Source: Paralichthys olivaceus (taxonomy: Eukaryota; Chordata; Actinopteri; Pleuronectiformes; Paralichthyidae). From it: DNA of 64,000 nt. Each line of letters begins with the position of its first letter. The first letter of the stretch is position 1. The position numbers were made by a program, and so were the translations under genes. Under the pieces are notes generated by a model. It had not been told where the DNA came from and did no database searches. It saw only the letters and a program-made list of their open reading frames with translations. Shown here piece after piece: positions 1 through 64,000 of the stretch. The stretch lies in NCBI RefSeq assembly GCF_024713975.1, contig NC_091108.1, positions 2,476,501 to 2,540,500 of the forward strand. The letters run 5' to 3'.

Positions 1-791
1 TCTACGTTGTAGTAATTCGTCAAGATTATCGGAAAAGTAGAATTAATCTGACCACAAATCCCAGTTCATTAAATCGTGTGAAGAAGTCGAGACCTCCTCC
101 CCTCCCCATCGACCCCCTTTGTCCTAATTCCGTGCCTGTCGGTTTTACCAATAACCACAGCTGAACCAGACCATCTCTTTGTCCCACCTCCGGCTCTCTC
201 GAGTTCACCACCGTCGTCTGAGTTGTGTGACATGGGATTAGCGTGTCTGTGTGTTAGCATGCAAGCAGCAAGGTCAGACAAGTTCCTCTGGATCAAAGCT
301 GACAGGCACAGCGCAGGACCCCTGGACACTTAACCCCACTGAGCTGATTTACCCTCTTTGCTGCCCTCTCTTCGGTGGGCGACTCTCTCTCAGATCTGCT
401 TCACTAACTGAGATAAAACATCCCGTATTTAATTTGACATATCCCCAGCTCACTGATACACACACGGCTAAACAGGAACATTGTGATTTTCAGAGTATAC
501 CCATGCAACTCCTGGCTCAGGAACATATAATGTCAGTATTTGTTTGAGACTGGAATTCCAGGGAATGTCAGAGTCTGACGGATTCGCAACAAGAGTCACA
601 TTCAGGCAAGGTGTCTGGGTAGAACACGCAAGAGGCAGGATTCCATGGAAAGCAGTGTTTTTACAGCAAATCAAGTTGTACCTATTCTCAACTTGAAGTA
701 CTGTCTGAACCTTTGTTTGTGAAGTATTAGTATTGCAAATATAAATAATGCATGTGTGTGTGTGTGTGTGTCGATCTTTTCTCTGCTACAG

Positions 792-3700
792 TACATCAAT
801 GGTGGAAACCTGGAGCAGCTGCTCGACAGCAACACGCACCTGAGTTGGCCCGCCAGGGTGAAGCTGGCCTGTGATATCGCCAGCGGTCTGGCCTACCTGC
901 ACTCCAAAGGCATATTCCACCGGGACCTCACCTCCAAGGTTAGCTGCACAGGCTAATTGGTCATTTAGAGGAGAAACCGCAGATAAAAACAAAACCAGAG
1001 GTCTGCTTGTGTTTTTGTTTTGGAGACGTGCGGACCTGTGTCTGTTTCACTCCGTGTTTAATCAAGACACTAAATATATGAAGTATACTGTATTTTCTGA
1101 CGCTCACGCAAACGTAATCCTTATTTTGATGTAAGTTCCAGAAACATAGATACGATGTAAAATAAAACAAAAATGTATTTGTCTCTGCTTATTGTTAGTG
1201 CAGAAACAATTAGTTATCAGTGTAGTTGAGACTGTTGTGTCTTTATTTTGTTTGTTTAGAGAAGAAGACAATGTATGACTGAAAAAGACATTGTCAGTTC
1301 AGATGATTGCTCCATGACACTTCCTTTTGATTTGTACTTTTGAGTTTTCCCTCTTCAGTATAGAGAATTCACAGGATTTTTAAACAGAATATTTTCAGAT
1401 ATTAGTTGGTTTTGAAAACTTGAAGTGCATTTAATATAATTTATTCATAAATGCATTAAGGTCCCAGGATAATGAAGCAACCTCTATTTGTCAGACTTGT
1501 ATTTTAGATGATATCGTTGGTAATCACCTTTTTTGTTTGTGTGCTCTTTTAGTCATAGACCTAATAACCTCTCTGTAAAAAACACAGTGTCGCTGTCGCA
1601 TGTGAGAATCTCTCCTCGGCAGCTTCTAGTTTTCCAACTTGACCCGGAGCCATGTTGGCACAGACGGACAGTGTGCACTCTGCTGTAAACACATATTTAT
1701 TGCCAGTCTAAGACTGTAGGTGCTCATCTTCAGGAAAAAAACAAAAGTGCACAGAACAGTGTAAGTGACATCGAACCAGAATCTTTCACTGGAAAGATAT
1801 TGTTAATGCAGCTGGGTGGATGATGTCATATGTCTTTGCTAGATCATAGTTCCTCAAATGAATGCAAAGTGTAATGACTCATACTTCTGTCCTGGAGGTT
1901 GTTGAGCAGAGACTTATTCATTAATATTTCATGTTCATTTGATGCTATTTACTCGTTGCAAACACCTTCCTACTGTAACTTGACCCTATGTTTTAGAGAT
2001 TATAATGTATTCTTAGTGAGCTATTTTATACACTCTCCCATTATAAAGTAGTTCTAAGAAATCTATTCAGAAAGTACAGTAACACCTCAGCATTGCTTGT
2101 ATAATGTCTATAATCACTGCAACAAGTGGAAGCAGAAGATAAACAAATGGTTCCTTTCAGAAGAAAGAGGAAGAGTCTAAACTTTGTAGAGATGCATATC
2201 GACAGGTTCGGCTGGTTTGTTGGTTGACAATGAACAAACAGTAATGTTGAAGGTTTAGGTTCATGTTCATAGAGGAAGTGGATGTTTGACTGATATTGTT
2301 AAGACAGAAAATGTTATGAATCCCTCTTTGTTGTAACTTCCTCAACTAAATGTGTTGATAATGTTTTTTTTTTCTGTCTTCACAGAACTGCCTGATCAAA
2401 TGTGATGACAACAGCTACACAGCAGTGGTTGGAGACTTTGGCCTGGCGGAAAAGATCCCCACTACTCTGTAAGGAGTCGTCCACGGATCACACCTACCTA
2501 CTTACTTTCCTACATAATTACTGGATCAATTCTCAGTATTTGATATTAACACCATGTAAAGGAAAGGAGGTGACTCCACTGTGTTGAAACTGTGTGGGGG
2601 ATTATCACTCCTCTCCAGCTTGATGCAGCTCCACGGCCTCTTTTGGCTCCCAAGATTCGTATTTGTGGTTACGTCACAGCTGTTCTTGTCAATCGCAGGC
2701 GGCCATTTCCAAATCTGGCATCTCGTGCTGTGTAAACTGTGTAAACACAGCATGAGAGGGTAATTTTGTGTTGACAAAAAAAAAAAAAAAAAAAAGGCCT
2801 TGGGGGAGTCAGCTTAGTTTTTAAATATTTGCATGTTTGCCCTGGTTTCGTTTATCTGTCATGTTGTTCATATTAACATTACAAAGGCAGCCTGGAGTAA
2901 TAAGTTCACTCAAACCGAACCTTTTTTTATTAAGTGCTAACACCTCGACACAGATGTAAAAGCAGGCAGGTAATTGAACGTTTTCTTTTCCTTCTGCTGC
3001 TCCACATCTTTCATTTACACACAACACGGACAGGGCGAGGTCAGGGTTCTCTTCCTGCTGGTGCACTCGGTCAGAGGAGGATTATTTCAAACCGACGTGT
3101 CGCCAGCTCCACATATTTACACACAAATTGATGCTGAATTTGCTTCAGCTTTTCTTCACGCTAGAGACACTGTGTGCACTTTGGTTTTATTTTTATTATT
3201 CAACCAGGAACACAGAGTCCTGTTGCATGTAATCTGACATCCTGTGTTATGTGTGCTGGGTTCAGTGCTGAAGGAGAGAAGCTCTCTGTTGTCGGCTCCC
3301 CTTTCTGGATGGCTCCAGAGGTGTTGAGAGATGAACCCTACAATGAGAAGGTAAAGTCACCCACTCTGAGCTTTGCCTTTAGTTAATACCAAGGAGTGGT
3401 ACCAGAGCCGATGGTGTCGAAAATACACTCAAATAAGATTACGATAGAGTTTTATTTCATTTAAAGAAACCTTGAGGAAAATTGGGTCCCAGAAATCATC
3501 ATTTGCTTTGTTTTAAAAAAAGATTTAAGTGAATTTAGAGAATTGTACAACAGGCAAGGAAGGAAAGAAATATTTGTAAGAAGTAAAGAATTATTCTTGT
3601 TACTTTTTCATGTTTGCATTTATCTGTGTGTCTATGTTCATTTCTGTGTCTCTCTCTATTCAGGCTGATGTTTTCTCCTATGGAATCGTCCTGTGTGAGA

Positions 3701-6700
3701 TCATTGCAAGGATCCAGGCCGACCCTGACTTCCTGCCCCGCACAGAGGTGGCTGCTCCTTTCCCCTCAGTGTCACCCTGTGACCTTCTTATAACACGTCT
3801 GTGTCCATGTTTGCTTTGTAAACAGGTTGATCTGTCTCTGTGTCTCATAATTCTGTCCCTGTTTGCAAACGTTCACATGACGAACAGATGAGGAGCGTTT
3901 GTTCACTGTACCTAATCCTAACGTTGATCTCAGTGTGATGCAGAGATTTATCTTTTCATATGGGAAATAATACCTCACAAGTCTATATATTTTAATTAAC
4001 TAAATATAGACTTTTCTTTAGAACAGATTTGTGTGCGAGATAATACATTGTCTAATTTGGGATCCCCTGCTTGCCACGTAGAACTCAGTGTGAATTTGAA
4101 AAGAATAAAAACTGTTAAATAGGATCATCCCCTGCGTAGCCATGAGGATTGTGAATTTAACCGGGCTTATGGGCGACTCCAAGCTCGGAAATGAGTCTTT
4201 GGTTATTAGTCCTTGATAGTCCACTTGGCAGTCAGCGGGATCATGTCAGAGGGATTAGTCTGATATGAAGCTGGCTTTGGCACGAGAGCAGCACTGTGTC
4301 AAACTTCTGATGAAGCTCCGTCTCTTTTATCCTTTTTGTCAGAGGGGGAGATATGAATTTCCTGTTGTAACTTTAATACTGTATTTGTCGCTGCCTCCCA
4401 ACCAGAACTTTGGCCTGGACTACCACACGTTCCAGCACATGGTTGGAGACTGTCCGTCTGATTTCCTCCAGCTGGCATTCAACTGCTGCAATGTGAGTCT
4501 AACACACTCTCGAGTCTGTCGATCCAGAAACGAAGCCAAAATATCCTGGATACGAACTCAAACATAATCTTGTGCTGATGACGTCAGCCGGAGTCGGTGT
4601 CAGCTGTCAATCATCACGACTCACCCTGTTCCCAACATCAAATATCTATTTAAATCCAAACTTAACCAGAATAAAAAGCTCAGGAACAAACATCAGTTCT
4701 GTAGGAAATGTCTAAAATCACACAAACCATATTTGAGAAAATGTACTGAACATTTATTTTGACTTTTTAATTTGGTCCATGTCCAATACACTAACATGGA
4801 GGAGGCACATGTGTTGACGACTGTTTCTTGGATTTTCTTTTTCTTAATTTCTTAAGTAACTTTTTATTCAGTCATTCAGGAATAGAGGGCCAATCTGATT
4901 ATGTGAATAATCTGATTTAGCTCGCTATCCAGGGGGTCGGCCTCTATTCTCTAAAAGCTGGATCAGAAACTTGGCAGACTCGTCTTTTCACAACATTCAT
5001 ACGTTAATTAGTTGTGAAATTGATTAGCTAATGAAACGGGGGAGTAACATTAAGTCAAACCGTATCAAATATGTGTTTCACGCTCACGTCATTTTATAAT
5101 CCTTGGACTTAATATAATTACAACCCACCGTGATGAGAGTATTAAAGTTCTGTGAGCAGGCTGTACTGGCTCCGACCTTCTCTTCTCATCCTTGTCTGCT
5201 CTGTTGCTATTGTTATTCTTGTCTCTCTTGTCTTCCATCCAGGTCTTTTGAATTTAAATTAATTTAATTCTCTATCAGTTTTACATTTTCTTTCTAGGAT
5301 CTTATTCCAATCCCTTCTCACTTTCTTATTTGCTGTGTGTCCTCATCTGTTAGCCACTTTTTTCTCTGTCTTTTCCATTCGCCTCTCCGCAGCTTGTCTC
5401 CATAAATATTATTGCTCAAGACAGGTCTGAAAATGAAACTCACATCATTAGTAGCCTCAATTGTTTTTGCTTATTACATCGAAGCCCATATTTACCTGAT
5501 GACTCTTTATTCAAACTTCATTCTTTCATTCATCCTCACCATACTCAAGTATAAGCAACTTGGAAAACTAGCTTGTAAAATCCAGTGTAAGGGAGGAGTC
5601 AGCTATATAAATGATATATGTAAATATATTTATTGTGTCTGTTTTACTTAGGAACTACACCTACTGGTGTAATCTTTACTTCCCTGAGTGAAATATGTCA
5701 CCATGTATGAACCACTTACTCTTTTTCCCTTGTGCAGATGGACCCTAAACTCCGTCCGTCCTTCCCGGACAACGTCAGGCACCTGGAGGAGATTCTTGCT
5801 CGCCTCAAAGTGGAAGAGATGGAGCACGAGTGCGTCTCGCTCAGTGGAGACAACGACAAGAAGACGATACCTAAAGGTATCAGCCCTGCAGTGCTGTCCA
5901 AACCACACAGTACGTTTACAGCTTTACAGTCAGGGAACAGAAACCTCCACCTCTCATGGGTTCCCCACCCTTTCATCCTCTTTACCGCTACGTACAGGCT
6001 CAGCTTGCACTCTAATGTAAACTGTCTGCCAGTGAGCGAGTCAATATATTATTTGTTATCAGTGAGTGTTGGGACTGACAGAAACCTTTCCTCTCCAGTT
6101 CCTCTTGTGAAGCACAGTGTTGATTCTACGTTCGTGCACCGTGATCCCTCTCTCTAAAGAATGTGAGCGCAGGTCCAGGTTCCCTGTTTCCTGATAATAT
6201 AAACCTCATCTTTCCTTTAAGAGGAAAAACTAGACTGAGATCAACGTTCTCATTCGGAGATACTCGATCCGCACAGGTCCTGGTTTCACTTCTAATTTGG
6301 TCCAGTTCTGACGCCTGCGTGTCTGACCATCATGGAGCCAGGAGTCAGTCATGTTTTTGTTTGGAAGAGCTCCGTGTCCCCAGGACAACACAGGATGCAG
6401 GAGTGATTTATACTGGTGACAAATGTGTTGTTTCTTTCACCAGGTGTTGTGTTGTAGATCATGATGAAGTTAACACAACACAAAACAACACAACACACAG
6501 TCTGAGTCTGTTGACATAAGAACGCTCTCTTATGAAGCTGTTATTATGTGGAAAACACAGATTGAGTCTGACTCCTCGTCTGCTGTCGGTTGTTATGTCA
6601 TGAACTCCTTCTGACCCCCCCCCCCCCCGCTCCAGCTATTTATGTGCTTATATGAACAAACTCTGTTTCTAAACACTTGTTAACAATCGCTGGAGCATTT

Positions 6701-8139
6701 AAGACTCCAGTCCTCCACTCGAGATTATTATCATTATGAGCATTGTTATTATTATCACATACATTTTATGAAGTTTGAATCCTACAAAGCTAAAAGTAAA
6801 ATTCAATGTTATAATAATCTCTTTCAGTGTCACAGAAAATAAAAAGGGATTTGTACTCAGCCTGCAATGACACCTAGTGGTGACATCATATCATCAGTCA
6901 AGAGTCTGAGCTACACTTGAACACTTTCCTTAAGGACACGACTCTCTGTCTTTTTGTTCAAGGCGACAAAATCCAGGGCTTCAAGCGACTGAACCCTCTC
7001 GGTTTCCAGGACGACAAAATCCCACAGAAGTCGCCCCGTCCTCGGCGAAACATCTGGCTCAGCCGCAGCCAATCGGACATCTTCTCCTGCAAAGCAGTGA
7101 GAAAGGTCAACGTGCAGGACCCTTACTACCACCCCCCCATTACGCAGCGAGCCTCCAAAGCCCGCAAGATCAACCCGTTCACCGCCCGAGAGGACCTGTG
7201 TGGGGGCAACATCAAGTTTTACGACGTGCCCAGCAAGTCGGTGTTCTCGCTGGTGTTTGACCTCCACTCACCTCCAGGGAGCGTGTTCGGTAACCCGTCA
7301 GCTACCCATGGACCCGCGGGGCCGCAGCAGGAGGGGTCTTACTACTGGCAACAGCTGCCAGGGAGACAGTGCCACTCCTTACCGGTGTCGCCCCAGCTGC
7401 CCCGCTCCGAGGTCTTCCACCTCGCTGCCGCTGTTGGCTCCAATAACAACGGTTCTCTCACCTGTAACTCCAGTCAGATGTCCACAACGCTGCCAGGTGA
7501 GTAGTTTGATGTGCACGTCATTTCAGCATTTAACAAGTGAACACTTTCAAAGAGTTTGAAACTTATTCCAGAACAATATGATGTTTGAAAATATTATGAT
7601 CAATGATCCAAACATAAGGTTTTTAATGAGGTTATTAATTAATCTGGTAATTTTGTTTATCTGGTAGAACAGGAAAAAACACAGATAAGTTACGTTGAGT
7701 AAAAAGTTACTTACAATTAAACCCCTCTTTACTCAGGTGAAGTTGTTCTACTTTCCTTTTTTCATTAAATTAATTTTCTTTTTCTCTTTTCCTGTTTTTT
7801 ATTCCCACAGCGACTAACTCCAGGTCTGACGCGGGCCTGACTGGAAACGACGTCCGGCAGAAAGCGTTGGTGTCGGGCTGGTCAAAGAAATACGTGGTGG
7901 TTGAGATCCCGCCTTACTGTGGGCAGAGAGGAGGGGAGGAAGAGGAGGAGGAGGAGGACGGAGAGGTAGAGGTAGAGGTAGAGGGAAGGACGGAGGGAAA
8001 CAAGGAGGACATGTCTGGGGAGAGTTGGTCTCCCATGGTCCCCAGCAGTGAGAGAGACGGCGGGGAGGCGATGGACTGCTCGTGCAGCCTGGAGGACGAG
8101 GATGAACGAGGAAAAGGGACAGACGCCGGCTCAATGTAA
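792..8139 (+). CDS. tesk2: Dual-specificity testis-specific protein kinase 2 (3' part)
   Basis: Cytoplasmic LIMK/TESK-family kinase; the family phosphorylates cofilin and so controls actin turnover. Coding exons: 792-938, 2386-2468, 3266-3350, 3664-3747, 4406-4492, 5738-5876, 6963-7496, 7811-8139. They join in frame to 495 codons, with AG/GT borders at every junction that can be seen. The first visible exon begins in the kinase hinge region ([14 protein letters not shown]). HRDLTSKN is the catalytic loop, followed by DFGLAEKI, the activation segment with [13 protein letters not shown], and the C-lobe ([37 protein letters not shown]). The tail keeps TESK2-type blocks: [37 protein letters not shown] and EAMDCS. 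These favour TESK2 over TESK1. The N-lobe exons lie before base 1, and bases 1-791 are intron. A Glu-rich run encoded around 7930-7990 sits near the C-terminus. The longest visible intron (939-2385) shows only AT-rich sequence. Confidence 0.93.
4528..4807. repeat. Dispersed teleost repeat, copy 1
   Basis: An intronic stretch in tesk2 sharing blocks with 55815-56143 and 61540-61660. The common blocks are an 'acgaagccaaa' segment, a 'cagctgtcaat' segment, and the end block 'ttggtccatgtcc' followed by 'ctaacatgga'. Copies differ by substitutions and small indels, so they look old. It is probably a non-autonomous interspersed element; the class is not determined. Confidence 0.6.
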
Positions 8140-10387
8140 CAAACTTAACACACTCACATGGACAAACATGGCGGAGAGGATGCGGTAGTTTTGGTCGAGA
8201 GCTCGGGGACTGTGACTTGTGACTGTGAGGAAGTGGACGAGCATTGAGACGGACAGACTGGACTCAAGTTAATGGAAAGATACGGCGCCGAAAAAGAAAA
8301 GAAAAGCAAAAGCGCTTGATGTTCTCAAGTGAATTTATCCGAGCACATCTTTTCAAGCTGTTATCACACACGGACAGAACAATGTGTGACGGCCTCTAGT
8401 GAGCACAAAAAAAGCTTTTATCAAAACCGTGGACACTCGGAATAGAGATTATTTTTTCTAAAGGTTGTTTATATTTACTATTGTGAGACGATGTCGATTT
8501 CTTTTCTCCTTAAAAGTTCCGTATATTTTGGCGTCTTGTCTATGACGAGGGAACCTGATCCCTTGTGTACGTGTGAGTGTTTAAAAAAAATCAGAAGTGT
8601 GTTTTGAAACCTTCCCTGTGTTCTTTCATTCAAAACATTCAGTCAAAAGATTTGTGAATAATTGGCCCAGAAACACAAACTTTGTCTTCATCAGCTGTTT
8701 AAGGACCCGACCAGTGGTTTTAACGTCTTTCAGGAGACGTGTTTTCTAGAAACGATATCCAGAAAAAAAGAGCATCACATTTAAAGTTGCAATCTGATGT
8801 CTGAGTTTACTTGAATGCACCACGAGTTTTAAAACAGTTCCCTCTCGTCACTCTGTTGTAATTGCTAATATTTTTACTCTGGGTTTTATGAATTATCACT
8901 CCGACACAACTTCAGTCTTTCACAAACGTGTCACAGACTCTACTGGTCTCACTCGTTCAATAGTTTTAATTCCCTCAAAAAATATTCAAGCATTTATTTT
9001 ATTGATCTTTGGAGTAAATCACTCATGAGTTTCCCTTTGAGCTGATTCTGGGAAAAACTGCTGCTAATATTCGGTTGAGTTTGTCTCATTAAATTACTGG
9101 TCTCGTTTCCAAATACATGAAAAAAAGCTGTTTGTTTTGAGGTCATCTTCCTGTTTGAGGCTTCAAACATTACTGAACTTTAACAAATATATTTAAAATC
9201 ACATCGGGAAGGTTCGTTTAACACGGAAACTGTTGATCTGAATGTTTTCTAAATGAGTTTGACTTGATAAACATGCTGACCGTTGATCCGCTCCAGTCAG
9301 TGATGCTCTCGTTACATTCTGATCTCACTCCAACAGGAACTAAAATGCACTTGTATCGTGATGATCTCCACTTAATGACTTTTTCACTACTTTTCTATGC
9401 AACAGATCATTTATCTCATTGTTTCACAGGATTTAAAAAAGATCTTATCTGATATTTATAAGAAAAAACCCTTTTTAAATGTCTTACCTTTGTATTTTTG
9501 TGTAAAACGTTTGTGTAAAACGTTTGTGTCACGAATACAGATCCAGATGTTTTTTTTGCTGATCGAGTAACAAAGCTTCCCTGAGTCTTACTTGCATTTG
9601 TCTCTTGATTCTTTTCTTCAGGATGACTTGATGAAAACTCAGAGACTTTCAAATTACATGTGAAACTTTTGCTTTCAGATTTTAAGTTCTGAAATTGAAG
9701 TCTTCTCGTGGAACGATTGGTGTCAGAGGATCTAGATTTTTCATCCTGATCAAGTTTAAAGGTCGTTTCTACAGGTGAGTCCTCTTCTGTCCGTTAAATA
9801 ATAATAATAATAAAAAACACCTTGAGACTAGTTATTATTATTAATCGGATGCTGCAATTATCTTTAATGAGGTGGGGTGTTTAATAGTAATTTATATTTA
9901 TAATTTCTAATAGTCTTCATACTGTGATAAATATGGAAGATTAAACTAGATGGGAAACTTTGAATGTGAATTAAACTAAGTTTTTTATTTATCATTAATA
10001 ATCTCTCAGTGCTCCTACATGAGCGTGAGCAGCGGTCGGCAAGTTTTGTCAAAAACTTGGTTTTCCAGCTTCTCGTATATGAGAAGTTGATGCTTTTCTT
10101 TTTCACGAATGACGACAAAGTGAATCTCTTTGAATCTGTGAGAAATATGAAATGAGGCTGATTTCATTAAGTGGAAAATCTAAATAATCAATATTGAAAA
10201 TCATTGTTTGCCTTCAACTAAATAACGGAACAACGGGTCTGTTTTGATAATATCAACATTTATCACATGTTATAATATTAAACAAACAACAACAACAACA
10301 ACAAAAACAGTTAAACCAGCTTCATCACTGTGTTCTGAGCTACTCAAAAAATAAAAACATGGAACCTTCCTTGAAGCCACGTCAAAC
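8140..10387. other. tesk2 3' UTR and tail-to-tail intergenic stretch
   Basis: No coding potential seen. tesk2 (+) and zinc-finger gene A (-) converge here. A plus-strand AATAAA at 9809-9814, inside a run of 'taa' repeats, could end tesk2 transcripts (3' UTR about 1.7 kb). A minus-strand AATAAA (tttatt, 9984-9989) could end gene A transcripts about 400 bp beyond its stop. The rest is AT-rich unique-looking sequence. Confidence 0.5.
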
Positions 10388-11926
10388 TCAGTGAGCTGTT
10401 TTCTGGTGGGACTTGAGGCTGGAGCGCTGGGTGAAGCACTTCCCACACAGCGAGCACTCGTACGGCTTCTCGCCGCTGTGCACCACCGCGTGTCGTATGA
10501 GGTTGCACTGCTTGGTGAAGCTGCGGCCGCACTGCGCGCAGCTGAACGGCTTCTCCCCCGTGTGACTCCTCAGGTGCTCCTTGAGCTGACTGAACCTCAT
10601 GAAGCTCTTGTCGCAGTACGTGCAGCTGAACCTCTTCTCGCCGACGCCGGACCTCCAGGGCGTCCTCATCCTCCTCGCCAGGCCGAAGCTGCCGCGGCCG
10701 CTCTGCACGCAGAGGGAGGAGGCGGCCGGGTTTGGGTTCGGATCCTCGTCTCGGCTCCTCAGCGAGGGAGGAGCGAGGTCTCTGCACTGATGCTGCGACA
10801 GTTGAGGGACGGAGCTCTGATCCGTGGAGTTCGTCTGAGCGTTGAGTCCGTCTTCTGCTTGTGGTCGTCGACTTCCAAATGTTCTGGCTCGTCTTTTCCC
10901 TCGGACCAGGACAGAGTGAGCTTTCCCCGCTGAGTGAGTCCTGGGTACCACCTCCTCTGATGGAGTGAACACAGCGGGGATCTGCTTTACCTGCTGCCCC
11001 TCGTAGGAGAAGCTGGGATCGGCTGCGTCCCTGCACAGACCGGACAACCACAGCTGATCGTGACCGTCCACCGCCACAGACGCGAGGCCCGACTCGAGCT
11101 GCGGCGCGTCGTCGTCTGGTTCCTCCTCCCTCTCGTGTTTCACCACGAGCTCCGAGCCGCTCCGGTTTGTGACGATCGGCTGCTGCCCTAGTGGCAAAGA
11201 GTCGTGTCCGGCCGTCGGGGACACAAGAGGTTCTGGTTCTGCCGGGTCCTCGGCCGAGTGGTAACGATCCACGAAGCCGTCGGTCTGCTGAGGCGGCGAG
11301 GATTTGAAACACGGGGATGGTTCTGCTGCGGATACTGAAAAGGAAGCACACGTGAGATCAGATACGAGAGCACATCAATCACAAAGCCTTTATTGGTCCT
11401 CACAGGGAAATGAGTCCGTTGGGAAAGAGGAAGTAGATGACGGGTCAACGTCCGCTGATTGAAAAACCTGGGAACCTTCATACGTGACAGTGGTTTGTGT
11501 TCTCGCTCACTCAGTTTGTCGTCTGTGTCGTTCTTCCACTCGTCCTCCTCCGCACACTCCTCTTTTATCTGCACGTGTTCGGCTTCATCAGAAACCTCCA
11601 GGTCTGCACACTGCAACACAAGCAGCAACACTGACTGTGAGGAGGAACACACGTCATCTATCAGTCTATCTATCAGTCTATCTATCTATCTATCAGTCTA
11701 TCTATCTATCTATCAGTCTATCTATCTATCAGTCTATCTATCTATCTATCTATCAGTCTATCTATCTATCTATGAATCGATCCTGTGTTCGTACCTGTTG
11801 CTGATCTGAGGTCTCAGCTTCTGTCTGTGTGTCCCAGTCGATGATCTGAGTTTGTTTACTGAGAATCACTTTGACCAGAGGAGAACACCGGTCTGCTCCT
11901 GGAGGAGACACACACACACACACACA

Positions 11927-12002
<76 letters not shown>

Positions 12003-12739
12003 ATGTTTCAGAAAGTAAACACACCAAGTTGATGAAGAGGGCTCTCCTCCTCCTACACCTCTCCTCCTGCTGCTCACCTCCCCTCCTCCTCCTCACCTCC
12101 CCTCCAGTCCCTCAGCCTGCTCCTCCTCACCTCTCCTCACCTCTCCTCACCTCTCCTCTCCCCTCCTCCTCACCTCTCCTCCGGGCCCTCAGTCTGCTCC
12201 TCCTCAGCTCTCCTCCTCCTCACCTCTCCTCTCCCCTCCTCCTCACCTCTCCTCCGGGCCCTCAGCCTGCTCCTCCTCCTCCTCCTCACCCCTCCTCACC
12301 TCTCCTCTCCCCTCCTCCTCACCTCTCCTCCGGGCCCTCAGCCTGCTCCTCCTCACCCCTCCTCCTCCTCCTCACCTCACCTCACCTCTCCTCTCTCCTC
12401 CTCCTCACCTCTCCTCTCCCCTCCTCCTCACCTCTCCTCCGGGCCCTCAGCCTGCTCCTCCTCACCCCTCCTCCTCCTCCTCCTCACCCCTCCTCACCTC
12501 ACCTCTCCTCTCCCCTCCTCCTCACCTCTCCTCCGGGCCCTCAGCCTGCTCCTCCTCAGCTCGGCGTCCATCAGCTCACACTTGTTCTTCAGGAGCTCGA
12601 TGTCCCTCCTGCTCCGGTTCACCTCCAGCCGCAGCACCGCGCAGCTGTCCTCCACTCGCCGGTTGATCTCCTCCACCGCCGCCTTGGCCAGCACCTCCAT
12701 GACGGAGAGGAGCTGGTTCTGGAAGCCGCAGCTCTCCAT
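10388..12739 (-). CDS. C2H2 zinc-finger protein A (three fingers, helical N-terminal module)
   Basis: Predicted nuclear DNA-binding protein. Coding exons read on the minus strand: 12739-12526, 11898-11795, 11610-11484, 11334-10388. They close in frame to 463 aa. The ATG at 12739 was chosen because MESCGFQNQLLSV aligns with the starts of genes B-D; an in-frame ATG at 12931 would add 64 residues. Exon 1 encodes the N-terminal module (AKAAVEEINRRVED, then a heptad-like LRLEVNRSRRDIELLK). The middle exons are acidic, with psi-K-x-E motifs VQIKEE and VVKHE. Residues about 384-463 form three canonical C2H2 fingers (FSCTYCDKSF, FSCAQCGRSF, YECSLCGKCF) with TGEKP/SGEKP linkers. The second intron-proximal donor is GTATGA, weaker than consensus. 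The DNA target is unknown. Its exon 1 donor lies inside a CTC-rich minisatellite. Confidence 0.85.
11656..11773. repeat. TCTA/TCTG tetranucleotide microsatellite
   Basis: About 118 bp of tandem 'tcta' interrupted at regular intervals by 'tcag'. It lies in the intron between coding exons 2 and 3 of zinc-finger gene A. Confidence 0.95.
11909..12000. repeat. CA microsatellite with periodic GA interruptions
   Basis: About 92 bp of (CA)n broken twice by 'gaca'. On the minus strand it is a (TG)n run ending about 10 bp before the acceptor of coding exon 2 of zinc-finger gene A. Confidence 0.95.
12100..12560. repeat. CTC-rich minisatellite carrying copies of an exon/intron junction
   Basis: Imperfect tandem repeat rich in 'ctcctc'. 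The core 'ccgggccctcag' begins at 12181, 12254, 12330, 12439 and 12533, a spacing of 73-109 bp. The 12533 copy is the true 3' end of coding exon 1 of zinc-finger gene A (minus strand). The others are intronic duplicates that include the GTGAGG donor. Confidence 0.88.
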
Positions 12740-13030
12740 CTTCTCCTCCAGATACGAGACCAACGCGTGACTCCTCCAGGGGGAGGACGTGGACAGGTCC
12801 CGGTCACAGGAGCGTCCGGAGGCGGACGTTGTGTTGATGTTTTCCGCGGATGGCACCAAGAGAGGACCGCTCGATGGATTCACCGTTACGCTTCGCGCGG
12901 GTGGAGTCTCTCTCCCCCTTCGGCTGTTCACACCAACGACATCTCAACGTCTCGTCGACGCGAATAAAACAAACGTCTCAAAGTCTCCGCGCTTTTTAAA
13001 AACACACTGTTCCTCGTTCCGCTTTCATTT

Positions 13031-13056
13031 CCGCCATCTTGGCACGTACCGGAAGT
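13031..13056 (-). promoter_or_regulatory. YY1-like and ETS-like motifs upstream of zinc-finger gene A
   Basis: ccgccatcttgg (13031-13042) matches the YY1 core, and accggaagt (13048-13056) matches the ETS/GABP core. They lie about 300 bp upstream of the start codon in a GC-richer patch, as expected for a TATA-less housekeeping-type promoter. Binding is inferred only. Confidence 0.45.
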
Positions 13057-13059
13057 TAA

Positions 13060-15531
13060 AACCAGGTTACCATAGCAGCTGCCCATGTCGTCACTGGTGA
13101 TGTTACCGTAAATATGAAACTACACGCGCACTGTCAGAATACACGCCCTGAAATAAACTGAAACTCAATGTTTATTTAAATTATAAACCAGAGGAACTGA
13201 TTCCTGCCTCTTTTTATTTATTTCATTATTATTTATTGTTGATTTCATGAAAACTTTCCTTATTGTTATAATTACTATGATGTTTTCTTTGAATCATACT
13301 TCCTCATGTACCATTGATAAAGTGCATTTTATGATATAACTTTATTTAAATAGCACTTATCTCATGTTACAAAGTCAAAAATGAATCAATAAAAATGAAA
13401 GGTATTTTATTCAGTTGATATAATATTATATTTTGCATTTTTTTATGATTTATCGGTGACGCAATTTTAAATAAATATTTATTTAAAAAAAAAAAACATT
13501 TCATCATACATGTAAGAAAGTGGCACCAGTTTCTCAAAGATCAGATGACGGGGAAATTAGGTCAGCACAAGAAACAGCATAATAAGACACAGGAAGTCAC
13601 AAAGCCGTGCAGGAAAGTAAACAAGAGAGAGATGCAACACACATGGTGTTTGAATATATTTGTAATGAAGTTTTTTATGCTCGTTAACTGTAGTTATTTC
13701 TAGCGTATTTCTGCTTGTGTACAAAATACTGCAAACTCTAGAGAGCTGGGAAATCCCATTTTAACAGGAACCTAATCAGATGATGACTGAGACCAGAGTG
13801 AGAGACTCTCAGTCAGACGAATACTCAGAATGATTCGCCCATAATTTACTAAACAGAATAAGAAGAACGTCATCACTCTAATACTATCCTGTAGCATTTT
13901 GTCATTATTACACACAATCCAGCTGTTTACAGATTTCCAGATGTTCACTGCCGCTGAACGAAAGCCACGTTTTTCCAGCTCTCCCTGGGGACCCTGAGAT
14001 GTTCCCAGGCCAGATGGAATATGTCGTCCCTCCAGTGAGTTCTGGGTCTACCCCAGTGATAAAGTCAAATATGTAATTAGCTGTGCTGAGTACTTTCAGC
14101 CCTTTTTTTGTCTTTCTTCATGGACCTTGATTTGAACCCTGTAGTTCTTTGCAGTACATTCTACTGATTGAGGCAGTACGAGTTTATATTTCTGTTGTGT
14201 CGGGATTTTGTGTGGATACCATTAACACCACAAGGGTGGAAGTAAATTTGTGTTATTTACCATAGTGATTGTTTGCTTTGGTGCCTTCTGATTCTTAGTT
14301 GTACTTTCTGTGAGGTACCGTGTTTTAGTTTGTGGTACTTTTGCAGTACTCACTGAGGCTCTATGTTGTTACCATCCAGTGATCAGTATTAGTATACGTA
14401 ACGTTCATGTACATCAGACTCAGTCAAAGAGAAGGAGTCAAACACATTAGTCTTTTGTCCGTGGCTGTATTGTCCTTAATGAACTTTCACTGTCCATGTT
14501 GTCAGGGTGAATAATACACATGGAGCTCGACCTGCACTGAGACAAACACATAAAGGGAAATAGATGCACTGGTTTCCCTTCTCAATCAGCAGAGGCGGAG
14601 ACACTGTGAGCCTCATGCAGAGAGAAAGCGCAAGAGAAGGAGACACACTCAGGAAGTTAACAGAGGAAGTTTAGTGGTTTCTTGCGTCATCATTTTATGC
14701 TGCCTCTTGTGCCGATGCAGAGTGAAGGTAGGAACACGAGTATTTACTCCTTAACTTGGTCATTTCTCTCAACACTGGAACTCTTCCCTGGAGGTGGACA
14801 GGTAGGGAGGGATGCTGGACTGAAGGAGGAGAGTGGCAGGTGTCAGGACAGATGGAGGGGATGGGGAGAGAGTTTGAGCGTCTGCGTGAGTCTGTATGTT
14901 CAGGCTCGACTTCCGCTGCACTGAGCCAGGGGCCTCAATGGCCGTGACATGCGTGTGAGGAGAGCAGTCCGGGTCCGTAATGAACTCGGGCCTCAGGCGG
15001 GGGACTGAGATTGGAGATTTAGGTGCGTCCACCCGTCCAGAGACACATTATGGTGTGACGAGAGTGAAACAGTCAGAGTCTCACTTCACTGAATAGGAGA
15101 AGTTAAGAGACAAGGGTGTGGCCTTTTATTCGAACATAAATTGAGTGCATTGGGGGAAGTGGAGAGTAAACGTACGTGCACAGAGGATTCTGTGCTACTC
15201 GTTGTTTGATCCTAGAAGAGACTTTGATTTGGACCCAAAAAGGAACGTTTGTTATTTCTCATGTTGCAGAGAGGACGACAAATGAAAGTATGTCCTAACA
15301 CATCAGCTCCAACGCGACGCAGCCGACAGAGGAAGCGGCCGACAACATGCACTGAAGTGAAGGAAGCAGCAGCAGCTCGGTCGGATCTCTGAGATGTGCA
15401 CCACCTCCACTCTGTCTCTGCCACATTAAGCTGAGTTGGTGGAGTCCACGCAGAGAGTGACGGTGTGACGGTGACAGGCTGAGCAGCTCGGGTGGGTCTG
15501 AATGTGAGGGGAACACCGCAGACAGGAAGAG
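13060..15531. other. Intergenic region between divergent zinc-finger gene A and arhgap30
   Basis: No exon supported. The stretch is AT-rich up to about 14500, then more mixed up to the arhgap30 start. It should hold the arhgap30 promoter and 5' UTR, but I could not place a TATA box or transcription start. Confidence 0.5.
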
Positions 15532-16258
15532 ATGCGGAGAGTTCGGAGAAGAGGAGGCAACAAAGAGAAGGTGTTTGGATGTGATCTGCTCGAGCACCTG
15601 AACGCCTCATGTCAAGAGAGTGAGTAAACTGCTGCCACACAAACAAGCTGTTGGAATAAACCACGTTATTTTCTATTCCACACACTCACTGTGTGTCTAA
15701 CTATACAACTGTGTGTTCTAGACATGCTGCATATCCTGATTTACCTTGTTGGTGTGGTTCACGTCTTACAGTTAGTAAAATAATCCTTCAAATTAAGACT
15801 CAGCGTTTTAAAAGTAAATGTGAAACAATTTCTTTTTGTCGAGACTCCGATCACACATCATCAACCACAACATGTCCACTCAACAAAGTGGGTTTTTCAT
15901 TCAGTTCAATTTAAATCCTCTCACAAGTAAAAATAATAATCGAAACAAAAGGACATAAACCACTTCGTCTCTAATGCTAACGTACATGGAAGTGGCGTTC
16001 AACAAAAGAGAAATGCAGGAACGAAGCATGTTTGGGTTTCAAGTCTACAATGAATGAAAGATTTTAACATCAGAGTGTTTGTGTTCATGGTCGTTGTTTC
16101 TAAATGATTCAGGTTTTATTCAGATGATTGACATGAGTCATCTGACACAGTTCCTCAGGTCTTACGATGCTGCAGCGAGTTCGTCGAGCATCATGGCATC
16201 GTGGATGGAATCTACAGGTTGTCTGGGGTGTCGTCCAACATCCAGAAACTCAGGCAAG

Positions 16259-16319
<61 letters not shown>

Positions 16320-17346
16320 CCTCTCTTTGAACCTTTTGTCTGAAAATGTCAGCACTTCCTCTTCGTCCACCACCAGGGGGGAGTTTGAGAGTGACGGGAA
16401 TCCAGACCTGAACAAGGATGTGTATCTGCAGGACATCCACTGCATCAGCTCTCTGTGCAAAGCTTATTTCAGAGAGCTGCCGAACCCTCTGCTCACGTAC
16501 CAGCTGTACGACAAGTTTGCTGTGAGTAGCTCGAACTCACACATTCATAGACCAGCACGGACATGTTGTTTACAACAGCTTCATCACCAAGGTGTTCTGT
16601 GTTACAGGAGGCTGTTGCCATCCAGCTGGAGGAGGAGAGGCTGGTGAAGATCAGAGATGTGCTGAAAGAACTGCCGTCACCACATTACAGGTACGGTGCT
16701 GCACACTGACGGCCTCTTTACTGATGGAGATGAACCAACCTGCCGAGTATTTCTGTGCACTGAGCTCGAGGTGAACGTATGACTCACCAAAGTGAACACA
16801 GTTCCCAGGTGACCAGAAGCAAACTCTCGTGTAACTGTGAATAATAGTTAACGTGGTTTGTATCTCAGTGTCGTGTTCGCAGCTCGTTGCTCCGCCTCAG
16901 AGCAGGATGCAGGTTCACGTCTTCATTTTCTTTCTCAGGACTCTGGAGTTCCTGATGCGTCACCTCGTCAAAATGGCTTCTTATTCCTCAGAGACCAACA
17001 TGCACTCCAGGAACCTCGCCATCGTCTGGGCCCCCAATCTGCTCAGGTGCGCTGATATCAGTGGCATTTATAGATATATCAGTGTTTGTTGTACACACAT
17101 TAGATCTTAATTCCTTTCAGCATTTCTTCCCTCACATTTCCCAGTGTAATCAGTTATAAGCCACTTATCAATCAATCAGCGATCAATGGATCAATCTGTG
17201 TTTTAAGGTCAAAGGACATTGAGGCGACCGGGTTTAACGGCACGGCAGCCTTCATGGAGGTCAGGGTTCAATCCATCGTCGTGGAGTTCATCCTCACACA
17301 CGTCCCTCAGCTGTTTCCTGACCAAGGTCAGAAGACACACACACAC

Positions 17347-17384
<38 letters not shown>

Positions 17385-20300
17385 CCTCTGCCTCATCTCT
17401 TTCTTCTGCTGTATTCAGGTGGATCGGATGAGAGAAGAAAGTCCCTCCCCTCTCCATCAACAGCGATGGATGACCCGTTACCCAAGTCTGTTCCCTCTCG
17501 GCCTCTCGCCAGCTTTGGGAACATCAGTCCAGGGGACGGCCCACTACCCATCAGACCCTACCATGCAATCATAGAGGGCACAGACAAGTGAGGACAATAT
17601 TTAGCAGTAGCATCGTTACCGATCCCTCGTTGGTGAAATTACAGTTCGACAGCAAAAAAAGTAGTGCAAGAAGAAATGTGCTGAGAATAAAATAAGGAAA
17701 GAAAGAGAGTCCAAAATAAATACGATAAAAACTGAATAATAATAGCGATGCATGATACAGATTATTCTTATTCTATATATGTGCAATACGTCAGTGAAAT
17801 ACAGATCAAATATAAACCACCTGCCTGTGAATGTCTGTGTTCACCTCAGGAGGAAAGGATCTCTGAAGGGCAGGAAGTGGATGTCCATATTCAACATCGG
17901 AGGACGATTCCAGGACACACGGAGACGACACAAACACTCAAGTAAAGGTAGAAGACCTGCTAAAGAAAATATAATTCCTGGTTTCTGTCTTTATTTCTAT
18001 AAATAGCTTTGTTTTTGTTTTTTATGTTAATGTTGATCCCCTTCTATTTGTTCCATGTTTCATAGAATTTGTTTGTGTTCCAGAGAAAGACAGATCTGCT
18101 CTGAGACCAGCACGAAGCATGGACTCCCTCAGTATCCAGTCATACGCAAATGAAGGTGCTGCTCTTCTCACAGTCATCGCGATGAATTCTGTGATTCCAG
18201 ATAAATAAAATACAATAAATGGAAAAAGCAAAGATTTAATTCTACAAACTTGAAAGAAAAACGCCACCAATCAGTTTTTTTTCTTGAAGGATCTGTTCAT
18301 CAAAAATACTAAAAATAAAAAAGACAGAAAGATTCACTTAGGTTTCATGTTAATTCACCAAAACCTTCCAGTGTTATTTCTGTCTATATCATTTAAAAGA
18401 AGGGATTTCTCATATATCATTTGTAGCCTGATTTATACAACACTTCTTAAAATCTTAAAAATTATACTTCTAATGCATATTGACAGTTTTTCTAATTTGT
18501 CGATTCCTGCTCAGAAAATATCAGCAAATGAACTCATTACAAACAGATGATGCCTCATTTATGTTTGTGTGTTAGAAATAAGAAGAAGTTTGTGACCTGG
18601 ATCTTATGTGTTATTATTATTTTAATTATTATCTGTCTCTTATATTCCAGGTTCCAAACATCCTCCCCAAACCCCTCCCTCCACCAACATGTCTCCCCTC
18701 GTCACCTCCTCCCCACAGCTGGGCTCGGAGGCCGCGGCGCCTCCTGGTGGAATGGGTGGCAGTGAATATGCTGTGACATACCGCAGAGGAACAGGGGTAA
18801 TGAGCGGAGGGACCCAGGGCACCTACACCGCTCTCGACCCGGAGGGTTTAGGGGTCATTGGCAGTGACCCAGTCCAGTCCAGATCCCCGGGCCTCTCGGC
18901 TAAAGCAGGACGAAGAGCGGCCATGCACATCACAGGGCCCACCCTGGTTACTGTGCCGCTGCACATCACCTCCAACCTGGCACTGGGGGTGCTGCAAGGG
19001 GGCGGGAGCAACCGGGTCATCCATCGTGGCAGGGATAAGGATGGAGGGGACAGGGTGGAAGGAAAGGAGGGAGAAGGAAAAGTGGAGAGGAAGGAAAGAA
19101 AGAGGATGGAAATGAAGGTGGATGGAGGTAGGAAGGTTAGAGAGGAGGAGACAGACAGGGTTGTGGACGTGGAGGTGAAAACAGTGGTGGCAGGAGGCGT
19201 TGGTGAGGAGGAGGGTGACGGAGTAAAGGTGGAGAAGGAGGAGGAGGAGGAGGAGGAGGAGGAGAGAAGCGTTGGTAGAAGGAAGTCGGAGCTGGTGACG
19301 GGAGGTGGAAGTGTGTCCAGAGAGGAACGAGTCAAAAGCCTCAACTCCAACACAGATGATGACGATGCAACGAGAGACGACCAACAAGACGACTACGTGG
19401 GTGAGTCCAACTATTTCATGAACCTGCTTCTCATTCAGTATCAGAGCTGAACCTTTCAGTATGCAGACTACTTTTCATGTTTGATCTTTACCTCTCAGTT
19501 AATGTGGCAATGAACTGGTTTCTGTTAACCCTGCATTCTTTCAATTTGAGTTTATTGTGTTGCAAGTGCAGCGTAGTCTATAGTTACCTCATCTGTGATC
19601 GTAGCCCGTGTTTCACTCACAGATATGAAAAGTGTGGAACCGGCTGATCCTCATCCAGAGGAGAGTGAGCCCGAAGATGTGTATGTGTTTCACGAGTCCG
19701 ACATCCTCAACTCGACCGAAGCGGAGGGAGACGACCAGGAGCTGTTCGGCTACGTTCAAGATAACTTTGAATTCCTGGACCACATGGACAGCTGCGTCAT
19801 GGACCACATGGACAGCAGCAACTCACATCAGGTTTGTGTTGTTTGCACAGATGAGGTCGTTTGAAGGTAGTGAGTTTGCAGAAGCTGACAGTTTTATTTT
19901 CCCTTTTGAGCTTGTTTTTGTTAATTTGAAGAAAACTCTCTCTTCGTCTCTCAGGTGAACGAGTTCTCCGTCGAGCCTCCCGGTCACTCAGACGACGAGT
20001 ATGAAGTCATGGCGCAAGCTGAGCCTGCCCAGAATCCTGCAGGGCAACACATGCACCTGCAGCCGGCCCCTGAGTTTAAACCACACAGGCCGCTCAGCCT
20101 CGACCTGCACAGCCGACAAACTAAATCCCTCAGCCTGCCTTATATGACCTCACCTGTCCACGGGCCGGACGAGTATTGCTCAGAAGACGAGGATGAGGGC
20201 GACCCCAGTGACGATGAGGATGATTACAGCAGTGACGAGGATGGTAGCATGTTCATTAAAAGCCTCCCCGCTGATTTCCTTTTAAACAATCTGACCAGGT

Positions 20301-22031
20301 TTGACCTGGACACCGATAACGTAAGTAGACTTCCTGTTGAACAGTCGAAAAACTTTGAGGCGCTGCACTCTAAAGAAACGACAACCGGAGAACAGGAGCG
20401 AGAAGAAGTGGTGGATGAAGAGGATGGAGGAGGACTGGAGGGAAAACAGATGATGAAGAGCGAAGAGGAAGATCATCAACAAGAAGATCGACCAGAAAAA
20501 CAAAGGTAAGAAAGTAAAATCTAATATTACAAATCTCTAAATCTTTACCTGAAAATCAGTTTCTCTTCTTCTTCACGCTTCACTTATCTGTTAACTGTGT
20601 GTTAACGTCTATTTGCAGATCGGAGGCAGAGGAAGATCCCGACATCCCGGAGGATGTTCACAGTGACAAAGAAAAGTCTTGTGCTTCCGAACTGTCAACA
20701 TCCAGCTGTGAGGAGATGGACAAATTCATCACTATCAAGGCTGCGGAGGAGGAGGAGGAGGAGGAGGAGGAGGAGGAGGAGGAGGAGGAGGAAGAGGAAG
20801 GGGTTGATAATCTTCACACTGATTATCCACTATGTTGCACAGATTCTTGTTCCACACAGGAGACTGCTGATGATCTGTTAGAGCAGACCGGAGGACATCC
20901 TGGACCCTGTGATGAGGAGGAGACAAAAGAAAAACACACTGACGATGCAGAGGACAGGAGGAGAGACACAGAGACAACATGTCAAGAAATGGGTCCGGAG
21001 AAAAAACAAGGGGGCGAGAACCTGTTGGAAGACTCCATTGAAGAAGATGGAGGGGGAACGGCTGACGATGAAGATGAAGAGGAGGATAGTGTCGTTTGTA
21101 GCAGTGAAGTTTGGGAGGAACTTGAGGATGTTGTATGTGAAGTGATCGAGGAAAGTGAGCAGGTTCAGAGGGAGAAAGAGAGAGCTAGAGAGCAGGAGGA
21201 GCAGGAGGAGCAGAATGTGAAGGGATCAGGAGAAAAAAGAGAGGAAGAGAAGGAAGGAGGGACAAACAAGACAGAAGATAGAATAGAGGAGACGGCTGAA
21301 CAGAAGCTCACAGGGATGCACCGAGAGTCCGAGGAGAAAGAGACGAGTAAACTCCAAGTGAAGAACGCGGCCGTTGAAGAAGCACAGCATCACGACAGAG
21401 AGGACGAGGCCGCCAGAGAGACAGGAAACAGGAAAAACAACGAGGAGACAGCTGATGAGCAACGAAGAACAACGACCAACGCCAGGTTTGATCCTAAAAT
21501 ACTCATGTGTGAGGAGAGCGACAGAAGCCACGGAGGAGGAGGAGTTGGCAGGAAGCTGGTTATCTCCAAACACCCAAAGGTTTACCAGGTGAGAGCTGTG
21601 CCGGTCGTGCCCCCGAAGCCTCAGCACTGCAAACTCACCGCCATGACCCTCCGGCAGCAGCATCAGCTGCATCACTATCAGCAGCAGCATCATCATCACC
21701 ATCAGCAGATGCAGCAGCAGGAGTATCATCATCACCATCAGCAGCAGCAGCAGCAGCAGCCGCAGCAGGAGCATCACCATCAGCAGCAGCAGCAGGAGCA
21801 GCAGCAGGAGCATCACCATCAGCAGCAGCAGCAGCAGCAGGAGTATCATCATCACCATCAGCAGCAGGAGCAGCTGCAGGAGCATCATCATCACCATCAG
21901 CAGCAGCAGCAGCAGCAGGAGCAGGAGCAGCAGCAGCACCAGCATCATCAACATCATCAACATCATCACCATCACCATCAGCAGCAGCAGCAGCAGCAGC
22001 AGCAGGAGCAGCAGCAGCAGCAGCAGGAGCC

Positions 22032-22062
<31 letters not shown>

Positions 22063-22347
22063 CAGCAGGAGCAGCAGCAGCAGCAGAGGGTATGGAGAGG
22101 CGCGGAAGGAGGAGGAGAAAACACACCGAGAGTCCAGACGGAGCAGGAGAGAGTCAGTGCAGGGGAACAGGGGAAGGACGGAGGGAGGAGGGAGAAGGAG
22201 AGGAGGAGGGACGGGGAGGACACCAGCAGAAACAGTCCCCTCAGCATGTGTTTCGATGAGGCGGTTGCCATAGCAACCATGAGGCGAGAGAAAGAGAGGG
22301 GGAGCGACAAGGAGAGGCCGAGGGACCGGGGAGGTGAAGTGCTCTGA
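15532..22347 (+). CDS. arhgap30: Rho GTPase-activating protein 30, complete
   Basis: CdGAP/ARHGAP30-32 family; its GAP domain accelerates GTP hydrolysis on Rho-type GTPases. Thirteen coding exons: 15532-15619, 16151-16253, 16377-16521, 16608-16690, 16939-17046, 17208-17326, 17419-17587, 17850-17947, 18084-18155, 18651-19400, 19623-19831, 19955-20505, 20619-22347. The frames close exactly to 1407 aa (human is about 1100). The RhoGAP domain spans about residues 16-215, with the arginine finger in GIYRLSG (R52), KAYFRELP (K92, R96) and the Asn of APNLL. ARHGAP30-specific blocks follow: RPYHAIIE, KGSLKGRKWMSIFNIG, RPARSMDSLS, TVPLHITS, VNEFSVEPP, QVRAVPVVPPKPQ (a likely SH3 ligand) and FDEAVAIA. 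The tail adds a poly-Glu run near residue 875 and a Gln/His tract at about 1176-1321. Intron 2 uses a GC donor. The GTAAGT after base 20320 inside exon 12 would truncate the protein if used. Confidence 0.94.
16260..16316. repeat. GT microsatellite next to a GC splice donor
   Basis: About 28 GT units, starting only six bases after the GC donor of arhgap30 intron 2 (base 16254). Confidence 0.95.
17336..17382. repeat. CA microsatellite
   Basis: Fills much of the short (92 bp) arhgap30 intron between 17326 and 17419. Confidence 0.95.
20743..20802 (+). repeat. Coding GGA/GAG microsatellite (poly-Glu)
   Basis: In-frame 'gag' repeats in arhgap30 exon 13 encode about 20 consecutive glutamates. A smaller poly-Glu run of the same kind is encoded at 19238-19262 in exon 10. 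Confidence 0.95.
21650..22085 (+). repeat. Coding CAG/CAT repeat (Gln/His tract)
   Basis: About 145 codons made almost only of cag (Gln), cat/cac (His) and gag (Glu). They are arranged as imperfect repeats of a His cluster followed by a Gln run and a Glu. The tract is fully in frame within arhgap30 exon 13. Confidence 0.95.
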
Positions 22348-23401
22348 GCCAGTGTCGTGATTTTTACTGTACAAACAGTTTTTTTTTTACATATGAATTA
22401 AAAGGCTTTTTATTCCAGTAATGTCTTAAAGGATCAGAAAACAGGAATAACTGCAGTGACCTGATATTGTGTTAAATATGGCTCTCAAAGCAAACCCCCC
22501 GGTCGCACTAGTTATCTAATTATACAATACTTTGTAATTATATAAAGTATATGTATATACACAGTATATCTATATTTATGTATACTGTATTTGTATAAAG
22601 AAAATGCCAGAGAGTTGAATGGTAAATTTGAATGAGCGGGGATAATGGATGGAATGTATTGTTTGAGATAAATATATGAAGAAATGTTTTTGGATTATGT
22701 GATTAAAATGTTTTCAAGAAAGTGCTCGTTCTTTGCTTTATTATTATATTCATATGTTGATGATATTTAAATAATCTTCTGGCATCAAGGCTTTTTTTTT
22801 TTTATCCGAACAGAGGATCTGGGTTCTTCTTCCACCAAGTATGAGATCTAGAGTTAGAGTTTGACGCTTCACAAAAGTTAAAGTCAGGTTACCATTGTCA
22901 CTCTCTTTTAAACGCTCCTTCTCAAGACAAACATCACACATTCATCTGGAGAACAAACAGATTATTTCATTTCATTTCATGCGGTTAAAGGAAATAAAAT
23001 GTACCTTACAGGGATGTACACAAGTACATTTATGTTACTTGTAGTTAGAAAACCTTTTCACATTGTAAAATCTATGCATTGTTTTAAAACAAATATATTT
23101 TATTGTGTATTAATATGAATTGCATTAACTTCAGAAAACAATCTGAGTTTTTTCTGAATTAACGAGAGAATTAATTTTTTATTATTTTTATTATTGTACT
23201 TTATTTTCTCACAGGCGAGAATTTTGTGATTCGCGTTTTTTAGGAACGTTACACCTTTCGACCCTGAACGTCACATCCGGCCTTTACAGTTCCCGGAAGT
23301 AAACCAAAATAAAACGTCAGGTAAATCGGTCGGACTCGAACTCTGCGGCGGCGGCTGTTGGATAAATCTCCCCCGGGAACGCGTGATCGTCTGCGGGCAG
23401 G
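22348..23401. other. arhgap30 3' UTR and spacer before zinc-finger gene B
   Basis: No coding exon. ATTAAA at 22702-22707, followed by a GT/T-rich stretch, is the best candidate poly(A) signal for arhgap30 (3' UTR about 370 bp). Another ATTAAA lies near 22395. The last 120 bp before gene B are GC-rich. Confidence 0.55.
23293..23300 (+). promoter_or_regulatory. ETS-like motif upstream of zinc-finger gene B
   Basis: ccggaagt core about 100 bp before the start codon, in a GC-rich patch. It resembles the motif upstream of gene A. Confidence 0.4.
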
Positions 23402-26117
23402 ATGGCGTTCCCCTCCGCCTTCGGTTCGCAGGTCGCCGCCATCATGGACGTGCTGGCGAAGGCTGCGGTCGCCGAGATATCGAAGCTGGTGGAGGACGGG
23501 ACCGCGGTGCTGCACCTGGAGATGTGTCGGAGGGACGCGGAGATCCAGGAGCTGAAGACGAGTCTGAAGCTGATGGAGGTGGAACTGTGCAAAGCTCGAG
23601 AAGCTGCAGAGACCCGGGACACGGAGGAGGAGCAGCAGGAGGAGCAGCAGGAGCAGACAGCCGGGACCCAGGTCCCCTCCATAGGTGAGAGGCTCCCTCA
23701 CACCAAACTTCATTTAAAATCTCCCAGATTAAGAACTCGTTCGCTTATAAAAAAACGTTTCTTACGCAGTAGAACAAAATGAAATATTCTCAACGAGTTT
23801 GTATCGTCTCCTCTTACATTCGGCTTTAAAACATTGATTAATTTTAGTTCTGTCACCAGACTTCCTGTAAAATCTCTCAGATTAAAAACTCAACTCGATT
23901 ATAATCAACGTTTCTTATGTGGTAGAACACAAGTAAAGGTTCCTCACAAATGTATATTGTCTCTTCTCACATTCGGCCTTCAAACATTCATTGTTGTTCT
24001 TGTTCTGTTATATGACGTTCTTGGATCATAATTTGAAATAAGCAATAATCAGAATAGTTAGTTATGTTGTGTAATTTTCACAGAGTTTCCATCCAATCAC
24101 TATTTTCACTAATGATTAATGTTCCAGTTACACAAAGCTGCAGTTTGAGTCGTTCAGTCGTAACGTTTTCAGAACTGGCTTTGAGATGCTGGTGATGGTG
24201 TTGACGGTGTGAGTGGGCTCCAGATTACATGAGACCTGCTGATTCCATACTCGCGTGAATTAAAGCCAGAGACCATCTGGCAGAGATCTTTCAGTAATTC
24301 CAGTATCGAGGCTAAAACCAGACGGGACAAAGCCGTCTGGAACGACAGGCGAGCTCTGTCTTTTCTTTTAAACCTCTGTTGAAAGACACTTTTCATCCGT
24401 CTGTTCTGTCAACAGTTTGACTGAGGTTTGACTTTGACTCTATATGTGGATCCTGTGTTTTCTTGGTCATGTCCATGGACAGACATCATCAGTGACATGT
24501 TCTGCCCCACGGAAGATGATTTAATGGTTCATGTGGAGAGAAAGTCACCATCACTGGACATGTTATACGTCAGGATGCTTCTGAATAAAAAGAAAACAGA
24601 AATACAACCAAATATATTGAATTCAAATCAAGAAAATAAAATTTCATCATCAAGAAAATGATTTTGTATTATTTATTTTGTGAAATCAAAGTTTTTATTT
24701 AGGCCAGTTTAATCGGTCGAACTGATAAATTGGTTGGACTCTAGATTTAACCTCACTTGTTATTCTTTTTTCTTTTTTCTTTTTTTACATTATCAAGTAA
24801 GTTTTGTTTCATGTCTTTCAACAGCACTTTGACAACTTTAAGAAAATGACTAACTTAGAAACTTTTGACAAGTTTTCAGTAGATCAACTGACGTGACCTC
24901 ATTCACCGTAAAAGCAAATATGAAGGTAGAACATTTGGTGAAGTGGACATAACGATAATGTGTTAAGGAATTAAACAAAATGGCTCATCGGGTTCTGTCA
25001 GTCATGGACACCTTCCAGTGAACAGGCTGAATAAATACCCGTAGGGTTGTACTGTTCTTGCGGATAATTGTGTTCTTGCTTTGTTGACTTGCATTTGACG
25101 AGGTAACATTCAAATTGTGTTTTATTTGCAGATGAAAGAGAGGATGAGCAAACACGTTTAGGGTTTCTGGAACCAAAGGCTGCTGATTCACTCTGCAGAC
25201 ATCGACATGGGAACCAAGACAGTGATGACATGAGACCAGCGGTGAAACACGAGCCAGCCGGTGAGCTTGTGATCCAGGAAACAACAGACAACACTGCGAC
25301 AGCAGCGACTAACATTTGCTTTGAGGGGAGCGAGCGAAGTGACTCAATCTGGCCTCCTGCTGCTTGCGGCATGTTTGAGAAAAGCTCTGTTGCGCTGCAG
25401 CAGCACATGCAGATGTTCCCCTCTCACGCTGAGCAATTTTCTGCTCACCGAAATTCAGAAAGTTCCTTTAACTCTCCAACCGCAACACAGGAAATTGTCG
25501 ATAATTCGACAAGCGTGCCGATAAAAGTAGAAACAGAGATTCAACCTGTGTGCTCAGGAGGTACCACTTCACAGTCTGTTAGCAATGAACCATTAAGACG
25601 TGTTTCACGCCCTTCAGGCATCGGGACCCAGTGTCTGCAGTCTCCTCCGCAACAGGTTGGGCGGTCACCCGCTGTTCCTCATGTGCAGAGGTCCGCTGCA
25701 GTCACAGAAGATCACATCCTCAGCAGAAACAACCTGAGGACAAAAAGACTCATGAACATGTGGAGATCAAATCAGAAACTCTTCATCTGCTCCGTGTGCA
25801 ACAAGGCTTTCCCCCGCATGTCTCAGCTGGAGGAGCACAAGGCCACTCATCAGCCCTTCAAACCTTTCAGGTGCCTCGAATGTGGGAAGTCTTTCACCCA
25901 GAAGACCCGGCTGAAGACGCACCAAAGCGTGCACACGGGAGAGAGGCCGTTCAGCTGCAAAATCTGCGGCAAGATGTTTTCGAGGCAGGACAACTGCACG
26001 AGACACGAGCGCTTCCACAGCGGCCTGAAGCCGTACAGCTGCGGGCAGTGTGGGAAAAGCTTCACGGTGCTGGGTAACCTCAAAATCCATCAGGAGATTC
26101 ACCTGCAAGGTAGATAG
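23402..26117 (+). CDS. C2H2 zinc-finger protein B (four fingers, helical N-terminal module)
   Basis: Predicted nuclear DNA-binding factor, paralogue of genes A, C and D. Two coding exons: 23402-23684 and 25132-26117, joined in phase 1 to 422 aa. The start MAFPSAFGSQVAAIM aligns with its paralogues. The exon 1 module continues VLAKAAVAEISKLVED, then LHLEMCRRDAEIQELK, and ends in a Glu/Gln-rich stretch. The single second exon carries an acidic/polar linker with psi-K-x-E motifs AVKHE and PIKVE. It then has four C2H2 fingers at about residues 312-422 (FICSVCNKAF, FRCLECGKSF, FSCKICGKMF, YSCGQCGKSF). The linker after finger 1 is HQPFKP rather than TGEKP, and finger 3 has Cys in place of the helix Leu (DNCTRH). 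The 1.4-kb intron shows no further exon. The DNA target is unknown. Confidence 0.88.
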
Positions 26118-28302
26118 CTCCCAGTGATGCACTAAGACTGTACTTTTAAAGATCTATGTAAAGATTCAGTGGAGTAACTGAATCCTGAGCAGATAATGAA
26201 GTCCGACTGTCTGTTCTTCGCTTTGGTATCTGGTCTGTTCATATGAGTTCATGTGAGACCCTCTCTGATGGTTCTCCCTACATTTGGAAAGTACAGACCC
26301 ATCTCCGCTGATCTTGTCTGAAACGTGAATGGATACAGTCGGTATTCGCTCCCGGGTGAAAGGACTCTGGTTTTAATTGGCTTCATTAAATCGGCAGCGA
26401 TGACAACGAGACACCTGGGTGAACTAACTCACTTGGGAAGACAGCCACTCTGGACAGTTTGCTGGTTTGGGTTTTTTGTTTTCTGTCAGAACACAGAGTA
26501 ACTTTATTCAGTTGTGCTTCTGGGTGTGTGTTTAGTTTCATGAGCACCTGTTGGTCAGAGATGTTGGTGCTAGTGCGCCATCTAGTGGCAGTAAATATCT
26601 CCTAAATAACCTGATTCCTTCGACAGTCCCCTTCATTTTCAAGCTGCACTTATTTGCACACACTCATTATCAGTGCAGTTGATTTGTCCGATTCGTTTTT
26701 TCATGAAGATCCATGTTTTATTCATCAATGCCCTATCTTGCAATGTGAAAAGTAATTTCTGGATCGGCCTTCTGATCCGGATCCACACCAAAATCCCTTG
26801 TCCCATTCCACACCCTTGACAAAAGGTAAAAATATCCTCCTTACCAGATACACTGGTACTGTCCAAAGCACCGATGAGGACAATGTCATTATTTGACATA
26901 TTTATGAACTGTTCTAACCTGTGTACTGATATAATGGTGGAAAATGTATTTTCTCACATTCAGGAGTGGACAATACATCTACGGTATAGAAATCAATATC
27001 AGGAGAGAGAACACCGGATCCCTGCATCCCTATTTTATCAGTCCTCCCCGTTCTCAAAGGTATTTCAGTGCCTTGTACATTTAAAGGCGTCGTCCCCTTT
27101 TTCTAACATCCTTATACGTGTTTGACCTTCGAGATACAGACTGTGTATTTAAGACACCTGTCACATGTTCAACTCATTGTTGGCTGACGTAGTGATGATG
27201 TAAGTGCATCAAACGAACGGGAGAGTGACGTGTACCTATGCAATAATATACTGTGTTTTGTGTTTGCCCTCAATTCAAATCTTTCTGTAGAGATTTCTTC
27301 TTCTCTTGATATTAAAGGTTCTGATTTTAATATCACTTACGTGACATCCGTTGTTTTATTACATACACACATCAAAGAGTTCACAATGTCGCTGAAATGT
27401 CTTAAAGTAAACTAAACAATTTCAAATGTTTAAATGTTTAAAATGAATACTGTCTGTTCGAGTGTCGTGGAAATGTAGACGTTCAAACTCAGGACTTTGC
27501 TTCAGCCTTAGAAACAGAAACGGTCTCTAAACACTTCAGTTTACACCAAAGTATTCAGCTTTTAAAAGCACTTGTGTGTGAACGCGGCTCCAGAGGATAA
27601 CAGCGAACATTTAGGATAAAAACATGTAAATGACGACTTTTTCGAGTCAAATTTGAAAATCACGACTTATCACGGCTCATTTTTTTTCATTCAACTATCA
27701 CTTCGAGTGAAAAAATTGTGAACAGATGTCAGGACAACTTGCAGAAGGTTTGGAATTATTGATAAAAGTAAATATTTTTTTTATTTTTAAAGTGAAAAGA
27801 GCTTAATTAAAACCCTGCAGCCGAATACAGTTAGAATTTAGACAAAAATAAGACTTTTTACATTTAGTTTTATGGTTAAAAAGTTCAGGCAAACTAACAC
27901 TGTCTTTCAGTTTCATGGTCTTTTAAATTTTTTTTATTTGTTTGTCTAGAAACTTTTATTTTTTAGGGGTTAACCTCGGAAGTGCCCCGGGGATAATCGT
28001 TGCGCCCTCTGACGCGTCTTTACGGCATTTATGTCCTCACTTCCGGTAACAGTAGCCCGCTCCGGTCTTCGCAACGATCGTTCTCCGTTAGCTGAAGACA
28101 CGCCACGTTAAACACCGACACCGAGCCCGGGGAAGATCCGCAGCCGCAGCTGAAGCTCTGGCTCCGGCCGTCACCTGCTCCGTGTCACCGGGGGGAGGGT
28201 CACCGACCCAGGGGGACCTGGAGTCCGGCGCTTGTCTCACTCGTGTCGGTAGTTTTCGTCGCAAAGTTCCGGCGCCTCCGGTAAGTTGTCCGGTTCGTAA
28301 CG
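26118..28302. other. Zinc-finger gene B 3' UTR and gene C promoter region
   Basis: No coding exon supported. The sequence is AT-rich up to about 27960, then abruptly GC-rich from about 27990 to gene C, as for a CpG-island-like promoter. An acttccgg ETS-type core (reverse orientation) lies at 28039-28046. Confidence 0.5.
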
Positions 28303-28533
28303 ATGCTGAGCAGCGTCGCTCTGCGGGCTCAGGTCGCCTCCATCATCGAAGAACTGTCCAGAGCGGCCGCGGCGGAGATCTCGGAGCTGGTGGAGGACGG
28401 GATGGTTCTGCTGCGGCTGGAGATGTGTCAGCGGGACCAGGAGATCCAGAAGCTGAAGGGCAACATCCAGCTGCTGCACACCGAGCTCCGGGCGACCCGG
28501 GGCCCGGTGACCCGGAGACCTGAGGACGGTGAG

Positions 28534-28616
<83 letters not shown>

Positions 28617-31136
28617 CTCAGGACACATCTTCATTGCAATCAAGGTTTAAAAGACACATTTCATTGGGACATTAAGGACTTTAGGACTTTAGGACATTAG
28701 GACTTTAGGACATCAAGGACTTTAGGACATTAGGACTTTAGGACATTAAGGACTTTAGAACGTTAGGACTTTAGGACATCAATGACTTTAGGACATTAGG
28801 ACTTTAGGACATCAATGACTTTAGGACATTAGGACTTTAGGACATTAAGGACATTAAGGACATTAAGGACTTTAGGACATTAAGGACACTAGGACATTAG
28901 GACTTTAGGACATTAGGACTTTAGGACTTTAGGACATTAAGGACTTTAGGACTTTAGGACTGTATCTTTGTGTTTCCACAGGTGGTCAGAGCTCCGCTGG
29001 GGACGAGAGGATCTTTCGTGAAAATGTCCACGCTGACCGAGACGACAGCTGCGTGTCCAAACCTGAAGTCAAGGACAAACCTGACTCTATGGAGCCGGGA
29101 GGTGAAGAGGGCAGAGGTCACGCCGAGCAGCTGGGGGAAGAGTTGACTCTGTACGAGGGGAACAGCGGACGGTGGAGATCCAAAGCCGAGAGGGAGACAG
29201 AACGTGACACCTCAGGTTATTTAAACGTGCGGCCCAACTCCCTGCCATGTCTCCCGGAATCCTCCCTGGACGCTGGACTGGCCTTCGGTCAGTATCGTGG
29301 CGCTTACAACACGGCACGGAGGAGGACGGCGAGGAGGCTGAAGTTTAAGATGGGCTTCATCTGCCCGTACTGCGGCAAATGTTTTGAGCGTTCCGGGCAC
29401 CTGGAGAGACACAAGAGGATTCACACCGGGGAGAAACCGTATCGCTGCGAGGTCTGCGGGCGACGCTTCAATCAGAAATGCAGCCTGAAGGAGCACATGA
29501 AGATTCACAGAAGATGTAAGTTTGACAAAGACAAACTTTACTTTCTAGAAAGTTGTGCTGCATTAAATGTACATTATACGTTATAATTGACGACAGGTAT
29601 TCCGCCCACAGCAGTGGAGGCCCGGGTGGTCGAGGAGAACCAGATTCCTGAGGTGAATCCATGTGCCGATCCTCATCTCCCAGAGGAAAAGATCCGCACG
29701 AGCGCTGACGATGTTCCGCCCGAGGACGAGGACGTTCTCCCTCCACCTCTACGAGTCAAATCTGAGCCGGCAGAGGAGGAAATAACACAACCGCTGTTTC
29801 AGAGAGGGGGTGAGCCGCCAAGGGAAGGAGGGGACGACCTCGGAGGGAATTTCACAGCGTTTGAGAGAGACAGCCAGCGGTGGAGGTCGAGACTACAAGG
29901 ACACAACGACACAGAGATGAGCGGGATGGAATATCTCAGCAGCTCGGCACAGAATATGACGTCCTACCCCGGGATCGCTCAGTTACTCCCGGGACCGGTC
30001 GAAGCTTCTTGTAGCTCCTTCCCGTTTCCAGGGAAACCATACGGGGAGCTGAAAAACAGCACGATCTCCCAAACGCCCTACGCATCGTCAGACGTGCTTC
30101 TCGCGTCCGGCGAAGCGGCCTCGCCCGGTGTGTCGGAGGCAGCGCTGAATCACCAGCTGCAGAGGAGGAACGCGTCTTTCCAGGTGATCAAACCGAAGAA
30201 AAGCTTCGCCTGCTCGTACTGCGGCAAGATCTTTAAGCGCTCCGGTCACCTACAGACACATTTACGAATTCATACCGGGGAGAAACCGTACGGCTGCCAC
30301 GTCTGTGGGAGGTGCTTCACTCAAAAAAGTAGCCTGAAGGTCCACATGAAGACGCACAGAAATGGTAAGAGACAAAAGTTATTCCTGTAGAAAAGCACGT
30401 GAAGTTACTTTGCTCATTTTAAATCTGTTGTGTTTTTCCTGAAGGGGAGAACCCAGATTTGCTGGAGGCTCATCAGCTGATGTTTACGATGCCTGACAAC
30501 CACTCGCTGGAGAACGCGCCGGAGCCGAAGCCCGAACTGGTGGCGTTTGAGGAGCAGTTAGCGGGCAGGGAGGCGCTGGGCGAACACATGGTGATGGTGA
30601 AGGTGGAGTCGAACGAGGAGGATTTTCAGGCTCTGAGTCAGGTGAGGCCCGATTGTGGCACAGGAGCGCTGGACCACAGTGAGCTGTGGACCTCTGGGAC
30701 GGAGAAGACCTGCGAAGCCATGGTACAAACCGTCTGCGTACTTTCACGTGACATCAAGTATGAACTCGGCCTCGCCGATGAGCAGCAGGGATACACGAGT
30801 GCGTCACCGATCAAGGATATTCCTTTTCTGAATGACAAAGAAAATGAAGACATGGTGCGCGGTGACTACGCAGCGATGGGAATTCACTCCAGGAGCTCGG
30901 ATGTGACTCTGGCGCCTGAGCTGCAGGTTCGAGAGCCGAACGATTACGGCTCAGCGAGCGACAGGACTGGGGAGGGAACCGGGTTTGAATTAGATATGAC
31001 GTCGCTAGGCAACCTGGAGGACGGCTGTGGCAGCGATGGCGCCAGACAAAACTGCTTTATATGCTCGAGCTGCGGGCAGAGCTTTGATAGTTTCATCTTG
31101 TTTCAGCAGCACCGGTGTAAAAACATCAGTGATTAA
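28303..31136 (+). CDS. C2H2 zinc-finger protein C with duplicated finger exons
   Basis: Paralogue of genes A, B and D. Coding exons: 28303-28528, 28982-29515, 29597-30364, 30445-31136. All introns are phase 1 and the model gives 739 aa. Exon 1 is the N-terminal module ([44 protein letters not shown]). Exons 2 and 3 are copies of one unit: acidic linker, an RWRS motif, then two C2H2 fingers ([15 protein letters not shown] / [25 protein letters not shown] / [10 protein letters not shown]). Exon 4 has psi-K-x-E motifs MVKVE and DIKYE and ends in one degenerate finger ([10 protein letters not shown]) that lacks the final His. Exon 3 also has RVKSE. Reading through the exon 2 or exon 3 donor reaches a stop within 25 codons, so shorter two- or four-finger isoforms are possible. 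It could also be transcribed as alternative forms using only some of the units. Confidence 0.85.
28537..28612. repeat. AC microsatellite
   Basis: About 38 AC units starting eight bases after the exon 1 donor of zinc-finger gene C. Confidence 0.95.
28658..28962. repeat. 'ttaggac' minisatellite
   Basis: About 300 bp of variants of an 8-9 base unit (ttaggacat, ttaggactt, ttaaggac) in tandem. They occupy most of intron 1 of gene C. Confidence 0.95.
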
Positions 31137-33396
31137 AAAAACGTTCACGGACGAGTTCAGGGTCGGACATAAGAAAAAAAGAAAAGAGGAATAATCGAAA
31201 TGCAGAGAACAAAGTTGAACCAAATAGAAGGAAGATATTTACTTTTGCAAAGGAGGTCATTGTTTCATTTCTGATTGTTCGTTAGCGGTATTACGTAAAA
31301 ACTACTCAGTTGACTTATTTGAAACTTGGTGGGAAAATGCGATTTTTGGCCAAGGAAGGAATTTTGAACTGGATTTGATTAAAGGAGCAGCTCCGAGATT
31401 TTGTTTTTCATTTTAACGTTGCAAGATTTACACTTTTTTTTAAAAAACATGGATTTTATCGAAAAAAACTTTTAAAAAATTTTTTAGAGTTCGATTTCGT
31501 TCAACTTTACTCTCGACATTTGAACTTACGTGCATTGTTAACAAAACCTCCCTCTTCTAATTTTTTCTTACGCCCGGACCTAATACTCCAAATCTGAAGA
31601 CCCAATTATTTTTGTATTTGCTGCTGAGAAGTGCAGTCGTTTCTTCTTCTGCAGTAAAGACACAAAACGTTTCCTGCTACTTTGACCGTCTCCACCACGC
31701 ATTAAAAATAATCAGTGTTGACAGGAGCAGTGAACTCAGTCATCTTTCTGGGTTCTTGCTGTTTCATAGAACACTTTGATGATGTTTATTACTGAACACT
31801 GTTCAGGTGAAGAACCGTCGACCTCATGCAGAACCAGTGGTTTTGTTTTTTTCTGTTATTTGTTTGGGATATTTCTTTTAAATCTGTAAAAATAATGAGA
31901 GGATAATTGAAGCTGATTTTTTTTACTTTTTCTTAAATAATTGATAAAGAAGTCAAGGACATGGCTGAATAAAAAATGTTTACTTTGGGTTGAGTGAAAA
32001 ATGAAAAACAAAATCCTTCTTTGCGGAACACTATCTAGTATTTTGTGGCTGAATTAATACAAATCTAATTATAATCACTGATCTACTTTATAATTAGATT
32101 TTTTTTTTTTTTAGTTTGTTACGTGTTTTGAAAAACAAACTACAGTTTTCTGTTTTATAAAATATGTGTGAGGACATGTGTCCGAAATATTCACGGGTAC
32201 TGAATCAGCAATATTTTTAAAAATCAAGCTGAACAAATGCTGCTCTCAAGACCAAAATACTGTATCTGTGCCTTCATACATACAGGGAGTAAAACCCCTG
32301 CAGTGTTATTGACTTTCTGTTGTTACCTTTCACAGTCATTTTTTTTTTAACCTTCATTTAATGTATATTAATTCTTGTTTTCTTTGATTTGCTGGACACA
32401 AGATCTGGTAACTTGATTCCACGGGTATCGCACAATGTTTTCAAATAAATTCAAAACCAACTTCATGGACTTGTTGAGTCTGGCTCTGCTTACATCGGCT
32501 CCATCGAGGATGATTCCGTCGGCATCTGTCCGTTGCTCTGTTGTCGTCGAGATTCCACAAACCGCTTTCAATGAAATGTCGTGGAAGGGTGGAGGCGGGG
32601 CACGACCACAACATTTAATTTTGTGGCTTCTCTCACATCTTCTAGTTTCCAATTGATGGAAAAGGAATAAAACCTCATGCAGACCTTTAAAATACAGTTT
32701 CAACCAACCACTGAAATACCAACTGGTTCGTTAGCAGCTGACGATTTGAATCAAATATTCATTATTTTCATTAGAGATCAACACACTCAAAAATGACTTT
32801 AGGTGTCATCTTCAGAAATCTTGTGGTGTGTATTAAGTTTCACCTATGACAAATACTTCTATAATAAATAAGTATATATGTAATATATGCAAACATCACA
32901 ATACAACTGAGAACAGAACATAAGTACACAAAAAGTATGCAAAAAACAGAACATGTAAGTATGCAACATATTCTGTACACAACACATAGTACACAGTACT
33001 ACATAGTATGCAGTACTACATAGTATGCAGTCATAACTCAGCAATCAACAGATTTGATCCCTTTTTAAAACTCTCGATCAGGTCAGTAAATTAAATCACC
33101 TGCACTTGAACATCTCTCCTCGATTTTATGTAATCTCCCTGCGCGTCTCCTCCTGTACTTACGGTAGATCCCTCCGCCACACGGAAGAGAGCTTCGCTTC
33201 AGCCTCAAACACAGATGTCAGTTTTTTATTTTTTCTAGTGCGTCGCTTCTCTTCGCAGTTTAAACCAAGTCTCAACGCGGAAGCAGCTTTTGTTTGTGAT
33301 TTTTTTTTTTTTTACTGCACCCCCACCTCCCTCACCTCCCTCCCTCCCTCCTCCTCCTCCTCCTCCTCCCTCCTTGCACACATTTCCTGTTTATGA
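31137..33396. other. Zinc-finger gene C 3' UTR and spacer before gene D
   Basis: No coding exon. AATAAA at 31968-31973 may end gene C (3' UTR about 840 bp). The sequence is strongly AT-rich with several T and A runs, then has a CCT-rich run at 33325-33374 just before gene D. Confidence 0.5.
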
Positions 33397-34403
33397 ATGA
33401 ACATGGCGACGTGCATCTCCTTCCAGACGCAGCTGTCCTCTGTAATGGAGGAGCTGCTGAAGGCGGCGGTGGCGGACATCTCCAAACTGGTCGATGACAA
33501 ATGCGCGTTCCTGCACGTGGAGATCTCCAGGAAGCAGAGCGAGATCGAGATGCTGAAGAGGAAGCTGCAGACGATGGAGAAGAAGAACACGCAGCTGCAG
33601 CGCGGCTTCGGTGAGAGGCTCCAGTGACTGTGATCGAACCCCCCCCCCCCAATCCATTCATGTTGTGTTGTTGTTGTTGTTGTTGTGCAACGAGACAACA
33701 ACAACAACAACAACACGTCCCATCATGGTGGAGAGCAGCTGATGTTGCGTTCACGTGCTCTGTGAGGATTGTTGCATTTCCTCTTTTTGAACAACATCAG
33801 ATTTCACTTTCTTACATTTCGTTTTTTTTTCTCCTCTCAGAAAACTACATGGACCGAGGAACTGACGTCGCCTCCAACTGTCGTCATCCCTCAGGAGACA
33901 TGAAGGTTCGTAACTTCCAAGATTCAGTTCACGCCGATAATATTACGAAGCTGCAGCTGAATCAAGGTAAAGCAGGAAACCGCCTCAGGGGCCCCCCAGA
34001 CCTCAGGGGCCCCCCAGACCTCAGGGGCCCGACACCCTCAGGGGCCCGACACCCTCAGGTTCAGTGGTTGAGCCTTTCCAGTCCTGTTGACCGCTCATAG
34101 CACTTAACAGGTTATTTCCATTCACACACACATTCATACTGAGCATCTGTGGGTCCGTGAGGAGCAATTTGATGTCTTGACTCATCGGCAGACCGGGATC
34201 GAACCGCCGACCCTCTGGTTAGAGCCGCCCCCATTGGTTATTGGTTCACGTTGACACACAGACAGATTAACGTTATGATCCACATCAGTAGGAATTTAGC
34301 TTTGGCTTCTTTAAAACATCAAAGTACATACATGTGAATAGATAGATAGATAATTAGAAATATATAGAAAGACAGATAATTGGATAGATAAATAGAAAGA
34401 CAT

Positions 34404-34437
<34 letters not shown>

Positions 34438-36650
34438 GGATAGACAGATAGATATATAAATAGATAGATGGATAAATATATAAATAGAAAGATGGATAGA
34501 TATATAAATAGACAGAGATAGATTTGATTTGACTGTTTATGGTTGTAGACGACTCAGGATCAGCAGATTGGGTCAAAGTATGTTCTTCTTTATTAGATGG
34601 ACATAAAGTGGACACGTCCTCAGACGCAGGATTTAAAACAGCTCAGCAAAGAAAACTAATGTTTTTTTTGCTCCCTGAAGATTTGTTGTTGTCATCCTGC
34701 CAGAAATGTGATCGTCAGAGACCCTGGTGTTGTAAAATACAGTCCAGCTCTCATTTGTCTGTGGGTCCTGACTCATCAACCGACATCTGGGTCGAGGATC
34801 TGCAAACCTGAATTCCAGTAACTTTCCCGTCAACAAAGCACAGAGAGAGAAGTAGGACCGGTGCTTAAATCACTTTTGCTGCGGGGCCTCTGGTCAGGTT
34901 AATCTGACCTCGTTCTGAATCCTGGTTTTTTTTTTTTTTTAAACCTTCTGGAATTTCCCTGGAACCTGAGAGAAGCCATCAGGTCTGACACACTTTGTAA
35001 TGCGCTCCTTGTTTTTATATTAACACTGGATCTGAAGACTCTTTCGCCCCTTTTTCCACCAGGGAAGAGTTCAGGGCCTAATCTGGTACCAGATCTGCGT
35101 TTCCACGACCGAAGAAACTGGCTCTCGCGAGTTAAACCAGCTCCGAAGCAGCAGTAGCACTTTGGTGGAACAGGGTTTTCTTTGTGATGTTAGTTTTGGT
35201 CCCTTGAAGAGGAGAATCCACAGAGAAGGGTCAGGGTGTTCTAGTGTCTTTCACCTCACCGACCCTCGTTAGTCTCCTTTCCAGCAACACGATATAAAGT
35301 TGTTGACTAGCCGGTGAACGTAGTGGAGAATTAAACTGCTGACGAGACAGATATTTATTGTACTGTACCACACATGCATGTTTAATCCAACATCTTGATT
35401 TAGTTTCCAGAGATGGACGATGCCGCTGTTTCCTTCACGATTAAAGAAGAGAGTCCAGATGAGCCGCTGTGGATCAGTGACACCGCTGGACCCATCGGTG
35501 AGATTTTATTCATTTGAAAAAAAAAAAAGTATTTTCCTTCTTTTCGTTCAAGATATCAAATGAATTCCCTCCACCCCTGCTTCCTGCAGCTGGTTCTGTG
35601 CAGTACCCTAACCCAGGTATCGTGGTGGAGAGCCAGCAGCTGGAAGAGGGCCGTCACTTATCCCATCCAGAGGTCTCCAGGCTAAAAACGTCAGAGTTCA
35701 GTGACTTGTACAACTCTGGTCATCACGCGGGACAGATCAGCGGCCTCCACTTCACCGTCAAGACGGAGAAGGAGGAGGAGCAATCTGGATTCAGTCAGGA
35801 CGGATGTCAGCACGGCGCCGGGAAGCAGAATCAACTCGCCGCTGACTTTTCCATCGACGAACGAGATAATCAGCTCTGGTCGTCCATAATCGAAGGTAAC
35901 GACATCGACGCCGGTTTTCCTGACTTTTCAAGTATGGTGGAGGAGTACTCCAACACGTTCCCGGAGCACTCGGATGCTAATGTGGTTTCGAACGCCAGCA
36001 AGTCGACCGGTGTCCAGCAGTCGTCCTCTCAGAGGCCGTGCAACGGGATCTACAGCGGTGAGTACCAGAAGGACGTCCCGCAGTCGTCCGGTTTTCAGAA
36101 CAGAGCTCAGGGCGCGCTCCCGCAGGGGGAGAGGCCGAAGGAGCAAATGTACTCGCAGAGAAACGCGTCGCATGTTTCACACCTGAGGCAGCCCGATGAG
36201 CACCCAGAGAGGGACGCCACATCTGGGGACAGACCGGCCGTGACTCACTCCCACAACACGTTCACACCCAGCAGCTACCACAACCCCCACAAGCCTTTTT
36301 CTGCCGCGGGGCGGGGCTACGTTTGCTTGCAGTGCGGCAAGACGTTCGGCCGCCTGCACCAGTTCAAGCTGCACCAGCAGAGCCACAAGAGGAAGCGGGC
36401 GTTCTGGTGCACGGTGTGCGGGAAGAGCTTCCAGTGCTCGTCCCACCTCAGCATACACCACCGGACGCACACGGGCGAGAAGCCGTACGGTTGCGGGCAG
36501 TGCGGGAAGAGGTTCACGCAGCAGAGCAGCCTGAGGGTCCACCAGCGCACTCACAGCGGCGAGCGGCCCTACAGCTGCTCGCAGTGCGGGAAGACCTTCA
36601 TCCTGATGCACCATTTGAAACGGCACAGAATTATTCACACGTACAGCTGA
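33397..36650 (+). CDS. C2H2 zinc-finger protein D (four fingers, helical N-terminal module)
   Basis: Paralogue of genes A-C. Coding exons: 33397-33610, 33841-33966, 35411-35497, 35590-36650, all split in phase 1, giving 495 aa. The ATG at 33403 (MATCISFQTQL) is an equally plausible start. The exon 1 module reads FQTQLSSVMEELLKAAVADI, then KLVDDKCAFLHVEISR and EIEMLKRKLQ. Exons 2 and 3 are short. Exon 3 carries FTIKEESPDE and exon 4 carries FTVKTEKEEE, both psi-K-x-E motifs. An NQLWSSIIEG motif resembles DQLWLSGL of gene A. Four fingers fill residues 386-495 (YVCLQCGKTF, FWCTVCGKSF, YGCGQCGKRF, YSCSQCGKTF). The linker after finger 1 is basic (HKRKRA) instead of TGEKP. AATAAA at 36900-36905 is a likely poly(A) signal. 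Confidence 0.87.
33665..33716. repeat. Perfect 22-bp TTG/CAA inverted repeat
   Basis: The left arm (33665-33686) is six ttg units with a gtg start. The right arm (33695-33716) is its exact reverse complement, and the loop is 8 bases. It lies 54 bp inside intron 1 of zinc-finger gene D, in the direction of transcription. Confidence 0.93.
33985..34062. repeat. GC-rich 'cctcaggggcccc' short tandem repeat
   Basis: About five copies of a 16-19 base unit (cctcaggggcc plus a spacer), just inside intron 2 of gene D. Confidence 0.85.
34111..34233. mobile_element. Fragment of a teleost interspersed element
   Basis: Contains the phrase 'gggatcgaaccgccgaccct' followed by 'ctggtt', close to the 'cttgaaccggccaccct' block at about 57730. 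This phrase recurs in fish interspersed repeats and resembles a degraded tRNA B box. The class is uncertain. Confidence 0.5.
34336..34520. repeat. GATA tetranucleotide microsatellite
   Basis: About 185 bp of (GATA)n with ATAA and GACA interruptions, in intron 2 of zinc-finger gene D. Confidence 0.95.
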
Positions 36651-39600
36651 GGGGACGAAGTGTCGCTCAGGTGAAAAGACACAGATGACCTTTAAGACAA
36701 AATCACACTTACTCTCATTCTGACCCTTGACTTTCTTTATCGATGCATATTTCACTATGCAAAATCCATCGGGATGGATTTTAATGTTTTCTTTTTTTTG
36801 AAATGCTTCTTTTATAATTATCGAAAAATGTGAAGTCGCATTGCAACCTCAAAACACGTCAGCATTTTTTAAGGACAGTTCCAAAGCTAGTGAAGCCAAA
36901 ATAAACAAGGCGTAAAATGTGGAGTCATCAACATAAACCTGTTCTTCAGTCATCGACTCCTTCTGTCTGACACAAGTGGGTTTTTGCTTTTTCAACGCTC
37001 TCAGGTTTATGTTCCGGTGTAAACATTGTAAAAAAAACAACAAAAAAAAACCTGCCTGATTATTGTTCAAAGTTTAATTTTCCTTTAACGTTTCCCCCAA
37101 AATCTCTCTTTGCTATTTCTTATGATTTATATTAAAGTATTGTTAAAATCAACAGCTGAATTTCTTTTGACTGAAAAGGAAGAAACTAAAATCGACAGTT
37201 TACGTGTTAAGAAGCTGGATCCAGTGAGATTTTGGGGATTTTTGTTAAATAAATGATGATTCGTTGATTATCAGAATTTCTTTTTTTGGTGAATTTACCT
37301 CAAAAATCAAACTGCGGCGTCACTGAAGGCTGCACGTTTGTCCCAGTGGCGGGTGAAATTACACCAGGGGGCAGTGTAACTCATCCTTTAGTCATGACAG
37401 TGCAGAAAGGAGAAGTCACAACAGGAACAGCAACTTTCGAACTTCCTGTTTACCACAGCCACCTGAGTGTGAACATTGCAGGTGTGGCAGTCTGAGGCAG
37501 CAGCTTGTTGCACACAACATGTCCTCCCTGTCTCTGCTCTGCCTGTGTGGATATTACCCATGATCCCTCGCTTCCTAGAGGTCTTCAAAAACACATGTTT
37601 TTGGCCTCATGAATGTGATTTTCTCAACGTGCTCGAGGGAACGTCTTCAAATTGGAGTGGTTAAGTTTCAGTGGCCATGTAGATGCATGTACATGGAAAC
37701 TGCACCACAGTGCAGTAACTGTAGCTCTGCACTTTCTCAATATTCCAGCTGTGCAGGTTTTCACTGAAGAATCTCAACATCAACACAGGTTCAGTTCGGG
37801 ACTGCAGCAGCTCCACAGGTCGTAGAGTACAGTGTAAACACTGCTGTGGAACAATGTGTCCCGCAGGAGACACCGCTGCCAGAGACGCTTCCTCGTTATG
37901 TGACCCCTCGGGTGTTGCCAGGAGAGAGAGCGGAGGAAGTGAATGTGTTTCCACTGAGGACTCTTGGAGGAGTGTCCACTCAGTCCGTTTATGTTATTGA
38001 GCTTTTAATGGATGAAGCCACTCGTCCATTATCTGTACAGTTTACCATCTCGAGGGTCGGAGGGGGAGCTGAAGCCAGGTCCTGTTTACATTGAGGAGCA
38101 GGGGAGTGCAACCTGGACATTTTGGAATGAACATTTTCCTCGATTTCACAGGGAATATTTCATGAAGTTGAGTTCTCCACCCACTATCTCATGTATGAAG
38201 CAAACTAATTACCCATCAGCGCATCCAGGAGGTTCTGTGCAGCCATAAATAAAACCAGAAGAGGAGCAGGCCATTACCGTGCCTCTGCCTCACCCACAGC
38301 TTCCCTCCGCCACCGTAAATGAATCATTCGCTGCAGGCAAAGAGAGACAGGTCATAAATTCCCCACAACCTTGTAAGGCCATAAACACAGAACCCCTGAG
38401 CGTCATGGAAAATGTTTTCCTCTCCTCTTTTCTTTTCAGAGGAGGAGGAAGGGCACAAGTGGCAGCGTGGGTATATTTAGGATAAGGAAGTGGGAGCAGG
38501 CAGCGTAGTGGAGAGAGTGAGGGGAAAGAAGCGGAGAGCGGAGAGAACGGACAGCTGCGGACGCTGTGAAGGTCAAACTGACAGTAAAAATGCCAACCGT
38601 CATGATGCTGGTCTGTTTCCCAGAGGAACAGCTGCACTCGCCGCCTGTGTTTTGGATTCCTCTGCTTTTGTGCAGCATAGTTTTGGATAATTTAATTAAC
38701 AAATACATATATTTAAAAGATGCAAGTTAGAATAATGTTGTTGTTACAATCAGATTTGACACAGAAACATCAAGATCCTAATTAATTCACTTCATTCGTT
38801 TTATCAACTACTCATTTTACAGAAAATAACTCACAGTGTACTTTACACGATATGATCCGAGACTGCGTTTGTCCTTTTCTGAATTGTGTCTCGAGACCAC
38901 GTGTGTTCGAAAGGTCTCATACATCCCACAGCTAAAAACACAGCACGACCTTTTCCGTTCTGAACGTAGCTCACAAAGACAACACTGTTTTCATGCTGAG
39001 TCTTTTTTTTTTTTTTTTTTTAATTGAAAAAGTAGATCCACAGTTCGTACAGTCTTCAGTTAAGTACCTCTGAAAAGAAAGCACAGTTAGTTTACAGTGA
39101 GGAGAAGTGCAGCTTTGAATTCAATCTACACACTTTGGTAACTGCTCCACACAGGAAGTCATCCCTTTCTTCAACTGTGTGTCCATCAAACACTCGATAT
39201 AAATCATCAAAACGACATAAAGACACGGCTTAAATACATTTAGTTTAAATATCTTAGAATATTTTACCCCCTTCTTTCAGCCACGATGAAGATATGCAGT
39301 GATGAGTTGGTTTCTCTACATTAAAACTGGAATATTGCTGTTTTCTTGACGGTGGTTAACATGTCAGGGAATGTAAAATAAATAAATATTTTACATTAGA
39401 AAGTTCACATTAAAATCACATGTTTCACTGAAACACTACAGTTGGCTGAGTCTAGTGCAATGTGTCTCAGTAGGAATAAGTTAGGATTTATCTGCACAAC
39501 ATCTGAAACACCTCAAAATGATAAGAATAATAATAATAATGAATAATAAACGGAATGTATTTAAAAAAAGAGAACCAGGTTTATGATCTTAAGACTTGAT

Positions 39601-39765
39601 GCAGGGAGTGGAAACTGTTCTCAAAGTAGGTTTTTTTTTTTTTATGAAGCTCGGTTATGAAGCTCTGCGGAGATTATGTAGCGTTCTAACATTGGGAGAA
39701 TCTTCTCGCTGAGATGAAGCAGGAGAGCTGATCTGGGACCAGCCGCCTTGGTTCCAGTCACGCGC
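36651..39765. other. Convergent intergenic region between zinc-finger gene D and pnp
   Basis: No gene recognised. Two short plus-strand open stretches (37286-37495 and 37846-38094) have coding-like composition, but no splice context or family match that I can see. Poly-T runs lie at about 39003-39021 and 39631-39642. Confidence 0.4.
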
Positions 39766-42631
39766 TCAGAAGCTGTTGTTGTTGTGCTCCAGCCGAGCCA
39801 CCATGGTGCTGACCAGCGTCTCCAGCTGCTTGGCCCTCTTCTGGCCCGTCTCCAGCACCTCTTCGTGGTTGGCCTTCTCCTGGCTGTCGTAATCCATCAC
39901 CGACCGGTTACTGATCAGCGACAGGGCGAAGCAGCGCATCCCGGCGTGGCGGGCGACGATGACCTCGTGAACGGTGCTCATCCCTGCAGAGAGAGAGGGT
40001 GAGACGACAGAGATTTCAGTATATGACCATTGCTGGTGTTTTAGGACTTTATAGGTCATCGTCCACTTGCTTTTTGAAAGGCTCGCCCTGTGACTCACTT
40101 CCTTCTGTGTGTATGTGAGCTTGTATAATTACCTCATGACCTATAAACGTATTGAATGAGGATGATTTTGGAGACTGATCATCATTTGCTTAAGGGTTCA
40201 GGTTTAGTTCAAGGGAAAAGATCTGAGTCAAGAGGCCTGGGAGTGATCGGCGTCCCTGACCGCTCATCTGTGTTTGTCTCAAGAGATTTAACGACTCACC
40301 CACAGCGTCGGCGCCCAGACTGTGCAGCATGCGGCACTCGGCGATGGTCTCGAAGGACGGGCCTCCGAGGACGCAGTACACTCCCTCCTTCAATATGTCT
40401 TCGAAGCCCAGCTCCGTCGCCACGTCGCGCGCCAACTGTCGCAGCTCCCGGTCGTAGGCGTCAGACATGCAGGGGAAACGAACGCCAAACCTGAGGGTGG
40501 GGGGGGAAGAAGAAGATGGTGAATCAAGCTCAGTCAAAGGTCAGAATCTACACAGCAGTGAGACGGAAATTTTCCCAGATGACACAAGCAGGGTGAAAAC
40601 ACAAAGTTTCACAACAGCACTCATGACCTCACAAACATGAGGAGATGTGTCACGTCAGGCTGCTCCTGAAGTTCACGGTCGGTTTGTCTTTAGAAATGAA
40701 ACAGTCTCGTTCTGATTCTTGTTTCAAAGTGTCTCTAAACCGCCGCCTCTGTGAACAACAGACACCGTTGTTGACACCAGCATCGGATGTGTCCGGGCCA
40801 CGGAGTTGCAGTTCAGTGTAGGAGCCTGCAAAAATGCAGGGGGGGTGGGGGTGGGGGATGGGGTGGTACAGCTGAGTGAAGCAACGGTTTGCTTGAAATT
40901 GTAAGAAAAATAAAACTTGGTTCTATCTCCAGAGGGGGGGGGGATTCAAATGAAGACAGCTCTTTTTCTTCCTGAGTGGATGAAACCTTCAGGCAGAATT
41001 TATAAAACGTTTGAAAATCCTGTTTTCTTTATCGTGCTGAAAGACTGAGGAGCCTCTGTTTCACTTCACGATGGTCTTCTGCCGTCGAGCTTTTCCGCGG
41101 TGGCAAAATCCAAATTACACAGCGAATACTTACTTCTCTGATCATTCATTCCATCCAATCATTCTGTCAAACATCAGCTTCAAAGATAAACAGCTGCAGC
41201 GATACGTGCCGTCATGAAACACGCCTCCCTGCGTTTACCCCTCCACCCACCTGTCATCGTTGGGTCCGGTCAGAGGGTTGACTCCGGCGAAACCCGGCAT
41301 GTTGATGTGGTCCTTGAGGATCATGACGTCTCCCACCTTGTAGTCCTGGTTGAGGCCTCCGGCTGCGTTGGTCATGATCATCGTCTCCACGCCCATCAGC
41401 TTGAAGACGCGCATGGGCAGAGTGATCTGGAGAGCGGCAGGTAAGATATCGATACCTCACATCTCAAACGTGATCGATTCCCATGATCATGAACATCACT
41501 ATGTATTTAAACGCTGAAAGTCTTGCAGTTCAAACACACCGACGCTCTGAAGTGGAGACTAGATTAGGACACGGTAGAATTACGAAGCATCTCTGGAGGG
41601 AACATTCCTGTTTTTTTAATCGAGCCTCAAGCTGAGAATATAAAACGTCCACTGGCGCAAGAGCAATCGAGGCAGGAAGATAATTTCCATATTTGCAGCC
41701 TCAGGTTGTTTTCAAATTTTTTTGAGCGGACAAGAATGAACAAGTGGATTCTGACTGAAGGAGTTGGAACACGCTGATATCTCAAAGCCTGATAACTGAG
41801 TCCAGACACCAGCTCACACAAACAACCTCTCACTTGCTTCTCGCCGTGCAGATCGTTTTTTATTATTATTCCAGGTTTTACAGGAAGTTTGTGTTTTATT
41901 TTGTGAGCACGATTGTTTCTAAACCTTGAAAGACAAACGTGTGAGTTTTTGAAAAGTTAGTTTTAGATGTTTTCCGCAGCAGGAACAGTTACTTTATCTT
42001 CATTGTACCAGTTTTCTCAAGGTCACTGTCTCAAAACCTTAGATTTATACCATTATGATGAAAGGGGGAATATTTATATTGTTAATAATTATGATATAAA
42101 GGGAACTGAGGATTTTAAATATCCTGCTGCAGAGTTAAACCGCTTTCTGACATACAAGCACTGAAGTCTGCACATCTTCCAGAGACGCTCTACTTTTCCT
42201 GCCGGTCCCCCGGTAACACCAGATTTGGAGTTTATGGACCGGTGCAGATTTTAAACTCACCTTCTGGATGGGGTAGCCCTCGTACAGGTGGAATCTACCC
42301 TGCATGCAAACACACGGTTTCCCTTTCAGAGTCCCAAACACCAGCTGTCCAGCATGACCATGCACTGCAACACACACACACACACACACACTGTTAAGAC
42401 AACAGGAACACACACACAGATTAACAGCTGTGTTTACCCAGACAGCTTCAGGGTGTGTGTACCTGTGCTCCGTGGGAAATTGGGAATGTCGCTGTACTTG
42501 AAGACCTGCGGGTCCTTGAGCATCTCGGCCAGCCCCCCCAGACCTGAGCCGCACACGATTCCCACAGTCGGCCGCACTTGTGTTTTGGACATCAGCCAAT
42601 CCGCTGTGGCCCTGCACTCCTTAAAGCTGTC

Positions 42632-42696
<65 letters not shown>

Positions 42697-44934
42697 CAGG
42701 AAAACAAAGATCAGTGGGATCAAGCCTTTTTTTTTTTTTTTCAAACACCTGGATCAGAGGCTGCGTTTCAGCTCATCCCAAAGTTATTATCATGTTCTTT
42801 CTAACTTTTACTAACTAATATTTACACAAACGCACACAAGTAATCACACATTCTATCCCGATGTGTGCATGTGTGTGGAGTTACGAGGTTTCACTGGATC
42901 TATTGCAGTGCAGCACGCCAACTTTGCACTTTGCATACTGATAATTTTCAGCTTAACCACGAAGTTGCAAAGTGATGGCTGCGATTACTCGGCTAATAAA
43001 GGAGCAGTCATAAGAGCTGCAGCTGGAATAAGATGAATCCAGTTCCAGGCCCCACGTACAAAAGAGTGTTGTAGAAAATACGCTCGTATCACATGTCATT
43101 ACCATTCATTAGTTTCACACACAGATCTCGTTCAATGTTATCTGGAGCAATCAGTTTCAATTACCACAGATTTTAAACAACTAAAAACACCGAAACTGCA
43201 GAAACAAAAACTTTTTGAAACTAAACTGAAGTGAGATTCTCACCCCGGTGCTGCCGGATGTTGGATTTTTAAGGCTGGTGCTGACGATATTTGATTCATT
43301 AGACGACATGTGGAGAGATTGTTCGGTATTTCTGTGCTGTTCTTATTCCTCCTCAGCGTCACGTGCACCATAACGTGTCAGTTAATCCGGTTTGTATTTG
43401 ACAGTTTACGGTAAATAACTACAAATAAAATGAAAAACACAAATACAACCAAATATCTAGATCTTGAATTGAGAAAAAAAAAACATATTTGTTATGTAAA
43501 GTGTAAATATTCTGCTTTGTTATACAATCAAAATACAAGTTTTCATGTCATCAGATATCAGTAAATATAAACGCAGATACTCTAATTTAAATTTAATACA
43601 TTTTATCCAGTCAAACAAGATATTTGAAGATATTCACTGTTTTTTTTTCCTGAAATTTTATAGACCCAAGTATTAGTTTATTAAAATTTGTATTAATTGT
43701 CAGATTACTTGGTGTTAAATCTAATCTATTTTTGAAAATACATGATAGCGGCTAACCCAGTGAGTTCTACCTGAAGTGAGCAGCCTTTTAAATCAGGTTC
43801 TCACAAGGACAAATACACACATCAGAGTTATTCCTTATCTGTTGTCTCCAATCACAACTGCACATTTAACTTTTATGTTTGTTTCTATTGTTATTATTTA
43901 TTTTCTGTCCGTTTCTGCAACTTCAATATCGCACATGTTCGATCCTGTTATATGATGTTAGCGTCACACATATTACTTTACTTTCCACGTTTACGTGTCT
44001 CGACTCGTTTGTGACTCAAGTGGGACTAATAGAAGATTATCTTATCCTCTGGGGACAGTTTAGTCTTTTCAGTCCCTTCTTAAGACAAAACTCTCATCAG
44101 AACTTTCTTTGAGTTCTTTTCACCTGTTCCATTTTTAAATCTGTTGGTTTGACTCGAGTGGATTCTACTTTCACTGTCATCATCACATTCTGTCTTGTTT
44201 TCAGTGCAGAGGGACGTGAAGTGAACATCAGAGCAGAACTGAAGAAGCTGGAAGCATCCGGATCTGGTGGAAAACTTTTCTCTGTCAAAGTCAAAGTAAA
44301 GAAAATGAGTTGGAGTGAAACGAGTGACGTGGTGATGACGCGGGGTCTGCAGAGCTGTCTGGTGGGACAAGTGTCAGACTTTACTCAGAATGATCCTCCT
44401 TCCTGTGTGTGTGTGTGTGTGTGCGTGCACGTGGGTGGGTGGTGGGGGGGTGGAAAGGAGACGTGACGCCGGAGCGCATTTGGTGCCAACTGGGGTTTTT
44501 CCGTGTCGCCATCAGGGGTTTGGAGTTGCGCGCTCTTTTAAATTTCATTATTGCGTTAACGCGATAAATAAAAATTCTTCCTCTTGCGCGTGCCCCACAC
44601 CGACACATACATATGTCGTGCGCAGCCTCTACGCGGGAGCGCGCTTCTTTCAATGAATAGTTTAATTGTGCGACGTGATGCGAAGGAAACGTTTCAGACA
44701 ATTAAAGCATTCAAACACGGTTTTCAGAGTAAACGTGCGGTTTCCGATTTGAAATGAGCCCGTGGACTCCGGTGAGGACTCCGGTGAGGACTCCTCCGGT
44801 GAGGACTCCGGTGAGGACTCCTCCGGTGAGGACTCCGGTGAGGACGCATCACAGCGAATGTTAGAAATAAGATTTCCTTCATGTGCACATCAGATTATTC
44901 TAGTGGGTCGGATTGTAACTCACGTGGAGGACAT
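39766..44934 (-). CDS. pnp: Purine nucleoside phosphorylase
   Basis: Cytosolic trimeric enzyme of purine salvage; it splits (deoxy)inosine and (deoxy)guanosine with phosphate to base and (deoxy)ribose-1-phosphate. Six coding exons on the minus strand: 44934-44924, 42632-42463, 42364-42261, 41426-41251, 40490-40300, 39983-39766. The frames close to 289 aa, exactly the human length. The model starts MSST followed by [14 protein letters not shown]. Active-site motifs are conserved: CGSGLGGL (phosphate loop, S33), [10 protein letters not shown] (H64), [11 protein letters not shown] (R84, H86, Y88), [18 protein letters not shown] (F200, E201), M219-S220, N243 and NHEEVL (H257). Thr242 of the human enzyme is Ser here. 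Teleosts have several pnp paralogues; which one this is cannot be told. The exon 1 to exon 2 intron is about 2.3 kb and its acceptor tract is a (CT)n microsatellite. Confidence 0.93.
40839..40863 (+). repeat. G-quadruplex-type G-run cluster
   Basis: Four runs of at least four G separated by one or two bases, in a pnp intron. The transcribed pnp RNA carries the C-rich complement. Confidence 0.7.
42635..42696. repeat. GA microsatellite at the pnp exon 2 acceptor
   Basis: About 31 GA units. On the pnp strand this is (CT)n running directly into the CAG acceptor of exon 2, so it forms the whole polypyrimidine tract. Confidence 0.95.
44761..44845. repeat. 'ggtgaggactcc' minisatellite
   Basis: Seven tandem copies of a 12-base unit, some extended by 'tcc' to 15 bases. 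It lies in intron 1 of pnp, about 80 bp from coding exon 1. Confidence 0.93.
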
Positions 44935-45490
44935 GATGGAGACGCGATGCAGATGGAGTTCCGCAGGTTGATCCGTGTTCTGTCACCCGGGTCCTGATGG
45001 AACCTGACGAACTGGTCCCCGGTTCACGTTCCCTACATCCCCCACCCTCGACGTTAACGGCGGCCACATCCTCCTCCGGTGCGTCACGGCGCAGCGCCGG
45101 CGCCCATTGGCTGATGCGCAGGAGTGGCTCGTGCGTTTCCGCGCGTCGGTGGTGCCAGTAACAAATGATGCGTTCGGGAACTAATTCTAAAACAAGATGC
45201 ACGGATGAAATTTATGACTAAGTGATAATGAGGGAGTTTTTCCACAAACAGGAGATCTACAGCTTAAAGTATAGAATAAGGAGTATTACTTTGAAAACAC
45301 TATTATTATTAACTAGTATCTACTTAGTGCCACTGCTCTGTTAGTTTTCTGTGTACTTCTTTTATCCTCTTTCTAGTGTTACTCCGATTAGGCGACACTT
45401 TATATTTATATTTTTAATTCACTGCAATATTCATTCAATGCAATCCATGTCACTGTATATTTATATATATATATAGTCTCACATGTTGGG

Positions 45491-45530
45491 AATATATACA
45501 GTGAAATAGTCTGTTTTCACTGTATATATT
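45491..45530. repeat. Perfect 16-bp inverted repeat
   Basis: aatatatacagtgaaa (45491-45506) and its exact reverse complement (45515-45530) are separated by 8 bases, in AT-rich intergenic DNA. Confidence 0.88.
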
Positions 45531-45747
45531 AGTTATATTCCATTTATATTTATACTTTAAAAGTTTACTTTAAGTTTAGTCCAACTCTAGTCCAGCACGT
45601 CTTCTTTTTATCTTCCATCAATCACACAATATGGCCAGGAAGGCATCTGATTCATTTCGTCCTCTTTAAGAAATAGAAAATAGTTTTTATACTGTTTGAG
45701 TATGTTTGTTTAAAAGCCTAACATGTAAAGGAGCAATTGTCTTATCT

Positions 45748-45860
45748 TGTTATAAGATAAGATAAGATCGACTTTATTTAAAGAAGAAAAAAAATATAAA
45801 AATAAGAATACGAATTCAAAATGAAGAATAAAAAACAATATATAGAGAAATTTAAACAAT
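45748..45860. mobile_element. Interspersed element tail ('actttattta' type)
   Basis: Tandem 'ataag' units followed by 'gatcgactttatttaaagaag' -like sequence and A-rich DNA. It resembles the tail of common fish interspersed repeats; the class is uncertain. Confidence 0.4.
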
Positions 45861-46310
45861 ATACAAAGATACTGGAAAAATTCACAGTGATTATTGCGGA
45901 GTGGAGAATATATACATTGGGATGAAACAACAGATTATAGATGTTTTGAAGTATTATTCTTGCTGCATTATTCTCCTTTATGTTCTGTTATAACCTTTAA
46001 AGGAGTATTTCAGTTTTTAATTAATTTCTTTTCAGTTTTGTTTTAATGTTTAATCTTCATTTAGTCTCTGACCACTGATGAGCATTACCTGCAGGATGTT
46101 TTTCCGACGGTACCTGAACGCACCGACAGACCCCACCTCGCACAACGTGGTCGTGTTGAGTTTGGTGCTGACGCAATAACTCTGCACGAGACCGATGATA
46201 CCCGCAACTTAATCCATGATGAAAACAAAACACCTCTTTGTGCACTTTTTCAAAATAATACTCAGCTCCAAATGAAAACTTTAACATTAGAGTGGAACCC
46301 CCCCTCCCCC

Positions 46311-46385
46311 AACACACACACACACACACACACACATACATGCACACACACGTACACACATACATGCACACACACGTACACACAC
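46311..46385. repeat. CA-rich microsatellite with 'tacatg' variants
   Basis: (CA)n followed by repeated cacacacgtacacacatacatg-like units cut to about 22 bases each; intergenic. Confidence 0.9.
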
Positions 46386-46488
46386 ATGCAACAGGAAAAC
46401 AGCAACGTAATTCAGGGTTGTAAATAGAAACCAGATGTTGGGTTGGACACCTGGCTTTTAATTATCTTCACTCAGACACTATTTGCAG

Positions 46489-46490
<2 letters not shown>

Positions 46491-46533
<43 letters not shown>
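46491..46533. repeat. GT microsatellite
   Basis: About 21 GT units; intergenic. Confidence 0.95.
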
Positions 46534-46534
<1 letters not shown>

Positions 46535-46610
46535 CAGCATACCAGACATCTCCCATAGCAGGCACTTAAAACACAATAAACACTTCCACTACCATTACTC
46601 TGGACTTGAC

Positions 46611-46637
46611 CCCCCCCCCCCCCCCCCCCCCCCCCCC
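46611..46637. repeat. 27-base poly-C run
   Basis: Uninterrupted cytosines. The other strand is poly-G with quadruplex potential. The run length may be affected by assembly error. Confidence 0.93.
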
Positions 46638-46789
46638 ACATTCAGCAGCTGATCGTTCAGGCCTTCAGGTCTGAAAATGTTTCCCTCTGGTGCGAGGGTG
46701 GTGCCGGAGGAGAGGCACAGGACGTGACGAAAGTTTCAACAGCTCATGAAATGTCCTGTGTGGTGACATTTTGGACTGAAGGGTGGAAC

Positions 46790-46794
<5 letters not shown>

Positions 46795-46850
<56 letters not shown>
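46795..46850. repeat. GA microsatellite
   Basis: About 28 GA units; intergenic. Confidence 0.95.
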
Positions 46851-46854
<4 letters not shown>

Positions 46855-47552
46855 AGATTGACATCACCTGCTGACAAACACGTAGTTACAAACATCTGGT
46901 CGGGATGTTCACAGTATAATTCATGCAGATGTGAAACTAAAGGAAAAGTTCACTTGTATCTCAAGGAATCCTCAAGAACCTGGACACAACAATGAACTGT
47001 CCTGAGATGACATAGGAGAAGTGTACGTGAATTACATTTGTGTGTCTGTGTACTTGTGTGTATTCATTTCCGTGTGTGTGTGTGTGTGTGCTCCTCATAC
47101 CTGCTGTACATACAGAGCAGCCACTGTTCTGGTTACGTAACAGCTCATTTGTAGTCTGACAGTTCTCAGAGCTGTTATACCGACGCTCAGGTCTGTTTAC
47201 TTTGCAAACCCAGAGCAGACACAAATATTTCCCAGCATCCGTCTCCCTGGAGTCCGTCCTGGGAGAGTTTCCCTCACACGTGTCTCTCTCTCTGGGGTTT
47301 CTACTTTCTTCTCGTCTGTTAGTAGAGATTCTTTAGGTCGTTTTTCTTTGCTCTTGCTGGGGAACTGACGATGTCGCACCTCGTTAAACCTTGTGAGACA
47401 AAGTGTGATCTGTGAATATGGGCTGTACAAATACTAAATACTTGATCTGTACAGTTTCATAGATGTTTTTCTGGCCTTGAAATCATCCGGCATGTTTTAT
47501 TTTGCTCATCGTCTTTTATTGTCTTTCTTTTTTCTCTTCTCAACCCAAGTGG

Positions 47553-47660
47553 TTCAAGATACAAGACTCTAAACTTTATTGTCTAATGCAGGTACTGATG
47601 GAAATGTATATTTCATACAATACATAGGAAGACACAGAACACAATTTCAGAAAAATACTG
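47553..47660. mobile_element. Interspersed element tail ('actttattgtc' type)
   Basis: Contains 'caagactctaaactttattg', a phrase typical of the ends of fish interspersed repeats. The class is uncertain. Confidence 0.4.
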
Positions 47661-48554
47661 TAAAATTAAGTAAAAAGTTGACCTATGGCAACTAAAAACC
47701 AAATATTAAAAACTGTATATGAAGAGCTGAGTCCTTAAATTCATCCCTTGTCAGCGTCGAGCTTCACAATGTCCGTGGAAATATTACGTAAACATCACTG
47801 CCTCACAATATTATACTTTCTAGTAGTATAATAGTAGTATATCATATCATTCAAGTAGTATTCATTACATCAGAACTAGTACATATCAGGCAACGGTAAC
47901 TTCATCTTATTGTCGAGGAAACAAACTGGGTCGTCTTTAATATGCGTTGGTTCTGAAACGTCACGGCTTTAAGAATGGAGTGGTTGCTTTGTCCATTATT
48001 TGATTTCAGATCCAGTTTGAAGTATCTTGATTATTATTGGATGTATTGTTAAAAAAAAGTTGAGGATGAAAACTTCTTTCGTTCACTGCCCCCTGCTGGT
48101 TATAATCTCCACGTGTCGGGTTATTAATTCTGAATGAACATCATTCAAAATCGACCACAATAGCATGGCGTGAACTTTGAGTCAGAAAGGTTTGTCCATT
48201 TGACTTTTCCAGTTTTCTCAGTACTCTCTGATACATACTGAACAAATACACGCTCACAGTGTGTAATGTTTCTATAAAAAAGAAATGAGTTGGGGACCCA
48301 GTCTCTCCAGATGTGCTGCAGGTTCACTGAGCATCATCCACTCGTGTTGCTGCTGCAAAAGAATGAATCCGTCGCTGAGGGTTCATGACGTAGCTTCGTT
48401 TGCTGAATCTGATCGTTGAGTCGTGTACTAATATTTGCAGGTATTGATCCTGAATCATAGGATTGATCACAGGTCATTTGCAACACCACGCATGACTCAC
48501 TGATGTGTCGTTGTTCCTTCCGTGTGTTCCTGTCCGTGGTTTCTCAGTGAGTGT

Positions 48555-48606
48555 CTGACCAGCAGCTGATCGTGTCATGATGTGTCAGGACTGAGCTGCT
48601 GGTCAG
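48555..48606. repeat. 13-bp inverted repeat
   Basis: ctgaccagcagct (48555-48567) and its exact reverse complement (48594-48606) flank a 26-base spacer. Confidence 0.85.
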
Positions 48607-48772
48607 TCACGTCTTCATGTGCGTGTGATTTGGTGCAAATCATGTGTTGTTGTCTCATCTTCAGATCTGAGCTCATGATCAGCTCAGTCTGTTTTACAGG
48701 TGAACAGACTGAGGCTCTTTCAACTGTGAGGAAGGAGGAGGACGAGAGTCCTGAGGATTTCTGAGAAGTTTT

Positions 48773-48774
<2 letters not shown>

Positions 48775-48847
<73 letters not shown>
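48775..48847. repeat. AC microsatellite
   Basis: About 36 AC units; intergenic. Confidence 0.95.
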
Positions 48848-48849
<2 letters not shown>

Positions 48850-49492
48850 GAAGTTATCGTCTGCTGCCACCTGCTGGCTGAGGTCTAACTTGCAGAAGTG
48901 AATCCTGTTCACACTTTATTTTTCTGAGCTTTGAAGCAGAGACTTTCCTCTTTTATTATTCATATTTATGAGAATTCAGGAGAGAAATTAGGAGGTACAT
49001 TCGTCACAATTATTTTATGAGATACTTGATGATCATCTACAAAAAAGTACAACGAAAATCCTCTCTTGAAGTATTTATACATGAGCTATCACTCATTTAT
49101 TGATGAAAAACAATGGAAGATTCCTTTGTTTTAAAAATTAAAAATTTGAATCATCTGGTGAATGTGTGACAACTGAAAGGCTGACGAATAGCTGAGTTAA
49201 TGACATATTGATTAACGATTAAACTCAATGAAGCAATAAAGTAAACAAAGATAGATTCCAGAACAAATACCAACTTTTGCGATGGATTTAAAAAACTCAG
49301 CAGACGTCTAAACTCTCGGTGACCACAGGAAGTGAAGCAGTGACCAAAACAGCAAATAAATATGCAAGAGGTGGGATGGAGAGCAAAATAAAAGGCTGGA
49401 AAGAGAGAGAAAAGGGAGTTTCTAAGGATGAATGAAACGGAGGTAAGACCACCAACACCAGCTCTACAAGGAGCCAAAAGCACTGACTGACC

Positions 49493-49560
49493 CCGACACA
49501 CACACACGCACACACACACACACACGCACACACACACACACGCACGCACGCACACGCACG
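49493..49560. repeat. CA/CG-interrupted microsatellite
   Basis: (CA)n with regular 'cgca' interruptions; intergenic. Confidence 0.9.
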
Positions 49561-49650
49561 TATCTTCTTGTGTTGAGAGACAGGAAATGGTAAACACTTA
49601 ACTATCACATCTCCACATCCTGCATATAGATATGAAGTAGTTCCGTATAT

Positions 49651-49784
49651 AGAGCTCATTCTAGGGTGAACAAAACAACAATTGCTATAATTTAGATGAT
49701 TGAAAACATCACCAGGATTATTTTTTCATATAAAAGTTCTGCGAATAGATCCATGTTACCTAAATCACACACACTGAACTTTGA
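49651..49784. mobile_element. MITE-like element, partial copy
   Basis: Shares 'agggtgaacaaaacaacaat', 'atttagatga', 'gaaaacatca' and a 'ctaaatcacacacactgaac' end with the copies at 56191-56315 and 57806-57915. Confidence 0.6.
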
Positions 49785-51874
49785 ATGCATGAAAACAGCA
49801 AAAAGCAGCGTTGGCCCACATACTGAAAACTTCTCAGAGTGAATCTCCACCACTGAAGAACTAGTTTATTAAAGGACAAACGAGCGTTGACATAAGAACA
49901 TCACTAATGACCTGCTCCACATCTCAAACCAACTGAGCACCTGCGCGGGAGATAAGTGTTCGACAGCAACGTGGCAAACACCAAACGTGACTCTTTGAGA
50001 GAGAGAATCTGACGGAGAGGCAAGGAAGCTGATTTCTCAACATGGTTCACACTTACTGTAAGTGTGATAATCGGCAGTTCCAGTAAACGATCTGCAGTGA
50101 TGGGAAGACACGCGGCTGATTGTCCTCGTCTCCTCACGCGCGGTTTGACCCGAGTTCTTAATAAAGTCAGTGAATCTGAGATGCAGGAGAAATAAACAGG
50201 AGTTTGTGTTGAGTGACAGATGCGCTGAGGCAGATTAACTACAGGTGAATTTTAGTAGCATTCAGAGCGAGAAGGCACATGAAGTACTGACATCTGAGTG
50301 TGTGCAAAATATAAAAGTCTGGATCTAGTGGATTTAAACCTGGTTTAACAGTTGAGCTTTAACAGAGCACGTTACTGTGGGAAGATTATACAGAGAAAAG
50401 CAAATGCAGGTAAATGAGATGAAACAATGCATCGTCCACGTGACCGAAAATCATAAAACAGAGGTAAAAGTCAGTTTAACTCTTAAAAAACAGAGATGGT
50501 GGAATAAATACTTCCACAATTTAGGTGCCATGACAACAAATGGCACCCTGTGGTCCTAAATGAGCTCGTTCTATGGGCTGAGCTGTACATAATCTAACAC
50601 TGTGAACTAAACTGACAGAGGAGGAGATCTGGCTCGGCTAAATGTTCGACTTGTGTTGCTGGAGTTTAAAAAGAGGCCGTGACACATCAAGCTGACACTT
50701 GTCTGGCTCCACCATCGTTACTCAGCTCTAAAGATGAACTCCAACGAATTTCCAAATTAAGTTCGTGATGCAAGTCCTTCTGACCGCCGTGTTTACAAAA
50801 GTCTTCTTCCTTCTGCTTATCTTTGATGCATTGCATTGCACCATGCCTTTGTTTCCGCATCTTCTCTTCTTTAGGAGAGAACTGCAGATTGTCTCCTCCC
50901 ACAATGCAACACGGTTCCTCTCATGCAGGTTCAGATTGCATGACGACCAGCTGTAGACTCTGATGCAGAGTGCGAGCGCCTCTCTCTCTTCGCTAATTGT
51001 TCGGCTTGGCTTGCTGGGGCCCCTGATGCATGGGTCCTCCGTATCGACATGCATCCTCACAGCAACTCACAAAAGTGCTATTGATCAAGAGCTGCATTCG
51101 CTCCCCGGTTCTGAGGATGGACTTCCCTGGATGGATGACAGAAAATGAAAGACAAGATATCATGCACCCTCCATGTTTTCTAATATCCACCCCTGCAGGT
51201 ACATGACTGTCTACCAGCACAGAACCCCCCGAAACATAAAAACTCCTTTTCTGAACTTTGTAGCCGGCGCACTCACAGGGACTCTTTAGCACATTGGACC
51301 AGTGGCCCTCATCAACTCCATCCACCTCTCCCTCTTTCAGTTAAATAATGCTTTGTCACCCTCTCCTGAGGCAGGATAAGGGGCGGTATTCACCTCACGG
51401 ATGTCCCTCTTCATGTGTTTGAGCCTCACAGGACGCTCAGTACAGACGCACTTGGACACGGCAAGGGCGCCATGAATAGAGGGCTCTGTGGTGCCCCCTA
51501 AAAGAGTGTTTGTGTGTTTGTGTGTGCTGCAGGGGGTGGTTTGTTGCGACAGTTTGTTGGTGCATTTTGTGGACAATGTGCATGTGAGGCCCCAAGCATG
51601 TGTGTGTGTGTCCACGTGTGTGTGTGTGTGTGTTGCTTCTTTGAGACTCAGTGAAGGAGTGATGCAACAACAGCTGCAGCAAAACATGTTCGAAAAAAGA
51701 AAAACGTAAACATTTTGAACCCCTGCTCTCTCAGGCCAGTTTTCGCAGAGGTCCCATTGTGGTGCCTTTGTGGAACCTTTTATTATCCTGAGAGGGAACT
51801 GAGACTGGAGGGAGTGGCGATCAGTTATTACAGCAATTACCCAGACGTGAGCAGGACACAACAGGAATTCAGGA

Positions 51875-51877
<3 letters not shown>

Positions 51878-51938
<61 letters not shown>
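51878..51938. repeat. GA microsatellite upstream of the kcnj10 promoter candidate
   Basis: About 30 GA units ending 34 bp before a TATAAA box. Confidence 0.95.
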
Positions 51939-51940
<2 letters not shown>

Positions 51941-51971
51941 GAAAGAGTAAAAGTGAGAGAGGGATGCCTCT

Positions 51972-51977
51972 TATAAA
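51972..51977 (+). promoter_or_regulatory. Candidate kcnj10 TATA box
   Basis: TATAAA, followed about 30 bp later by a plausible start region and, at 52049, a good GTAAGC splice donor. It is oriented toward kcnj10, whose first coding exon begins right after an acceptor and therefore needs an upstream noncoding exon. Confidence 0.45.
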
Positions 51978-52002
51978 GCCAAGTCCTGTCTCTTTGGGGA
52001 GA

Positions 52003-52048
52003 ATTTGCGAGCAGTGAGTCCGGGCTTCGGGTCAGGAACAGGAGCCCG
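52003..52048 (+). other. Candidate noncoding 5' UTR exon of kcnj10
   Basis: Spans from the expected start about 30 bp after the TATAAA to the donor after 'gagcccg'. Splicing to the acceptor at 55411 would place the start codon at the first base of the next exon. This is inference only. Confidence 0.35.
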
Positions 52049-53389
52049 GTAAGCCAGTGACCACACCAATAATTCTCCTTAATGGTGCATCAATGTCCAG
52101 GGATGCACGCTGCTGAAGTTATTGTTCCTGCACAGTTTCAGGCCCAGTTGTGTCCTGCGAGCATGACAACACAGCAGACATGTGGACGAGAGGCTGAAGC
52201 TCCGGGCTCCTAACTCTTCTCTGCACCGGTCACTTAGGTTACTGAAAGGTAAGCTTCACATTTAACAGCAGAGAGCGATGCAAACCACTGAGATTGATAA
52301 ATAAATCAAATGTCTTGATTTGTTTCATTAATGAATGAATGAAAAATCCTCTGACAGGTAAGTTCCTCATCTGCTCAAACGTGTCTAACGATCTATTCTG
52401 ATAAGAAATGTGCATGTTGTTGTACAGATTCACAATTTGTAGAATCATGTTTCATCCATTGTAAACTGTTTATATATTTGCATGATTATTTATATTTCAT
52501 GAATTAAACTGGTAATTAAAATGATGACAGTTGGAAATGCATAAAAATTGTAAAAAAAAAACAATAATAACACAAGTGTCCGTCAAGTGGGACCAAAACA
52601 ATATAAACTACATAAAACAAGTTCATATTTACGTCTAAATAATTCTCAGGTTTTATTTTGTGCAGCGACAAGTTGTCACCTCCACGTGTGGGAACATCTG
52701 GCCATTCATGAAACTGAAGCTGAGGTTAAAACGTAAACATGACTCATATGGGGGTTTCTTGTCGGGTTCTCACTCTCGCAGTATCGTGAGTTCGAGAAAA
52801 ACTCCTCACTAATCAATCGTTAGCTTTACTGTGTTTTTATCTCTAATAATTCAAAATTTTCAGTTTATATGAGTCTTCAAATTAAATCAATTAATGCATT
52901 TTTTTCCTTTCTTACTTAATTTTCACTTTAGTGTCCTATATTGAACAGGTTTTGGCAAATCAAAATAATCAAGTGAAGAAGTCTGATACACTGAGAATCA
53001 GAGGAGCAGCAGGTTCACTAGAATTTAACGAGGAGTCGGAGGAGTTGAGACTGATGATGAGTGGTGAATTAAAGATTTGCAGCAAAAGAAGGAAAGAATG
53101 AGAAATCGAGGAAGGTAAGGACGAAACAAATGGAGGAGGAGAAAGAAAAAGTGTGTGTGTGTGTGTGTGAGTGTGAGGGGGAGACGGAGGGGGATTACTC
53201 CTCACTCCAGAATACTAACGAGGGCCTTTTGTCACAGATCTCTTTCTCTCTCCCTTCCTCTCTTCCGTTCTGTCGTTCTCCCTTTCACTCATCTCTCTCT
53301 CTCTCTGTCTCTCACCCCCCCCACACATGTAATTGCACACAAACTCACATACATGCAAACAAAATAACACATGTACACCTCCATGTACA

Positions 53390-53431
<42 letters not shown>

Positions 53432-53901
53432 AACAAGGAAATACACATGTAATTGCAATACCATTCACACATGATCACACACACACGGATGGGCACAGAG
53501 TCGTTTTTGTCAATGGTGTCTTTTGTTTCTTTTATCTTGGCTCCAAACAAAGCATTCCTGTGTACACAGAGGAGAGAGAGAGAGAGAGAGAGAGCGATGG
53601 AAGGAGAGAGAAAGAGGAAAGTAAAGAGAGAGAGAGGGAGAGAGAGAGGGAGATCAGAAAAACATTGAGCGCTCTTTTGTTTGGTCAGAGAAAAAGTTTT
53701 GATTCACATGTTTTGGATGCGGCTCGCTGAGTCCGGGCCAGTGCAGTAAAGTGGTCGTGTTGCCATGGAGATGGAATACATCCGACTGGAGAGGTTGGTC
53801 AAAGAAAATATGGTCATATGTCTTCTCACACTCATTTCCTCCCATTTACTGTATCATCATCCACCTGATATGCCTGTAGTGGGAGCTGTGTGTTTCTCCA
53901 G

Positions 53902-53942
<41 letters not shown>

Positions 53943-55411
53943 CGTGGAGGATTGGGGCGAGAGGGCGACGCAGGGTTGAAAGAGTGAAGTTTTTCAATGG
54001 TGTCATTGTGATTCGTGAGCGTTTGAGGGGCTCACGCTTGCATAATCACAAAAGTGTGAGGTGATTAAAGCTGATTGATTTATGATTTATCATTTACACC
54101 ACTCGGATAAAAATATACAGACACTTTTTCATTCCTCACACTTGATGTTAAGTTTTTTGCAGGATGAGTACTTTTTTATTTTTTTTAAATTGGGGACTTT
54201 TGTTTGTAGGGAAATATTTCTACCTTGTTGTAGAGGTACTTCTACGTAGATCTGAGTACTTCTTTCACTGCCGGTTAACGCCCTGATATCAGTGTTCATT
54301 CTTCGCCAGAGCTTTTGTAGCTGAATGAGGTCAAATCTGGAGAGATGAGATTTTCAACAACCCTATGCAAGTGTAGTTTTTGGGTGTCTGCGTACTTATG
54401 GCCAACGTTAACATTTGTATGTCACAGGGGGGCGTATCTGAGAAGCAGGCCACCAGAAAGCCGAACTTTGGCCCTTTTCCTACCAAACTCTTACAGCCGT
54501 CTCCAGTTTCCCGTGAGAAGTTCAGTCTTTGTCCACTAACAGCTTCTTTAGTCAGAATCAACAGTAGCGCCTAGAAAGAAAAACTTTATCCAGATAAACA
54601 TCCAAGTTCAGTCTTTTTTTTACCTTAATCAACTCATTCAGGGTTCTCCTCTCTCTGCGGACTCACAAGTGAGACTCTGTGTGGACAGGTTTGTCGGGTT
54701 AATGCTGCATGTCTTCATCCTAATTCTACTCTTCTTTCTTTTCTCTTTCCTCCTCCTTATCTTCCTGCTTTGTGGCTCATCCTCTTCCTGCTGGCCTGCA
54801 TGATTTGTTGGACGTAAGTGAGCGTGTTAAGTACTCGGAGATACAGTGACTGTCAGTGTGTGAATGTTAACACCAGGTCTGAACAGGGCCTGAATGTTCT
54901 GACATCCATACACCCCACAGAGTAAAGCATTAAAAAAAAACAAAGCTCATATCACTGGAGTGTGTGTTGCAGGTGGAGGATATATATAGATTTTCTATAG
55001 ACTGAGAAAATACACAGACAGGGGCGTAGCAACAGGTTAGGGGGCTTTCTCCCAACTTGAGAGGGGAACCCTTCAACAAGCTGTCTGCTAATAGAGAGAG
55101 AGGACATTTCTTTGATGCACTTCCCTTTTGCCTCAGGCTTCCAAAACCCCCTTGGCCTTGTAATTTACAGAAAAAGTTTAGTCTTTCATTTTTCTTTGGT
55201 ACATGTGTAAATAACTTATAGTAAGACCAGTTTCATTTGAGGTGAATTTTCCCAGAGAGGAGAAGCAGGTGGCGGCAGGGGAATCTACCAGAGTCTGCAG
55301 TCATTGTGGGCAGTTTCATGTTTTTTTGAACACATCACACTGATGAAAGTTGTGTTTATCCAAGTTGTGAAATGACTTAATTTAACTCCTCTTATTTTTA
55401 TTGTCCATTAG
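52049..55411. other. Putative 5' intron of kcnj10
   Basis: No coding exon. Contains a TG run at 53150-53168, CT/CA tracts around 53391-53432, GA tracts at 53569-53654 and a GT run at 53905-53941. Confidence 0.45.
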
Positions 55412-56898
55412 ATGACATCTGCCACACCTCCCTCCTCTCGTAGCTCCTCCCCTCAGAAGGTGTGCCACTCCCAGACACAGACAGATGTTTTGAAACCTTT
55501 GCTGGGCGGCATTTCCAATGCGGGCGGGACTCTGAGGAAGAGGAGGCGTGTTCTGTCGAAGGATGGACGCAGCAACGTGCGTATCGAGCACATCAGTGGG
55601 CGGAATGCTCTGTACATGCGTGACCTCTGGACGACGTTCCTGGACATGCAGTGGCGCTACAAGCTCTTCGTGTTCACGGCGACGTTTGCAGGGACCTGGT
55701 TCCTGTTCGGGGTGCTGTGGTACCTGGTGGCACTGGTGCATGGAGACCTGCTGGGTGAGAGAGGAGGGGTGCCGTCAATGGCTTCATGCGCAGTTCATCG
55801 CCTGACATAACGTCACGTCTGAAAAAATTAAGCTGAAATAGCTCCGATGAGGGTGCTGCCATCTTGTATTGTTGGATTCTGAAACTCAGAATCACAGAAA
55901 ACGTGGATGGTGGATCTCCACTTCTTCCCCTTTTACAAAAACGAAGCCAAACTATCTTGGTTGCTGCCATTTTCTGACTCACACTCAGCTGTCAATTAGC
56001 TGTCATAAGTAATTGAATGAGAACTTACATCAGTATGATATAATTATTCTTAAATGAAAGAAAATATAATTGAGAAACATTTACTTTGTGTGTACTTTGT
56101 CCATGTCCCATCTACTAACATGGAGGAGGTGGGGTTCATGGCCGTTAGTGGGGAAAGTATGCGTGGTAAATACGTTTATTCACTTTGACTTAAAGGTTCA
56201 GTGTGTAGAATTTAGTGACATCTAGCGGTGAAGTTGCACTGAATACTGAATACTCTCTTCTATGGTAAAGAAAACAACAATTCATACAATTTAGATTAAA
56301 CACCAGTGAAAACATTTTATTTTATATTCAGTTTCCAAACTCATCTCTCATAGAGGGAAATCTCAAATCTGTGTCTGGGGGAGATACGATGAGTGGAAAC
56401 TTTAAATGATTCATGCTTGACTCAAAGTTGGAGGGTGGTTACCTACTCACTGGAATTATCTGCGTTTAAAGGTGCCTAATTTTAACCGTATATGTTAAAA
56501 ATGATGATGACAGGAAATCACATGTCTTCAAAAGGACACTTTCTTTTCGTGTAAAGGTGTTTAGTAGGCACATGCACAGACATGTTTGTGCTCAAGCCAA
56601 AAAAAGAGGCCCCCCTGCCATTAAGAAAAAACACAGTAGGATATATTTAACTTATATATTTATTTTTGTGAACACAGTCAACACAGTCTAACTCAAATTA
56701 TCATAACTCGAATAAATAAATGAAAAACAGGCAAAAAAATAATCATGAAAATATTCGAACTTAAAACTTATCGAAACTCTGCTCAGAATGAATGATATAA
56801 AAATAAAGCATCCAATATAGTCTATCAAATACTCTATGTCTTGCTCAATGGCAAGCAGGAGAAGGTCACAGAGACTCCTAATTTGCTGCGACTGTCTG

Positions 56899-56936
<38 letters not shown>

Positions 56937-59706
56937 CCCCTTGATCTAAAGAAGAAAGCGAAAAACTTTATTGATCCCCCAAGGGGGAAATTCTTTTTAC
57001 ACTCATTTCAATACATGCAGTTTCTTAACCCACACACACGCACACAAAGGGCTCATAGACGATACACGGAGAGAGGTGGTAGAGTGAGGGGCAGCCCCGG
57101 AGAGGCGCCCTGCAAGCAATTGGGGTGTTTGCTGCTTTGCTCGAGGCAGGGCCGGGTCTAGACAGGCATGTATGAGGGGGCAGCCACAAATCTTGAGGGG
57201 GCATTGTGCTCCAGCACCTTTTACCATGTCTAATTGACAAATTCACTCACTAGGATGCGGGTACACTGAACAAGTGCCTTGTAAAGTACTGTGGTCTCAA
57301 ATGCTTGGCACACTTATTTCATTGTAGTTATTGTTGTTAGACTAACCATATGTGAACTTGGGTTGTTAGTTGTATGTCCTACCCTCAACCTAAACTGACT
57401 GCACAAAGGGGAGATGGAGCGGAGGTGAGAAACATGACATGAGAAACAACTTGATATATTTTATATTTGAGAGGGCAAGCAAGATATTAAGACATTAAGA
57501 AGTGGAGCGGAGGAGAGAAGCATGAGATAATAAAAAATATATGAAATTTAATATATTTTGGGGGATTTAGTTTGAGGGGGCACAACATTTATTTGAGGGG
57601 GCCAGGCCCCCTCTTGCCCCTGCCTAGACCCGGCCCTGGCTCGAGGGCACCTCAGCAGTGCCCAGGAGGTGAACTGGCACCTCTCCAGCTACCAGTCCAC
57701 CTTCCATACTTTTCAGTCCATGCTGGACTTGAACCGGCCACCCTCTGGTTCCCAAACTGGTTCCCCTCTAAATATAGAGTATTTGAATATAAAGGGCCTT
57801 TTCTGGGGTAAAGAAAACTACAATTCATCAAATTTAGATGAAACGAACTCGTGAAAACATCATGAGGATTTCTGCCAATAGTTCCCTTTCACCTAAATCT
57901 TACACACTGGACCTTCAATGTCACATGTTTCCAGCAAAATGTAAGAAGTAGAAGTTAGATAACATCCAGTGTCATGGTGCATACCAAGAGCATGTTTTCA
58001 CCTCAGACACTTATTCTCCCTTGCAATGTTTTGTTTTTCAGATTTCAAAATGACCTGAATCTCACAAGAAAATGTACAGAAGTAAAAATACAAAACTATG
58101 TTGCGTCATGTTTCTCCAGAGTTCGACCCTCCGTCGAACCACACACCCTGCGTGATGCAGATGCAGACCCTGACGGGGGCCTTCCTCTTCTCCCTGGAAT
58201 CCCAGACAACCATTGGGTATGGATTCCGCTGCATCACTGAGGAATGCCCAGCGGCTGTCATCCTCCTCATTGTCCAGCTGGTCATCACCATGCTGATGGA
58301 GATCTTCATCACCGGAACCTTCCTGGCCAAGGTAACATACAGCTGCAAATACAGGAGATTTCCCTGTTGTGTGAATGCGTCTGACTCTGTGTTCTTCTTT
58401 TGTAAATTGCAAACTCTGGATAATGTCCGACCCAAAATCTGAAGTCTTCAATGTGAAGAGACCAACGTGAATGTTTTCAAAGATTGTCAAACGGAAACTA
58501 GAAGTTCACGAGGTTTCTCTGATCAGGTTGCTCGACCAAAAAAGCGAGGAGAGACAGTAAAGTTTAGCCAACATGCTGTGGTGTCCACGCATGAAGGTCG
58601 ACCCTGCCTGATGATCCGAGTGGCCAACATGCGCAAGAGCCTCCTGCTTGGGTGTCAGGCAAGTGTACAGTACATGGATATACTGTAAATTTTACCACCT
58701 ACAGGTTCCAAACTGACAGTGAGCAATTTGTCCAATGTTGAATGAATTTAGCTAAAACAGCTCGTGCACGTTGTTCCCTCCAGGTGAGTGGAAAACTGCT
58801 CCAGACGTCTCTGACCAAGGAGGGCGAGACGGTACGTCTGGACCAGAGGAACGTCCCCTTCCAAGTGGACACATCCAGTGACAGCCCCTTCCTCATCCTG
58901 CCCCTGACCTTCTACCACATCATCGATGACAGCAGCCCCCTGCGAGCCTGGGCAGCCAAGGGTAAGTCGGGAGGTGAGGAGATTTAGCGGGTATGTAGAA
59001 ACCTTCTCCTCAACAGCTTTCTGACATCTGAAACTCACAATCCAACGAGCACTTCAGGCGAAGATTGGCTCGGTGAACAGAGGTGAAGAAGCAGGATATG
59101 AACCTGTATCTTGAACATTTTTCATATCTTAAACAATAAATGTATTCAAGGTGAGACTGAGAGTGTGAAGTTATCCCCAATTGAATCATCTCCACTGACT
59201 GCCCTTAACTTTAGTATTTTTATTAATTCCTCTGTCCTATTATTCAACTTCCACCTTTTTACAACCCTCCAATGTGCCATTTCTTCACTTCTCATTTCCG
59301 TCCACCAGGTGGGGGCTGGACAGATCCAGAACTGGCTGACTTTGAGCTGCTGGTGATCATGAGCGCCACGGTGGAGCCGACCTCTGCCACTTGCCAGGTT
59401 CGCACCTCCTACCTGCCCGACGAGATCCTCTGGGGTTATGAGTTCCCCCCCGTAGTCTCCCTTTCTCCAACAGGTAAATACGTAGCTGACTTTGCCTTCT
59501 TCGACAAAGTAGCCAAGACTAAGACCACGCCCGTCTTCAAACCATCCAGCCCCCAGCACGGGTACCAGAGCAACGGGGGCGACGGGACTGTGCCGGAGTT
59601 GTCCGATCCAGAGAAGATCCGTCTGGAGCAGAGCTACAGGGAGCGAGGGGAGGACCGAGGCCGGGTCAGAGACACTCCTCTCAGTGTTCGCATCAGCAAT
59701 GTGTGA
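55412..59706 (+). CDS. kcnj10: Inward-rectifier potassium channel Kir4.1
   Basis: Plasma-membrane K+ channel subunit; the mammalian protein clears extracellular K+ in glia and supports K+ recycling in kidney and ear. Five coding exons: 55412-55754, 58120-58331, 58527-58658, 58784-58961, 59309-59706. They close in frame to 420 aa (human 379). TM1 is about residues 83-107 ([18 protein letters not shown]). The pore loop has filter TIGYGF (145-150) with flanking Cys125 and Cys157. TM2 is about 158-184 with Glu175 at the rectification site. ARPKKR is the PIP2-contact segment. The C-terminus SVRISNV matches human KCNJ10 and is a PDZ ligand. [18 protein letters not shown] and [14 protein letters not shown] favour KCNJ10 over KCNJ15. 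The N-terminus is 17 residues longer than human. Intron 3 has a GC donor (CAG|GCAAGT). The ATG immediately follows an AG acceptor. AATAAA signals lie at 60899 and 61076. Confidence 0.95.
55815..56143. repeat. Dispersed teleost repeat, copy 2
   Basis: In kcnj10 intron 1. Shares the 'acgaagccaaa', 'cagctgtcaat' and 'tccatgtccca ... ctaacatgga' blocks with 4528-4807 and 61540-61660. Confidence 0.6.
56191..56315. mobile_element. MITE-like element, copy with left terminus
   Basis: Begins 'taaaggttcagtgtgtagaa', which is approximately the reverse complement of the right end at 57890-57915. The interior 'gaaaacaacaattcat', 'atttagat' and 'gaaaacat' match the other copies. Confidence 0.6.
56898..56932. 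repeat. TC microsatellite
   Basis: About 17 TC units in kcnj10 intron 1. Confidence 0.95.
56963..57768. mobile_element. Interspersed element interrupted by a hAT-type insertion
   Basis: The left part (56963-57146) starts with 'actttattgatcccccaagg'. The right part (57639-57768) holds 'cacctcagcagtgcccagg' and 'cttgaaccggccaccct'. These phrases occur together in a frequent fish interspersed repeat. The two halves join cleanly if 57147-57638 plus one target-site copy are removed. Family not named with certainty. Confidence 0.65.
57147..57638. mobile_element. 492-bp non-autonomous hAT-type transposon
   Basis: Terminal inverted repeats: the left end cagggccgggtctag matches the reverse complement of the right end ctagacccggccctg. 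It is flanked by a perfect 8-bp duplication gctcgagg (57139-57146 and 57639-57646), the target length typical of hAT elements. There is no transposase reading frame, so it moved in trans. Confidence 0.88.
57806..57915. mobile_element. MITE-like element, copy with right terminus
   Basis: Ends 'cctaaatcttacacactgga' plus 'cctt'. Interior matches the copies at 56191 and 49651. Only the right half is present. Confidence 0.6.
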
Positions 59707-60153
59707 ACCGACGGTCGACTGGATGACAAGGGAGAGACTGCGAGAGACTGCCAAGTTCAGTATCGACACCAAGTCACTGAAACATCATATAAAGCAGCTC
59801 TGGACACTGGCTTCCCTCCTATCAGAGACAGATTTGGTTCTCAGTAACACCAGAACATGCAGGAAGCCAGTATGGACTGTCGACCACTGCATGGTTTGTT
59901 ATACATTTGCTGTTCTGACTGTATTCATATGAAGGAGCATAACCAACTACCTAACAGCCACTACTACATATACTGTCAACACTGTTAAAGAAGTACTAGG
60001 TTGGATTATTTATTCAAACAACACCAAACAAAACAAGAAGGGCACAAATCCTCCACTTATGCTAAAGCCCTGTCTCACTATGTTAAAGAAGGAGAAGAAC
60101 TTGAGTCTGTTAAAGTGAGCAGGAAACACCCACACACACTAAAACTTCCTGCT

Positions 60154-60156
<3 letters not shown>

Positions 60157-60215
<59 letters not shown>
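60157..60215. repeat. AC microsatellite in the kcnj10 3' flank
   Basis: About 29 AC units followed by related 'acacat' variants. Confidence 0.95.
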
Positions 60216-60219
<4 letters not shown>

Positions 60220-61539
60220 ACACATACACACATACATCAAACCACTCTACACAAAACTCTATTTAAAACATTTCAAATGAACTCGACCCTAGTCCCCTTC
60301 ATATCATCATGGAGACAGTGGGTGATGGTAAGGCAGCTATATGTACAACTCACCAACACCCCCCAACCACAACGTCTGCATGATAGTTTGAGAGGTTTCC
60401 TGTCTGAGAAGGCGTCAGAAACTATGAGTCAAATCTACTGTGTCTCTCTGAACGACTGCTGTTTCAGGACAGAGTGATATAGCACTTTATTTACATTATG
60501 TACATTTGCACCTTAGGAGGGTTAGCTGCCTATGTATGTTTGGAACATAACCTTAGAAGAGATAGGTTTTTAATACTACTCACATATTAAATGTTGATTA
60601 TTTCCAACAGAGGCTTCCTTCCTAATTAGAACAAGCAAACTGAATTTAATCTGTAGGCAACATGCATTGATGTAAGTGCCCCTTAGGGAGTTTTACTGAA
60701 AATGTTTCAGAAGCTCTTTTTCTTTACGTGTGAAAAAGGAGTTTTTTTTTCTAACACTGAAAAAATTAACTACAGGTGATTTGTCGAAATCCTCCTTTTT
60801 CATTGTTCCTTCTAGACAACAGGGACGTTTAGAAGATGACGAGGTGAGTGGGGAGGGATGAGAATGTGAAGGTGAAATATTGTAAATCACTGAACGTAAA
60901 TAAACGGTGATGGCGACGGTTTGACTCGACAGACGAAGTAAAGACGAGATATGAATGTGTTGGAATCTGTTTGTAACATTTCTTGACTTAACATGGAGCT
61001 GTGGAGTGTTATTAGTGTTTAAAGTGCAGCTGGAGAGTTCCAGTGACACAGTTCTCTCTTTAAAACAAGTGATGAAATAAAGCTGATGATGAGAAACTTC
61101 CTGTTTTACATCTTTCACTGAAAGTCCTCATACGAAAGCTGAGTATCGCATCTCTCAAGACTGAAAGACCCAAGTGAGTTTGATGCATCAGCATCAATTC
61201 ATCTTTTCTAAAAATGTACTGAAGCCACAAAACTGACACCTCTTGTGTGTCGTTTTGTCGTGGCTTTGTTTCTTCCACTGAACACATTTCTTCTCACGCA
61301 CTCACTTTCCTGAAATCACAGGTTACTTTTTGCCAATGAAGACGCACATTCTAACAGTCTCCCCGTTTGTTTGCCAGTCATGACAAATCAGGGGCCTCAC
61401 TCAAATAAATGAATTGTTATTTTTATTTTTTATTCTTTTACAGTCAGAGCAACTGAAGCCGAGTGGCGACGTGTTGGACCTGACGTTGTGTCTTTTAGAT
61501 TGACAGGCAGCGAAGGTACACTGAGACGGCTTCAATAAC

Positions 61540-61660
61540 GATTTGAAAACAAACTTGGTCCATGTCCCGTTAACTAACATGGAAGAGGCAGGGTTGAGGA
61601 GTCATACTGCAGCCAGCCTCCAGGTGGCGATTGAAATGCTTTATGCAGTCGACATGGTTA
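61540..61660. repeat. Dispersed teleost repeat, copy 3
   Basis: 'ttggtccatgtcccgttaac' then 'taacatggaagaggcaggg', and further 'actgcagccagcctccaggt'. Matches the 3' blocks of the copies at 4528-4807 and 55815-56143. Confidence 0.6.
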
Positions 61661-62390
61661 TGAGGCGGAGCTCTTCCAGTACGTCCCACAAATGACCAAT
61701 GGGAATTTGAAATTATTATTTTTTTGAAGTAATCTGGACTCATTGGAGCAGCTGACCCCCTTCCATTGCTCCAGGGTCCAGTACCAGTACTAGAATGGCA
61801 CACAGTGAAGCTCCGCCCATCAGTCCCCACATGAAACCACATTTAAATTCACCAGAGCCAGATCAATATGTCAATCCACAGCAAATTGGAAACACTCATA
61901 GATTACAGTCCCCTAAACATGCCCGGATTATTTAATTAGATCCACGATTACTGGTGCACTAAAATGCACTGGGGTTTCCAAAACCATCATTAAAATCTCC
62001 TGACTGGAACCACAGACATCCGTCTAACCAGTGGCTCTTATCACTGCTGACCAGGAGCAGCTGACCGACTCCCCCCCGTCGACAAAGTTCCACACATTCA
62101 ATGTTGTAGTTTCCAGACAATCATTGTTATTCATCTGTGAACTGTTCTAAAGTTTAGGTTCATATAAATAGACAACCAGAGGGTAAGCCACGCCCACACC
62201 CTCACACTTTACTTCCACTTCCCTAAAACACAAGAAGTCAAAGACCGTTGCCATAAAGAAGAAGCTTGTTCTCAGTTTAACTTTAACTACACTGAAACAT
62301 GTGGGTTACCCAGAGACGACCTGCTGCTGAGCTGAGCTGAGTGAGGTCTACAAAACTTCTTCCACTTCCTCAAACGACACATTTGACAGG

Positions 62391-64000
62391 ATGCGTGCCA
62401 TCGTTCTTCTCTTTGCTTTTTCTCTGCTGAGCTCATATGATGCTGAAGGTACACACTCAATTCTATCACCTTCATTCCTCTAATATTGTTTTATGTGACT
62501 GTCTCAGCAAAGTACGTTGTGTTGAGTTTTGTCATTATTCTAAAAAAATATTTAAAGGAAGAACAGTTCTATGCTTGAATTCAATTTAAAAAATATATTG
62601 AGTGATAACAGACCTGGAGAAACTTTTTAAAAGCTTTTAAATCCAACAGAATCATTATTAATGTGATGACCTGTGGCAGTGACTCAGAGAACAGAGAACA
62701 ACAGAGAACAAATTAATTAAAGACAAAGCTCGATATTACAACAGGCTCAGTGACAGAAGGTTTCCTGTATCATGTCAGTGTCTCTCTGTCTATTTATGAC
62801 AGAACTACATTGCACGTCCACTTTAAATGTTCAGTTTAAGAAATGAGCTGCTGCAATGAACAAGTTTGAGTTTTTCCTCCTACTACAAACAAACATTGAC
62901 AACGGTCGAGATAATTTGACTGTTGCAGAGTCTCTTCCTCTTCCTCTTCCTCTTCATGTGAGCTCCAGAAACTGTCGTGAGATCGACTCGTTATTCACCT
63001 TTTCACCGAGGCTTGATAATGAATTCAAAGTTCTAACTATGGTGAAGTGTAATGTTCACATCACTACCCACATTCATCAGGTTGACAGGTTCTATTGAAG
63101 GCAAGTAGTCAACAACTACCTAAAAAAAAGAACTGAATCACATTTTAATTGTTCAGACAAAACTAGAAGTGATATGTTACAACACATCAGGAACAATATT
63201 TATTAACCGTCAATAGTTTTGTTCACTGTGTGCAATGAGGTCTGAGAAACAAAAGCAAGGATCTCAAGCTACTGTACATGAGAGAGAAAGAAAGAGGAAA
63301 GTGTGGTTTTTATTTAGCTCATCAAAATAATGCTGCCCCTACATGAGGATGAATATGTTTCAGAAGACACAGGCAGTGGCTTGAATATCCACGTTTAAGA
63401 TCTTATCACATCCACCTGTTCCTTTAAAACACACGGGAGAAGAAAAGTGGAATCATGATTTGATTTCCGTACTCAAAAATATCCGTCCCCTAAATATGCC
63501 TGATTTCACTCCCTGGGAAATCATGGAGAATATTAAAAACTGCTCGTCTCACAATGTTAAAGAAAGTAAAAAATAAATCCTGACTCCATGTCCCATCTTT
63601 CCACCAAGCTTTGTTGGTGTCCAGTTTTGAAGTAATCCTGCCGATCATTGAACCAACGATGAGCAGAAGCAAGACGGAGTAACAATGGACAGAAACTACA
63701 GTGTCTTTACTTCCTAATAAAATGATGCTGTGTTGTTTCTACAGACTCCGACATCGTGACTCCTGTATTTGTGCAGACGGGGAAGGATCTGCTTCTAGAC
63801 GTCATGGCTCCTGTTCACAGATTTGATAGAGATCTATTTCAATGGAGATATAATGAAAAAGAAAACATAATTAGATTGTTTTCTGATAACACAACAATTA
63901 TACCTGACCCCTATCAGGGAAGGGTCGAGTTTTTTCGCCAAAATTACTCTTTGCTCTTGAAGAACGTAACACAAGCCGACAGTGGAGATTACAGGGCAGG
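62391..64000 (+). CDS. Ig-superfamily receptor resembling SLAM/CD48 (5' part)
   Basis: Predicted secreted or membrane immune receptor, cut by the right edge. Exon 1 (62391-62448) encodes a signal peptide: MRAIVLLFAFSLLSSYDAEG-type start with a hydrophobic core. It is spliced in phase 1 to exon 2, which starts at 63745 and runs past 64000. Exon 2 encodes an Ig V-type domain: VFVQTGKDLLLDV (strands A-B), FQWRYNEKENIIRLF (C-C'), YQGRVEFF (D), YSLLLKNVTQADSGDYRA (E-F, with the DxGxY motif). The B-strand cysteine is missing (LLLDV where a Cys is usual), as in the first V domain of SLAM-family and CD48-like receptors. Neighbouring kcnj10 and arhgap30 fit human 1q23, where the SLAM genes lie. It could also be another non-canonical V-set protein; the later domains are needed to decide. 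Confidence 0.72.

Follow-up and report, generated by a model that had tools for sequence, protein, structure and literature searches.

The DNA analysed was a stretch of 64,000 nt (hereafter the window) of Paralichthys olivaceus (GCF_024713975.1, NC_091108.1:2,476,501-2,540,500, forward strand). Four C2H2 zinc-finger genes were located in it, A on the minus strand and B, C and D on the plus strand. Each starts with an N-terminal segment of ca. 60 residues (the module), as the initial annotation had it; the four segments were matched by BLASTP (pairwise E 3e-21 to 1e-13) and by four-way alignment (14 invariant columns), and no further copy was found in the 64-kb window beyond A–D. The features are as follows (fingers by Pfam; 48 is a position of the module):

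12526..12739, minus strand: gene A exon 1, ATG and helical module, Ile at position 48; donor GTGAGG after 12526, phase 1
11500..11603, minus strand: gene A probable exon 2, acidic linker; phase-1 acceptor before 11603; 11500 is a stand-in for the 3' end
10388..11374, minus strand: gene A finger ORF, 3 C2H2 fingers
23402..23684, plus strand: gene B exon 1, helical module, Ile at position 48; donor GTGAGA, phase 1
25132..26117, plus strand: gene B finger exon, 4 C2H2 fingers; phase-1 acceptor
28303..28528, plus strand: gene C exon 1, helical module, Ile at position 48; donor GTGAGC, phase 1
28982..29515, plus strand: gene C exon 2, 2 C2H2 fingers; donor GTAAGT, phase 1
29597..30364, plus strand: gene C exon 3, 2 C2H2 fingers; phase 1 at both ends
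30445..31136, plus strand: gene C exon 4, one weak finger (below the Pfam cut-off) and stop
33397..33610, plus strand: gene D exon 1, module, Ile at position 48; ATGs at 33397 and 33403; donor GTGAGA, phase 1
35590..36650, plus strand: gene D finger exon, 4 C2H2 fingers; phase-1 acceptor
Modules proper: A 12739-12527 (minus), B 23402-23683 (plus), C 28303-28527 (plus), D 33397-33609 (plus)

The module had been proposed to form a separate first coding exon with a phase 1 end in all four genes, and this was borne out: GT donors stand directly after 12526 (A), 23684 (B), 28528 (C) and 33610 (D), all in phase 1; phase-1 acceptors, read by eye, are at 11603 (A), 25132 (B), 28982 (C) and 35590 (D); an in-frame stop lies 5 (B), 6 (C) and 0 (D) codons upstream of the start; the frame of gene A is open for 68 codons upstream of the start, with no ATG within. 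Since in-frame stops are near the start in B, C and D and no upstream ATG is present in A, the module exon was taken as the first coding exon. The long motif drawn up earlier for the segment fits A, B and D, while C has E at a position given as K/R; its element E-x3-R was in error for A and D, which read E-x2-R.

In gene C (28982-31136) the fingers are split 2+2+1 across three successive exons with all junctions in phase 1; genes A, B and D, by contrast, have a single finger ORF each. A 76-bp minisatellite (ca. 6.5 copies, 12047-12533) reaches into the 3' end of exon 1 in gene A, and that end recurs in it together with GTGAGG, so that several decoy or alternative donors are possible in this gene. 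The description as a cluster of four is right for the window, but the true extent is larger: a fifth member lies at C16:2460772, 15.5 kb ahead of the window start, and a RhoGAP-domain gene is interposed between A and B. A later ORF there, perhaps of the same RhoGAP gene, has long glutamine/histidine and glutamate runs; Pfam gave no match for this ORF at E ≤ 0.01. These features are at window 16132-16644 and 20518-22344.

Types of predicted N-terminal helix in the genome

Single modules were used to search the whole genome from which the window comes (588 Mb in 25 contigs). With D as query, 29 matches fell at E ≤ 10, of which 20 also passed E ≤ 1e-3; B yielded 21 and L013, a member from C8, yielded 26, mostly at the same places as D. 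A profile iterated on the fetched loci collected 28 module stretches at 27 loci (type I; domain E < 1e-9, the E-values serving for grouping only, since members feed the profile). The observation of a common front module in A–D is confirmed and is broader than first noted. Similar N-termini are presumably to be found in other teleost proteins.

An ORF with finger motifs follows on the same strand within 25 kb in 27 of the 28 stretches (26 of the 27 loci), only ca. 1.1 kb of downstream sequence being covered for the 28th (L016:1141); the module-to-finger gaps reach 12 kb, and at long gaps the fingers could be those of a neighbour gene. Fifteen of 20 type I modules lie within 15 kb of one of 150 scored finger matches (expected, 0.05). 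The module is retained ahead of finger ORFs far beyond chance. The nearest finger ORF carries 2–7 finger motifs in 24 of 27 cases. Downstream of the module, the top-scoring donor is a phase-1 site at 20 of 27 (a duplicate and a second copy excluded from the count) and not at the other 7, gene A among them; in gene A the top-scoring donor is a phase-2 site in a repeat, while the first good site there has phase 1.

In the synonymous test pN < pS was obtained for 229 of 276 module pairs, but pS was high. Purifying selection on the modules is not clean: the closest pair, L012/L017 (C16:880207-885204), has pN 0.20 and pS 0.21, and the helix may there be changing without constraint or under selection. 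In the tree of 24 modules, 4 of 21 inner branches were well supported.

Another N-terminal helix (type II) starts finger genes on C4 and C19 that are among the strongest C2H2 matches. It gave 47 genome matches at E ≤ 1 and 36 at E ≤ 1e-3; for 20 of the 36, one of the 150 scored finger matches is no more than 15 kb away (expected, 0.09). The types were compared through alignment A2, with 24 type I modules (L021, both L025 copies and L024 excluded), and alignment A3, with 22 type II and bridging modules. HHalign of type I against type II gave Prob 95.3 and E 2.2e-8, spanning type I residues 15–57; the profile score was 41.1 for a set of 21 type II rows that omits bridging L043 and L026. Control maxima were 16.1 (100 free column shuffles), 12.7 (reversed alignment), and 13.5 and 22.6 (300 shuffles, 150 + 150, keeping heptad or hendecad phase). 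Rotations of the type II alignment were discarded as a control, since segments stay whole in them (score 41.2 vs the real 41.1). A common register, read by eye, comprises L18, A21-A22, E25-I26, V/F30, E31 and E40-I41, and a sequence of a third type, L043, matches type II at E 0.0016, its match to type I being weak (E 0.028). That only the first half is common to both types is not borne out, the profile match covering both halves (15–57). This match, beyond the shuffled controls, places types I and II in one superfamily, with type II as a distant relative of the type I module. Retention of the module ahead of fingers, as first noted, is seen at nearly all loci; the fish zinc-finger subfamily proposed on that ground was drawn too narrowly, the module being one branch of a larger set of helices.

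Comparison with known domains

The initial annotation could not assign the module to KRAB, SCAN, BTB or ZAD, and no match to any of these was listed by Pfam. For the A–D modules no family was found at cut-off and no KRAB match at E ≤ 10; for the 24 type I members nothing better than E 5e-4 and no KRAB, SCAN, BTB or ZAD were found among the 25 of 54 matches listed; for the 22 type II members the same was found among all matches (17 of 17). Sequence searches of Pfam, NCBIfam and PDB gave weak matches only, mostly to coiled coils; such helices match many things weakly as coiled coils, and the Pfam and PDB matches are of that sort. Foldseek on the predicted helix gave 0 matches; a scan of viral contigs for relatives of the module gave 246 pattern matches, 0 of them confirmed. 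In a genome search for KRAB (PF01352), 0 of 7 candidates scored, and the controls were silent too, so that absence is not proven. Searches of the main text of open literature, by topic and by guessed peptide strings, listed no description of the module. It is nevertheless of a known kind, that of the N-terminal modules through which zinc-finger proteins pair or dock.

SCAN, ZAD and BTB are dimerisation domains of C2H2 proteins and, like the putative pairing module here, separate N-terminal units; they are globular folds, whereas the module is a single predicted helix with no such Pfam match. bZIP (PF00170) resembles it in the heptad a/d core, in Asn or Ile/Val at one a position and in opposite g-e' charges; it differs in that the module precedes C2H2 fingers and scores below the cut-off (D, 14.9 bits vs 27.6, profile positions 23–46 of 64; A–C, no bZIP match).

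KRAB is reported missing from ray-finned fishes in PMC11603059, which raises the question of what replaces it in their zinc-finger proteins. An actinopterygian 'KRAB-like' N-terminal domain is described in parts of PMC11603059 and PMC9101882, with co-precipitation consistent with TRIM33 binding, and is mentioned also in a passage of PMC10380595. KRAB and this KRAB-like domain share with the module the N-terminal place ahead of fingers; from KRAB the module differs in giving no match to its profile. The residue spacings of the eel KRAB-like domain, taken from a text description that holds no sequence, were met by type I in 4.46 of 6 features on average (shuffled, 3.84) and by type II in 3.36 of 6 (shuffled, 3.74); in the AEI register, 3–4 of 6 were reached by the 5 members listed. 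The published KRAB-like domain, compared by spacings only, might be this module, which is the main risk to novelty. FiNZ, as described in part of PMC10547256, likewise has its own exon upstream of the finger exon and no known-domain match; that description gives it 28 residues and makes it Glu-rich and cyprinid-only, the module being a helix of ca. 60 residues.

Predicted helix, putative pairing and core position 48

AlphaFold2 predicted a single continuous helix for type I (residues 2–64, pLDDT 96) and a single helix for type II (residues 2–53, pLDDT 92); the models are of single chains, and a lone-helix prediction does not show pairing. The ca. 60 residues would thus fold as one continuous alpha helix, and a two-helix hairpin was discarded. 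Of the two forms suggested earlier, two amphipathic helices are not borne out by this model, while a coiled coil agrees with the parallel coiled-coil signature of the sequence.

By the usual coiled-coil rules a g-e' (i to i'+5) charge pattern marks a parallel, in-register pair. When the 7 heptad registers of the second half were scored, one was top for a/d hydrophobicity (0.72; next, 0.44), and the same register was top for g-e' attraction (1.62; next, 0.38; mean over 24 members), so that hydrophobic a/d and attractive g-e' positions, as looked for in a parallel dimeric coiled coil, coincide in one register as the mean of the 24 members. By the rules above, this coincidence points to a parallel dimer. 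L51 is present in 24 of 24 members; E/D at g47 in 22, K/R at e52 in 20, K/R at g54 in 20 and E/D at e59 in 21. The hydrophobic period is 3.45–3.5 in residues 30–60 and 3.8 in residues 6–33. Changes of helix length, read by eye, are +4, −4, −3 and −10 in type I (the last being −7 vs its sister) and −7 in 7 of 22 type II members, and would mostly suit a coiled coil; exceptions among type II, also read by eye, are L053 (−9) and L054 (+1), which are ill-fitting helix indels. The zipper is imperfect, d-position 44 being mostly polar (S 8, K 5, R 3 of 24), and g-e' attraction as a homodimer is 0 for B, C and two others of the 24 and −4 for one.

On these data the module is probably the N-terminal pairing helix of a C2H2 zinc-finger family, the dimer being what the register argues for. 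Its second half (ca. 37–62) would join two molecules in parallel and in register, leucine-zipper-like, through a putative a/d core of 37, 41, the invariant Leu 51, 55, 58 and 62, with Asn or Ile/Val at 48, flanked by the conserved opposite charges g47-e52' and g54-e59'. Pairing would set two short finger arrays on DNA jointly; any effect on transcription is one that we infer. The module may be a common way for zinc-finger proteins to pair up, and prediction of finger specificity would then change, short arrays having to be read as pairs.

The first half (7–33) is better conserved than the second (mean entropy 1.58 vs 2.21), with L18, A21-A22, E25-I26 and V30 as conserved residues; it has more hydrophobic or Ala positions (13 of 27 vs 6 of 26) and a wider hydrophobic arc (260 vs 200 degrees). 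Because a two-chain zipper needs fewer hydrophobic positions than this half has, it would pack into a larger bundle or bind a partner. Most likely, the module pairs as a coiled coil and has a further conserved surface besides. The initial interpretation, in which a dimerisation or cofactor-docking module was suggested to define a fish zinc-finger subfamily, is partly supported, dimer and docking being putative.

That the helix serves chiefly to dock a corepressor such as TRIM33, as a fish counterpart of KRAB with secondary zipper features, is unlikely. The greater conservation of the first half speaks for docking, as does the KRAB-like domain with its TRIM33 co-precipitation in the parts of PMC11603059 and PMC9101882 cited above; it is opposed by the absence of a KRAB match for the 4 modules, the 24 members (among the 25 of 54 matches listed) and the 22 type II members, by the eel spacings, which do not single the module out, and by the I–II match, which covers both halves, so that the first half is not marked as the common part. 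The g-e' charge pattern, moreover, would be left unexplained.

An antiparallel or four-helix bundle, paired through the broad hydrophobic first half, was judged unlikely. The composition and arc of that half would suit it, and so would two members without the zipper half and with the first half doubled, but the i to i'+5 charge pattern indicates a parallel in-register pair and the choice of Asn or an aliphatic residue at an a position is typical of parallel zippers. The two members are L021 (C21:152295-152908) and L025 (C18:18859776-18860343), whose next open frame holds a second first-half copy, a strong match in L025 (E 5e-13) and a weak one in L021 (E 0.006); they precede ORFs with ca. 10 finger motifs, as against the 2–7 of most others. 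Convergence of types I and II as unrelated coiled coils, which would leave type I as a small family, is unlikely: likeness arises easily among coiled coils and single members show very weak matches to the profile of the other type (8.3 bits, E 0.78), but the score of 41 exceeds that of all 300 phase-keeping shuffles (≤22.6), both types have fingers downstream and the third-type sequence bridges them.

For the pairing helix, position 48 would set the choice of partner. Of the 24 type I members, 13 have Asn there, 7 Ile, 3 Val and 1 His; the five members found at C16:2.46-2.51 Mb, A–D included, all carry Ile-48, and the seven located at C8:26.7 Mb and C16:0.88 Mb all carry Asn-48. In type II the same position, read by eye, is Asn in 7 and Ile/Val in 14, with 1 gap. 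The tree calls for 2 changes between N and I/V; shuffling gave 7.8, and in none of 500 shuffles was the count so low, though near-copies alone could account for it. In bZIP proteins an N-N' contact at a positions strongly favours homodimers (passage of PMC5662769). It is conceivable, if rather doubtful, that one old helix of several types heads dozens of C2H2 genes as a zipper code, Asn-48 members pairing together and Ile/Val-48 members together, and that zipper-less members (2 seen) before arrays of ca. 10 fingers may need no partner. Under such within-class pairing, gene clusters would yield sets of zinc-finger dimers insulated from one another. The pattern of L021 and L025 fits a role of zippers in short arrays, though these are two cases only, with putative splicing. 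If the code is true, FiNZ and the KRAB-like domain would be joined, in a lineage without KRAB, by another large N-terminal system; the KRAB-replacement question would become testable on a module that dozens of genes of one genome carry, that has no Pfam family and whose pairing code can be read.

Tandem type II genes were located at C4:5384541-5403098 and C19:18930306-18965140. Five C4 exons are identical over 58 residues and six C19 exons are equal in score, which suggests very recent amplification or gene conversion.
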